From positions 1 through 64,000 of the forward strand of contig CP126207.1 in NCBI GenBank assembly GCA_030272155.1: a stretch of DNA of 64,000 nucleotides. The letters run 5' to 3'. Numbering within the stretch: position 1 is the first letter of the stretch; each line of letters starts with the position of its first letter. This document shows, piece after piece, positions 1 through 64,000 of this stretch. Made by a program: the position numbers and the translations under genes. This DNA comes from Tetradesmus obliquus. Its lineage: Eukaryota > Chlorophyta > Chlorophyceae > Sphaeropleales > Scenedesmaceae. The notes beneath the pieces are model-generated. The model ran no database searches. It was given only the letters and a program-made list of their open reading frames with translations, and was not told the DNA's origin.

Positions 1-346
1 CCCTAAACCCTAAACCCTAAACCCTAAACCCTAAACCCTAAACCCTAAACCCTAAACCCTAAACCCTAAACCCTAAAACCTAAACCCTAAACCTAAACCC
101 TAAACCCTAAACCCTAAACCCTAAACCCTAAACCCTAAACCCTAACCCTAAACCCTAAACCCTAAACCCTAAACCCTAAACCTAAAACCTAAAACTAAAA
201 CCCTAAACCTAAACCCTAAACCTAAACCTAAACCTAAAACCTAAACCCTAAAACCCTAAAAACCTAAAACTAAAACCCTAAACCCTAAACCCTAAACCCT
301 AAACCCTAAACCTAAACCTAAACCTAACCCCTAAACCCTAAACCCT
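1..346. repeat. Telomere, CCCTAAA (TTTAGGG) type
   Basis: Runs of CCCTAAA fill the left edge, with variants (CCTAAA, CCCTAAAA, CTAAAA) becoming commoner away from the end. This is the C-strand of the plant/green-algal TTTAGGG telomere, oriented as at a left chromosome end. Degeneration toward the interior is typical of the proximal part of a telomere. The true end may extend beyond base 1. Confidence 0.97.
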
Positions 347-643
347 GTGACAGCCATGGACTCCTTTGTGGTCATAGGAACACCAACAACAGCAGCTGCA
401 GGTGCAAGGGCTGCAGTAGTGAGGAGTGGAGCTAGCATGGCATCAGTGCTTGCTTTCAGTGAGTAGTATGAAGTACACAGAGTGCTTGGCTTCACATGAA
501 AAACTAGGCATGCACACACCACTACATGTACATTGAGTTGAGCATGCAAGCTTCATGCAGTTCACATGGCACCTTGCTTTTTATTGCTTTGTAAAACAGC
601 CCATTTCTAAGTGGAGAGAGGGGGGGTGTAGGTTGTCCTAAAA
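347..643. repeat. Subtelomeric unit, copy A
   Basis: This non-telomeric stretch begins at gtgacagccatgg and ends just before an interstitial telomere tract. It is nearly identical to 1836-2125, differing by only a few single bases. Short open frames on the minus strand are shared by both copies but have no recognisable domain, so I treat it as a repeat and not a gene. Confidence 0.9.
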
Positions 644-686
644 CCTAAAACCTAAACCCTAAACCCTAAACCCTAAACCCTAAACC
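644..686. repeat. Interstitial telomere tract 1
   Basis: Several CCTAAAA/CCCTAAA units lie internal to the terminal telomere and directly after subtelomeric copy A. The same arrangement recurs at 2126-2178, so the duplicated unit includes its telomere tail. Confidence 0.9.
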
Positions 687-688
687 TG

Positions 689-1201
689 TTGTCTGCAGTG
701 ATCAATGTTGCATGCCTTACCCTATGGGTTGTAAGCAAGGCTGCACAGACAGGCAGCTGTAACCAACAGTGGGTGGTGGTGCCCCATGTGGTGCAGTTGT
801 TTGCCAAGCACAGCAAGTTTGGTGAGCAAACCATCAAGAAGGACTTGGCAAATGGCAGTGAAAGCAGATATAGGAGAGCCACAGCTGCAGAACTCAAGTG
901 GCTGAAAGAGAAAGGAGCAGTGAGTGCAAGGGGAACAATGCTATGCTTAGCCAGCTTGCAGCATTGCTTAGATGTGGGGCAGAAGCTGGGAGTACCTAGG
1001 CAAGTACTGGCAGACTTTGCTCAGAAATACCAGGCTCACCCCTTAGCAACTATGGCTCAGGCTACTGCACCTGCAGCTCCCCTGCCAGTAGTTGCAGCAG
1101 CTGCAAACACAGCTGCTGCACTAAGGCAGCAGTGCAACACCACAGAGCCACACATTCAAGCACCCAATCACTCCTCAAAGGCATGGCATCTTCCAGGGTG
1201 A
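689..1201 (+). CDS. Hypothetical subtelomeric open frame, 170 codons
   Basis: This frame runs from the end of the interstitial telomere tract to a stop at 1201. The middle part is rich in Lys, Glu and Arg, with a plausible helical segment (KWLKEKGAVSARG). The C-terminal third is Ala/Pro/Gln-rich. I do not recognise a family. It could be a fragment of a subtelomeric gene whose start was lost when telomeric sequence was added beside it, or a chance frame. No intron signals were needed to keep it open. Confidence 0.3.
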   Translation: MSAVINVACLTLWVVSKAAQTGSCNQQWVVVPHVVQLFAKHSKFGEQTIKKDLANGSESRYRRATAAELKWLKEKGAVSARGTMLCLASLQHCLDVGQKLGVPRQVLADFAQKYQAHPLATMAQATAPAAPLPVVAAAANTAAALRQQCNTTEPHIQAPNHSSKAWHLPG

Positions 1202-1835
1202 AGAACAGGTTGTTCTGCAGCTGCTGTGGGTACAATGTTGGTCCATAGGTGGCATGGCACCACTTTAGGTAGTCTCCTGTGGGCTGAGCTGGTGGCATAT
1301 TGTTGTGTGACTGTGTAGCAAGGTTCAAGAGCATCACCAGCACCAAGGCAACCAGCATCCTGCATGCAAACCAGCACACACTTGGTCAGAATGTGCATAT
1401 TTGCTGCCTACATTTGAGGCTAATGTTCCAGGGCCCGAGGCCAGCAGGTCAGATGCTGCAAGTGAGTGTTGTCCTGAAAAGAGCAGATCATGGGCTCTCT
1501 GGCTAGCTATGAAAATGCCCCCATCCAATGAGTGTAGCCAAAGATATGAATTATTGAAGTTTGCATTCAAGGCCTTCGAAATTTGACAGGTCTACTACTT
1601 CAGAACCTCGAAAATGACCATTCAGCAACATACATGCATCACAAATACTTTATTTATTTTAGTTTTAACTATTTCTCTGATGTAAGAAGCCATTCTCAAC
1701 TGTTGTACCATGTGAAGAAGTTGCAGTGCCCGCTACTGCATATGTGCACACTTAGGCAAATTTCACAACATGCACAGCCCCTCACACTTCGAAAACAGTA
1801 TTTTATAACCAATATATACATTACAAGCAATTGGT
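1202..1835. other. Subtelomeric spacer without a supported gene
   Basis: This sequence lies between the hypothetical frame and subtelomeric copy B. The part after about 1560 is AT-richer than the rest of the window. Only short overlapping frames on both strands are present, and no repeat or RNA gene was recognised. Confidence 0.6.
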
Positions 1836-2125
1836 GACAGCCATGGACTCCTTTGTGGTCATAGGAACACCAACAACAGCAGCTGCAGGTGCAAGGGCTG
1901 CAGTAGTGAGGAGTGGAGCTAGCATGGCATCAATGCTTGCTTTCAGTGAGTAGTATGAAGTACACAGAGTGCTTGGCTTCACATGAAAAACTAGGCATGC
2001 ACACACCACTACATGTACATTGAGTTGAGCATGCAAGCTTCATGCAGTTCACATGGCACCTTGCTTTTTATTGCTTTGTAAAACAGCCCATTTCTCAGTG
2101 GAGGGAGGGGGGGTGTAGGTTGTCC
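1836..2125. repeat. Subtelomeric unit, copy B
   Basis: Second copy of the 347-643 unit, offset by about 1.49 kb, again beginning gtgacagccatgg and ending with a G-rich stretch before telomere repeats. Differences from copy A are isolated substitutions. The high identity implies recent duplication or ongoing conversion. Confidence 0.9.
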
Positions 2126-2178
2126 TAAAACCTAAAACCTAAACCCTAAACCCTAAACCCTAACCCCTAAACCTAACA
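2126..2178. repeat. Interstitial telomere tract 2
   Basis: CCTAAAA/CCCTAAA units follow subtelomeric copy B and join directly to the first satellite unit. Because copies A and B both end in telomere repeats, the block looks like a former chromosome end that was later capped, or a repeated Y'-like unit. Confidence 0.88.
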
Positions 2179-5100
2179 ATGCGGTGAAGATGCTGTGAAG
2201 ATGCGGTGAACATGCGGTGAAACCACCAAGCCGGAGCGTTCTGCGGGTGTTGCTGAGCTTGCTGCAGCCCATACTTTGTTTTGGCTGTTTGTGTGAGTTG
2301 GAAACTCAGGTACATGCAAGGGGCATGCAGGGAAGGCGGATAACAGAGCTGCAGCCATGCGGAGAAGATGCGGTGAAGATGCGGTGAACATGCGATGAAA
2401 CCACCAAGCCGGAGCGTTCTGTGGGTGTTGCTGAGCTTGCTGCAGCCCACACTTTGTTTTGGATGTTTGTGTGAGTTGTTGAAACGCAGGTGCATGCAAG
2501 GGGCATGCAGGGAAGTCGGATAACAGAGCTGCATCCATGCGGTGAAGATGCGGTGAAGATGCGATGAAACCACCAACCCGGAGCGTTCTGTGGGTGTTGC
2601 TGAGCTTGCTGCAGCCCACACTTTGTTTTGGCTGTTTGTGTGAGTTGGAAACTCAGGTACATGCAAGGGGCATGCAGGGAAGGCGGATAACAGAGCTGCA
2701 GCCATGCGGAGAAGATGCGGTGAACGTGCGGTGAACATGCGGTGAAACCACCAAGCCGGAGCGTTCTGCGGGTGTTGCTGAGCTTGCTGCAGCCCATACT
2801 TTGTTTTGTATGTTTGTGTGAGTCGTTGAAACTCAGGTACATGCAAGGGCATGCATGGAAACAAGGATAACAGAGCTGCATCCATGCGGTGAAGATGCGG
2901 TGAACATGCGGTGAACATGCGGTGAAACCATCAAGCCGGAGCGTTTTGAGGCTATTGCTGAGCTTGTTGCGGTCCATAGTTTGTTTTGTATGTTTGTGTG
3001 AGTTGGTGAAACTCAGGTACATGCAAGGGGCATGCAGGGAAGCCGGATAACAGAGCTGCAGCCATGCGGTGAAGATGCGGTGAAGATGTGGTGAACATGC
3101 GGTGAACGTGCGGTGAAACCACCAAGCCGCAGCATTCTGCGGGTGTTGCTGAGCTTGCTGCAGCCCATACTTTGTTTTGTATGTTTGTTTGAGTTGTTGA
3201 AACTCAGGTACATGCAAGAGGCATGCAGGGAAGCCGGATATAACAGAGCTGCAGCCATGCGGTGAAGATGCGGTGAACATGCGATGAAACCACCAACCCG
3301 GAGCGTTCTGTGGGTGTTGCTGAGCTTGCTGCAGCCCACACTTTGTTTTGGATGTTTGTGTGAGTTGGAATCTCAGGTACATGCAAGGGGCATGCAGGGA
3401 AGTCGGATAACAGAGCTGCAGCCATGCGGAGAAGATGCGGTGAAGATGCGGTGAACATGCGGTGAGCATGCAGTGAAACCACCTAGCCGGAGCGTTCTGC
3501 GGGTGTTGCTGAGCTTGCTGCAGCCCATACTTTGTTTTGTATGTTTGTGTGAGTTGTTGAGACTCAGGTACATGCAAAGGGAATGCAGGGAAGCTGCATA
3601 AGAGAGATGCAGCCATGCGGTGAAGATGCGGTGAACATGCGGTGAACGTGCGGTGAAACCACCAAGCCGCAGCGTTCTGCGGGTGTTGCTGAGCTTGCTG
3701 CAGCCCATACTTTGTTTTGTATGTTTGTGTGAGTCGTTGAAACTCAGGTACATGCAAGGGCATGCATGGAAACAAGGATAACAGAGCTGCATCCATGCGG
3801 TGAAGATGCGGTGAACATGCGGTGAACATGCGGTGAAACCACCAAGCCGCAGCATTCTGCGGGTGTTGCCGAGCTTGCTGCGGTACATACTTTGTTTTGG
3901 ATGTTTGTGTGAGTTGTTGAAACTCAGGTGCATGCAAGGGGCATGCAGGGAAGGCGGATAACAGAGCTGCAGCCATGCGGAAAAGATGCGGTGAAGATGC
4001 AGTGAACATGCAGTGAAACCACCAAGCCGGAGCGTTCTGCAGGTGTTGCTGGGCTTGCTGCAGCCCATAATTTGTTTTGGATGTTTGTGTGAGTTGTTGA
4101 AACTCAGGTACATGCAAGGGGCATGCAGGGAAGTCGGATAACAGAGCTACATCCATGCGGTGAAGATGCGGTGAAGATGCGGTGAACATGCGGTGAAACC
4201 ACCAAGCCGGAGCGTTCTGCGGGTGTTGCTGAGCTTGCTGCGGTCCATACTTTATTTTGGATGTTTGTGTGAGTTGTTGAAACTCAGGTACATGCAAGAG
4301 GCATGCATGGAAGCCGGATAACAGAGCTGCATCCATGCGGTGAAGATGCGGTGAAGATGCGGTGAACATGCGGTGAAACCACCAAGCCGGAGCGTTCTGC
4401 GGGTGTTGCTGAGCTTGCTGCAGCCCATACTTTGTTTTGTATGTTTGTGTGAGTTGTTGAAACTCAGGTACATGCAAGGGCATGCTGGGAAGCCGGATAA
4501 CAGAGCTGCATCCATGCGGTGAACATGCGGTGAACATGCGGTGAAACCACCAAGCCGGAGCATTCTCCGGCTGTTTCTGAGCTTGCTTAGCCCATACTTT
4601 GTTTTGGATGTTTGTTTGAGTTGTTAAAACTCAGGTACATGCAAGGGGCATGCAGGAAAGTCGGATGACAGAGTTGCAGCCATGCGGTGAAGATGCGGTG
4701 AAGATGCGGTGAACATGCGATGAAACCACCAAGCCGGAGCGTTCTGTGGGTGTTGCTGAGCTTGCTGCAGCCCACACTTTGTTTTGGATGTTTGTGTGAG
4801 TTGTTGAAACGCAGGTGCATGCAAGGGGCATGCAGGGAAGGCGGATAACAGAGCTGCATCCATGCGGAGAAGATGCGGTGAAGATGCGGTGAACATGCGG
4901 TGAAACCACCAAGCCGGAGCGTTCTGCGGGTGTTGCTGGGCTTGCTGCAGCCCATAATTTGTTTTGGATGTTTGTGTGAGTTGTTGAAACTCAGGTACAT
5001 GCAAGGGCATGCTGGGAAGCCGGATAACAGAGCTGCATCCATGCGGTGAACATGCGGTGAACATGCGGTGAAACCACCAAGCCGGAGCGTTCTGCGGCTG

Positions 5101-5879
5101 TTTCTGAGCTTGCTGCAGCCCATAATTTGTTTTGGATGTTTGTTTGAGTTGTTAAAACTCAGGTACATGCAAGGGGCATGCAGGGAAGGCGGATAACAGA
5201 GCTGCATCCATGCGGTGAAGATGCGGTGAAGATGCGGTGAACATGCAGTGAAACCACCAAGCCGGAGCGTGCTGCGGGTGTTGCTGGGCTTGCTGCAACC
5301 CATAATTTGTTTTGGATGTTTGTGTGAGTTGTTGAAACTCAGGTACATGCAAGGGGCATGTTGGGAAGTCGGATAACAGAGCTGCATCCATGCGGTGAAG
5401 ATGCGGTGAAACCACCAAGCCGGAGCGTTTTGAGGCTATTGCTGAGCTTGCTGCAGCCCATACTTTGTTTTGGATGTGTATGTGAGTTGTTGAAACTCAG
5501 GTACATGCAAGAGGCATGCATGGAAGCCGAATAACAGAGCTGCAGCCATGCGGTGAAGATGCGGTGAACATGCGGTGAAACCACCAAGCCGGAGCGTTCT
5601 GCGGGTGTTTCTGAGCTTGCTGCAGCCCATACTGTGTTTGGTATGTTTGTTTGAGTTGCCGAAACTCAGGTACATGCAAGAGGCATGCAGGGAAGCCGTA
5701 TAACAGAGCTGCAGCCATGCGGTGAACATGCGGTGAGCATGCAGTGAAACCACCAAGCCGGAGCGTTCAGCGGGTGTTGCTGAGCTTGCTGCAGCCCATA
5801 CTTTGTTTTGGATGTTTGTGTGTGTTGGGGAAACTCAGGTACATGCAAAGGGCATGCATGGAAGCTGCATAAGAGAGAT
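2179..5879. repeat. ~180-bp subtelomeric satellite, block 1 (about 20 units)
   Basis: The landmark gtgaaaccaccaagccgg recurs with spacing of about 168-190 bp, most often exactly 180 (for example 3657, 3837, 4017, 4197, 4377). Each unit carries two to four tandem copies of an 11-12 bp sub-repeat (atgcggtgaaga/c), and changes in that number account for most of the length variation. Larger blocks are also repeated: about 4131-5060 reappears at 6306-7230, and 5440-5879 reappears at about 8512-8951. Long minus-strand open frames cross the array because 180 is divisible by three. Several frames are open at once, so coding is unlikely. Confidence 0.95.
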
Positions 5880-6303
5880 CAACAATCACGATGACAATCA
5901 CATTGTCGCCAGCATCCTCCGCAGGCTGCAGCCCACTGGGCCCCCTGCCAGCCTGCCAGCCACACCTAGAAACCCGACCTCCACAACCACAGACCAGCAG
6001 TAAGCCAGCGGCCTATTTCGGCGGCATCTGCTCAGGGTCCACGTTGTCACCATTGTCGCACCCTCTGCTAGTCTGCCAGTCACACATCCAGCGCCCTGGC
6101 AACCAATCAGCAGCGACCCATGGCTTATTCGGGCAGCATCTGCTCCGGGTCCACGTTGTCGTGGTCGTCCACCTGCGGCCCGCTGGGGCCGCCGCCAGCT
6201 GCGCGGCTCTTTGAGATACCGGACACTATGTCATCTATCCGAAGCAGCATGTTGGCCGCCTCCACGCTCGTCTTGATGGTCTGCGTCTTCACCACCAGCG
6301 GCG
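5880..6303 (-). pseudogene. Duplicated 3' end of CCT3 (flank plus partial last exon)
   Basis: This segment is essentially identical to 8952-9375, exactly 3,072 bp away. Its right part (6125-6303, minus strand) encodes the last ~60 residues of CCT3, including [10 protein letters not shown] and the stop. Its left part is the CCT3 3' flank. At 6303 the match breaks inside the last exon and satellite resumes. There are no upstream exons and no acceptor, so it cannot make CCT3. It was carried into the satellite when the array and its border were duplicated. Confidence 0.93.
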
Positions 6304-8951
6304 GAAGTCGGATAACAGAGCTACATCCATGCGGTGAAGATGCGGTGAAGATGCGGTGAACATGCGGTGAAACCACCAAGCCGGAGCGTTCTGCGGGTGT
6401 TGCTGAGCTTGCTGCGGTCCATACTTTATTTTGGATGTTTGTGTGAGTTGTTGAAACTCAGGTACATGCAAGAGGCATGCATGGAAGCCGGATAACAGAG
6501 CTGCATCCATGCGGTGAAGATGCGGTGAACATGCGGTGAAACCACCAAGCCGGAGCGTTCTGCGGGTGTTGCTGAGCTTGCTGCAGCCCATACTTTGTTT
6601 TGTATGTTTGTGTGAGTTGTTGAAACTCAGGTACATGCAAGGGCATGCTGGGAAGCCGGATAACAGAGCTGCATCCATGCGGTGAACATGCGGTGAACAT
6701 GCGGTGAAACCACCAAGCCGGAGCATTCTCCGGCTGTTTCTGAGCTTGCTTAGCCCATACTTTGTTTTGGATGTTTGTTTGAGTTGTTAAAACTCAGGTA
6801 CATGCAAGGGGCATGCAGGAAAGTCGGATGACAGAGTTGCAGCCATGCGGTGAAGATGCGGTGAAGATGCGGTGAACATGCGATGAAACCACCAAGCCGG
6901 AGCGTTCTGTGGGTGTTGCTGAGCTTGCTGCAGCCCACACTTTGTTTTGGATGTTTGTGTGAGTTGTTGAAACGCAGGTGCATGCAAGGGGCATGCAGGG
7001 AAGGCGGATAACAGAGCTGCAGCCATGCGGAGAAGATGCGGTGAAGATGCGGTGAACATGCAGTGAAACCACCAAGCCGGAGCGTTCTGCGGGTGTTGCT
7101 GGGCTTGCTGCAGCCCATAATTTGTTTTGTATGTTTGTGTGAGTTGTTGAAACTCAGGTACATGCAAGGGGCATGCAGGGAAGTCGGATAACAGAGCTGC
7201 ATCCATGCGGTGAAGATGCGGTGAAGATGTGGTGAACATGCGGTGAAACCACCAAGCCGGAGCGTTCTGCGGGTGTTGCTGAGGTTGCTGCAGCCCATAC
7301 TTTGTTTTGTATGTTTGTGTGGGTTGTTGAAACTCAGGTACATGCAAGAGGCATGCATGGAAGCCGGATAACAGAGCTGCATCCATGCGGTGAAGATGCG
7401 GTGAAGATGCGGTGAACATGCGGTGAAACCACCAAGCCGGAGCGTTCTGCGGGTGTTGCTGAGCTTGCTGCAGCCCATACTTTGTTTTGTATGTTTGTGT
7501 GAGTTGTTGAAACTCAGGTACATGCAAGGGCATGCTGGGAAGCCGGATAACAGAGCTGCATCCATGCGGTGAACATGCGGTGAACATGCGGTGAAACCAC
7601 CAAGCCGGAGCATTCTCCGGCTGTTTCTGAGCTTGCTTAGCCCATACTTTGTTTTGGATGTTTGTTTGAGTTGTTAAAACTCAGGTACATGCAAGGGGCA
7701 TGCAGGAAAGTCGGATGACAGAGTTGCAGCCATGCGGTGAAGATGCGGTGAAGATGCGGTGAACATGCGATGAAACCACCAAGCCGGAGCGTTCTGTGGG
7801 TGTTGCTGAGCTTGCTGCAGCCCACACTTTGTTTTGGATGTTTGTGTGAGTTGTTGAAACGCAGGTGCATGCAAGGGGCATGCAGGGAAGGCGGATAACA
7901 GAGCTGCAGCCATGCGGAGAAGATGCGGTGAAGATGCGGTGAACATGCAGTGAAACCACCAAGCCGGAGCGTTCTGCGGGTGTTGCTGGGCTTGCTGCAG
8001 CCCATAATTTGTTTTGTATGTTTGTGTGAGTTGTTGAAACTCAGGTACATGCAAGGGGCATGCAGGGAAGTCGGATAACAGAGCTGCATCCATGCGGTGA
8101 AGATGCGGTGAAGATGTGGTGAACATGCGGTGAAACCACCAAGCCGGAGCGTTCTGCGGGTGTTGCTGAGGTTGCTGCAGCCCATACTTTGTTTTGTATG
8201 TTTGTGTGGGTTGTTGAAACTCAGGTACATGCAAGGGCATGCTGGGAAGCCGGATAACAGAGCTGCATCCATGCGGTGAACATGCGGTGAACATGCGGTG
8301 AAACCACCAAGCCGGAGCGTTCTGCGGCTGTTTCTGAGCTTGCTGCAGCCCATAATTTGTTTTGGATGTTTGTTTGAGTTGTTAAAACTCAGGTACATGC
8401 AAGGGGCATGCAGGGAAGGCGGATAACAGAGCTGCAGCCATGCGGAGAAGATGCGGTGAAGATGCGGTGAACATGCGATGAAACCACCAAGCCGGAGCGT
8501 TCTGTGGGTGTTGCTGAGCTTGCTGCAGCCCATACTTTGTTTTGGATGTGTGTGTGAGTTGTTGAAACTCAGGTACATGCAAGAGGCATGCATGGAAGCC
8601 GAATAACAGAGCTGCAGCCATGCGGTGAAGATGCGGTGAACATGCGGTGAAACCACCAAGCCGGAGCGTTCTGCGGGTGTTTCTGAGCTTGCTGCAGCCC
8701 ATACTGTGTTTGGTATGTTTGTTTGAGTTGCCGAAACTCAGGTACATGCAAGAGGCATGCAGGGAAGCCGTATAACAGAGCTGCAGCCATGCGGTGAACA
8801 TGCGGTGAGCATGCAGTGAAACCACCAAGCCGGAGCGTTCAGCGGGTGTTGCTGAGCTTGCTGCAGCCCATACTTTGTTTTGGATGTTTGTGTGTGTTGG
8901 GGAAACTCAGGTACATGCAAAGGGCATGCATGGAAGCTGCATAAGAGAGAT
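6304..8951. repeat. ~180-bp subtelomeric satellite, block 2 (about 15 units)
   Basis: Same family as block 1, with clear higher-order structure. A segment of about 890 bp is repeated in tandem (6630-7510 against 7517-8400, offset 887). The start of the block matches 4131 onward in block 1. The array ends where it meets the 3' flank of the functional CCT3 gene. The layered offsets (180, 887, 2163-2175, 3072) record successive unequal exchanges. Confidence 0.94.
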
Positions 8952-9196
8952 CAACAATCACGATGACAATCACATTGTCGCCAGCATCCTCCGCAGGCTG
9001 CAGCCCACTGGGCCCCCTGCCAGCCTGCCAGCCACACCTAGAAACCCGACCTCCACAACCACAGACCAGCAGTAAGCCAGCGGCCTATTTCGGCGGCATC
9101 TGCTCAGGGTCCACGTTGTCACCATTGTCGCACCCTCTGCTAGTCTGCCAGTCACACATCCAGCGCCCTGGCAACCAATCAGCAGCGACCCATGGC

Positions 9197-10306
9197 TTAT
9201 TCGGGCAGCATCTGCTCCGGGTCCACGTTGTCGTGGTCGTCCACCTGCGGCCCGCTGGGGCCGCCGCCAGCTGCGCGGCTCTTTGAGATACCGGACACTA
9301 TGTCATCTATCCGAAGCAGCATGTTGGCCGCCTCCACGCTCGTCTTGATGGTCTGCGTCTTCACCACCAGCGGCTCCCACACCCCAGCAGCACGCATGTC
9401 CACGATCTCCCCTGCACCAGCAGCAGCAGGTTGACGCAGTGGGTCGCAAACGGTTGGATGTGACGTGACCATGGCAGCGGCAGCTGCAGCAAAGTCACCT
9501 GTGTGGGATGCAATGACTGCTGAACTGTGCAACTTTCTGCACGCAGCTGCCAACCGCACCCTGGGATAATTGGACAACTGGCTGAAAACAAAGAGCAGTA
9601 ACGCGCAAGCATACATGCACACCAGCCCCACTCTAAGCACACCCCACTAGCCAGCACCAGCACACGCACCCATCTCTCCGCTGATGCGCAGGGGCCGGCG
9701 CTGCCTGCACGCTTTCTCAGCTTGAGATGCAACTGCATCGCAGCAATCCACGCAAGCACATGTGCACACCACCTGCAATCAACACCTTCCAACACACCAT
9801 GCACACTCACCTGTCTCTCCGTCAATGCCGGAGGGCGCAGGCACTGCCCGCGGCCTCCGCCTTGCAATCGGCTTGAAGCGCGCAAGTTACCCCAGACCCT
9901 AAGTCTAGAACCATAGAACCCAAGCCCAAACCCCAAACCCGATATCCCACCCGCACTCACCCGTCTCGCCGTTGATTCCGAAGGGGCAGGGGGCGCACAC
10001 AGTGCTCTCCACGTGCACCACCGCCATGCAAGCAAACATACACACGCACGCCACCCTCAACACACAAGGCACACTGCACACACAGGCACACTATGCACAC
10101 AGGCACCCTCACCCGTCTCGCCGTTGATGCCGAAGGGGCAAGCAGTGCCCACGGGCGTCTCCGCGTGCTTGGCGCGCAGCTTGGTGAGCGTGCGGATCAC
10201 GTTGGCGCCGCAGTTCTGAGCAAGTGTGCGAGGGATGACCTCAAGTGCCTGGCCGGCTGCCTTGTATGGGCCGGCTTCCACGCCCTCGATGGTGGCTGAG
10301 CGCTCT

Positions 10307-10340
<34 letters not shown>

Positions 10341-13300
10341 CATCATATAGGCATTCAGGGCACACACACAAGCAGCAGTCACCTTCTACACGCCCCTTGA
10401 TATGTATTTTGCTATTATATAGCTGATGTAACATGCTTTAACAGCCTGAGGTGTGTTCATGCGCGTTTTGAGGACCAGTCTACCAATCTGGTCTCGCACA
10501 AAAACAAGTGCTGCTGCTGGGATTTGACATGTGGTCAGTCACTTGCAAGCTGCTGTACAGCTGCTCCGCATGTATGTAACTGTTCAATGGTATCAAAGTC
10601 GTGTAGAAATTATAATAGATGCAGTAAGTGTCGAATGAAGCTTGCTGCGCCTATATTATTCTCTTAACCAAATGTTACAAAGTTTGAGACAAAAAAGTTG
10701 ACCAGCCCCCCAGACGCCCCCACTCCCTCCCCTGAAACACCTCAGATTCCCGTCAAAAAATGACAGTAGTTAATTGTTATAGTATATAACGCATCTTGAA
10801 GTTTCCAGTAGGAAAGGAATGCTGCTGCTGTCAGTACATGCAGTCCCCCCCCCCCCCTGAGCTGCCACCCGATAACCCAGCAAACGCCCAAGTATACACA
10901 GACACACACCCCACGCACCTGTGAGCGTCCTGCTAACAGCCATCTCCACAGCTCCTCCTCCAGGGACCAGGCGGCTATCCACCACGATATTTCTCGCCAC
11001 TCCCATGGCGTCCTGCAAGGCATCAACATGCACAAGCACAGCATAAGCAGCACCGTACAGGGAGTGCTTACGTGTGTGTACACACATGCGGTGTGCACAG
11101 CACTGGGCAGCAGTTCGAACACGTACACGAACAGCCTCAAGCTGCTGCCCCAACCTTTCCTGCAAGCTAGCAGCTGCACATAATCATTTGCAGGACTCCC
11201 GCAGGGCGCCTGAAGATGTGCATCCAAAAGCAGTAGAGCACTGCCGCTGCGAACCAGGCCGCAACTCACGTGCAGGTTGCGCTCCACCTCAATGAGCACG
11301 GCCTTGATCGGCATCCAAAGCAGCAAATGCCAATCAGTGCATGTAAAGCATTACATCTACGTCAGATAACAGTGACACAAAGCAGCGCCTCACGTGCAGG
11401 TTGCGCTCCACCTCGTTGAGCACGTCCTTGCTGGCGCCGCGCAGCACGATGGTGCACGCCTTGGGGTCCTTGCAGTCCACGATGAAGGTGAAGAACTCGT
11501 CGGCGATCTTGACCACCTCAAACAGGCCCGCACGCGTGCCGATGTCCGACTCACGCACCTGCAGATCACACCAGAACAAGGGAAGAAAGACAGTGATGCA
11601 GTCAGAGATAGCAGCTGCGCAGCAGTGCATTGATCGGGTGCATCAATATGGTGTGACGCCAAGAAAGGAGCAGCTGCTGGGTGAATCGCAAAGCACAGCA
11701 ATACTGCTGCCTGACAAATCTTTCTGCTGCTCTGGTTGACACTGCATGCACGTGTAGCCAAAACCAAATCTCGTCATCCTCTCTGCGGCCACCCCTGCAT
11801 ACCTCCTCTATTCTGTGGCAAATGGTGGCGCCTGTTGCGCGCGCGATGCGGTTGTTGTCGGTCTTGCGCAGGCGGCGGATGGCAGAAATGCCCGCCTGGC
11901 AGCAGCAGTGACAGCGCATGCGTATTAAAATGGTGACGTTGCTGGTTTGTTATGTGCTATGCAGCCGGTGGTATGGTGAAGCTGCCAGCTTGATCAAACC
12001 AAAGCACGCCTTCGAGAGGCAGCAGAAGGAGGACACGTCAGGTGGTGCAATGCTACGGCAAAGCCTGCCTTCCTGCGGCTGAAGGCTCCTGCAAGGCGCT
12101 ACACTGCACACATGCCCAGCCAGATTGTGATGAACCACTAGAGCAACATCCCATGGTCACGTCTACACAGCAGGAGCAGCAGCAGCAGCAGCAGCAGATG
12201 GCGCGACTCAGCCACCCCTGCACCTTGGTAAGGAAATGGGCCATGCACACATCCAGATACCAGAACCAGCCAGAACACCATCCCGGTGAGATACACACAA
12301 CCAGCAGCTTGCCGATACAACGATACAACCGCGTCCTCACCTTGGTGAGGAAGTGTGCCGCCAGGTCGCTGAGCCCCTTCTCAGTGACCACCAGGTCGGG
12401 CTTCAGCGCCACGATCTGCGCGCAGGCGCCAGCCACCCACTCCTCCTCAGCCTTGAGCAGCGCAGCCCTGCACACAACAAAAGGCAACAGGCAACAGCCA
12501 GTGAAACATCTGGTCAGGGAGGGTGAGGTACGGCCAGTGGAGTGCCGATCAGCCACCCACTCCTCCTCGGCCCAACGGTCCTCCTTCTAGAGCTCCACCG
12601 CTGTTTGCTGCTACCAAAGCACACATGCTGGCCATCTGTTACAGCTTTGCCACTCAAACCCTGAACCTCAAACCCCAATCCCCTACCCCTGCACCCCGCA
12701 ACGCACCAGTCCTCCTCCTTCATGAGCTCCACCGGGGTATGGCTCTCTCCCTTCTTGTATTGAACCAGGCTATTTATCAAACAGCCTGCTAGCCAAACGG
12801 TTTGATGTTGACAATAACGCACCAGTCCTCCTCCTTCATGAGCTCCACCGCGGTCTGGCTCTCTCCCTTCTTGTACTCCAGCGGGCAGTCCAGCAGCAGG
12901 ATGCGCGGGTTGGCGATGCGGCGGCGCATGCGGCCCGGCACCACCACGTCCTTGTTGAACATTACGCCGCGCAGCACCTGCGGCGTAGTGAAACAGTGCA
13001 GAGCAGTTTTGAAGGAGCAAGATGTTTGATGACTGATGTTGATTTGCAGCACGGCCACGTCCATATTGAACATGACGCCGCGCAGCACCTGCGAGTGCAG
13101 TGGCAGGGTTTAAAGACAGCAAGCGGGTACATATGTGGTGTGGCTGGTGGTGTGGCAGCGCATGCGGCCCGGCACAACCACGTCCTTGTTGAACATCACG
13201 CCGCGCAGCACCTGCGGTGTAGTGCAGAAACAGTGCAGATCAGTTATGGCGAGGCAAAATGTTTGATGAGAGATGTTGATTGCAGCACCGCCACGTCCAT

Positions 13301-15490
13301 GTTGAACATGACGCCGCGCAGCACCTGCGAGTGCAGTGGCAGGGTTTGAAGACAGCAAGAGGTTACAGATGTGGTGCGGCTGGTGGTGCAGCGGCGCACG
13401 CGGCCCGGCACCACCACGTCCTTGTTGAACATCACGCCACGCAGCACCTGGAAAAAGGAGGCAGCGAATGGCATAGCAGGCAAGGTCAAAATGCAGTGTG
13501 AAGAGCGTATTCAGTCGTGGCATCACCACGTCCCTGTTGAACACATCGCGCCGCGCAGCACCTGGCAACAGACAGGTGATTAGAAGACGGCAAGGAGGCA
13601 AGCAGTAAGTAGGACAGCATGCAAAGCGTAACAACTTACGCCTAGCGCAGAACAGGTGGGTCCCGCTGAAACATGGTCATTGCACAGCCCTAGCCCTGCC
13701 CCTGCTGCTGCTACCTCAAAGCCCATCAACAGCACACACGAGCCACGCATTCTGCAGTCTCGCTGGTGCCTCCAGGGATCCTCTCAATCAACCCCCTGTA
13801 CACCACACCACCGCTGATCCACATCCTGCAAGCATGCTACACGGACACGGCACAGCCCTGGCCCTGCAGCTGCCACTGCTGCACCCCAACTGCCCACCTT
13901 GCAGTCCTCAATGGTGCCTCCTGGGACCGTCTCGATCTTGGCGTAGTTCTTCACATCCACTGCTCATCCTGAGCCCATACGGCCAGCATGCCTAACACAA
14001 AGGCAATGCACAGCCCTGATCCTGACGCTGCTGCTACCAAACACAACAGAACACAATGCATCATCGCTGCTGTGCTCCGCTCACCTTGCAGTCTTCGATG
14101 GTGCCTCCTGGGATCTTCTCGATCTTGGCGTAATTCTTCACGTCCACCTCGCGCTGCCCGCCGCCCACGTCACGCGCCACCGTCTGCACCGCGTCCAGCG
14201 CCAGCTCCTGCAGCAACAGCAGCAGCAGCGGCAGCGGGGACAGGCAAGCATGCAGCGTTACACAAAGCCGTGAAATAAGAGCGTGACAGCAGGGTGTTGT
14301 TGAGGAACAGCAAGTTATGTGTGCTGCTCTAGTGAGTTAGTCAAGTGGCGCGCCACCATCTGCACTGCGTCCAGCGCCAGCTCCTGCAGCGACAGCAGCA
14401 GAACACGCGGCCAGTAACACCAGCACAGGGTTGATGGCTGGGAAAGACAAGCACAGGACTGCATTGATTCACAGCTACTGCTACGGCACCAGATGAGACG
14501 TGCTGGCTGAGCCAAGTGCGACAAGCCACGCGGCTTGCACTGCCCCTAGCACCAGCTCCTGCGGGTCAAGGGCAAACAGAAGCAACAGCACAGTGTTAGC
14601 GGCCAAGAACAACAACAACAATACGCACACGACTGCAGCAATGCACGGAGTTGCTACGGGAGCACACGACAAGTGATGGTGGAATCAAGTGCGACAAGCT
14701 ACGGTTTGCACTGCGCCCAGCGCCAGCTCCTCACCGCCACGAGGCAGTCGACTGCCACTGCCTCACATACACTCGCTGCTGCATGCACAGTGCCAGCCGC
14801 CTGCAGCCCAACCCATATGCCACACCTCTCCCTGCACTCACCGCCACGAGGCAGTCGACTGCCACTGCCTCACATACACAGTCGCTGCTGCATGCACACT
14901 GCCAGCTGCCTGCAGCGCAACCCTTCTGCCACCACCCTGCACTCACCGCCACGAGGCTGCCGAACGGCTGGTGTACTTGGTGCCAATGCAGCTGCATGCT
15001 GTGTTGAGCTAGTACCTCGCCTGCAGCGCACATGCTGCTGCACGGCACCCTTCCAGCTGCTTGCAGCCCCCACCACCCCTGTGCAGTGACTGCCGTACGG
15101 CTGCATGTTGCTGCTGAGCTGGCGCACATGCACTCGCTGCTGCGCCACAAGGTGCATGCTGCCTGCACAGCGCAGGCCACTCACCGCCATGACGCTTGCC
15201 GAAGCTGGAGGTGTACTTGGTGCCGCAGAGCAGCATGCTGTTCTGAAACAGACACTGGCATGCACCACACACACTGCTGCATGACACCCTGCCAGCTGCC
15301 TCACATGCACTCGCTGCTCCATCTTACGGTGCATGCTGCCTGCAGGCCCCACACCCATCCTGCCCTGCGCTCACCGCCATGAGGCTGCCGAAGCGTGAGG
15401 TGTACTTGGTGCCGATGCAGCTCTGCACCACCTGCAGCATGGCACTCCTGTCGTTGGTGTCTATGCTGAACGACATGGACTCAGCCACCT

Positions 15491-15521
<31 letters not shown>

Positions 15522-17314
15522 GGGCAGCAGCAGCAGCAGCAAGCAGCAGGCCTGAGTACCAATGTCACACGCATAGCATGAAAAAGCGCACCGTGCAGTG
15601 GCACTGCGGCTGCTGTCATCACCATGCTCACATCAAAGCCACACCACAAGCCCAAGTATAACTGTGACTGAGCACCTGCCCGCAGGAGCTCACGCATACC
15701 CAGCTAGTGACACTAAAGAGCAGAATGATGCAGGCAATTCCTCAAGCACAGCCGAAGCAGCGCAGCAATGCCAATGGCAGATGGAACGTCCTGAAGGTGC
15801 TGCTGCTGCCAGTGATCACGAACTACATGCAGCGCATGTCAACAAACTGTTGCTACTGCTCAACAAATATGTGCCCGCACCTTGATGGCGTCCTCCAGTG
15901 CCCTTGTGTAGCCGCGCACCAGCACCGTGGGGTGCATGTGGCGCTCCAGCAGCGGTTCAGCAGACTGCAGCAGGACAGCAGCAGCACGTGAACAAGCAGT
16001 TACGCCATAGCGCAGCAGCATGCTGATGGAAGATGCATGCATTGCAATGCACAAACACAGCAACAGCTGCAGGAAGCACACGTACACCTTGACAATCCAC
16101 ATGCACTCCGCAGCAATGTCTGACAGCTCCCTCTGAGAAACAGCAGCCGCGCAACACTTCACCCGCTGCGCACCTGCGCACGTGCGCAGATCCCCCGCCA
16201 GAATGATGGCTGACACACCCAAACACGCATGTGTTGACGCAGCACGCATAACAACAGCCAACACAGGCGACTGCCCACTGCATAATAAGCAGCGCAGCTC
16301 ACACCTGCAGCAGCTAACCCGCCAGGATGCTGGTGGTGTGTTGCATGGGCATAGCAGCAACAGCTGTTGAAGGACACACTTGAACACCAGCACGCATAAC
16401 AACAGCTGACAAAGGCCACTGCTCACTGCATCAAAAGCAGCGCCATGCACCTGCAGCAGCTCCCCCGCCAGGATGATGACGCTGGTGATGCCATCCCCCA
16501 CCTCCTCGGCACAAGCAAAGCAACAGCCGCAACATCCACACGCACACCTGTCCATCGACATGCACTTCATGATCACAGCTGCCGTTAGCCGCTGCAGATG
16601 GACATCAGGGCCATCTATTCTTACTGCGCACCTGCAGCAGCTCCCCGGCCAGAATGATGGCTGACGCACACAAACACGCATGTGTTGACGCAGCACGCAG
16701 AACAACAACCAACAAAGGCCACTGCTCACTGCATAAGCAGCAGCGCAGCTCACACCTGCAGCAGCTCCCCTGCCAGGATGCTGACGCTGGTCGTGTGTTG
16801 CGTGGGCAGCACAGCAACAGCTGCTGAAGCACACACTCAAAACCAGCACGCATAACAACAGCTGACAAAAGCCACTGCTCACTGCCTAAAAGCAGCGCCA
16901 CGCACCTGCAGCAGCTCCCTCGCCAGCAAGATGACGTGCACATCCAGCCATGCACCAAACAATACGCACACCCACAGTTCACGCTTGTCTCAGAACAACT
17001 ACAGGTATGTGTCAAACAAACATGCACCTGCAGCAGCTCCCCCGCCAGGATGACGACACTGGTGGTGCCATGGCCCACCGCATCGTCACAAACAAGGCAA
17101 CAGCCGCAACATCCACACGCACACCTGTCCATCAACATCCACTTCATAATCAACACTACTGTTTGCCGCTGCAGATGGATAACAGGGCCATAAATTCTTA
17201 CTGCGCACCTGCAGCAGCTCCCCCGCCAGGATGATGACGCTTGTGGTGCCGTCGCCCACCTCCTCGTCCTGCGTGCGGCTCAGCTGGATCATGGACTGTG
17301 GCAGACAACCAAAG

Positions 17315-17348
<34 letters not shown>

Positions 17349-17440
17349 CCGTTGATATGTGGGTGGCAACAGCTTTACACCAGGAATGCTTTGAACGTGG
17401 CATGGGTAACTGGACTGCAGGCAGGAGGGCATTCGAAATA

Positions 17441-17501
<61 letters not shown>

Positions 17502-18683
17502 TGACGAGAATGTGAGCAAGTAGGGCTTTGGGTGGGACATGTTCCGCGGCTGTGACCAGCAGTGGGTGCTTCACGTAGCCAGTTGCAGCTGCTGGGCTGC
17601 ACAGCCACCAAGCACCGTCGAAACACACCGATGCTGCTGCAAGCAATGTGCTGCTGCTGCTTCTGCTGCTGCTGCTGGTGGTGGTGGTGGTGCCGCAGCA
17701 GTGCCACCAGCAGCACCAGCGCCACAGCTGCTGTCCCCGACCATGCTGCCCTCGAGCATTGCTGCAGCCCTGCAGCTCCACAGGTGCTGCCCCTGGCAAC
17801 GACGGAGACAGGCAACATTGCGCAGCGCTGCGCACCTTGGCTGCCGGGTGTGACACATCGATCTCACGAAGGATGGCATGGCCGTCATTTGTGAGCACGA
17901 TGCCTGCAGCATCAGCAGCAGCAGCACATGACAGCAGCAGCGCCAGCGCAGTGCAGCACAGCAGCAGCAGGTGGTAAGGGGAAAGGTTGGGCTATGTGCA
18001 CGTATATGTGTGTGCAGTTTGAAAATGGCACACGAGCCAACGTGCCTGCTGGTCATATATGAGCAAGCATGCTTAGCATGGCAGTGGCACCTCCCAACAC
18101 GCAGCAGCTGCGATCAGATGCGTGCTGACGTGCTCTCTTCACAGTCGACTGACACACATGTGCAAAATCAACGAAATAGTCAGTTCAAAGTGACTGTTTG
18201 TGCTGATGCGGCGGCAGTCAACCAGACTGCACTGTATGCTGGAAGCACCACTGCGGCCCCACATGGGCTGCTGCTGCTGTGCATCCTCAATCCCAAGATA
18301 CTGCCATGCACAGCGCTTGCTCACACTCAAATGTGCAGATGTTAAGTACAAATCAAGATCACGCCTGCTGTGCTCAATCCCTGCTGATTGTAGAATAGTC
18401 ATCGCCGCTGCTGCTGTGTGCTACACCTGCGCACCTCCATTTGGGTCAAGCAGCATCTTCAACATAGACCGGGGCCCAAGCGTAGTTCTGATGATGTCTG
18501 ACACTGCCTGTAGCATGGAATGCAACGTTAGGTATAAACAAAGCATGCATGCCTCGCCCAGTCGCTTTGCTTTGGGCGCCTGCTGCAGCTGCACACCTTT
18601 GCAGCTGCGATGTTGCCCACTTGGGCCTTACGGCCCTGCTCCCGTTTCGTGTTTGCATTTAGCACTGTTACTGGAACCTGCAT
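9197..18683 (-). CDS. CCT3: T-complex protein 1 subunit gamma (CCT3), complete, 14 exons
   Basis: Subunit of the cytosolic TRiC/CCT chaperonin, which folds actin, tubulin and other proteins using ATP. Exons in transcript order: 18683-18597, 18507-18435, 17903-17836, 17295-17209, 15964-15881, 15488-15375, 14207-14085, 12977-12823, 12467-12341, 11895-11803, 11558-11394, 11012-10919, 10304-10113, 9411-9197. They join in frame to 558 residues, close to the ~545 usual for this subunit. Visible group II chaperonin motifs are [20 protein letters not shown], the ATPase signature [28 protein letters not shown] and NGETGEIVDM, with gamma-type KYTSRFGS and [10 protein letters not shown]. The ATG at 18683 gives an N-terminus ([19 protein letters not shown]) matching the family. 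Introns are unusually rich in diverged copies of exon edges (separate entries). It is transcribed divergently from the J-protein gene. Confidence 0.96.
9658..10000 (-). repeat. Three decayed copies of the CCT3 exon 13 donor edge
   Basis: At about 9658-9690, 9808-9850 and 9953-10000 the exon 13 ending (FGINGETG codons followed by a GT donor) recurs with increasing divergence. The functional edge is at 10113. All three lie downstream in transcription, inside the last intron. Each carries the coding end plus the splice donor but no exon start, so they cannot be whole duplicated exons. Confidence 0.85.
11268..11306 (-). repeat. Decayed copy of the CCT3 exon 11 donor edge
   Basis: The sequence repeats the end of exon 11 (NEVERNLH codons and the gtgag-type donor) about 120 bp downstream of the real edge at 11394. 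Substitutions change the coding sense. It lies inside intron 11. Confidence 0.8.
12218..12250 (-). repeat. Decayed copy of the CCT3 exon 9 donor edge
   Basis: The end of exon 9 (AHFLTK codons plus donor) is repeated about 120 bp downstream of its functional edge at 12341, with the donor changed from gtgag to a weaker form. Confidence 0.7.
12547..12760 (-). repeat. Two decayed copies of the CCT3 exon 8 donor edge
   Basis: At 12705-12760 the exon 8 ending (KKGES...ELMKEEDW codons with donor) is repeated almost intact. A poorer match lies at 12547-12600. The functional edge is 12823. Both copies are on the downstream side. Confidence 0.75.
13049..13562 (-). repeat. Five decayed copies of the CCT3 exon 8 acceptor edge
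   Basis: The 5' edge of exon 8 (CAG acceptor followed by [10 protein letters not shown] codons) recurs at about 13049-13090, 13170-13212, 13283-13328, 13410-13450 and 13519-13562. The real acceptor is at 12978. Spacing is about 110-130 bp. Some copies keep the residues almost unchanged and others alter them (FNMDV, FNRDV). All lie upstream in transcription, within intron 7, and all carry the acceptor side only. Confidence 0.9.
13755..13960 (-). repeat. Two decayed copies of the CCT3 exon 7 donor edge
   Basis: At 13898-13957 the end of exon 7 ([18 protein letters not shown] region) is repeated with changes, and at 13757-13790 a shorter version is present. The functional edge is 14085. The copies lie in intron 7 on the downstream side of exon 7. 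Confidence 0.78.
14343..14737 (-). repeat. Three decayed copies of the CCT3 exon 7 acceptor edge
   Basis: The exon 7 start (CTGCAG acceptor then ELALDAVQ codons) is repeated at about 14343-14393, 14523-14563 and 14700-14737. The functional acceptor is at 14208. All copies are upstream of the exon in transcript order. Confidence 0.8.
14728..15235 (-). repeat. Decayed copies of the CCT3 exon 6 donor edge
   Basis: The exon 6 end ([13 protein letters not shown] codons and gtgag donor) recurs at about 15178-15235 and 14940-14985, with shorter remnants near 14837-14872, 14728-14760 and possibly 15088-15110. The functional edge is 15375. Divergence rises away from the exon. Confidence 0.8.
16176..17080 (-). 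repeat. Seven decayed copies of the CCT3 exon 4 donor edge
   Basis: The last third to half of exon 4 ([17 protein letters not shown] codons plus GT donor) recurs at about 17026-17080, 16903-16935, 16754-16795, 16628-16665, 16449-16505, 16300-16335 and 16176-16215. The functional edge is 17209. The ATPase signature is altered in the fuller copies (GHGTT, GDGIT). Part of the intron is copied too: about 16540-16680 matches 17110-17240. All lie downstream in transcription and none has an acceptor. Confidence 0.9.
17442..17502. repeat. (CAG)n microsatellite in CCT3 intron 3
   Basis: About twenty uninterrupted CAG triplets, which read as CTG on the transcribed strand of CCT3. A shorter CAG run at 17312-17346 sits just upstream of the exon 4 acceptor. 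Open frames through it are homopolymer artefacts. Confidence 0.95.
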
Positions 18684-19678
18684 GGCGCCGATCACAGCTG
18701 GAATGCTGCCTGCACTTGAATCAACGTTTGGCGCCTTGGGCGTACAGGAAAGTTCTGCTTCGCTTGACGTCTACGCGCTTCAGGTGGTGATACACAGCTT
18801 GATCATACACCACACAAACTACTCTTGATGCGTGCAGGCTGCACCCCTACGCGGGGCGCGCACACAGCAGTGTGTTACATGACAGCTTTTGGTTGAGCTG
18901 CCGAAAGATCACTGCGTGTGCGTTCCTGGTGCGTCTGCGCAACGCTTCATCACAAACTATTGGTTTTCAATAGATCGAAGAGCATAACCATTGGTTTCAG
19001 ACATGGTATGAGCTGTCGAGAATGTAAGACGCACTCGGCAGCTGATGATTTGATCGTTGGATGTGTCGATAGCTATGCAGACTGGCTCAGGAGGTTTGCA
19101 GGTGGGTGGGTGCCGCACGGTGCACCTGCTGCTACCACAGCCCAGCTACTAGCAGTTAATCCAGCAGCCGACGCATGACATCTTACATTCAGTGGCACAT
19201 AGTGCTAAAAGCGTTTTTCAGGCGCGCAAAACTGCGCGGGCATCCTTGCTCAGCAGACGCTGCGTCCTGCAACTGCCATGCTGCCCCACAGCACATCAAG
19301 TGCTGGTGAAGCCCAGCCCGGCTTGCACATCACACCTGCCTTGCATTGCTTAATTTCATGAAGATCGTGTTTGATTATCAAAGTGGTAGCAGATGTAGCC
19401 ACATGAACGGCTGCCACATGGGCAGCTTGCTGCCATAAGCAGCAGCAACTCTTGCTGCAAGTGCAGCCTCCTGCGCTGTGTCCTGGCTGCTGATCGCTGC
19501 CAGCTGCTGCTGTCGCATGTCTTTCAGACCTGACTTTTCGTCTGCGCATTGGAGCGCAGCAGCGTGTACACAGTGCCGTACCTCCTGTGTTCTGCCAGTG
19601 GCAAAGTTTGCTTCTGATCAACTGCGCACGGTTGCTGCTCTCCTGCCACTGCTGCTGCTTCTGCTGCTGCTGCCGCAG
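18684..19678. promoter_or_regulatory. Divergent intergenic region between CCT3 and the J-protein gene
   Basis: This interval separates the CCT3 start codon (minus) from the first supported exon of the plus-strand J-protein model, so it must hold the CCT3 promoter and 5' UTR. It may also contain missing 5' exons of the plus-strand gene: a possible acceptor at about 19530 precedes an open stretch, but no domain was recognised. I saw no convincing TATA box or heat-shock element. Confidence 0.5.
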
Positions 19679-20667
19679 GTGCCCCAGCATGAGCTACAGG
19701 TGGTGCATGAGGGAGGGCAGCAAAAGCTGCGGCTGTCAGTGCAGCTGCCAGGTGCGTGAGATGCTCAACACACACAGCAGCAGCACTGCAGCGGCAGCGT
19801 GGCAGTAAATGCAATGCAGTGGCACAAGAATGCGTGTCAGAACCTGCAGCTATACATGCAGCAAGCCAGCGGCAAGGCGAAAGCAGGAGCAGCACCAGTT
19901 GCAGCAGTCAGTGCAGTATCAGAGCAAACACCAGCGCCTGCACACTGCTGCAGCCAGTGTGCTGTGCGTTGCAGCAGCCGTTTGCTGGAGCCGTACAGTC
20001 AAGTTTGCAGCAGCATGCAGGTCTGCGTGTGCTGCATGAGTGTCATGCACTCGTCACTAGCAGCAGCAACTGGCAGCTCTGGCAAGTACATGCGTCCTTG
20101 AAGGAAATGCTGATGCAGAGTGTGCCGCATTCCTGACGCGCTTGCTTGTGTTGTTTCCCGCAGGCCTGTCATCTGCGTCTGACATACAGCTGGTCTGCAG
20201 CAACAGCAGCATTGTATTGACAGTGCCGGGGCGCTACACGCTGCTGCTGCCGCTGGATGTCACCATCAGCGACGCAGCTGACGGCGTGACGTTCAAGAAG
20301 AAGAAGCAGACCCTGACCGCAACGTTCACAGTGCTCAGCGGGGATGCAGCAGCAGCAGCAGCTGCAATGGCCAACGGCAGCAGCAGCAGCAGCACCGCAA
20401 AGCAGCAGCCGCAACAGCAGCAGCAGCAGCAGCAGGCTGATGATGCCGCGCAGCGCGCTGCCGCTGCTGCTGCTTCCCAGGAAGCTGCACGGCGGGAGCA
20501 GCAGCAGCGGCTGAACAGTGAAGCAGCAGAGGAGTGGCTGCGGTGAGCTTCTGCGGTTTGGCGGCTTGTAGGGTTGCAGTTGCCTGGTTGCAAGCTTTTC
20601 TTGCTGCAGATTAGGGACGGCTGCTGCAAATCTTTTGTTGCCTGCCCTGAAGTGCGTGCTAACCCTA

Positions 20668-20711
<44 letters not shown>

Positions 20712-23700
20712 CCAGGCGTGGGCTTGAAGCGGCCCGCTCAGGCAACAGCGCGCTGGCTGACAAGGCACTGGGCAAGGTGAAGGAGCTGGCGCCACACCTC
20801 AACACGGCAGGCCTGGCGGCAGCCATCGCAGCAGCCAAGCAGCCGCAACAGCAACAGCAGCAGGGTGGGCAGCAGGGCAAACCACAGCAGCAGCAGCAGC
20901 AGCAGCGGAAAGGGCCACAGGCTGCTGCTGCAGGTGCTGACGCCAATAGTAGTAGCAGTCAGGAGCCTCGCCAGCAGCAGCAGCAGCAGTCAGCTTCAAA
21001 GCAGCAGGGGCAGCAGCCTCCTGGTGGCGGGGCAAGTCAGCCAGGCAACATCAACAGCAGCAGCAGCGGCCAGCAGCAAAGCGGCGGCACTGCTGGGGCT
21101 GGGGCGCAGCAGGCGGGTAACACAAACAGCAGCAGCAGCAGCAACGGCGCCCGCCCTGGCAACCAGCAGCAGCAGAAGCAGCAGCAGAAGCAGCAACCCA
21201 AGCACAAAGGCAAGCAGCGGCAGCCCCCATCTGGCAAGCAGTCTCCGCCGCCGCCGCAGCAGCAGCAGCAGCAGCAGCAAGGCGCCAGCAGCAGCAACAG
21301 CAGCAGCGCTAATGCCAGCAACGGCCCAAGCCAGCAGCAGCAGCAGCAGCAGCAGGATGAGGACGAAGAGCAGCCTTGGTGGGGTGACCGCCTGGTGGGG
21401 TGGTGGTGCTGGCAGTTTGATGCAGTGGAGCTGTGGGTCTTTGCCACTGGGGAGCTGCTCAACGCGTGGAGCAAAGGTGCGCAGTACAGCCTCCGCCTGC
21501 TGCTGCTGCATGCTGCATGTCTGCATGTCTGCCATGGGTTATTGTGGGGCAAGGCGGGAGTCAGCAGGGAGGCTTGCTGGTGGCTTGGTGGTGTCGGCAG
21601 TTTGATGCTGCTGAGCTGTGGGAGAGCTGCTAAACGCGTGGAGCAAAGGTGGGTGCAGAGATGATGATCATCCTGCTGCTGCTGCTGCATATGTGCCCTG
21701 GGCGGCACGAATGCTGAGGGGCAGGGCGGCACATGGCATCTGACCTGAACAGCTGGGCTAGGCAGTGGTGTGTCTTGCTGCTGTTGCTTTGGCTGTTTCA
21801 GCCCGCTGTGCACCTGACTGCAGCTGACAACATTATTCATCCCCAGACATTGCTGCCCCCCTTTTGTTCACCTCCTGCCTTTGCCGCACGCTGTCTGCTG
21901 CACCGCAGAGTACGGGCGCGGCCGGGTGGCGTACATGGCTGCGCAGCTGGCGGCAATGCTGCTCGTGGCTGCACACTTTGCCGTTGTGTGGCTGTGGCGC
22001 ACGGTGAGATGCTGTATCATGAGGCCATGTCTTGTTGCTCTGCCATGTGGCGGCTCTGCTGTTCTGTGTATGCGTGTAGCTGTGCTTGCTTACTGCTGCT
22101 GGTGGCTGCACACTTTGCTGTCATGTGGCTTTGGCGCACGGTGAAGGCCGCTGCTGCTGCTACTGCTTGGCAGTTTGGAAGCGCAACAGAATGCGCGCTG
22201 TTGTATGGCGGCAACCTTGAGCAGCAGCAGTGTGCGCAGCACGCAACGGCTGTGGCATGCTCAGTTTACTTCGGACAGGCCTTTGCCGGCTGTGCTGTAC
22301 TGTGTGTATGCTGGCTCACGTTGCTTCTGACATGCCTATGGTGCTGGCCGCAGCAGCTGCACGTTGCCGCATGTGCCGCCTGCCCTGCGCCGTAGCATCG
22401 GCATCCCACTTCTGACCAGCCCATGCTGCCGCCTCACCCTCTTGCTGCTATACTTTCAGGGCTGGACAAAGCCGCTTGAGGTTGCTGCACGCATCCGCCG
22501 CACAGGGGGTGACACCTTTATCCAGAGCCAGCACTGGCTGGACCGCACAGCAGTAGCCCTCACCGGCAAACCCTATGTCATCTGCCTACTCCACTGACCT
22601 AAATCCATCCGCACCACCCTGCTGCTGCACAACAACCAGCAAAACCCAACCCTGACACATTGCACATGTTTTGCTGCCCTTGTGTCGCTTTCAGGGCTGG
22701 TCGAAGCCGCTCGAGGTTGCTGCGCGCATCCGCCGCACTGGGGGCGACACCTTCATTCAGAGCCAGTACTGGCTGAACCGCACCGCATTTGCCCTCACTC
22801 AGCACACCCTGGCAGCTGTAGCTGGGCGCATCGCGCTGTGTTGTGTCAGCGGTGCCTGCACTGCAGCAGCAGCGTGGGCGGTGGGCTGGATGCAGCTGGG
22901 CGGGCACAGCGTGGTGGGCTGGGCGTTGGTGCTGCTGCGGGGCACCTGGCGGGCGCTGGTGTGGCGGCCATGGCACAGCGTGCAGGTGGGGGATGTGCTG
23001 CTGCTGGTGCAGCTGGTGTTGCTTGTGGACAGCTGCAGGCCTCATAGACTTTAGGAGGGTTTGCTGCTGCGTCCTCTGTTTGGTTTTGGGCTTTTAGCGG
23101 CGGGCTGGAATGCAGCTCGGGGGCCACAGCGTGGTGGGCTGGGCGTGGCTGCTGCTGCGCGGAGTGTGGCGGGCGCTGGTGTGGCGGCCGTGGCACAGCG
23201 TGCAGGTGAGGCTGTGTGCAAGGGTAGACGAGCCGTAACAAGAAGGTCACATGAGCTTGCTGTAGCTGCTGTTGCTCAGGCTCATGTGGTGCGTCATGTC
23301 TAGGCACAGTTGTGATTCCTAGCTAGCACTGGCAGCACTGCTGTATGTGATGCGTCCGGCAGTGCTGTGGCCGGTTGGCTGGGCCTAGAGGCTGCTGCTG
23401 CGCGTCACTTTGGTGTTTTTGCTGTCTGCACGGTGTGGCTTGACTGGCCACTTGACTGGCCCTTGCTGGCTCTGCTGTGCAGCATACGGCGACATTGCAA
23501 ACTGTGACAATGCTCGACCACCATGTAGCTGACGTGCTGCCGTTGCTCCCACTGCTGCTGCTGCTGCCCTGCTCTGTGCCACATTTATTTGCAGCTGCCG
23601 CTGGCGATCGTGGCTGTGTTTGTGTTTGGCTTTGCTGGCCTGGGCGGCACCATTGCACTGTGGAGCCTGGCGGTGAGACCTGGCATGCAGTAGCTGGTGT

Positions 23701-26700
23701 AGCATGTGACGCGATACACAGCAGCAGCAGCAGTAGCAGCAGCTGCTGCACCAGCAATCAATGTCGACAAGTGAGGCTTGCAGCTAATGCTGCGGCACAG
23801 CAGCAGCAGTGGTGGTAGGGCTGCGGGGCGGTGCTGGCCTGAGCTCACGTAGCTGTCCAGCAGCAGCGCTCCTACGCCACAGCATGTGTTTGATGCTTTG
23901 GTTGGTTGGTGGTTGGTGAATGCCGCCCTTGCCTCCATTGCGCAGTACGTGCATGTGCAGATGATGATGCTGCCTGGAGGCTGGTGGAACCTGGGCGGCT
24001 GGCTGCTGGCTGCTGCCGCTAGCATGTGGCTGGCTTGGTTGACGCTCCCGTTGCTGCCTCTGCTGCCGTTGTTTTATTAGACAGAATATGCTGATGCCAC
24101 GCGGCTGATATGACCTGGGCGGCTGGCTGCTGCTGGTTGCTGCCATCAGCTTGAGCCCGGCTTGTTTGACGCTGCGTTTGCTGCCTCTGCTTTCTTTGTG
24201 CAACTTTGCAGATGCTGCTGCTGCCTGGAGGCTTGTGGAACCTGGGCGGTTGGCTGCTGGCTGCTGCTGCCAGCATGCGGCTGCTACCGGGCATCCGGCG
24301 CATCACCTGGCCCACTAGCACCCTCGGCATCGTGCTGCTGTCCAAAGCAGCTGTGCTAGGCTGCAGCTGGGCAGGCTGGAAAGTGTTCAGCAGCAGCGAT
24401 CTGGCAGACCCGCTGTCGCGCGTGTCGTGGTGGTGGTACCTGCTGCTGCTGGCTCTGCATGTGTTCACGGGGCTGATGAAGACGGCAGAGAAGATTCGGG
24501 AGGAGGCAGAGCAGCAGGGCGGCAGCTTTGGGCGCAGCCAGTCAGCAGGTGAGGCGAGGTGGCTGCTGTGGTCAGTGTGTGATTTCAATTTTCATTGTGC
24601 GTATTTGTGGCTGTTCAGGGATGTGTGTATGTCCAGCTGGGGCTGGGATTTTACAGGGGTGGCAGCTGGCCTGCTGCGATTGCAGTGCTATGTTTTGTTT
24701 GGCAGCAGATCGTCATTTTGTGGCTGACTGTGATTGCCACCGCAGATGACGAGCCTTTCTACGGGGGTGCCAGCGACATCGCGTACCAGAAGTTTGTGAT
24801 GGGCTTCGGGCCCGTGGCTGTGCCTGAGGGCTGCGAGGTGGCGGAGGTGAAGGTGGCGCTGCAGGCGCGGGACTACTACCAGGTGGGGTGCGGTATGCTG
24901 CGGTCCTGCAAGCTGTCCTGCAAGCTGTCCTGCACGCAATGTGTGCATGTGACGCGTCTGCTGTGTGCTGCTGGTGCTGCTGCAGGTGATAAGCTTTGAC
25001 AACAGTGAGGAACATGCCCCAAGTTGCTTCCAGGCGCCAGGCTCTCCTGCAGGCTGTGCTGCAAGCGGTTCTGCAAGCGATGCATGCAGAGTCATACTTA
25101 TGTTGTACGCTGCTGGTGCTGCTGCAGGTGATGGGCTTCGCGTTACGCCAGGCGTGCACGCCTGAGTCTCTGCGTGGTTCAAAGCTCCCCGGCAAGCAAT
25201 CCTGCAAGCTGTCTTGCAGGCACTTACGCGTCATGCCGCTGCGTTGTCACGCGCCTGCAGGTGATGGGCTTTGCCAGCCGCCAGGAGTGCACGCCCGAGT
25301 CGCTGCGCGCCGCTCTCGTGCAAGCCGTCCTGCAGGCAAATGTAACGCGTGTATCTACTCAACCACGTTGTGCTGCCCCTCTCCTGCAGGTGATGGGCTT
25401 TGCCAGCCGCCAGGAGTGCACGCCCGAGTCGCTGCGCGCCGCGCGCAAGGCCAAGGCGCTGGCGGTGCACCCAGACAAGGTCGGGCACGACCACCCGGGG
25501 GCCAACCAGGCGGCGGGCCGCGTCAACAAGGTGGGAAAGCAGGCCTGTGGCCACAGCTTGCTGTGGTTGCTGCTTGTTTTGCTCTGTGTGTTGCGCTATG
25601 TGAAGGTGCTGGCCCGCGTGGTCTGTGTATGTATGACGAGGCATCTTGAGCATATTTGTTGTGACGTGCCTGCAGGGGGATGAGACGCTGAGCGGCGAGT
25701 AGTCGCGCCGTGCCTGCAACTCGCCCGATTGCGTCCAATGCTCTGCAAGTCAATTCACATCTGGACATACTGTCAGTTATGTACACACTGTCAGTCATGT
25801 ACACCTTATGTTACGCGTGTGCCTGCAGGCCTTTGAGACACTGAGCAGCAAGGAGTCCCGCCTACAGCCCACCCTGCGTCTTTTGCGCTGTGTTGTTCCG
25901 CCCAACCTGAACACATACAGGCGTTTTAGCTACTGAGCAGCGAGGCGTCCCGCCGCGCCTGTCACTTTGTGCCAAGTATCTGCATCTGATGTCTGCACAC
26001 CCTGTTGCTCGACACATTCCAATGTCTGCAGGCGTATGAGACGCTGAGCAGTGAGGAGTTGCGCCGCGCCTACGACAGGCTGCTGGACTGCCACAGCAGG
26101 CCCAGCGCAGCAGCAGGGCCAGGCGGCCGGCGCGGCGCAGCAGCAGCAGCGGCAGCAGCAGCAGCGGGCTTCAGCCCCAAGGACGCAGCACCGCAGCAGC
26201 TCAAGGAGTCGCTGTACAATGTGGAGCGCTCTGGGGCGTACATGTGCGACATGGGCTGCCCCAACGGCGACCACTCGCACACCGTGTACATCCTGCCGCA
26301 GTGAGTGCCGGGGGTTGGTTGAGCTGGGTTTGTTTTGGTTTGTAAAGCTTTGGCGTATTGCGTTGGCACAGCACTCTGCGGCTGCAGGCAATGCTGCACG
26401 TTTACTCTAGCAACGGTTTGCTTGGCTAGCAGTGGGCAGTCGCATTGCTCGTGTCAGTATCAGCTCAAGGAGTTGCTGCACAATGTGGAGCGCTCGGGGG
26501 CGTACATGTGCGACATGGGCTGCCCCACCGGCGACCACTCGCACACCGTGTACATCCTGCCGCAGTGAGTGCTGCTTACTGGGGCTGCAAAAGCGAATTT
26601 TATGTTTTCGTTCGGCTGCTTACACTGACACTTAGCTAACTACAAGGCTGCAGCACATTGTGAACCGGTGTGGACTCTCAGTGACCCTGCAATCCCTCCC

Positions 26701-28247
26701 CCACATCAGCACCCTCAGGGCGCCTTTTGGCGTGCGCTGGTGCCGTGAGTGCCAGGATTGAAATAACACGCGGGAGGCGGGGGAGGTGTGGGGGCACTGG
26801 AGCCGCGCCGCTAATCACAATATGTTTGCGCACACCTGCCCCTCTCACTGCTGTGCTGGCTGCTGAAGGTGGCGCTCCATCAGTCGCTGCAAGGCTGCTG
26901 CATTTCCATCTCAGCTCGAGACACTGACAATGCACGTGCCTGCCTCTCTCGCCGCTGCTGCCTGCAGGGCGCCGTTTGGTGTGCGCTGGTGCCGGGAGTG
27001 CGAGGACTGGCACAACACGCGCGAGTCTGGCGAGGTGTGGGCGCACTACAGCCCAGGGCTGGGCGGCGTGCGCATGCTAGGCCGGGTGCGGCTGCTGCTG
27101 GCGCCTAGCCCACAGTCACCCATTTTCGACATCACAGACCTCTTCAAGTGCGGGGTGAGTGGTCTCAAAACACACACAGCAACGTATGCTCGGTGGTGCT
27201 GTGGCGTGCCGGGGGCTGTTGTGTGGTGCGGCAGCACACGTTGCGTGCAGAGCAATGAATGCTGCCTCATAGTTTGCTGTGGGGCGCCTTGTGGGCGCAC
27301 TACAGCCCCGTGCTGGGCGGCGTGCGCATGCTGGGCCGCGTGCGGCTGCTGCTGGCGCGCAGCCCCCAGTCCCCCATCTTCGACATCACAGACCTCTTCA
27401 AGTGCGGGGTGAGTGGTCTCAAAACACTTACAGCAACGTGTGCTCGGTGGTGCTGTGGCGTGCTGGGGGCTGTTGTGTGAAGTGGCAGCACACGTTGCGT
27501 GCGGAGCAATGATTGCTGCCTCAAAGTTTGCTGTGGGGCGCCTTGTGGGCGCACTGGAGCTCTGGGCTGGGCGGTGTACGCATGCTAGGCCGTGTGCTGC
27601 TGGCGCGCAGCCCCCAGTCCCCCATCTTCGACATCACAGACGTCTTCATATGCGGGGTGAGTGGTTTCACACGCACACGTGCACAGCAACGCCCTGGTTT
27701 GTGTGCTGTGACGCGCTAGGGCTGCTTGCTCATCTGCTATGCAGGGCAAGCAGGTCAGCTCAGCGGACGTGTTGGCCACTTGCAGGAAAGAGCTTCACAG
27801 CCCTCCAAGGTTTCACTGAACCGCTGCTTGCTCATTTCCTGTGCATGCAGGGGAAGCTGGTCAGTTCCGATGGCATGCGTACACGTCTCCACCACTTGCA
27901 GGAACGCACCTACACAGCACTGCCGGGTTCTCATGCGCTTTCTACTTGCTCATCTGCCGTGCAGGGCAAGCTGGTCAGCTCCGCAGGCATGGGCAACACG
28001 CATCTTACGGTGCACGATCAGCCCACCGTGCTTGTGCTGGCCACAGTGTTCATCTGGTGCTGGTTGCCTGCTGTGCATGTAGGGCCGGCTGTCCACGCCA
28101 GCCGACATGTGCAACGCGCACTTCAACCCGCTGGCAGACGTCATGGCGGCACCCAGGAGCGCGCGGCGCGGCGGCGGCGGCGGTTACAGCGGTGCGGATG
28201 CAGGCACCTCTCGGCGCAGCAAGAAGAAGCAGGGCAGGCGGCGGTAG
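19679..28247 (+). CDS. Membrane J-domain protein with Jiv90-like C-terminus (DNAJC14 type), preceded in frame by a PIH1-type CS-like domain
   Basis: Twelve exons join in frame to 970 codons: 19679-19751, 20164-20542, 20716-21476, 21909-22003, 22695-22985, 23595-23672, 24212-24548, 24746-24882, 25390-25530, 26032-26300, 26968-27154, 28083-28247. Order of parts: CS-like strand region (QKLRLSVQLPG, RYTLLLPLDV, FKKKKQTLTATFTVL) resembling PIH1 C-termini; helical WLRRGLEAARSGN segment; long Gln/Ser tract; several membrane helices; J-domain with HPDK; Ala-rich linker; Cys-rich Jiv90-like part (CDMGC, RWCRECEDWH, PIFDITDLFKCG); basic tail KKKQGRRR. DNAJC14 relatives are ER-membrane Hsp70 co-chaperones. 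The true start is unknown. It may lie upstream, or at ATG 20367 if the CS part belongs to a separate gene. Confidence 0.8.
21576..22141 (+). repeat. Donor-edge copies of two J-protein exons
   Basis: At 21576-21647 the end of the exon closing at 21476 (LLNAWSK codons plus donor) is repeated. At 22096-22141 the end of the transmembrane exon closing at 22003 (VAAHFAVVWLWRT codons plus donor) is repeated. Both copies lie in the intron immediately downstream of their parent exon. Confidence 0.82.
22460..22566 (+). repeat. Acceptor-edge copy of the J-protein exon starting at 22695
   Basis: CAG followed by GWTKPLEVAARIRRTGGDTF codons is about 90 percent identical to the functional exon start 235 bp downstream. 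The copy loses coherence after ~107 bp, whereas the second occurrence continues through a transmembrane segment to a donor. Confidence 0.88.
23099..23206 (+). repeat. Donor-edge copy of the J-protein exon ending at 22985
   Basis: Repeats the codons for GGHSVVGWA...ALVWRPWHSVQ and a gtgag donor about 220 bp downstream of the real edge. The copied donor is closer to consensus (gtgagg) than the functional one (gtgggg). Confidence 0.88.
23955..24150 (+). repeat. Two acceptor-edge copies of the J-protein exon starting at 24212
   Basis: At 23955-24040 and about 24086-24150 the start of the exon (CAG, then LLPGGLWNLGGWLLAAAAS codons) is repeated, more decayed in the second. Only the occurrence at 24212 continues into a long exon ending in a good donor. 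Confidence 0.85.
25129..25317 (+). repeat. Two acceptor-edge copies of the J-domain exon
   Basis: CTGCAG plus VMGFASRQECTPESLR codons occurs at 25129-25170 (decayed) and 25261-25317 (near perfect) before the functional exon at 25390. Only the last copy continues to the HPDK motif. The near-perfect copy carries a full acceptor, so it is a realistic cryptic splice site. Confidence 0.9.
25679..25960 (+). repeat. Three acceptor-edge copies of the post-J-domain exon
   Basis: At about 25679-25710, 25829-25860 and 25921-25960 the sequence repeats CAG plus the YETLSSEELRRA codon region of the exon starting at 26032. The copies have frame-breaking changes, and two have weaker acceptors. Confidence 0.82.
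26458..26805 (+). repeat. Donor-edge copy and acceptor-edge copy flanking the Jiv90 intron
   Basis: 26458-26566 repeats the end of the exon closing at 26300 (LKESLYNVERSGAYMCDMGC region plus gtgag donor). 26714-26805 repeats the start of the next exon at 26968 (CAG, then PFGVRWCRECEDW region, here with a stop). The order inside the intron is therefore donor copy first and acceptor copy second, as the boundary-duplication rule predicts. Confidence 0.88.
27284..27656 (+). repeat. Two donor-edge copies of the Jiv90 exon ending at 27154
   Basis: Codons for WAHYSPGLGGVRMLGRVRLL and SPIFDITDLFKCG plus gtgagtgg donor are repeated at 27284-27409 and 27530-27656, with about 245-250 bp spacing. The copies keep FDITD and a perfect donor but lack an acceptor. 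Confidence 0.9.
27744..27995 (+). repeat. Three acceptor-edge copies of the last J-protein exon
   Basis: CAG followed by GKLVSSAGM-like codons recurs at 27744-27775, 27850-27880 and 27963-27995 before the functional last exon at 28083 (GRLSTPADM). Only the final occurrence continues to the basic tail and stop. Confidence 0.82.
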
Positions 28248-28389
28248 CAGCAGCAACAGCATGAGCACAGCGGGATTCACCCCTCCTGCTGCTGACGCTG
28301 GCTAGCAGCTGCATGGTGCGTCTTCCCTGCTGCTGTCAGGCAAGCCCGGCCTGGCAGTGTGCAACAGGTCAGCAGCTGGTGGCAGTATG

Positions 28390-29345
28390 CAGGTGCATTG
28401 GGCAGCTGCGCAAATGCAGGGACGTAGGGCCCTTGCACAGATGCAGGCAGCTCGCGGCGCAGCAGGAAGAAGCAAGGCAGGCGGCGCTGGCAGGAGCAGC
28501 AGCAGCAGCATGAGCGTGGCACAGCGTGGTGCGGCCTGTCAGCTGCTGCCGCTGAGCAGCAGCCGCACTGCGCCACTGCCTCCAGATCAGCCTGGCATTG
28601 TCCACGTCAGCTGGCGGCAGTACTCAGGTGCATTGGGCAGTGCTCAGGTGCATTGGGCAGTACTCAGGTGCAGTGGGCAGTGCTCAGGTGCATTGGGCAG
28701 TACTCAGGTGCATTGGGCAGTACTCAGGTGCATTGGGCAGTACTCAGGTGCAGTGGGCAGTACTCAGGTGCATTGGGCAGTGCTCAGGTGCATTGGGCAG
28801 TACTCAGGTGCATTGGGCAGTACTCAGGTGCAGTGGGCAGTACTCAGGTGCATTGGGCAGCTGTGCAGATGCAGGGACGCAGGGCGCGCGCAGAGATGCA
28901 GGCGGCTCTCGGCGCAGCAGGAAGAAGCAGGGCAGGCGGCGGTAGCAGCAGTAGCAGCATGAGCGCAACTTGCTGCGTCCCTTCTGCTGCCGCCGCTGGC
29001 GAGTAGCTGCGTGGAGCCATTGCTTCACATCAGCCTGGCATTGTCTGCGTCAGCTGGTGGCAGTACGCAGGTGCATTAAGGCGTAGCGGGAAGAATCAAG
29101 CCAGGCAGTAGCAGCAGCAGCAGCGCTGAGTGCAGGAGCAGTTGCATTTGTTCCTGCCGCTGTTGTACCTGGTGCCGGCTAGCAGCCGGATGGCAGTCCT
29201 GCTGTGCTGGTCAGCAGCTGCTGGCAGTCAGAGGGTCGCTTAGGTAGCTGTGCAGCTGCAGGAACGCAGGGCCAAAGCAGTAATGCATGCGGTTCACGGC
29301 ACAGCAGGAAGAAGCAGAGCACGCGGAGATAGCAGTAGCAGATCA
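28390..29345 (+). repeat. Decayed copies of the J-protein stop-codon edge downstream of the gene
   Basis: The end of the last exon (RRSKKKQGRRR plus the following CAG-rich 3' UTR) is repeated at about 28430-28510, 28885-28960, 29075-29130 and 29285-29345, progressively diverged. These copies are not associated with a splice site, so edge duplication is not restricted to splice junctions. Confidence 0.85.
28621..28860. repeat. 20-bp minisatellite, 12 units
   Basis: Exactly twelve 20-bp units of tactcaggtgcattgggcag fill 240 bp, differing only at two positions (tactc/tgctc and catt/cagt). A related single copy at 28388-28407 suggests the unit arose from sequence beside the copied last exon. 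There are no unique spacers, so it is not a CRISPR array. Confidence 0.97.
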
Positions 29346-30095
29346 GCGGCACTAGTAGCAACAGCAGCAGCAGTGTGAACACAGGTTGATTCGTCTCTCC
29401 TGCTCCTGCTGCTGCTGCAACAACATCAGTGTTCTGTCGGAGCCAAGCCTTGGAAGGCGATGGTTGTGGGGAGCGTGGTTATCTCGTGCTCAATGTGATG
29501 TGATTGTGGCAATGGCTGCAACAGCAGCACGTCCCTAGAAACGTCTTTGGAGGCTGCAGCAGCGGTCGTCCGCTCCGTAAGGCAGTGTGGTCCGACCAGG
29601 AGTCCTGACGTGTGCCGTGGCCTACCATGCACGTTGGTGTTATGCACGCTCGTGCGGCCTGCATGACATGTGCCGCAGCGGCAGTGCTGCGTAACCTCTT
29701 GCAGTGTGACATCTGTGCTTGACTCGCAATGATTGTTCAGTTCTGGGGCTCTTGTAGCTACCAGCAAGCCAGCTCAAAGTGCAGCTGCATGCATATGCCA
29801 CGTGTAGCATTGCTGCCACTGCACTGGAGCCAGACAGGTTGCAGTGCTCCGGCGGGGCATGCATGAGGTCAGCTTTGCTTCCAGGTTAATATCGCGATGA
29901 ACAGCCGTTTGGGGGTTGTTCCATCAGTTGAAGATGCCACGGCCAGGACTACCCCGTCCAATGTTGTCAGCTGCATTGCTGCTTGCATCGCAAGTTCATG
30001 CACGAGCCAGATGCACTGCCTCAACGATGCACCTCAATGCTAATGCAGCAGTCAGTCAGTGTTCTGCACACCAGACCTACAGCGAGCGCAACAGC
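29346..30095. other. Intergenic region before the MYND gene
   Basis: No supported gene. Short open frames occur on both strands without recognisable domains. It probably contains the 5' UTR and promoter of the downstream MYND-finger gene. Confidence 0.55.
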
Positions 30096-30850
30096 ATGCA
30101 GCGTCAGGTTCCTCCTGCAGCGCTAAGCAGCCTCTGGGACGGTCTCAAAAAGGGCGAATTTGATGAAATTGATTTTGATGATTTCGCCAAGTTCGAATCA
30201 AGGATCAAAGCCTTGACAAAGGCGCAGCATGGGGGTGATGAGCTATCTTTGGCGAGCTTCAGCTCACACAAAAGTTTGACACCACTGAAATTTGCAGCGA
30301 AAGCAGCCAGCAGAGGCTTAGCTGTTCTGCCACAGGGGGCGACCAGCAGCAGCAGCAGCAGCAGCAGCTCCCTTGCAGCAGACAGGCAGGGTCTTCTGTG
30401 CATAGCAGAGTGTTGTGAGGACGTGTCCATCATGATGGTTAAAGCAACCTGCACAGCTGATGGTATCACCACCGACAGGCGTGCACACGTAGAAGCTGCG
30501 GTGGCAGTGCAGTCATCAGGTGCGCAACACAGCGCACTTGTTGCGGCCTGGACCAGTGATGAACACCAGCAGCTGCAGCGACAACTCAACAGCGTTGCAT
30601 TTGCAGGGTTGACAGGAGGCCGAACCTGTGTAGCTGTGCGCTGCTATCCTAACCACAGCAATGCATTTGTGCATTATGACACAGTGCACACAGCGCTGCC
30701 TGCAAACATGGCACTTGCAGTGTCAGTAGTTGCTCAGGCCAGGCAAACACTGTGCTTACAAAGACCAAATCATTGCTGTGTCGTCTGTCATGCTCTTCAG
30801 GGCTGCTGGCAACCCTACCTGCGGCCTGCGCCTCAGCAGTATGCCTGCTT

Positions 30851-30897
<47 letters not shown>

Positions 30898-31334
30898 CTC
30901 AGAGCCACACCTTGACAGCATTGTGATGCAGCTAGCAACAGCAGTGATCAGGCTTGTCTCAACATTTTCCTTTGTATGGCCATCAGGCAACACCACCAGC
31001 AGCAGCACCAGCAACAGTAGCAGCACCTGGCTCAGCAGCAGCAGGCAGCTGTGCCATGCAGCTCTGCCTGCTGCCCACTTGGCTGTAGCAGTGCTGGCCA
31101 GCGCATCAGGTGATAAAGAGATCCACCAGGCGCTGGATTATGCAGTCCACCTGTGCACAGGCCTATTTGAAGAGATCCACCGCTGTCCTGACTTGGTGGC
31201 TGGCGTGACGTCAGGTGCTGTGGACAGCCCGACACCACCAATGCAGCAGCTGCTGCAGTCAGCCGAGCTGCTGCGGCTGCTTGCTGCTGCGCATGACCTG
31301 CACACACAGCATGCAGCTTGCCTGCTGGGCAGCA

Positions 31335-31381
<47 letters not shown>

Positions 31382-31770
31382 GGCATTGGTCAGCACAGTG
31401 GTGACAGCTTGCAGCCGCAGGCAGCAGCAGCAGCAGCAGCAGCAACAGTAGCAGCATGGAACAGTCAGCCAGCCGGCGGCAGCGCAACAGCGCAGCTGCT
31501 GCAGGCGGCTGGCTTTGCGCGGCTGCAGCAGGTGCTGGCATCCCCAGCTGCCCTGGCAGATGTCATTCGCAAGCCAGCCAGCAGCACACAATGGGTGATG
31601 AGGCACATCAGCTCCCTGCTGCAAAAAGTTTGCGACGGGATGCCAGGCATGGCATGGTCCACACAAAGCAATGACAGCAGCGGCAGCAGCAGCAGCAGCA
31701 TGTGTGACAGCAGTGCATGTGCTAGTTCTTCATCCTCAGTAGGTGGTGCACTACCTGGCTGCACCCTTGC

Positions 31771-31804
<34 letters not shown>

Positions 31805-34322
31805 GCACAGTGTGTGTGCCAGGGCCTGCTGCAGCCTTGGGCCCTGGTTCATGTGCAGTCCGGGCTGCTGGCAGACACAATTGTGTGCAAAGCTGCCAGT
31901 CTTTGGGCACTGCTGCAGCTGCTGTACCAGCCTCCACAGGCAGTGCTGCCCTCTTGGTCGCAGAGCCTGCTGCAGCCTGTGCTGCTGCAGCTGCTGCCGC
32001 ACCTGCAGCAAGTGCTGGCTGAGCCGCGCAGCTCCACCGACGACCTTGCCGGTTACCGCATCTTGGAAGAGGACTTAGCAAAGGTTCTGCTGCGACTGGC
32101 ATGTGGAGGTGAGGTGATGCACTGCCTGTCGCACTCCGTGTCTTGACTGGTAGCTTGCTGTTGCGAGGTACCTGCCAGCAGTTCTTGTTGGGATGCAGCT
32201 GCCAGCGCCCCGCGCAAGAAGCATCCTGAGGAGCAGCCTTGGCACGCCGAGTCCCTGCCCTGCACAAACGCGGCCCTTGCGCCGCCTTGCCTTCACCTTT
32301 TCAAGTTGTGCATGTGCCCTACTTTGTTTCGCCTGCAGTTGGCGAGCACCTGGCTTCCCTCTTTGCTGTGATCAGCGGAAGCAGCAGCAGTGGCAGCAGC
32401 AGCAGCGGCAGCAGCAGCAGCAGCAGCAGCAGCAATCCACGCATGCTGCTGTCTGCTTTTGAGGCAGCACTGAGGGACGAAGCTCGGCCACACACTCCAG
32501 GTGTGCCGCGAAAGAACGGAGTGATACCTGCGCGCTCGCTACCCGGCATGGTCGTTGCGGGCCGGACTTCCCTGCAGCAGCTAGTGCGCTGCTCGCTGCA
32601 GCTAGGTGGTGAGAGGCAGCTGCTGGACCTGCTGTTTGCACTGCAAGTGAGCTGCCTCAAGTGTGCATGGTATGTTGTCAGCGAAGTACACCAGCCAAAA
32701 GCGCTTCCAATCGTACATAACATGATGTCTGTCGTCAGTGAGGCATGCTCTGTGGTGATCGCTGCAATCATGGAGCAGCTCGAGCAAGCATGCAGCAACC
32801 AGAGCAGCAGCGGTGGCAGCAGCAGCAGCGGCAGCAGCAGCCGCAGCAGCAGCAGCAGCGACAGTAGCAGCGGCGGCGGCAGCAGCAGCAGCAACAGCAG
32901 TGGCGGCGGCAGCGGCGGCGGCAGCGGTGGCGGCAGCAGCAGCAGCAACAGCAGTGGCGGCGGCAGCGGCGGCGGCAGCGCCACCAGCAGCGGCCAAACA
33001 GCGACAGGCAGTGGGCAGGCAACCCTGGCAGCCCACACAGCTGGTGGGGCCTCAGCGCCATGGGTGGCGCTGCAGAGCCGCTGCTTGTTTGTGGTGGCGA
33101 GTGCGCTGGAGTCTGCTGCACAGCCGCCCCCAGCGCCTAGTGGCTACGAGGCGCATGATGCAGCAGCCACTGTCAACCTGTCAGCCCTGCGCTCCAGCAT
33201 ACTGCGCTGGTGCCAGCAGTGTGTGGGCGCGCTGTTCCGCCACTTGGATATGACGGGTATGCCAGCAGACATCGTACTGCAGTTGAGGACGCAGCAAGCA
33301 CCAACAGCAGCAGTGCTGAACAGCGTGTGCGACAACGCTGCAGGCACCACAGACTGCAGCACACTGCAGCAGATGCTGGCTGACATGCAGGAGGCACGCC
33401 TGCCGCAGCAGTTGCGGGACTTTGCGCAAGCAGTGGCGGGGCGCATCCCGCTCAGCACGGCTTGCAACAACCCTAGCTGCGTCAACCTGGCGCAGGGCAG
33501 TGAGCTGCTGCTGGTGGGAGGCAAGAGCTGCAAGTGCGGCCGCTGCTTTCTGGCAAGGCAACCTGACAGACTTTGCAAGTTATGTTGACAGTGTAATCCC
33601 GTGGTTGGCCACCAGTGCTTGTAGTGATCGCAGCCTGCAATGCCTGAGCTCTCACTTCTGCCTGTTTCAGTGTTGATGGATGTGCAGTACCTCCCTTCAG
33701 CATCGGGTGCCAGTCAGTCGTTACACCGTTGGCCATGCACGCACGCCACAGGGGACGAAAGAGTGTGTGGTGGCTTGTGCCTCTGTGCAGAGTGCAGTTC
33801 TTCCTGTGTGCTGTAGTGAAATGTAGTGGCTCAGAGGCATCACTATTGTGCCGAATGCTGCCACCACTATTGCGATTGTGCCCCTGGTTGCCAACACCGC
33901 CCTTTGCCGCCGCAACTGCAACTGCTGCTGTCGCTGTCAGGTACTGCTGCAAGGCCTGCCAGGTGGAGCACTACAAGTGGCACAATGCAGGAGCAAGGCC
34001 CAGCAAGGGGTGGCAGCACCACCAGCTACACAGGTTGAGAAAGCGACACTATAGAGCTGTTGCAGGTTCAACCCATTTCCATGACCAGCGGTGCAAGTGC
34101 AGGGGCGGTGTGGATCGTTCACTACTACTGCTAGGGTTCTGTGTCCTGCAGCTGCAGCTTGCTAGCGTTCGCGTGGCACAGAGCCTGCCAGGCCGGCCTG
34201 GCATCATGAACACCAGCAGCAAGTGGCAGTGCAGGAGGCATGGCAGCTTGGGGCAGCAGCATAGCAGCAGCTACGCAGGAGGCAGGAAGGGCTCCTGCAG
34301 CAGCTGTTTTGCATGTTCCTGA
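30096..34322 (+). CDS. MYND-type zinc-finger protein with long helical/Ser-Gln-rich N-terminus
   Basis: Exons supported: about 30096 to 30450-30750, about 30800-32108, 32339-33557 and 33941 onward. The 32108/32339 junction is exact (phase 1). The first intron cannot be placed precisely, because two overlapping frames run between 30752 and 30926. The start is chosen at ATG 30096, before SSLWDGLKKGEFDEIDFDDF; an upstream in-frame ATG exists at 29916. The middle is Leu/Ala-rich and helical, broken by poly-Ser and poly-Gln. The C-terminus has CNNPSC, CKCGRC, then YCCKACQVEHYKWH, a MYND finger (protein-protein interaction, often in transcription or methyltransferase proteins). The usual final Cys after the last His is missing. 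The exon 33557 donor appears to be GC, giving the normal five-residue gap before YC. The 3' end is uncertain. Confidence 0.75.
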
Positions 34323-35473
34323 GGCAGCACTGTGTCCAGCAGCCACCACACTGGCTTGTTGGCTATTTCTAGCGATACACCTGTGGCTGCAGCGCGCACA
34401 GCTTCTGCTACTGCTCCACACAGCACTGCTGCCTGCCACTGCTGTGCATGCTGCTGTGCCTGCTGTAGGGGCTTTTCTCTCAGCATCGCCAAGCACATAG
34501 AGCCCAGCTGCTTGTTGCTGCTGCAGATGCAGACCAAACTTGGTAAGTTGCGTCCAGCATCTGCGTTGAAAGCAGGGCACTGTGTCACGCACGAACGGAT
34601 GGAGAATTGGTGGTTGTGGGTTCCCGCCAAACTTGTCGCCTGCGATGAGGGCCTCAAGCCCTCGTATGTCCCGTCGGTAATGGTTGAATTTGTTTTACCT
34701 TCTATATTGTTCATGCTGAAGCAGCCACTTCAACAAGCCAGTTGGCCCCTTCTACAGGTGTGGCCGTGTACCAGACGTTGAGCACACTTACGACGAGCAG
34801 CCGTACAATCTATGTCAAACGCAACGCAGGCGCGTGATACACCTGAACAGTCGATGATGCTGCACAATGCGGGGGATCATTCAGCAAATGACGTGTTGCA
34901 CCTGCTGTTATGCTGGGGTTCAAAGCAAATGCCTAATGAAGCAGAAATGTAGCTGGATCTTGTTGAAGCGAATGTGAGAAAGCAGGCATAACGGATATAA
35001 GCACACATCAAATGTGCTGGAGGCTGCTGCTGGGTTTTCTTGGCAGGCACAACGGGCATGCTGGGATGGCCATGTATACGTATGCACTACCTGGCTGTCC
35101 AAGCAGTCACACAAAACCCGTGCCTCCAAATCGCCACTGCGGCCAGGCAGCCGAGAAACAACTGAAAACCTTTGACATACATCTCCCGGCCCACAACCAT
35201 ACACCCGCCCACCTCAGCTCCGTTGCTGCTGCCCGTAGCCAGCAGGCGCAGTGCCGCCTGGCACCAGCTAGCTGGCAGCTCCATGCCACCCCACGCTGCG
35301 GGCCCCACCACCAGCTGCTGGATAGCTGGGTTGCCAGCTACACTCCACGTATACCTCTCCAGCTCAGCTGCCGCCAGACAGCAACGTTCCTGCATGCCCT
35401 TGTAACAGCACACGTTTTCTACTGCTGCTGCATCAGTCACTCAACTCACCAGTCAACGCAGCTGCGTCAACTT
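34323..35473. other. Intergenic region between convergent MYND and helical-repeat genes
   Basis: This interval probably holds both 3' UTRs. A minus-strand stretch at about 35170-35440 keeps a protein-like frame and might be an extra 3' exon of the helical-repeat gene (see findings). Nothing else is supported. Confidence 0.5.
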
Positions 35474-37674
35474 TCAGCACACATGGCCCAGGCTGCTCAG
35501 CATGTCCACCAGCTGTGCGGCATGTGTAGCATCAAACCCGCACGCCTCCTCAGCTGCCTTCACTGCCTGCAGCATGGCCGCCTTGTCAAGCGCCCTCGCA
35601 GTGTCATGCCCCACTGCCTGTGCTGCTGGCAGCTGCACCAGCAGCCTGGCAGCAGCAGCATCCATGCTGCCAACAGCGCCATGCAGCAGCAGTGTCAGCA
35701 CACCCGGTGGCAGCTCCCTGGCTGTCGGCAGCAGCAGCAGCTCTGCCAGTGCCGAGGGCAGCACCTCCAGTGCCCGCTGCTGCACCGTGTCTGCTGCTGC
35801 CGGCAGCTGCAGGACTGCCTGCACTATATCAGTAACAGTCACACCTGCTTGTTCCTGTGCTGCAGGAAGCTTGCAAAGCTCCTTTATGCAGCAGCCCATC
35901 TCCCACGGCTGCTTGTGTCTGCACTGCACAGCTTCACTTAGCAGCTGCTGCACTGCTACATTGCAAATCTGCTGTGCAGCAGGCAGCTTGCACAGCGCCT
36001 CCACTGCATCCTGGCACTTCCGCAGCTGCCTGGTACTGCTGCATGTTACTGTGCTATGCAGCAGCCCTTGCACTGCTGCTGCATCTAGCTGCTGCATCCC
36101 CGGCAAGCTGCACAGAGCACTGACCGCATACCAGCAGCCAACTTCTGCTGCATCCTGTGCCAACTTCAGCACCTGATCCGCCGCAACCTGATGCAAACTT
36201 AAGACCTGCTTGCATAGTCGCCGCAGCGTTATAACATGCTCATACTGCCCTCTCCAATCGTCACGAAAGCTGTCCTTAGGTGGCTCTGCTTGTAGCATGC
36301 GTCTGCCTGCTGTTATTGCTGCCTGCAGCAGCGCGAATGCGTCGCTGCTGCTGATCTGCGCTGCTGCTGGGTGCAGCAGCAGCGTCGATGCTGCAGGCAG
36401 GTGACTCCTGAGGTGAGCTGCACCAGGGTCTGCCGCTGCTGGCATGTTACTGGTGTTATTTGGATGGTCTGCAGTGTTATTCGAGTGAGGTGCACCATGC
36501 AGTGCTGCTGCTGTTGCTGGTGAGTTGCACCAGGCTGTTGCTGAGAAGTCTCTGGATATTGCCAGGGCCAGCGCTCCCACCAGCTGCTCAGGTGATGGCT
36601 CAGACGGACCCTGCAGGTTGCAGCGTCACAGCACGGCAAGTTAGTTTATGGGTGCCTCACATGACAGCACCAGCAATGCCACCAACAGGGCTCTAACATG
36701 CATGCGGTCATTCAGCACACCAATACTACAAGAGGGTGCGTGTTGCTGTATCATGTTCATTTGCGGACATGGTAGTCAAGCAGACACCGTTGGCTACTGT
36801 TGAGCCCCAATTCTATCAATCAAACCCTACCTAAGTTGACCGCAAACTCTGAGCGCCTCACCTGGCATGCGCTGACCTGGCGCTGCTCCAGCCGCCGCTG
36901 CAGCACCGCAGCATCCCTGAAGTGAGCCGGCAGGCCCAGGGCATCCAGGCTGACACCACACAGCAGCTGAGCCTCCAGCCAGGTGTGCACGCCTGGCACG
37001 CCAGCCCTGGCTGCTGCCACTGCCTGGCTGTAGCTCACTTGCAGGCCTGCTGCAGCCAGCTGGGCAGTGACTGCCAGGGGCACTTCTGGGATGCTCAACA
37101 GCAGGGTGATGAACCCTGACTCATCATTCAGAGAGTCGGCTGGCACGCTGGCTTGCTGTTCATACTGGTTCAAGGCATAGATCAGTTGACATCTGGTGCT
37201 GCTGCTACTGCAGGTGCTGCAGGCTGCTGCTGCAACTAGTTCAGGGCCTGCTGCTTGGAGCAGCCATGTCACTGCTTGTGCACACTGCTGCTGGCTGGGC
37301 TCACATCTGGCCTGCTCGCTTTGGTTGGTGCTGTCTTTTTGCTGCTCTTTGTTGGTTACTGCTGCTCCTTGCACTGCTGCAAGCAGCAGCTGCCTTGCTG
37401 CATGCCTGGCGTGGCCCATTCGCAGCTGCTGGCTGCACAAGGCTGACAGGCCCTTGCTGCTGGCCATGACGCGGGCCACAGTCACAGGATGCAGGTACGT
37501 GAAGCACACCTTGAGCACTTCATGAGCTTGTTGTGGTATGTTTGACTGGCTGGGGCCTGAGCTGCTGTCACGTTGACTGTCACTGCTTCGCAGGCTGAGC
37601 TGCTGCAGCTGCCGCAGTAGCGTGTGCTGCTGGGGCGGGCTGAGGTCAAGGTAAGCCATTTTAACGTTCTTCAC
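35474..37674 (-). CDS. Hypothetical protein with F-box-like N-terminus and helical repeats
   Basis: Two exons, 37674-36862 and 36610-35474, join in phase 0 (SACQ|GPSEP) to 649 residues from ATG 37674; a second in-frame ATG at 37659 is also possible. The N-terminal part has YLHPVTVARVMASSKGLSALC, reminiscent of an F-box or leucine-rich cap. The C-terminal exon has at least three degenerate ~35-residue helical repeats built on ALCKLPAAQQ...AVQQLL. No catalytic motif is visible. It is transcribed divergently from the acyltransferase gene. Unlike its neighbours, I saw no exon-edge copies in its single intron. Role unknown; a protein-interaction scaffold is the most that can be inferred. Confidence 0.72.
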
Positions 37675-38772
37675 CTATGATAACATAACGCTCAAACTGA
37701 GTAATGTTTATTATCGTTGACAGCCGTTGATACAGACACGCAGCTCGCTTGAACGTACCTTTCTCGCACGCTGTGATTATTGTAGTGCTTCAGGACTCAA
37801 GCTTGCTTGCTTCGTAACTAATGATATGCTTACTAGCAAAGGTCAAGTTTTAAGACAGCAACGTGTGCGTGTGCTGCTTGAGGACTGTGTAAACCAACTT
37901 CTGCACAGGCAGGCTGTGCATTCTGTCCACAGCAGAGCATATGCAAGTAGCAAACACTGAAAATGTTGTGTTCGACAGTAGGTTTAGTTTGACTATCTAA
38001 TAGTTTTCAGCAGTGACGCACAGAACCAGAGTGACATGCCAGGTCAGCAAGGCACACACAACAACTGTCAATTGACAGTTCCAGGATCCGGTCGGGACTT
38101 GCAAGTCCCCTGCACATGAGGAGTGTGCCAAAAACTGGCTAAGCCGATAACCCCTGGTTGTTTTCGCAGATATCAAGGCGCGAATCTGTTACAGCTTCAG
38201 GTGTCAGCTGAGCTATAGCCACGTCTTGTGTGGCCTGCTGCTGTTGCATGCGTCAATGAAGTTTTCTTGTCACTCTTGCTTGTCACTTCTGCGTGCAAGG
38301 CCAGCGCAGCATCACCAACGGTGGGAATGGGCAGACAGCACAATATTGGGCACTCTAAGTGTTTTTTGACCTTTTCTGCAACACCCGGCAATCCCCAGCT
38401 TCACATTCTGCAAAGCCAACCCGGTTTCATGACCTGGCGCTGACAGGAGGAAATCACTGCTGGTGTTACCTGTGACAGAACATGTCCTTGATTATGCTTG
38501 GCTGTTATTTGCGCAGCTCACTCGCGTTGCGAGTCATCAAAGGAATACTGCAGGAGCATGCGGCATGTCACAGAAACGCTGCAGCTGTGACAGGTCAGCA
38601 TGGTCAAATGACACCATCGCGTTGTGCAATAGGGCTCCCACTTTTGCCTTCATTTACATGTGTGCAGGAGCTCAGAATCACAGCTGCATATGCAAGCACG
38701 TCTCTTTGCTTCGTACACAGCATACCTTTACCACACTTCACTGGCACAACCACAGCAGCAGCAGGGGCACCC
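37675..38772. promoter_or_regulatory. Divergent intergenic region
   Basis: Lies between the start codons of the helical-repeat gene (minus) and the acyltransferase (plus), and should contain both promoters. An open stretch continues upstream of 38773 in the acyltransferase frame, so the start could be earlier. No core promoter element was identified with confidence. Confidence 0.45.
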
Positions 38773-41700
38773 ATGTTGCCGGAGGCCCACTGGGCCTTCG
38801 TTCGAACAGACCGTTATGGAGAAGGCGGTTGGGCTCCACAACCCCTGTGGGAACGTGCGAGGCTGGCTGTGCTTGCCTTCACACTGCTCCCCCTTCGGTT
38901 GTTCCTCGCTTTGGGCTGTGTGGCCGCATACTACCTGATCGTGCGCATATCGACGATCATACCCAATGAGATAATCGTAAGACGGATAGTGACCGTGTTC
39001 GGCAAGCTGTGGAGCCGGGCTTGCCTCTTCTGCCTGGGATTCGTGCACATCAAGTGGGTGCGCGTAGGAGGCAGCAACGAGCCTCGAAGCACCAAAAGGC
39101 GCTCAGGTGGGCACGTAGTGCGCTAATTTGCAGGCGTGATGCGGCGTGGCAGCTCTGCTGGTGCCTAGGGTAGTTCGTCTGTTAGGCCAGCAGTACTGCT
39201 GCATGTGCTTGCAGGACTGCCCAGGGCAGCTGTGATCAGCAGCAAGCCACTCTGCAGCTGGACTGACGGTTTTAGGATTAGAACTGCTATTTCAGCAGCA
39301 CAGCAAGCAACCACAGCAGCAGCAGCAGCAGCTGCATACGCCAGTGCACGTGCACCTGTCCTGCAAGCGTTTCACGCCAAACAACGTGCTGCCCCCCTGC
39401 CGCAGTTGCTGTGGTATCCAACCACATGAGCTGGGCCGACATCCTCATCCAGATGGCACGGTACTTCCCAGCCTTCGTGGCAAGGGACGGCACGCAGAAC
39501 CTGCCCATGATCGGGCTGATCAGGTGAAGCTTGACACTACAGCAGCTGATGAATGCAGCAGCAGCAGCAGCACAGCAGCAGCTGGTGTTACTGCAGCAGC
39601 AAGTCAGCGGTTAAGCAGCAGTTGGTGGCAGACAGGAAGCAGGTAGGAGCAGTCTTGGTTGACAGGGATGGCTCCCAGGACCTGCCCATGGTTGGGCTCA
39701 TCAGGGGGGCTTTGGTTGTGTGCCGGGCTGGGTAGGGCCTGCACTGTCACAGACCAGCAAGGGTGCCAGCGCATCAGCAGCAGCTCACTGACTGCACGTC
39801 ACAAATGCAGCAGCAATCTGCAGCCGTCGATTCCGGCAGAAGCAGCATACAGCGCAGCACAGCAGCTTTATGTCGTGGTGGATGCCCTCTCATCCCACTT
39901 GCCTGCTCGGCTCAGCAGCAGATGATGCAGCAGCTGCGCGTCAACCTGTTTACTGCTGTCTGTTGCATGCGCAAACACATCGCTGCCTAGTGCTGCACTG
40001 CTGCTGCCGCTGCCAGTGCTGCAACTATCTTCTGTGTCCTGACACGCCGTTGCTGCTGCTGCCACTGTTGTATGCGTGCCTGTTTGACCACACACGCTGC
40101 GGCTGCAGCCGCCGCATGCAGTGCATCTACGTGGACCGGGAGAAGAAGGCACCAGCGGCAGCAGCAGCAGGCACAGCAGTAGGTGCTGGCAGTGCAGCCG
40201 CCAATGGCGACAGCAGCAGCAGCAGCTGTGGGCGGCCGCTGACGCCTGACAGGGCAGCTGCTGTCGCTGCAGCTGGCGGCGATGCTGCTGGCGCGCCAGC
40301 AGCTGACGTGGGAGTGAGTGGTGCCGATGGGGATGATTTGATGTTATTATTGATGTTGATAGCTGTGCCTCCTACGCGCCAGCGGCTGGGGCATGGGTGC
40401 GATCCGGCTAGGGAGGCAGCCGGCTTGCACAGGCTGTCGCTTGTAGGTACCAGTGCAGGGTTGTTTCTTGCTCCGCGCATGTCGGCCTTGCCGCTGGCGT
40501 GTTGGATGTTTGCAGCGTCAGCAACAGTGCAGCAAACGGGGAGGCACGTGGTACTTCGTAGCCAGCTTGCACACATCAGCAGCATCTGCAGCAGAAGCAG
40601 CAGTCCCAGCAGGCCAGTGGCCGCAGCATGGGAGGTGGCAGCTGAATGCAGTTTACACAGCATGTCGGGCGATGTGAGGCGCCGCATGCTGCTGCACATT
40701 GACTGACCCTGCTGCTTCTGCTGCTGCGTTGCTGCTTTCCTGCTGCCGTCATGCGCAGGGCGTGTCAGGCGCGGTGAGGCGCCGCATGCTGCTGCACTTT
40801 GACTGACCCTGCTGCTTCTGCTGCTGCGTTGCTGCCTGCCTGCTGCTGTGATGTTCAGGGCGTGTCAGGCGCGGTGAAGCGGCGCATGCTGCTCACGCAG
40901 CAGCACCCTGAGCAGGAGCTGCGGCCCATGCTGCTCTTCCCTGAGGTGGGCTCAAACTCGAGTTCAATTATGTTTGTGATGTGTAGCCTGTACATGCGCT
41001 TACTGTATTACTTGGTAAAGCGCAGCACTGAAAGCAGGAGCTGCGGCCCATGCTGCTCTTCCCTGAGGTGGGCCGGCTGTCCTCTACTGCCAGAAAGTAT
41101 CTGGCGCCCTGCCGATTTTTGTTTGGCTTTGTGTAGCTGCGCCAAACATCGTAGTTGATCCTTGTTAATTCTGTCCCCGCACTTTGCGGCAGGGCAACAC
41201 CAGCAACGCCCATGTTGTTTCCAGGAGGTATTGGTGCAGCTGAACACAGAACACGTGTGTGCAACTGCTGTTTCCTGCAGGGCACCACGAGCAATGGCCG
41301 TTACCTGCTGCCATTCAAGACAGGCGCGTTCCTAGCAGGAGTGCCCGTGCTGCCCACCATCATCCACTACCACACCAGCAGCAGCAGCAGCGACGACACA
41401 CACTGCAGCACCACCGCACGCATCACAGCAGCAGCGGCAGTCGCGGCGGCAGCGACAGCAGCAGCTGGACTCGCCGCATTCTGCGGCGCGGGCGCCGGCA
41501 CTGCAACAGCAGCTGGGCTAGCTGCTGCTGGCGTGGCTGCTGTGCTAGGAGGCAGTGCTCTGATGGGGGTTGGCGGCGTGTCACCAACCTGGGAGAGCAT
41601 TGATGCCACGCGGCACCTGCTGCTGATGATGTGCCAGCCGTTTCATACAGTGACCTGCTACGAGGTGAGAGGCCATGCAGATTTTGTTTTACGGTTTACG

Positions 41701-42342
41701 CATACTCTGAATGCCATGTGTGTGCAAGTGGTGGTGCCCATGTTAGTGCAGCTGTCACTGCGAACACCCTGCTGTTGTACAAGCAGCGCTGCTGTTGCCC
41801 TGCCGCTTCTCCCCCTTGTGGTGTGCCATATGCTGCGGCACTGCTTGCTGCAGCTGCAGCTGTACACGCTGAGCATCGAAGAGCAGGCAGACCCGCGCCT
41901 TTACGCAGCACGGCACTGCTTTAAAGCCTTGGACTGTGTACCCTGCGCTAACACATGACATATTCTGCCACATTGCCTGCAGCTGCCGTTGTACACTCCA
42001 AGCCCAGCAGAGCAGGCCGACCCGCGCCTGTACGCAGCCAACGTGCGGCAGTACATGCTGCAGCACAGCGCCCAGGTGGCAGCAGCAGCAGCAGCCCGGC
42101 AGCAGCAGCGCAGCGGCAAACAGCTGCAGCAGCAGCCGGCAGCAGCAGCAGTAGCAGCAGCGGGCATGCCGCTGCTGCCCAGCCCAGGGCTGTTGGAAGA
42201 TAAGAGGGAGTACCAGGCTGGCCTAAGGGCCCGCAGGAAGGAGATAGAGGGTGGGAAGTGCTTCACAGCACAGCAGCTGTTCCCCACGGGCAGCAGCAGC
42301 AGCAGTCAAGGAGCAACGCAGCAGCCAAAGAAGCAGCGGTGA
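38773..42342 (+). CDS. Lysophospholipid acyltransferase (LPCAT/LPEAT type)
   Basis: Transfers an acyl chain to a lysophospholipid at the ER membrane. Exons 38773-39106, 39406-39523, 40109-40313, 40859-40945, 41281-41664 and 41983-42342 join in frame to 495 residues. The N-terminus has a hydrophobic hairpin (LLPLRLFLALGCVAAYYLIV). The catalytic H(X4)D motif is in VSNHMSWADI. Further family blocks are RDGTQNLPMIGLIS, CIYVDREKK, then FPE|GTTSNG split across the 40945/41281 junction, LLPFKTGAFLAGVPVLP and PSPAEQADPRLYAANVR. An Ala/Gly/Asp linker follows VDREKK, and the tail is Gln/Ser-rich. The exon 3 donor could be 6 bp earlier. The substrate headgroup cannot be told from sequence. Introns carry edge copies of exons 2, 4 and 6. 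Confidence 0.92.
39663..39704 (+). repeat. Donor-edge copy of acyltransferase exon 2
   Basis: Repeats the codons for DGTQNLPMIGLI about 180 bp downstream of the functional edge (39523). The GT donor has changed to GG, so this copy can no longer be a donor. Confidence 0.85.
40659..40803 (+). repeat. Two acceptor-edge copies of acyltransferase exon 4
   Basis: The exon 4 start (GVSGAVKRRMLL codons) recurs at about 40659-40703 and 40759-40803, each followed by the same 60-bp CTG-rich stretch, giving a ~100-bp tandem unit that ends at the functional exon (40859). Confidence 0.9.
41034..41067 (+). repeat. Donor-edge copy of acyltransferase exon 4
   Basis: Codons for QELRPMLLFPE and the gtgggc donor are repeated nearly exactly 122 bp after the functional edge at 40945. 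Its donor matches the real one, so it is a strong candidate for alternative use. Confidence 0.9.
41849..41912 (+). repeat. Acceptor-edge copy of acyltransferase exon 6
   Basis: CTGCAG followed by LYTLSIEEQADPRLYAA codons copies the start of the last exon (LYTPSPAEQADPRLYAA at 41983) about 134 bp upstream. Confidence 0.88.
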
Positions 42343-43415
42343 CCGTCATCGCATGGCGAGCGCAGTGCTGCCTCACAGCAAGGAGCGCTGTGTAGCGGTA
42401 GCAGCTATGTGGCGCGTGCTGAGGCTGAGGGGCTGTGCTGGTGGTTTTGTGCAGTATGGGTATGTATTGCCATTGCTTTGTACATGAAATCTTGTGCATC
42501 TAAATGTTTGTGGAAGAATGGCTCCTCTGCCGCAAGGCTACTAGTACAGACATCAGGGAACGTGCGCGTGGGCTGTGGGATCAGCCTGAGCTCTGCAGCA
42601 TTGTGGGATGCAGCAGGACTGCTGTTTGGATTACGGCAGGGTTCCTGCGGAAGCCAGTAGGCCCAACGAGTCAGCAGCTAATTGTGTCAAGCAGGCTTGT
42701 GGTTGCTGTAGCTTTGTGCGGGGGTCAAACGCAATGGTGGCTTAGCGGCAGGGTTGAGTGTAACAGAAGCGCATGCTTACGACAGTGTGTCATGGCATAC
42801 TCAGTGGTTCTGCCTGTTCCAGCCCGTTCATCGCTGGACTCCGTAGTTGAACTGTGCAGCTGCTATCCCATTTGACAAACAGCTGTTACCACCTGCTACC
42901 TTCACGGGCTGCAGTGCCAGCTAGCAGAAGCAACTGTACTGGCATCGCCCTGCTGTAGTGATCGATGCAGTCGGCAGGCCTGCGTGCGCCTGGCGCAGTC
43001 ACTAACCAAAGGTATCGGCAGTTTGACAGCAGCGATCGAGGGCGTGCCTGCTTTGTAATCGCTACAGCTTCCGAACTACGTTCACGAACGCTGCACAGGC
43101 ATCTTTCCGGTGGACTGTAAAAGCGGTGTCACATTGCTTTAAGTTGTTGTGATCAACATATCGCTTGCCCTTGCACAATGCGCGTCTATTAGGGCTGTAG
43201 CAGCACCCGTCTGCTGCTGTACCAGGTGCGCTCTCAGGCCTGTGCTGTCCAAGATTCGCAGCACCCCATACCACATGCGTTGCGTAAGCAACTACCTCAA
43301 CGTGCAACTGTGACTCCTCTGTGCTGCTTTCTGCAGGAGGTTTGGCAGCAGCAGCTACGCAGCAGCACCAGCACGCACCCACAGCAGCAGCGTCAGCAGC
43401 AGCAGGCGCTCCACG
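42343..43415. other. Intergenic region between acyltransferase and ARMT1-like genes
   Basis: No supported gene in about 1.07 kb. Contains only short unrelated frames. Presumably the acyltransferase 3' UTR and the ARMT1-like promoter. Confidence 0.55.
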
Positions 43416-46400
43416 ATGCAGCACCAGGCAGCAGCGGCAGCAGCAGATGCTCCGGCAGCCTTTGCTGACCTGACCCCTGCAGGACATGTGCAGCAGCTGC
43501 TGGGGCTGGCTTTCCCGCCAGTGCAGCCGCTGATTGGCAGTGAGGATGGCAGCTTTGCACAGGAGACGATTACTACACGCCTGCCAGCGATAATGGACAC
43601 AGTGCTGGCTGATCTGAAAGCAGAGGTGAGCAGAGCAGCATGACAGCAGCATACTCATGGCATGTTTGTTGGAGCAGTGCCTGTGTCGTTGATTCTCTTT
43701 ATGTGGCAGCTGTGAGGTAGGAGACCTTCAGCACACGCCTGCCCGCCATCATGCAGACGGGTGGGCGATTTGACAGCAGAGGTGAGCAGCGTGGCACACT
43801 AAAAACACAGTATTAGGGTGTCCTGTGTGCAAGTACCTGCGGCGTTATTCTCTGTTTGTGGCAAGTTTGAGGCAGGAGACAATCACAACGCGCCTGCCCG
43901 CCATCATGGATACAGTGCTGGCTGATGCAACAGCTTAGGTGGGCAGCGTAGCATGGTAACAACATACGCTTCGCATGTTGTGCTTCGCTTGTCCCCTGGT
44001 GCCTGTGGCATTGTATTCTATTTGCAGCGCTGCCGTGTAATGTGCTGCTCCTGCCGCTGATGAACCTGCCGCAGGGGGCCAGCAGCCATCCGCAGCAGCA
44101 GGCGCTGCAGCAGCAGCTGGCAGCAGCGGCTGCAGGCGTGAGGCAGATGCAGGCGGAGATGCCGGGTGAGCCGTCTGCTGGGGCCCTTGCCTCTGTAGAA
44201 AGGTTTTCCAACATGTTCTAAATGTAACAGCAGCAGCAGCTGCAGGCGTGAGGGAGATGCCGGGTGAGCAGTTCGAGCAGTTCGAGCAGTTCAGGTTCCC
44301 AGCTTCTCTCTTGTTCAAGCAAAGGCGTTCATTGCAAACTCAGCAAGGATTGGCAGGCGGGCTACCGGTGGCGATGCTGCTCAGCCACAGAGTACCGAAA
44401 GTGGGCTGCTCTGAGTGCAGGCAGTAGCAGCAGCAGCAGCACTTGCAGGGTGCTGCCGCTGTCAAATGTGCTGGATATCTGACAACCGCTGAAGCTGCTG
44501 CGGCTGCCTCCTACCAAATTGTTGTGGTTGACGGCCGGTGACCGTGCATGCAGTCCACAGCAGACATAATGGCACTGCTTGCACTGCTTTGCCATGCCCT
44601 TGCTGCTGTTTGCCGCTGCTGCATGTGCTGCTTTCTGGTGCAATCCATGGGCCGCTGCAGCCGCTGCAAGTGCCGCCGGCCTGCTGCCTGGCCATCCACT
44701 GCGCTCTGTCACAACCGCTGCTGCTGCTGCCATCCGCTGCTGCTGCTTTTTGCAGTTGATGGTGCTCTGCAGCCGCTGCAAGTGCCTGCCGACCTCCCAG
44801 CGGACCACCCGCTGACCTCAATCCTCCTGCCACCAACGCTGATGTTTGCTGCCGCTGCTGCTGCTGCTGCCTGCTTCACCTGCAATTCCTGCTGCACTTG
44901 ACGGTTCTCTGCAGCCGCTGCAAGTGCCTGCCAATCTCCCAGCGGGGCACCCGTTGCACTCGTCATCCCTACCACCAACGCTGCTGTTTGCTGCCGCTGC
45001 TGCTGCTGCTGCTGCTGCCTGCTGTTTCTACATTGTTTGCCGCAGTTGATGGTGCTCTGCAGCCGCTGCAAGTGCCTAGCAACCTGCCAGCTGGCCACCC
45101 ACTGGCCTCAATCATCCCCACCACCAATGCAGCCGTGGCTGCATGGGCGGTACACTCCAAGCAGCGTGCCAGCTGGCTGCAGCTGCCGTGGCTGACTGTG
45201 GAGTGCTACCTGTACGTACGCTTGGCCTCCATCATTGCAAGTCAGGTAAGCAACTAAGTTGTTACTTCCATTGTTATGTTTGAGTTGAGTTTTGTTGTTG
45301 ATATCTCAGTCAGCTGGCTGCAGCTGCCGTGGCTGACAGTGGAGTGCTACTTATATGTACGCCTGGCAGCCATCATTGCCAGCCAGGTATGTGACCTAGC
45401 TGTTTCAGATGCGTGGTTTGACCAACTTTATGGTTCTATTGTTTTATTGCTGCCAGCCTTGCGGCGTGGCTGACTGTGGAGTGCTACCCGTACGGGCAAA
45501 TGGCGGCTATCATCGCCAGCCAAGTCACTGTTGCCGTCATTTCCATTTTCTTTTCGAGTCTCCAATGCTTTTGTTGCAGCCAGCTGCCAGAAATGCATCG
45601 GCCTGTCCACATCATGACAGCACACCGCTTTGCTGCCTCGACTTCCGTGTTCCCCGAGGCAGCGTGCAGCCACTGCTGTCGCGATTGCCACCACCCACTT
45701 AGATGCGTTGCATGCAGTACGCCACTGACACTCCCGCCTTATTGCCTCATCACTCCCATTTGATGCCTTGCTACCCTGTAGCCGCTGCTGGTGGGCTCTT
45801 CATATGACCCCTTCTTCCGCCAAAAGAGTGTGGCCCTCACCAAGGGCATGGCAGCAGCAGGCGACATTGCAGCAGCAGCGCAGCAGCTGCTGCAGCAGCA
45901 GCAGGACGCAGTGGCTGCTGCCGGCTGTGGTGCCACACCGCAGATGGGGGCACACTTCAGTGAGGAAGCCAAGGCCAGGTTCTACCAGCTGCTGCAGGTG
46001 CGGTTGAGGGTCTGTATGCTCAAACTGTTACTTCCCGCAGGGCATGATAGGCACTGCTGCAGCTGCTGCTGATCGAGGGCCTCCCCAGTTTCAGCATTAT
46101 GAATTCGTGGGGTTCTAGCAGCTGCTGCAAGCGGATGTTGCAGCTGGGTTGAGGCCACATTTGCCTTTGCTGTGTTGGAGACCCGTTGATCGCTGAAGCC
46201 ACCACGCAGCAACAGTGCAGACACACCCAATCAGTCAAGCAGGCAGTTCGAGGCGTGCGCGTCTCGTGCGCCTGCTGTTGTCCCTGCTTTTTGTTGCTGC
46301 TTGGGGGACAGCTGGCATCCATCCTTGTGCTGTTGCTGCCGCATGTCATGCTGCATGACTCATGCACTGCAGTACTCGCTGTGGGGTAAGAAGCCGACCC

Positions 46401-46596
46401 GTCCAAGCCGCAGCTGCTGCTGCTGCTGCTGCTCTGGCTTTTCCTTGCTTCTCACGGTTTGCCTCCTGATGTGCTCTTGGCTTTTTTTGACTGCAGTACT
46501 CTCTGTGGGGTAACAAGAATGATCTGTCCATGCTGGTGGATGTGGCGCACATGAACAGCTCAGCAATGGCACACTTTCAACTGTGTGCGTTTGTGC

Positions 46597-46631
<35 letters not shown>

Positions 46632-47327
46632 ATTGCCTGCAGCACTCGCTGTGGGGCAACAAGACCGACCTGTCCATGCTGGTGGACGTGGCTCACATGG
46701 ACAGCTCAGCAGCAGCGGCAGCAGCAGCAGTCGGCAGTGGCAGCAGCAGCAGCAACATCATCGTGAACGAGACAGATGAGCTGTGGGACTACCTGAAGGC
46801 ACAGGCAGCAGCAGCTGCTGCTGCTGCTGGCCAGGGTGCAGCCGGATCTGAGGGGCTGCAAAGTGCGCTGCCACGCATCGACATCATCCTTGACAATGCG
46901 GGTGAGCTGGAGTGCTGTGCAGTGTGCAAAGTGCTGGTAGGGTTCAGGTTCATTGCCTGGTGCAGCCTGGCGGCAACTGTGGTGCTACACGGAAATGCCA
47001 TACCTTGGTTTATGTTGCGTCGCCTTGGCATCAGAAACGCGACTCACAAGGGCTAAGTACAATGCAAGCACTCAATGAACCCTCCAAGAGCTGCACCCAC
47101 CCTGGTGAGCCGCGGCACCTGCCATAAACATGATTTATGTCTATCATAACGTTCCTGCTGCTGCTGCTTCACTGCCTTGCAGGCTTGGAGCTGTTCACGG
47201 ACTTAGTCCTGGCAGATTACCTCGTGGCAACTGGCTTGGCAGGGACAGTGGTTCTGCACGGGAAAGCCCTGCCCTGGTTCGTGTCTGACACATTGTCACA
47301 CGACCTGCACCATATCATCGAGGCCGT

Positions 47328-47359
<32 letters not shown>

Positions 47360-47826
47360 GCAGTGAGGCCAATGCAGCGGCGCTGGCGGCTGCTGGCAAG
47401 CGCTGGGCGGGTCACTTGGAGGCTGGGCGCTGGCGCTACGCTGCTGACAAGTTCTGGACGACGCCTCACCCTTTCTGGTGGATGCAGGAGGTGAGCTGCC
47501 GGTCTGGCTGTTACGTTAACTTCATTACTTGTTGTGTTACTCTTGGGAATGTATGAATGTATGCTGTGCTGTTGTTTGCATCCAGGGTTTGCGTGAATGC
47601 TGCACTGCCCATGAATCCTGGACCACGCCACACCCATCCCGGTGAATGCAGGAAAGGAGCTGCAGGATCCGCTGCTGCAGAATTGCTGTGCTGCTCATTT
47701 GCATATCGCGACACGCTGCCCACAACATTCGGCACTCCACCTGCAGCTGTATGCCATAAGGATGTCCTCTGCTCCCACCGTCAGGTACTTGGGGCATGTG
47801 CACCTCTGTGCATCGACCTGCACTGC

Positions 47827-47867
<41 letters not shown>

Positions 47868-48944
47868 CTCCTGCTGCTGCTATGTCTTCGGTGTGCTGCA
47901 GCTGGCCCCTGAGCTTCATGCTGAGCTGGCTGGCAGCAGCCTGCTGGTGTTCAAGGGAGACCTCAACTACAGGTGTGGATCTGATGGCTCCACGTCTTGC
48001 CTTTATGGATACCCAACGAACAGCCGTGTACGTCTTGCACTGATGCATGTACAGTCAGCATTGGGGGGGGGGGGGGGGGGGGGGCAGCATGAATGGCGGC
48101 CGGTGACAGCAGTCGCCTGATATGGTCAGGGACCCCTCTTCACCATGTCTGCGTGCTCGCTCACTTGTGCCCCCTGCTCCACGTCGCATGGAGTTGGGAT
48201 ATGCAATTTGCAGGTTTCCACCACAAACCCAGAACTGCCGCTTGGTGCATTGTGTATGCTTGCAGGAAGCTGGCGAATGACTGTCGCTGGCAGCTCACCA
48301 CGTACTTTGCCACTGCCCCGGACGGCTTCTGCCCCAGTGGACTGCTCAGCCTGCTGCACCAAATGCCTGCTGTATTATTCGTGCTTGCAGGAAGCTACCC
48401 AATGGCTGCCGTGGGCTGCATGCCCCCCGGAGCATGTGCGTCCTGCAGATGCTGCAACACACTTTCTTCATCTTACGTTAACTTGATCCTGTTTTATTAT
48501 GTGCTTGCAGGAAGCTGGCAAATGACTGCCGCTGGCCGCCCACCACGCCATTCGCCACTGCGCTGGGCGGCTTTTGCCCTAGTGGCCTGCTCAGCCTGCG
48601 CACACTCAAGGCGGATGTCATCGCAGGTGAGGAGTGGGTTTTTTGAATGACAGTATTGCTGACAGCACCCGCATAACAACAAACACCATAGCTGGGGCTG
48701 CGCCTGACAGCTGCTCCCGTTTGTAGCCGTGGTTGTCCTTGCGTGTGGCCTGTGTCTGGTCATGCACTGCTGTTCTCCTTTTCATACAGGGTGGGCAGTT
48801 TCATTACTGCTGCTGCTGCTGCTGCTGCTGCCGCTTACAGGCCTGGCGCCTGGCGAGGCTGAGGCCCTAGACAAGTTAGATGCCCGCTGGCAGGTCAACG
48901 GCAAGTTTGGCGTGCTGCAGTTTGCACAGCCTGGAAGCCAGTAG
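43416..48944 (+). CDS. ARMT1: ARMT1-like DUF89 damage-control metal phosphatase
   Basis: DUF89 family III enzymes are metal-dependent phosphatases acting on damaged phosphometabolites; human ARMT1 was also reported to carboxyl-methylate proteins. Nine exons (43416-43625, 44075-44165, 45046-45245, 45782-45997, 46643-46901, 47183-47490, 47902-47972, 48511-48626, 48841-48944) join in frame to 524 residues, longer than the ~440 of human because of Ala/Gln/Ser inserts. Family blocks in order: [39 protein letters not shown], the metal-site [45 protein letters not shown] and [12 protein letters not shown]. The catalytic Asp-Asn and second Asp are present. The exon 2 assignment is the least certain. 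Introns and 3' flank carry many exon-edge copies. Confidence 0.92.
43707..43938 (+). repeat. Two donor-edge copies of ARMT1-like exon 1
   Basis: At 43707-43781 and 43873-43938 the end of exon 1 ([17 protein letters not shown] codons and a gtgag/gtggg donor) is repeated, with stops or frame changes. They lie 80-310 bp downstream of the functional edge at 43625. Confidence 0.9.
44232..44263 (+). repeat. Donor-edge copy of ARMT1-like exon 2
   Basis: Repeats the end of exon 2 ([11 protein letters not shown] region with gtgagc donor) about 100 bp downstream of 44165. Its presence supports exon 2 as a genuine exon. Confidence 0.75.
44625..44975 (+). repeat. Three acceptor-edge copies of ARMT1-like exon 3
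   Basis: The start of exon 3 ([11 protein letters not shown] codons) recurs at about 44625-44700, 44755-44850 and 44895-44975, each followed by a CTG-rich stretch. The spacing is close to 140 bp, leading up to the functional exon at 45046. Only the last copy runs on into [12 protein letters not shown]. Confidence 0.92.
45308..45524 (+). repeat. Two donor-edge copies of ARMT1-like exon 3
   Basis: [19 protein letters not shown] and IIASQ codons plus a gtatgt donor recur at 45308-45387, with a poorer copy at 45452-45524. Exon 3 thus has acceptor-edge copies only before it and donor-edge copies only after it. Confidence 0.92.
46374..46580 (+). repeat. Two acceptor-edge copies of ARMT1-like exon 5
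   Basis: TGCAG followed by YSLWGNK codons occurs at 46374-46405 and, much better preserved ([20 protein letters not shown]), at 46497-46580, before the functional exon at 46643. Confidence 0.9.
46946..47012 (+). repeat. Partial copy of the ARMT1-like exon 6 interior
   Basis: Codons resembling [15 protein letters not shown] (here [15 protein letters not shown]) appear about 270 bp before the same region in exon 6. This is an upstream copy reaching deeper into the exon than most. Confidence 0.75.
47600..47656 (+). repeat. Donor-edge copy of ARMT1-like exon 6
   Basis: Repeats the end of exon 6 ([13 protein letters not shown] region) with many changes about 110 bp downstream of the functional edge at 47490. 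Confidence 0.72.
48063..48086. repeat. Poly-G run of about 23
   Basis: An uninterrupted run of roughly 23 G in intron 7 of the ARMT1-like gene. Such runs are prone to sequencing error and can form G-quadruplexes; the true length may differ. Confidence 0.9.
48267..48440 (+). repeat. Two acceptor-edge copies of ARMT1-like exon 8
   Basis: Each begins with the same cttgcag acceptor. 48267-48352 preserves [20 protein letters not shown] better than the downstream exon itself (48511, with [12 protein letters not shown]). 48391-48440 is shorter and decayed. Confidence 0.9.
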
Positions 48945-48954
48945 CCTGAGAATG

Positions 48955-49160
48955 TGGGAAGCACACCAGCCTGGAATAAGTACTGGCAGGTGAATGTCAA
49001 GTTTGGGGTGCTACAGTTTGCGCAGCTGTGGAAGAGCAGCAGCATGCTATAATTGTGTAGAGCTACTGTGGATCCTGTCAGCAGCAGAAGCTGGACCTCC
49101 CTTTGCATGTCTACTGCATATTCGGCATGCTGCAGTTGACGCAGCTTGGGAGCCAGTAGG
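48955..49160 (+). repeat. Two post-stop copies of the ARMT1-like last-exon edge
   Basis: Sequence resembling [14 protein letters not shown] codons recurs at about 48980-49030 and 49107-49158, the latter ending in GSQ and the same stop. They lie downstream of the gene and have no coding role. Confidence 0.82.
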
Positions 49161-49906
49161 CTGGCTAGCAGAACAGCTGCTGCCTCGTTTGTGTAACTGG
49201 CATTTCCTCCCACGGGGCTGCATTGAAGGCAACAACCGCGCCGCGGCGTACGCGGCGTACGTTGCAGCCTGCTGGCCAATGCTGCGCTGTGGTGACAGTG
49301 CGTAGAGCGGAAGTTGCGCACAGTCAGCATGTGTTGGGTTGCTGGTGGGCGGTTCATTGGCTGTAGGTTATTTTGGCTGTGGGGCAGAAGCTCTGCCAGT
49401 GATGGTATCACCGCAGGACGTTGTATGTTGTGCAGCCGCATGCAGCTGGTCTATGGCACAAACATGGTGCAGCACAAACTTGTGCGTACTGGGGTGAAAG
49501 TTGAGCAAGTGATCACGAGCTCATGAGCATGTATTCATCACTCTGGTCAGACAGAGCTCTGTAACTGCTCTGTAACAGTTCTGTGTGGCCAGATGCGGTG
49601 CTGTATGGGCAGCTGAACGTGCGAAACGGTACCATATGAGGTACCGGGTGTGGTCGAACACTCCTGTACGTTTTATCTGCGCTACATAGTATGCCGTTTC
49701 CGTACTTGTTGCTTCACGGTACGGGCGCATGGGACCCTTGTCACCGCTAATCACGTGATCAGCTGGATGCACTTTCCGTCATGAACATTGACAGTCACGC
49801 ACAAAGTCGCCTACCTTGCAACAGCAGCCGCAAGTGAGCAACTAGAGCTCTGGAATGCTTTTGAACAGCTTTGAAGTGGGCTCAACCGGCGAGTGAGACA
49901 GCCCAG
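49161..49906. other. Intergenic region before the membrane-protein gene
   Basis: No supported gene. A frame upstream of 49907 allows an earlier in-frame start at 49871. The rest shows no domain or RNA gene. Confidence 0.5.
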
Positions 49907-51179
49907 ATGGGTGACTTTGGTAAACAACTGGGACTCGCCATTGCCATCGGCTTCGTTGTCTTTCTGTGCTGGCAGCTCATCGTATTCTTTCTGCCTGACT
50001 TCTGGCCAGAAAAGGCACGCAAGGGTACAACAGTGTGTGCGAGGTTTGGCGAGCGACTGCAAGCCTTCAAAAGGGAGAAAAACACAAGAATCAACTTCTG
50101 GCGTAAGAACTTGTACCTGGGCTCCTCAGATGTGGAGCAGTGGAGGCGTAAGGTGAACGGGCTGGCCGCACGGTGTAACCAGCGTGCAGGAAGGTCGCTG
50201 CTTTGAGGGAAAATGGCCTTTGAAGTACTGCATATGCAACTTGCAGGGTGCCTTTCGCGCGTTCCTGAGCAGGGCGTGCACCAGGTACCTCAACAAGCGC
50301 CGTGCTTTGGCAGCAGCTGCTGCAGCAAAAGGGTTACGTGATGGCCAGAGGTGTTGGGACGACCTTACTAAGCCAGATCCAGACAGCCAAGCAGCTAGCA
50401 CATGCTGTTGTGGCGCTGTCAAATACATCTGTGGTCTTATCAGCAGCTGTTGTGGTGCTGTCAGGCGTTGCTGTGCCTGCTTAGGGTGCGCCCCACAACA
50501 TGCACATGAAGCAAGTGCTGGGCAGGGAGTAGCTCAGGGGAGGACGAGGCTGCGCCAGAAAACAGTTGCAAAGATGGCAAAGCACATGGCAGCTGCGCTG
50601 GAAGCAGACGGCATCATCACCAAGGAGCACCTGCTGCAGCTGTCAGAGCACAATGAGATCCTGGAGAGGGTGCTGGCAGAGGCAGTGGCTTCGGGGCTAC
50701 CCGAGCATGAGGTGCTGCGAAAACACACAGCTGACGTTACAGCTCCGCTTCCTGCAGAAGCTGGTGAGTCGCACCAGAGCAACTGGGAAGTGGACTCTGC
50801 CAAGGCATCTGTCATAGGGTGACTCACCCTAGTTATCGGATAACTGCTGTGCAGTCAACACTGCACCTTGAGAGCTGCTGCAACAGCATCACAGCTCTGC
50901 AGCGCTGGTTGCTGACCGTCAGCCTGCTGTCCCACACAGTGATTAGATAATCAGTTCCATCAGGCCAGTAATTCGTTTGATAGCAGACAGAACAAGCGTT
51001 TGCGCACTGAGCAAAGCGCAGGCTGCATAAACTGATGCCTTGAAGCTGCAGAATTGTGCTCGATCATGTTCATTTTGCACCCATGAGTACCGCGGCATGC
51101 TGCAGGCATTGCATTTGTACACCATGTCTACATTACAGCTGAGCACATAGGTCAATTTGGCACTGCTGCTTTGGCAACA

Positions 51180-51211
<32 letters not shown>

Positions 51212-52671
51212 GTTATGTTGTCCGCTGTGAACTGCAGATGATGGCGATGCCTCTGGCAGTGCTGGCAGTGCACAGTACCACACAGCTTCTGCTGATTGCA
51301 GCAGCCATGATCACAGCGCCCTGAAAGACAACAGCGGCGCGGCTGGCTCCCAGAGTGAGTCATGACATCAACAGCTTCATGCATACCACAGCAGCACCAG
51401 GTGCTGGCCTGCAAGCCCTTTGACCTGGCAGCGCAGCAGCAGGCACTGCCGTGAACCTTGGCTGCAGCACTGTGTATTGCCTGGTGCTTCGCTCTAAGTT
51501 GGGCACATGTACGCATCCACCACTGGTACGAGGCGGTCAGCTGTGCCACATGTTGCTTATCATGGCTTGGCAGCAGTTGTTGGCAAACACCATAGCTCAT
51601 GACGAGTGTCACGGATGAATCAATTGTGCATGGCCCGAACTGTTGCAGGGATGTTCACATTAGGCTAAGCCACCGCCTTTGTCTGAAGCCGTTTTCTGAT
51701 GACCTCAGTATCAAACCTGTGTTTCTGTGCCTGGCGCACGCACCAGGTGGCCAGGGCGATGGCAGCAGCTCACAGCAGGCCATGGCTGCTGTCGTGTTGA
51801 CAAGCGCCTTTAAACACTTGCTTGGTGAGGCACCTCCAAATGCAAACAGATGGATGATCGTGCCATATTTTGCAAAGCAACGTATCTGGTGTGCTCTTGC
51901 AGAGACCTGCAGCCAACATAAGCCAGAGCTGCATGCCGCATGAAGCTGCAGCAAGTGTGAACCGCTTGGATGCTTAGCCAAGAGTATATTTGTGTAGTGA
52001 CCATATTGCCGAACCAACCAGGCAGCGGTGACCACCACCATCAAACTTGACCATGCACAAAATCCTGCGGCCAAGCACATGCGGCAACTGGCTGGCTTGG
52101 TGTTTGCTGGACACCACATCAATGCATGCACTCTCAGCACGGCATGTGGCAGGCAATTGCTGAAGATTCTCGCAGAGGCCATTACGGTTTGCCACCTGGC
52201 ACGCAGGCCCTGCAATGCGCTGTGCCGAGGATGACCCATGCGGCGATTGCGGCCTAGGCAAACAACAGTGCAAGAACGTCAAAGCGCTGGCTCGTGCGCT
52301 GCTGATTGAGGCCACACGGCCGCTGCCCAGGACCCAAGGTGCGTGGCAGCTCCGTGCAGCACATACTGGCCGCACATGCAGCACATACTGGCCGCACATG
52401 ATCAAGCACACAGCCGTGCTTGGTAAACAGCTGATGAGCAGAACATGTGCAGCTTGCTGTTCAACGTGCACACAGAGTAGCTACTTGCAATTGCTACCAA
52501 TGTTGCCAGATGTTGCCAAGCAAGAGCCTCACGAGGAACAGTTGAGGTGAAACTGGTGGCAGCCTCATGTTGTTCATGGCACGCACGCATGGCAATGCTG
52601 CTGGCAGCTTCTGACATCATGTGACTGTGGCATACATGTCACACTAGTTATATCATTGCTACTGCTGCTGT

Positions 52672-52722
<51 letters not shown>

Positions 52723-53409
52723 GCAGATCCCCAGGTGCTGCTGCGTGGCGTGAGCACCCTGATCACGCTCAACGTGTTCCTGGCCTCCGCGGTGTTCATC
52801 GGCCTGTCCCTGGCAGCACCTGACGACATCAAAAGCACGCTGCAGACTGCCTACTGCGACCTCACGCAGCAGCTGGTGCAGGTCACTGCCAACATTACCA
52901 GCAGCAGCCACATGTTTGCACGCAGCAACATGACAGAGAGCCTCAAGTGGCAGGCTGATTTCCAGCGGCGTACAAGCCTCTTCAGCTGCTCAGAAATCAA
53001 CCGCAAGTTTCCTGAGCCTGGCCCCGAGGATTGCAGCGGCGACGACAGCAAGAAACCTGAACTGATGACACAACATATCACCGCTTTTGCGCTGTTTTTG
53101 GGCTCCACAGGCGTGGCTTTTGGCCTGCTGCTATCAGTGCAGCCGGAAGGGGAGCTTAACGAAGGCTGGGAGCGCTGCGTCACGTGGGTTCCGTACATCT
53201 GCTTCTGTGGGTTTGCAACGCTGCTTGGGCTTGTGTTTTTGCTGATGTCGCTGATAACCATGGGAGAAGTGCAGTATGGCCCATGGCATCACTGGCACGG
53301 CTGCAACATTCCTTGGCTCTCACATCTGGCAGTGTGCTTCATCGGCTTTGAGGTGTTTTGTGCGCTGGTCGGCACCGCCGGCTTTTTCAACGGCTGGAAA
53401 GTTGTGTGA
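49907..53409 (+). CDS. Unrecognised multi-pass membrane protein
   Basis: Exons 49907-50152, 50247-50763 and 52727-53409 join in frame (phases 0 and 1) to 481 residues from the second of two in-frame ATGs. Features: N-terminal membrane helix (LAIAIGFVVFLCWQLIVFFL); a Cys-rich patch (CCCGAVKYICGLISSCCGAV); a soluble helical segment with EHLLQLSEHNEILERVLAEA; then three or four membrane helices in exon 3 (TLITLNVFLASAVFIGLSL, FALFLGSTGVAFGLLL, YICFCGFATLLGLVFLLMSL, LAVCFIGFEVFCALVGTAG). A loop between helices holds potential N-glycosylation sites and two Cys. I cannot name a family. Intron 2 is 1,963 bp and ends in a long CTG tract. Confidence 0.75.
52670..52721. repeat. (CTG)n tract immediately before an exon acceptor
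   Basis: About seventeen CTG triplets run directly into gcgcag and the start of exon 3 of the membrane-protein gene. It is a clear example of the triplet repeat taking the place of the polypyrimidine tract. Confidence 0.93.
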
Positions 53410-54911
53410 GCAACTGTGCTTGAAGTTTGTCAATGTGCCTCCAGTTTCTCAGTAGAGCACACATGAAATGCAAGTGTGTGAAGTATCAGCTTGCCGGTGC
53501 GCTTGGGCAGCCTGCTCTGGTGTTGTGCGGTGCGGTGCAGCAGTTGGCGGCTTGCTCTACACTGCGGGTGCATTCTGTCCCTTTTGCATCACCAGCAGCT
53601 GGCAGCAGCGCCGGCGACAACCGGCTCAGCTGCCCAGGCCTGGTGTCTGCATACACTGCAATTCATGCGTGCTGCTGCGGCAGCTGACAGCGCGCCAAAT
53701 CTGAAGAGTTTTTACGGCATGGGAAGAATTGAGGAGAAGGCTGAGTGGGGTGTGTTTTGACAGGCAGCTGACTGTACAAAAATACATTGACAAGTGCAAC
53801 ATGACAGGTGCAGCCGCTGCGACAATACATTGCATGCACGGAGGCAGCACGGCTAAGGCACCAAATGGTTGCCACTGGTCACAGCCAGTGGTTGAATGCC
53901 GGACAGCTGTAAATCTTTCAGCAACTACCACATGAAGTGCCGCACCAGTTGTTGGTTGCAGCAGCTGCATCTTGTTGTCGGGGAGAGTGCCTGATGAAGA
54001 CGCACTGCACAGCTGCAGGATGTTTGATTGACTCGTGATGACCAGTCCTATGGCTGCCTGACATAAACAGGTGTCTCATTAAAGTTTGATTTCATGTCTC
54101 ATCCATGCTTCACATCGTATTTAAGGGCGTGGAGAATGACGCAGCCACATGTGGATCAGTGACTGAAACACAGTTGTTGTTTTGCATCAAACTGGACGTA
54201 CACCATAGCGTCACGGTCTGCAAGGTATACGCGGCGGAGGTTCTTTGCACAGCTGCAGGTTGAATCTTCGTGTGACAGCAAGGTCTATGACTGACTTGCA
54301 CCAGCAGGTCTCTCTGCCTTGAATTTCGTGGCTGGGCATGGCTCATTGATGATTGCCTGGCCATGATGAGAGGCCGTTCTGTGGCTATTACCAGCTAGCG
54401 GTCCGGGATACCAATGGGAGCCCACAACATCATATTGTTATGGAGGCCACATGGTGCAGATGTGACAGAATAACATTGTTATGGTAAGCAGCTGCTGCGG
54501 CTATTTCCTGTTGCATTTTAAAGCATGCCCTGCAGGGCCCGGGCCAGTGTCAGCGGCGTGTAACGTTTGTGTGCTTGAAATCTAGCCATGTCGTGGGTCA
54601 CTGTTGCAGTCATGTTGTTACCGTCTGGTAACAGACACCAACACCCACACGCTTATGAAGTGCACACAGTCACCAAATCGACTTGGCCCTGAATTGGTAA
54701 AGTTACTTGAACGGGCCTGTTGGCAAGAGGATGTATGCTTTGTGCATATAAGATGCATAGGGCGTTTCGCGAGTTCTGTTTCTGGATGGGCAGCTTCAGG
54801 GCGAAGATGCTCCTTGGCCATTACCGCATGCTGGGGTATGAGCAGGCAACAGCTGCTGCTAACGCCTGCTTTGGCTAGGCACCATCGCTAGCAGTGGCTG
54901 GGTGACATCAG

Positions 54912-54973
<62 letters not shown>

Positions 54974-56313
54974 CTGCTGCTGCCAGCAACAGTGCTGCGG
55001 CCATCACCAGCATGATGCAAGGTTTGAAGCTGACCACATCAAGGTTGTAGGCTACAACCTGTAGCAGAGCTACTTGTCATTGTCGTGGCCCTGTGAAAGT
55101 TGTCATTGCAGCAGTTATGTACCAAACACATTTGGTGTTGTATTCTGCAATCAGCGGCTGCACTCGAACGACGGCTGCAGTTGGGCATCCCAGGCCCAGT
55201 TAACTGGGCCAGCGTTATGGGATGTGTTTCAGTCACGTTTGATAGCCGTTGCTGCGCAGCGGCACTCTTGTGAGGCGGACCATATAGTGAGGACAAGGCA
55301 GGCATACCATAGGTATATGCACGCCCTTTGTGGGTTACGCGTGACATGTGATCCCTACTAGGGAACCCTCATCAGGGATGCTGGCCTGCATCCAGCAGGG
55401 CGTACACATGCTGTACAAACTGCCCGGTTGTTGGCAGTTTTGCAAGGATTCCTGCAACATCCTGTGCATGGATGGCACTTGCAGTGACAGCAGGTAACAA
55501 GGGCATATGCCATGTCCCATGATGGGCACTGCGCACTGTGGTTGTGGCTAAGCCCTCTCCTGGCTGGCTGCCGCCAGGCTGCTGGCAGAAGCAAAAGGTG
55601 TCGCTGCTTGAACTTCGTGTGGTTGTTTGATGAGGAGGATAACGTGTAAGCTGTGTCAGGGCTGCAACCATAAGAATTGTGCAGTCCCAGTATCCTTGCT
55701 TGCTGGTGGCAGCGCCAGAAGTGTCTGACAGCCAAAACCCTTCCTGATCAGTACAGCTGTTCACGTGAATCTTCCATGCCATGCCAATCTCAATCAAAGC
55801 AATCGATGATCTCGTGCCGTGTCACAGTCGGGCATCTCTTGACTCGATACTGCTTCTCTGCTCTGCTGCGAACAAGTCTGGTACGAATTGACTCGAGCTC
55901 ATTTGCCGTGCAAGCACTTTCAGCGAGCTTTAATATACTTTCCTAGCCGTTTCTAAGAGATCTTAAGGAGGAGAGGATCGCCTGAAGCCCGCCTCGGTAA
56001 CAACAGCAGCAGTGCACTGCCAGTCTGCTGCTGTCAACTTGTGTTCTGGCGTCAGCCTGCCAACAGCCTGGCTCGGAAGTCAGACAAATGTATACTTATA
56101 TCATATAACCAGACTTTCAAGATTTTTTTGGTCAGATGCTGCTGGCCAGCAGATGCTGCTACCTTACTGCTTGGTCAACTGGCCTGCATCTCTCTGCACA
56201 CATGCTGCACTGCAGGCGTCACAGCTGGCCTGCACTTTCACAGCAACATCAACGGCAGTACTGTACGCAGCTAAGCAGAAGCTATTTCCAGCAGAAGCAG
56301 CAGCAGCAGCGGA
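53410..56313. other. 2.9-kb gene-poor region
   Basis: No gene could be supported. Contains a long (CTG)n tract with CTGTTG interruptions at about 54915-54985 and a perfect 16-bp palindrome, gcccagttaactgggc, near 55195. Open frames are short and lack domains on both strands. Confidence 0.55.
54915..54985. repeat. (CTG)n microsatellite
   Basis: More than twenty CTG triplets with two TTG interruptions, not adjacent to any exon I could identify. Confidence 0.95.
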
Positions 56314-56360
56314 ATGGGGGCCACCTCACCAGAACTGCCGCAGCAGCATGCTGCAGGCCA

Positions 56361-56391
<31 letters not shown>

Positions 56392-57174
56392 GCTAGCAGC
56401 AGTAGCAGCAGCGCCAGCGCCAGCATTGCAGCTGACGGCTGTGCCTGGAGCCTCAACGTAGGCAGCGCTGTGGCCATTGTGTTTGTGAACAAGGTGCTGA
56501 TGAGCAGCAAGAGCGGCTACGGCTTCTCTTTTGGTGAGCAACTGCAGCATACATGCCTGCAGCTTTGTGGCCCAGGCTTGGCCCTCTATTGGTGAGCAAT
56601 TGATTATTAACCAAATAATTTGTAATAATCAATTATGCAGCATTAGTGCCACCCCTGTGCATGCAGCTTGCCAGGGTGCAAGCATAGTGATGCTGGCAGC
56701 ACACGCATAGGCCTGACAAAGCAACAGCCCGGCAGTGGCAGCAGCAGCACCTCTTGAACCACAGCCACTTTGCGGGCTCGCGCTGGCGAGTTTTTCCCTG
56801 ACCAGCAGTTGCTTATGTGGCCATTGGGTTGCGGCCCAGCAGTCTGCAGGACGTGTGCTGCTGCTGCTGTTGCCGCTGCTCATTGTGTCCTGCAACCGTC
56901 GCCCGGCGTGCCATCCTTCTTCTGGCAGCATCGTCACTGCTGCTGCTGCTGCTCCTGCTGCTGTTTCTGTCATCTGCTGCAGCCGTCACGCTGATTGCCA
57001 TCCACTTTCTGACAGCATCATGAATGCTGCTGCTGCTGCTGCTGCTGCTGTTGTCGTCGTTCTGCTCTGCAGCTGTGACGCTGAGTGCCATCCACTTCCT
57101 GACAGCAGCAGGCTGCGTCATGGCAGCGCAGGCAGCGGGGCTGGCAGAAAAGGCCAAGCGCATGCCCTGGAAAG
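56314..57174 (+). pseudogene. First two exons of a nucleotide-sugar/triose-phosphate transporter family gene; remainder absent
   Basis: Exon 1 (56314-56533) encodes a poly-Ser leader and the first transmembrane helix typical of the family (WSLNVGSAVAIVFVNKVLMS, then GYGFSF). Exon 2 (57073-57174) joins in phase 1 to give FSFAVTLSAIHFLTAAG and a basic loop ending MPWK. These proteins normally have about ten helices and 300-400 residues. I found no third exon in the next 1.1 kb before the retroelement region, so the gene is either truncated or its remaining exons lie beyond the inserted element, outside the window. The parts present carry no stop or frameshift. The substrate cannot be assigned. 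Confidence 0.7.
56570..57022 (+). repeat. Edge copies in the transporter intron
   Basis: A donor-edge remnant of exon 1 lies at about 56570-56594 (ending ttggtgagc). Acceptor-edge copies of exon 2 lie at about 56890-56935 (poor) and 56983-57022 (CAG then VTLIAIHFLTAS codons), before the functional exon at 57073. Confidence 0.75.
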
Positions 57175-58284
57175 GTGGGCCTGAGTGGGGGAGTTGAGCG
57201 CTTAGCTTTCATGGTTCAGGAACTGGGTTTTTGAGTATATTTGAACTGGAGATGCGTGCAAGCTTGGCCTGATTTGCCCTTTGTTTTGCAGCGCTTGCCA
57301 TGCAGCTACACTCATGCTTTCTCTGACGGCGGTGGTCAGCTTTGTCATGTCACCAATTCAGCAGCAGCAACGACAACAGCTAGCATTCATTCTTGAAAAC
57401 TGCTTTCGATCCCTATTGTTTTGCCGCAGCCACGCTGTGGTTCTCCCACATATAGTCGGCAGTATACAGGGATTACTGCCAGGTGCGGCAGTTAGTGGCA
57501 GGACAGCGGGCAGGATTTTGCTACCCATTCAGCAGGATCCTGCCAGCAGCACACTGGCCCATGGCAGGAAGGGGGCAGCAGGACGGACCAGCACTGCCAA
57601 CAGCTCAACAGGAATCCTCTAAAGCTGTAGTACAACGCTCCTGCCATACTGCCGACGGCTACCGCCCAGCACCCCGAGCCGACCACTCTGCTGTTCCCGC
57701 CATTCCTGCCATCCTGCCATCCTGCCACTAGCTGCCCCGTCCTGCCACTCCTGCCAAGTCGCCAAGTGCGCTTTAGCGTCGCGACTTCTGTCAAACACTT
57801 AACATGCACTATTGAACCTACATTCGTGTTCTGGCTGAGCTCACGCTATCGCCACACCTGCCTGCTGGGTAGCTTGACGTGAACCTTCGGTGCACTGAAC
57901 GTGGCACGCGCCTTTCATCAAACAAGCATCGATGGATTAAAACAAACTATTGCATCGCATGAGGATGCAAAAGCCGAACGTTTCGTTCCTCGGTCCAGCC
58001 TAGCTCGTTCACTGGTCAAACTCCCTACAAGAACAGCAGCTGCAGCTCAGCACAGCAGTGCTCATGTTCAGCATACACTTGAGCTAATCGGACAAAGAGC
58101 TGATACGTAACATCAAACTCATTCACAAAACGGAGATGCGGTGCTGTTTTGCAGACTGGCGGTGAAGCAAGCAACAGGTCTTATCTGTCGCCACACATGT
58201 GTCCATGCTGTACAGCAATTCTGCAGCCAGCCAGCAGCAGAAGGGCAAGCACAGGGCCCCTGCAAAAGCATTAGATGTGGCGTT
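57175..58284. other. Gene-free stretch between transporter exons and retroelement border
   Basis: Short frames only. A CCTGCCA-rich low-complexity patch lies at about 57690-57750. No further transporter exon was recognised. Confidence 0.5.
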
Positions 58285-58312
58285 CTGGGTCTGATTTAGG
58301 GTTCAGGGTGCA

Positions 58313-58650
58313 GGGTTTGGTTTAGGTGATGCGTGCAGGTGAGGGTTTAGGGTTTAGGGTCATAGTGCGGCAATGCGAGCGGAGCTAAACCATAACCCTA
58401 GCCTCCTAAAACCCCAACCCTAACCTTGGGCCACTGCTCGGCCGTCTGGGTCCCCTGTGGTGGTGTGCTGGCACGGCCGCCCGTGCCAGCAACCACCACA
58501 GGGAAGCACGGCCGAGCAGTGGCCCAAGGTTAGGGTTGGGGTTTTAGGAGGCTAGGGTTATGGTTTAGCGTAGCCAGTACGCAGTTTAGGGTGCTGTTTA
58601 GGGTTTCGGTTTAGGTGGTGCATGCAGGTGAGGGTTTAGGGGGTGGGGAT
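58313..58650. repeat. Telomere-like direct repeats flanking the foldback element
   Basis: Two similar ~45-bp stretches, 58313-58360 and 58597-58643, share ggtttaggtg, a gcgtgcaggtgagg-like core and TTTAGGG units. They flank the hairpin on either side. They resemble the telomere repeat motif but are not a simple array. Confidence 0.75.
58385..58568. repeat. 184-bp foldback element with perfect 61-bp arms
   Basis: 58385-58445 and 58508-58568 are perfect inverted repeats. The interior (about 58453-58503) forms a second near-perfect stem around a short loop, so the whole element can fold into one long hairpin. The arms contain telomere-like ccctaa motifs. It encodes no protein. It could be a MITE-like element or a structured part of the adjacent retrotransposon's 3' region. 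Confidence 0.93.
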
Positions 58651-58813
58651 TGATGAGTGAGTGAGTGAGTGACTACCCAGGCAGCTCTGCAGCTCCTGGG
58701 TAAGTTAAGGCTAAGAGGGTGTGTGTGGCCAGGGGCGGCGCCCCTGGGCTCCACACCCACTACCCGTCCACTTGCGCCCTAGGGCACAAGCGGGGCGTAT
58801 CGCTTGCGTGCGC

Positions 58814-61800
58814 TCATCTAAAGCGTGGCTTTTTGCGGTGGTCTGGTTCGCCGGTGCCGTGCTGTCGTTTCTTTGCCTGGTTTGAGTTCGGCTGTGCTGG
58901 TCTCGTGCCAGTACCTTTCCTCGCTGTCATCATGATTGCCTTACGTTGCCTCCATATCTTCTGCATGTTGGTCACTGCTGAGAAGTGCAGCCTCTTTGCC
59001 AGTGCTGCCAATCGTGGTCCTTCTACCCCTAGTTGGTGTTCAATTGTGTCTATTGTCTCTTTGTATATCACCCCAGTTACCCCTAGTAGGATTGGCGCAA
59101 CTGTAACTTTGCAGTCTGGGTCGTGTGTCGTAAACAGTTCCTTCAGCGCAGCATGCTGGGCTTGTGCGCGCTGCCGCTGGGGTTCTGGGTCTGTGTCTTT
59201 GCAGTATTTGATCTCTGCTATGACGTAATTCATTTGACTGCTCATGCCGTCCATCTTCTGCAGTAGAATGTCGGGAATGCTGCCTGTGTAGGCTTGTAGG
59301 GCAGCGCGCAGGGCTGGGGGCATGTTTGTGGGGAGGTCAGTGTCGCGCAGGTAGCGGTTACATGGCAGGCGTGCTGGGACATCGCCGTCTGGCCACCTTC
59401 TTCGGATTCCCACGTCTGTTAGCAGTATAGAACTAGAGCCTGAGCTTTTGTATATCGCTTCAGCAATTAGAGACCCAGCTGCATTGTGACGGCTGGTGAC
59501 GGTAGTGGATAGCCTAGGGCATCCACTGATGGCGTGGTGGCAGCTGTCTGTTTCGCCACATCTGAGGGGGCACATGGGGCTCTTCACTACACGGTAACGG
59601 TGCAACTGCTTGTGTGTCGGCGCTACGTCAAACCTACATCCGATGGCTAGCTTTTTGGTACGCAGGGAGACCTTTGAGCTTGTTAGAAACATATGGATGT
59701 ATCTGTGTTCCATCTGGTCGCAGTGCCGTAGCCATTGCTCTGCGTAGTATGACTGTAGATTGGACATGCCGAACCACCTGTGCGTATGGGCTATGTCTCG
59801 CAGTGCATCCTCTAGGTTGGCCAGTGGTTCGTACATCGTGTGCTGAATGGACTTGCCATTTGCTTCTTTCTGCTGCTCGATGCGTCTATGTGGCCAGTGG
59901 GTGCTTGTTCGCAGGTTGCTTGGCCTGCCATATTCATTGAGTTGGGTGGCAGCCACTTCCCCATGTGCCACGGCCACTGCTGCCTTATCTGCAGCTTCAT
60001 TGCCTGCTATACCTATGTGACTTTTAACCTTCCAGATGTGAACTGAGCCGGGTGCCGCTCTTATTGCATCAACTATCCCATTTAGCAAGTGGAGGTGACG
60101 GTGTTCTGAAATATCCTGGGGACGATCCACCGCTTTTCTAATGCCAAAAATCGACCCCAGGCTGTCAGTGGCGATGTGGACGGCGTTGTCTGGCTGGGTT
60201 ATCAGAGGCGCTGCCTCTGTAAGTGCTACATGAATAGCTGCCAGTTCTGCCCTACTGATGGTGTTGACGTAGCTCAGGTCTGCATTGCCGTCCCGCTGTA
60301 TGCAGTTGACGTACCACGTGCGTTCATGTCTGCCCTGGGAGGCAGGCGTGTGCACTGCTGCGCCTATGCCTGGTCCATTGCAATTTTCGTCCTGTATCAC
60401 ACTGCCGTCTGTGTACGTAAACGTATCCCACTTGTGTAGCAGTTCAGGGGGCGAGTCCAGCTGGCCCAGCCTGACCCAGTGTTGCTCTCTCAGCAGTTGA
60501 GTCTCCTGAACCCCGAGGGCCGTGCTGGCCATGCCAAGCAGTCGGGCTGGTTTCCTGGTGTCCTGTGACTTGCGTTGGAACCGTTTGGATGCGTTTGCTA
60601 CCCATCGTGCTTCCGTTAGGATTGAGTCTGTTCTGCACCCGCCGAAGCCGGTGATCGCGTATTCTGCGTCGTCAAACTGACTGCGTAGGCTGTTTTTGTT
60701 GATTAGTTTTCTTGGCAGCGCCAGTTCTATGTTCTCTCTGAACTCTCGTTGCCACTCTCGGTCCCATAGTGGTAGGTGCTGCTGAAAACCTGCCTCGTTA
60801 GCTATGGCTATAGCCTGAAGCCGCCAATGCAGTTGTTTACAGCTCAGCATTGGGGCGTTGCCTGGAGGCTGGAGGTCCACCATCCTGCTTGGGGCTGTGA
60901 ACAACATCCTGCAGCAGTGGCGATGCAGATGCACCAGTCGCATGTGGGCTGCGTCTTCATGATCTGCGCAGTAGGTGGGTACCAGGAGGATTGTGACTGT
61001 GGGAGTGTCTGTGTTCAGGGCGGACCTGATGGCCCAGTCAGTTGCCTTGGCAGCGGCATGCTGGTCAAAGTTGGGGACCGCTATGCTGCTTCCTGTCCAC
61101 GCACACTTGTAGGCGTCATAGTTGGCTCCAAACAGCTGATCTTCCGGATGTACCGACCAGTATTGTTTGGTTTCTGGGTGGACATTCAGTGGGCTCGCAA
61201 ATCGTTCCTTATTGCAGCCGATCATATGTTGCAGTGTTGCATGCAGCGCAGGCGGCATGGCATATTGGTGTTTTGCTTCGATAAACTTATCTGTCGAGCC
61301 GGGTAGTGCGCCGCCTTCCTGGTAACGCGTGCACAGCTGGTGCAGAGCCTCTGCCAGAGTGCCTGGCCTGTGCTGCGCTGCTGCTTGGCTGTGATGACGC
61401 TCCACGTGCAGGTATTCAGCGCTAAGTCTGTGTGCTAGCTCAGGCTGCATCATGTGGATGCAGCGGCCATCTTGCTGGTAGATGCAGGCAACGTTCCTTG
61501 TTGAAGCTGTTGTAGTGCTGGTGTCGGATCCGTCAGCACATGGCATCTGCCTGGTGAATACCGCAAATTTGCATGTAGGTTCCAGCGGTCGCATATCTGT
61601 GTGGGGGTTGATGGGGGTTGTGTGGATGATCAGTTTTTGGCGCAGTGCTTGGCCAATGGTGACGTTGTACAGTCGTTCATTCGGAGCCGATGTTATGTGG
61701 TGGAAACATATCTTTTTGGGGCGTTGTTGTAGTTGGTTTATTGCGGCAGCGCGGTCCTCAGCCTGGCGGCATTCTTGGATTGTTGCTAATTCTGCTTTGG

Positions 61801-64000
61801 CTGCTGCTGTACCGCATGTCTCCACCAAGCTGATCGGCTCCTCAGTAGGGAGAAACGTGACTTTGTACAATCTCAGCTCGGTGGGCAACGTGGCCGCCGT
61901 GTAGTGTTTGTCAGCGCATTCCCTGCAGGTATATGGTGCCACTGATGATGCGCATTGCACGTCGTGTGGCAGACATGTATTATGGTATATGCGCTGGCAA
62001 ACTATGCATTGCTGGATCGTATTTCTGTCCGTGTCTGCTGTAATCGCTGCTGTGCAAAATTCGCATGGCCTGAAGGCATTAAGCTCGTCCATGTCCGCGT
62101 CATTGGCAGGTTGGGGCCCGATTCTTTGGGGCAGCTTGTAGCGGCCTGCTAGGGCAATGTCAATCAACCAGCCCGGTTGAACGCTGGTACTCCACTGCAC
62201 TTTGGCCAGCAGTTGCGTGCTATGGCCCCTTACTCTTATTAACTGTTTGGGTTGCTTGCCTGCTTGGTGCGCTGTGCAACTAACTAGGGCTTCAACATGT
62301 GTGATTTCTTCACATGTGTGTGCGTACTTTGTGTACAGTTCCAGAAGTGCCTCGTGGTACTTGCCTGGTGTGAGTGGCTTAGCTCGCCTTTGTCTTTTGG
62401 TGCTACGGCGTTGTAGTGGCTGTGCATTGCCGGACGGTTGCTGCGGCTCGGCAATGCTGGCCTCCGCATCTGCTTTGGCGCGTTTTACCGTTGTCTTCCG
62501 CCGCCTTTGATCTACAGGCTCTTGATCTTTCAACTTGAGGTACTGGGCATAGCCTGTTTCCTGAACTTTTGTCACGGTGTATGCTTTGCCTATCTTTGTA
62601 TTCCTGATATTGGCCTGGTGGTGGGCTTTGCTCTGGGATTGTAGGTATGCTCGGTAGTCTAGTACTGCGTCCCTCACCGCATGTGCGTGCCGTTCGTTAT
62701 GCTGCCGTATGGACGACAACATGTGGATAATGGTGTTTGAAGGGCTGGTGGGGTTGTTTGGTCTTTGTTGCCGCAACAGTGTTTGGATGGTTGGGTGCAC
62801 TTTGCGCTCATAGCGCGGCAGCAGAGAGGTTTCAATTGTCGAGCTCGGGCTATAGGTTTGGCCAGTCAGCAGCAAGTGTGCTATTCTGTTCCACGCATTG
62901 GTGTGCTTGGGTTTGACGTTGCGCTTCCCCACCATCATTGGTAGAGTGGCTGCTAGCTTCACCAGTGTGCGGTCTGGTGTGAGCATGCATTCCACAGTCT
63001 CTATACCTACCGCTTGCAGGGAGTGCAAATCTTGCGCTAGTTGGGCATCCCAACTGAATGGGTCTTTTAGAATTGTTGCTATCGATGATGCCAGGGATTG
63101 TGTGTCTTGAAGTGTCGCTTGGCTTTCCCCGTCCTTGCGTAGTTCGATTCTGCACCCCGCCAGTGTTGCCAGTTGGCGGAGCCGCATGCAGTGGCGCATG
63201 ACACTTGGTGCTTTTTCTGCCGTCAGTCTGTCAATGCTCTGTCTCTGAAGTTGTATCAGGGCCTTGGTGATTACGCCTAGTCTGCCTGTGTCGTTCATGG
63301 CTCTGGTGACGCGTTGTACGCACGTGGTGGTGTAATCCACTTCCAGGGAGGGGCAACCCAGGCCCCCTAACTCCTTGTCCATGTGAGCTGCAGCTGTGGG
63401 CATTGACACGGGCTGACCCCATGCTTGTTTGGTGGCTCTGGTCAACAAGCTGTCAAATAGTTTGATGTCAGACCATGAGTAAGGGGCCACCGCCATTGCA
63501 TAAGTGATTTTGGGGCGGATGCAGGTGCGAATGATCCTCTCCTTTTGGGCAGTGCTTGCATATGAGGTTTTCAGGGCCGTTACCATTTCTCTGATCTGTT
63601 TCAGCATCGCCGTGAGCTGGTGTGTAAAGTTCAGATCCATTGTCAAGTGTACTCCCAGGAGTTTGAAAGGCGCCCTGGGTGGCAAAAATGTGATGTGTTT
63701 GCCCTGAATCTGTATGGTGTTGGTGAGTTGTATGCGTAGGGTCTCTTCATCGTACGGCTTGTTTGGCTGGTGGTGGTGTAGTGCACCTGTCACCAGAGTC
63801 TTCACATTGTTTGCCATCAAGTGGCCCCAGTCTGTATATCTGCTGAACTTTCTGGTTTGGTGTTTCAGGTTGGGAAGGGCTTGTGGTCCCCCTGTGACGA
63901 TGTTTATGTCGTCAGCAAATGTTATGTTGCTTATGTGGTTCTCCTCTCGTGTTGCAGGGTCTTGAATGGCGCCGACAAGGTATCCTTTAGCTCCTGCTTG
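58814..64000 (-). mobile_element. Non-LTR (LINE-type) retrotransposon, ORF2-like frame, truncated by window edge
   Basis: One frame stays open from the right window edge to a stop at 58814 (about 1,728 codons). In protein order: the RT palm motif FADD at 63919-63908, with RT thumb/connection downstream (KLLGVHLTMDLNFTHQ, RPKITYAMAV); a basic linker (RRSTKRQRR); a PHD-like Cys/His cluster (CEFC...CIVCQRIYHNTCLPHD...CREC, about 62070-61903); a segment with FASPLN, FGANYDAY and VPNFDQH (about 61255-60900) resembling PCIF1-type adenine methyltransferases; RNase H with TYTDGS, SRAELAAI, ATDSLGS and GNEAADKAA (about 60425-59975); a zinc knuckle (CPLRCGETDSCHH...GCP, near 59550); and a basic tail. 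The endonuclease and 5' end lie outside. No stop or frameshift is present, so it is young. Its 3' side borders telomere-like repeats. Confidence 0.93.

Follow-up and report, generated by a model that had tools for sequence, protein, structure and literature searches.

Arrays of exon-edge copies in introns of the green alga Tetradesmus obliquus and their possible origin by border-spanning tandem duplication followed by exchange

The window analysed, a stretch of 64,000 nt from contig CP126207.1 of the green alga Tetradesmus obliquus (GCA_030272155.1), carries on its minus strand the gene of the chaperonin subunit CCT3 (9200–18683). Spliced alignment gave a model of 14 exons whose translation equals the T. 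obliquus protein P0004 exactly, and the same exons were obtained with P0005 and P0007, both about 87% identical proteins with names that look transcript-derived. The plus strand holds an ARMT1-like gene and a gene that we take to encode a J-protein, on the basis of the first-pass annotation and an HPDK motif rather than of a family search. A Pfam scan of 30 stop-free frames of the window returned ARMT1-like matches in two frames (one of these below the cut-off) and weak serine dehydratase and acyltransferase matches, also below the cut-off, in one; nothing was found in the other 27 of the 30. The set modelled for counting comprises eight CCT chaperonin genes, one per contig and with CCT3 as the member in the window, which together contain 102 exons and 94 introns. 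The doubtful last exon fragment of CCT4 was excluded ahead of counting, and all counts leave aside the organelle-type chaperonin loci, three in number (on contigs 4, 8 and 11), for which the drafts are poor.

The first-pass annotation of this DNA had proposed that copies of exon starts lie only upstream of their exon and copies of exon ends only downstream. The coordinates of the features are collected in Table 1, those of the CCT3 copies having been converted from the reverse-complemented locus. Copies occur at exactly the CCT3 exons that the annotation had listed (4, 6, 7, 8, 9, 11 and 13), with end copies at exons 4, 6, 7, 8, 11 and 13, and start copies at exons 7 and 8, while of exon 9 a single internal fragment is copied; an additional case was seen at exon 14, the coding end of which is copied downstream. 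The ARMT1-like gene obeys the same rule at the two exons tested (two start copies upstream, one end copy downstream), as does the J-protein gene at the one exon tested, where two start copies, both with AG, lie upstream. In the acyltransferase gene a look-alike of one exon start was spotted by eye upstream in the printed sequence. One J-protein copy equals the exon start over 53 nt, yet its intron side matches the real one at 22 of 40 nt (random places: mean 0.49, 95th percentile 0.575). As this is no closer than random places, the copy may equally well be a young edge-only one; it is weak evidence for conversion, and its reading as a clean conversion tract was dropped.

Table 1. Functional exons and exon-edge copies located in the window.
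Feature	Positions	Strand	Evidence
CCT3 exon 4, functional, source of seven-copy end array	17209..17295	-	spliced alignment with P0004, P0005, P0007
CCT3 exon 4 end, seven downstream copies in intron 4, six with GT	16186..17087	-	
CCT3 exon 6 end, downstream copy with GT	15185..15225	-	
CCT3 exon 6 end, second downstream copy with GT	14947..14993	-	
CCT3 exon 7 start, upstream copy with AG	14698..14729	-	
CCT3 exon 7 start, second upstream copy with AG	14349..14383	-	
CCT3 exon 7 end, downstream copy with GT	13898..13960	-	
CCT3 exon 7 end, second downstream copy, GT lost	13753..13789	-	
CCT3 exon 8 start, five upstream copies, all with AG; includes duplicated ~236 bp block	13049..13561	-	
CCT3 exon 8, functional	12823..12977	-	spliced alignment
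CCT3 exon 8 end, downstream copy with GT	12707..12759	-	
CCT3 exon 8 end, second weaker downstream copy, GT lost	12579..12607	-	
CCT3 exon 11 end, downstream copy with GT	11270..11306	-	
CCT3 exon 13 end, downstream copy with GT	9961..10016	-	
J-protein exon, functional, borders CTGCAG and GTGGG	25390..25530	+	sequence
J-protein exon start, upstream copy, identical over 53 nt, with AG	25261..25313	+	
J-protein exon start, second upstream copy, 83%, with AG	25128..25174	+	
ARMT1-like exon (PF01937)	46643..46901	+	
ARMT1-like exon start, upstream copy, 88%, with AG	46498..46565	+	
ARMT1-like exon start, second upstream copy, 86%, with AG	46374..46408	+	
ARMT1-like exon 47183-47490 end, downstream copy, 83%, GT lost	47618..47653	+	

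The pattern extends beyond the window. Comparison of the exons of the eight CCT genes with the rest of their own loci gave 158 same-strand matches and a single match on the opposite strand. Of the 158, 152 fell in the intron next to the exon concerned, as 68 copies of exon starts on its upstream side, 78 copies of exon ends on its downstream side and 6 internal fragments. Copies equally often on the wrong side, which the annotation had named as evidence against its rule, were not seen: at the sensitivity used, the adjacent introns of the eight genes contained no wrong-side edge match, and the one start-type match lying downstream (23 nt, CCT5) is in a non-adjacent intron. The copies measure 18–159 nt and are present in six of the seven CCT genes beyond the window, CCT6 being the only one of the eight in which the same search found none. 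The splice dinucleotide is kept in most of them, AG in 58 of the 68 start copies and GT in 71 of the 78 end copies (GC in 2 of 78), so that the predicted arrays of decoy AG and GT sites do exist. Chance matches are few, as reversed exons yielded 4 matches against the 158 real ones and the comparison of each locus with its reversed self yielded 0 in 6 loci. A further control, the exons of one CCT gene against the introns of another, was spoilt by paralogy (113 matches); in the repeat count, 86 cross-gene matches fell inside known copies and 19 outside, each of these at most 30 nt long.

The repeats of the window (from position 9300 on) are local and direct, with 76 near direct pairs, no far direct pair and one far inverted pair. 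Successive array members are spaced 80–300 bp apart in 149 of 152 cases (quartiles 114, 125 and 152 bp), which bears out the regular duplicated units described earlier. Intron growth is borne out as well: intron length correlates with copy number over the 94 introns (rho 0.76), the median being 803 bp with three or more copies against 306 bp without copies, and the 27 introns with three or more copies make up 23.5 of the 48.7 kb of intron in the eight CCT genes. In five genes local direct repeats cover 45% of the intron sequence (34.6 kb in total) and 9% of the flanks (15.5 kb); elsewhere in the genome, at five arbitrarily chosen 8-kb places, the share of bases ranges over 0–46%. Fifteen in-gene pairs from five genes, two of them overlapping, preserve the full unit, with exon and intron parts at one offset, the intron sides of other pairs being often too diverged to tell.

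These observations fit tandem duplication across exon borders, as the annotation had supposed. They uphold no special rule and do not establish a preference for borders; of the 15 full-unit pairs 8 cross a border, where uniform placement would give a share of 0.32 to 0.60. The repeat families divide into 59 at borders, 3 intron-only and 5 flanking, and the edge preference that might be read from the ratio of 59 to 3 was rejected as biased, because the intron sides diverge so far that intron-only duplications of some age would easily be missed. If the protein is to be preserved, the spare copy of a border-spanning tandem duplication is forced to the intron side; the one-sidedness thus follows from geometry and purifying selection.

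The divergence of the copies had been described as graded, and this was not found: over 20 arrays, copies closer to the exon are no more exon-like than distant ones (rho -0.03, P 0.77). In five genes the identity over 40 nt is 87–89% on the exon sides and 52–59% on the intron sides, compared with 34–45% in those genes' other introns. Exon sides are nearly identical (at most 1 difference per 30 nt) in 55 of 235 CCT pairs; the intron-side identity of those 55 is below 0.65 in 34 and at least 0.85 in 3, the homology of the diverged side not being established pair by pair. Copied edges are richer in GC at third codon positions than uncopied ones (1267/1476 against 1148/1458, P 4.6e-7), and this holds in 7 of 7 genes.

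The differences are of coding type, a property absent from the first-pass account. In a fixed 42-nt window, 55 long copies from 30 arrays differ from their exons at 30, 25 and 165 sites in codon positions 1, 2 and 3 (third-position ratio 6.0, 95% interval 4.3–8.8), and the ratio of long copies against each other is 4.0 (2.65–6.85). The set of 136 copies gives 2.44 (2.01–3.01) against the exon and 2.0 (1.62–2.86) copy against copy, with a window that includes ends beyond the short copies. By gene, the ratio is 2.0 in CCT3 and 2.2 in CCT2, neither clearly above the neutral bound of about 2; in CCT7 the differences are few (4, 2 and 6). CpG hypermutability was rejected as the cause of the excess, the rates outside CpG still being 0.031, 0.038 and 0.122 in five genes; alignment trimming is countered by the ratio of 6.0 in long copies, the answer remaining window-dependent, as the 2.44 of the 136-copy set indicates. 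A crude phase test of mismatch periodicity over whole repeat pairs (P<0.05), weakened by the intron parts and indels that dilute the signal, picked out 2 of 68 window pairs, none of them in CCT3, and 0 of 19 random-locus pairs. When the compatibility of site pairs was set against their distance, 25 of 36 were incompatible and no decay appeared (P 0.56), a result uninformative on recombination.

Plain tandem duplication followed by neutral decay, with no exchange, would ascribe this excess to silent evolution of the exon together with measurement bias. Geometry accounts for the side rule under it, and the values near the bound agree with it: those of CCT3, CCT2 and the 136-copy set, and the 20, 23 and 30 private changes (P 0.10) left after removing from each array the copy richest in private third-position changes. 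The 21 indels in the copies of five genes, all of 1–2 nt and frame-breaking, show decay. Neutral decay is harder to reconcile with the long copies, in which trimming should not act, with the missing distance gradient, and with the full-unit pairs of five genes, where copies differ from each other at 22 of 590 sites in positions 1 and 2 against 230 of 1747 in the intron (summed counts in which one CCT4 array weighs heavily). We hold it possible, if unlikely. Also considered was a succession of exon snapshots within a single lineage, which the incompatible sites and the missing gradient make less likely, the drop-one-copy result being ambiguous.

The reading that we prefer, at a probability of roughly 0.48, is border-spanning duplication followed by exchange with the functional edges, whether by gene conversion or between alleles. 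Genic parts of the genome would acquire short duplications, with array spacing mostly of 80–300 bp, and from one that spans an acceptor or a donor the intron would receive a spare exon edge together with the AG or GT. The protein would still come only from the copy joined to the remainder of its exon, so the spare would stay on the intron side; repeated events would lengthen the intron and build up the decoy arrays, a process that we infer from the pattern. The intron sides of the units would then diverge freely, and the exon-derived parts may trade sequence with the functional edges, through gene conversion or unequal exchange, which would keep the spares similar to the exon, rich in GC at third positions and altered chiefly at synonymous sites. 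So large a third-position excess suggests that some of the divergence may date from a time when these sequences served as functional edges, for instance in other alleles. By our own reasoning diverged alleles or another source are needed, because exchange within a chromosome cannot give ratios above 2. The higher third-position GC of copied edges would be expected from GC-biased conversion, and could alternatively stem from where duplications occur or get detected. The exchange step is dispensable for CCT3, for CCT2 and under one window setting.

Real alternative or cassette exons, selected because they are translated, would also show coding-type divergence, and in-frame exon-edge repeats are present in the deposited T. 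obliquus proteins P0001 (+27 aa), P0002 (+18), P0003 (+18), P0123 (+9) and P0241 (+15), which apart from the insertions have zero substitutions against the gene models. The inserted peptides of P0001 (first 18 residues tested), P0002 (17 of 18 residues) and P0123 were located in intron copies; for P0003 and P0241 the likeness to the exon edge was read from the sequences. Such insertions could nevertheless be gene-prediction errors, and clean forms (P0004, P0121, P0122) exist, as do proteins of relatives without the insertion (P0005, P0126). That most copies are real exons with an acceptor and a donor of their own, the other outcome that the annotation had named against itself, is not what the inner ends suggest, where splice dinucleotides are roughly as frequent as at randomly chosen points: AG stands near the inner end of 38 of the 78 end copies (0.50 at random intron points), GT near that of 28 of the 68 start copies (0.32 at random exon points), and both partners are found in 15 of 78 end and 13 of 68 start copies. 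Some of the copies could still be exons. With the frame-breaking indels and 3 stops in five genes, this makes translated exons an improbable general explanation.

Edge-only copying, in which short templated insertions carry an exon edge and its splice site, but none of the neighbouring intron sequence, into the intron close by, agrees with the many pairs whose intron sides are near the level of unrelated sequence and has a parallel in non-tandem insertions of rice drawn from within 200 bp of the break, as given in the cited text (PMC7407515). The regular spacing, the full-unit pairs and a mean intron-side identity exceeding that of other introns speak against it, and edge copying alone does not explain the codon pattern, so that we give it very little weight. 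Tandem duplication is well established as a way in which introns are gained (PMC3443670). That the copies mark the birth of introns, from a tandemly duplicated exonic AGGT or from inserted introner-like elements, is barely credible here, since the AGGT route predicts the start of the downstream exon at the 5' side of the intron and the end of the upstream exon at its 3' side, each copy here adjoins its own exon with its own splice site, and far direct pairs are lacking in the window.

The arrays bear on how introns lengthen in genomes without many dispersed elements; in a published table (PMC5966456) the mean intron length of T. obliquus is 462 bp against 230–302 bp in the four other algae compared there. 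They also raise the question of how the spliceosome passes over several near-perfect decoys, and gene annotation may be misled by them. If the exchange with the working exon is confirmed, introns would influence how their own exons evolve. Exon edges might be arrays of one working copy and spliced-out spares that recombine with each other and with other alleles, the intron acting as a living store of exon ends that were functional until recently, with the spares under indirect coding constraint, an extension that we regard as doubtful.

Between a gene and a linked pseudogene, concerted evolution by gene conversion keeps the non-functional copy similar and raises its GC; the T. obliquus copies differ in being fragments of 18–159 nt in introns of the same gene, with an exchange that we infer. 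No description of exon-edge arrays in introns was found in the titles or abstract openings of the best-ranked open-licence literature. The short duplications of rice, ascribed to asymmetric nicks and end joining (Vaughn and Bennetzen 2014, as cited in PMC7407515), are likewise local, direct, within 10–1000 bp and element-free, and in the cited text they come without splice-border arrays or later concerted evolution. Tandem exon duplication and mutually exclusive exons, as presented in PMC9013439, also repeat exon sequence in an intron, but those are complete exons whereas the T. obliquus copies are edges only, with one splice site each. A further related system is intron gain by tandem genomic duplication (the AGGT model as outlined in PMC3443670 and PMC4974935), where a tandem duplication within the gene also supplies splice sites and spliced-out sequence; there the intron is born from exon sequence, whereas in T. 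obliquus existing introns seem to grow, through duplications that span an existing border and accumulate in multi-copy arrays.

The eight chaperonin genes CCT1–CCT8 revealed a one-sided placement of the diverged exon-edge copies held in their introns. The comparison of each single exon with its own locus, exons masked (word size 8, E 0.01, low complexity masked), gave 158 matches on the same strand and 1 on the opposite strand, versus 4 matches for reversed exons as a chance control. Adjacent introns contained 152 of the 158: 78 copies of exon ends downstream, 68 copies of exon starts upstream and three internal matches on each side, with no wrong-side edge match among them. The other six were two end-type matches downstream of a gene's last modelled exon, three internal matches and one start-type match of 23 nt placed downstream. 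The copies carry their own splice site in register, AG in 58/68 start copies and GT in 71/78 (GC in 2/78) end copies. The first-pass annotation had claimed exactly this arrangement, and the count split by side upholds it in the adjacent introns of the eight genes. Copies were seen for 41/94 exon starts and 34/94 exon ends, ranging from 37 copies in CCT1 to none in CCT6. One J-protein exon and two ARMT1-like exons of the window fit the same pattern; the CAG-rich matches of an ARMT1-like exon are simple repeat and were excluded from the counts.

A total of 102 exons and 94 introns were modelled for the CCT genes with a spliced protein-to-DNA aligner written for the purpose. The deposited proteins P0004, P0121 and P0241 (the latter minus a 15-residue insertion) were the references for CCT3, CCT1 and CCT5, respectively, and the CCT3 model is identical to P0004, a T. 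obliquus protein. CCT4, CCT2, CCT8, CCT7 and CCT6 were modelled on animal PDB chains, and their terminal exons are possibly incomplete. The window is the start (first 64 kb) of contig 17 in a genome of 104.66 Mb and 17 contigs; its repeats are listed in the table.

Repeat features of the window
Positions	Feature
1–8935	CCCTAAA telomere repeats, then ~180-bp satellite with 11-bp subrepeats (ATGCGGTGAAG), ~36 units
9300–64000	abundant CAG/CTG runs, which confound repeat searches
28197–29351	larger direct repeats
28616–28860	array of a 20-bp unit, ~12 copies with 94% match, lying among the larger direct repeats

Duplication of an intron part together with the exon start would leave two exon starts, the second alone being contiguous with the remaining exon, and donors would be the mirror image. 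Provided that the protein is kept, the spare falls on the intron side, since only the contiguous copy joins the rest of the exon. The side rule is the necessary residue of border-spanning duplication plus purifying selection, in line with the duplication across exon/intron borders put forward earlier, and not an additional property. As to a possible preference for borders, 8 of the 15 in-gene full-unit pairs in five genes (≥80% identity, ≥0.75 of the unit in length; two pairs lying outside genes omitted) span a border; uniform placement would predict a share of 0.32 for introns at their present lengths, or 0.60 if each intron is capped at 300 bp.

Successive array members are spaced within 80–300 bp in 149/152 cases (one below, 69 bp, and two above; quartiles 114, 125 and 152 bp). 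No near direct pair with an offset below 78 bp was seen in the twelve chaperonin stretches L039–L050, and it is possible that the duplicating process has a lower size limit; units shorter than 78 bp do occur in the window, in the 20-bp array. In line with the proposed intron growth, intron length correlates with copy number across the 94 CCT introns (rho 0.76), with medians of 306 bp (no copies), 411.5 bp (1–2) and 803 bp (3 or more). Median introns are 243 bp in CCT6, without copies, and 751 bp in CCT1. The CCT6 stretch is without detected local direct repeat in 9.5 kb despite 12 modelled introns.

Intact exons are at most a minority among the copies. AG near the inner end was found in 38/78 end copies (0.50 at random intron points), GT in 28/68 start copies (0.32 at random exon points), and both splice partners in 15/78 and 13/68, respectively. 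These inner-end dinucleotides near random level, together with 21 indels of 1 or 2 nt each and 3 stops in 2126 codons (five genes), indicate that most copies are not intact exons. Five deposited T. obliquus proteins contain in-frame exon-edge repeats of 27, 18, 18, 9 and 15 residues, being otherwise substitution-free with respect to the models; the insertions could stem from faulty gene prediction or represent minor isoforms.

What was not expected is the coding-type divergence of the copies. Differences from the functional exon in the CCT genes number 127, 126 and 488 at codon positions 1, 2 and 3 (0.047, 0.046 and 0.181), with a third-position ratio of 3.04–4.97 by bootstrap over arrays. By our reasoning, neutral decay of copies plus silent-only exon change caps this ratio at ~2. 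The excess persists after CpG removal (five genes) and reaches 6.0 (4.3–8.8) for long copies in fixed windows, and 4.0 (2.65–6.85) copy against copy. It is weak (2.44, or 2.0 between copies) once 136 copies are set into windows of 42 nt, lies near 2 in CCT3 and CCT2, and is carried chiefly by CCT1, CCT4, CCT5 and CCT8. Full-unit pairs differ between copies at 11/296, 11/294 and 42/295 sites of positions 1, 2 and 3, and at 230/1747 intron sites; a codon-phase test on whole repeat pairs gave no excess (2/68 window pairs at P<0.05).

The graded divergence described in the first-pass annotation was not seen in the CCT arrays, where closer copies are not more similar to the exon and neighbouring copies are no closer to each other than distant ones (0.111 vs 0.107). 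Exon sides of copies are 87–89% identical to the exon and among copies, intron sides 52–59% and other introns 34–45% (five genes). Among 235 CCT pairs, 55 differ at no more than one of 30 exon nt, and 34 of these 55 have an intron-side identity under 0.65. GC3 is 0.858 at copied edges versus 0.787 at uncopied ones, in the same direction in 7/7 genes. Taken together, these signs tentatively favour conversion or unequal exchange rather than simple decay. The J-protein copy closest to its exon matches it without a difference over 53 nt, but on its intron side 22/40 nt match, the level of random places (mean 0.49); it may be a young duplicate of the edge alone, and this random-level intron side lowers the odds of exchange between copies and functional edges. 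Since within-chromosome exchange would not, as we reason, give ratios above 2, a best guess for those ratios is that copies may exchange sequence among diverged alleles.

P0277 and P0332, CCT5 proteins of relatives, depart from the CCT5 sequence directly after the exon end VEQYAMRAFA, which is copied in T. obliquus, and perhaps reflect similar arrays in those relatives. The draft alignment of the contig 11 chaperonin (L050) absorbed the repeated peptides SELVPAFKDTL and SLRAPARIIAENA, and this organelle-type gene also seems to have edge copies. No description of border arrays was found among the best-ranked listings from open-licence papers. In a published table (PMC5966456), the mean intron of T. 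obliquus is longer than that of the other algae listed. Intron gain through tandem duplication is an established route (PMC3443670), and in rice, nick-and-join repair has been held responsible for short local duplications (as cited in PMC7407515).
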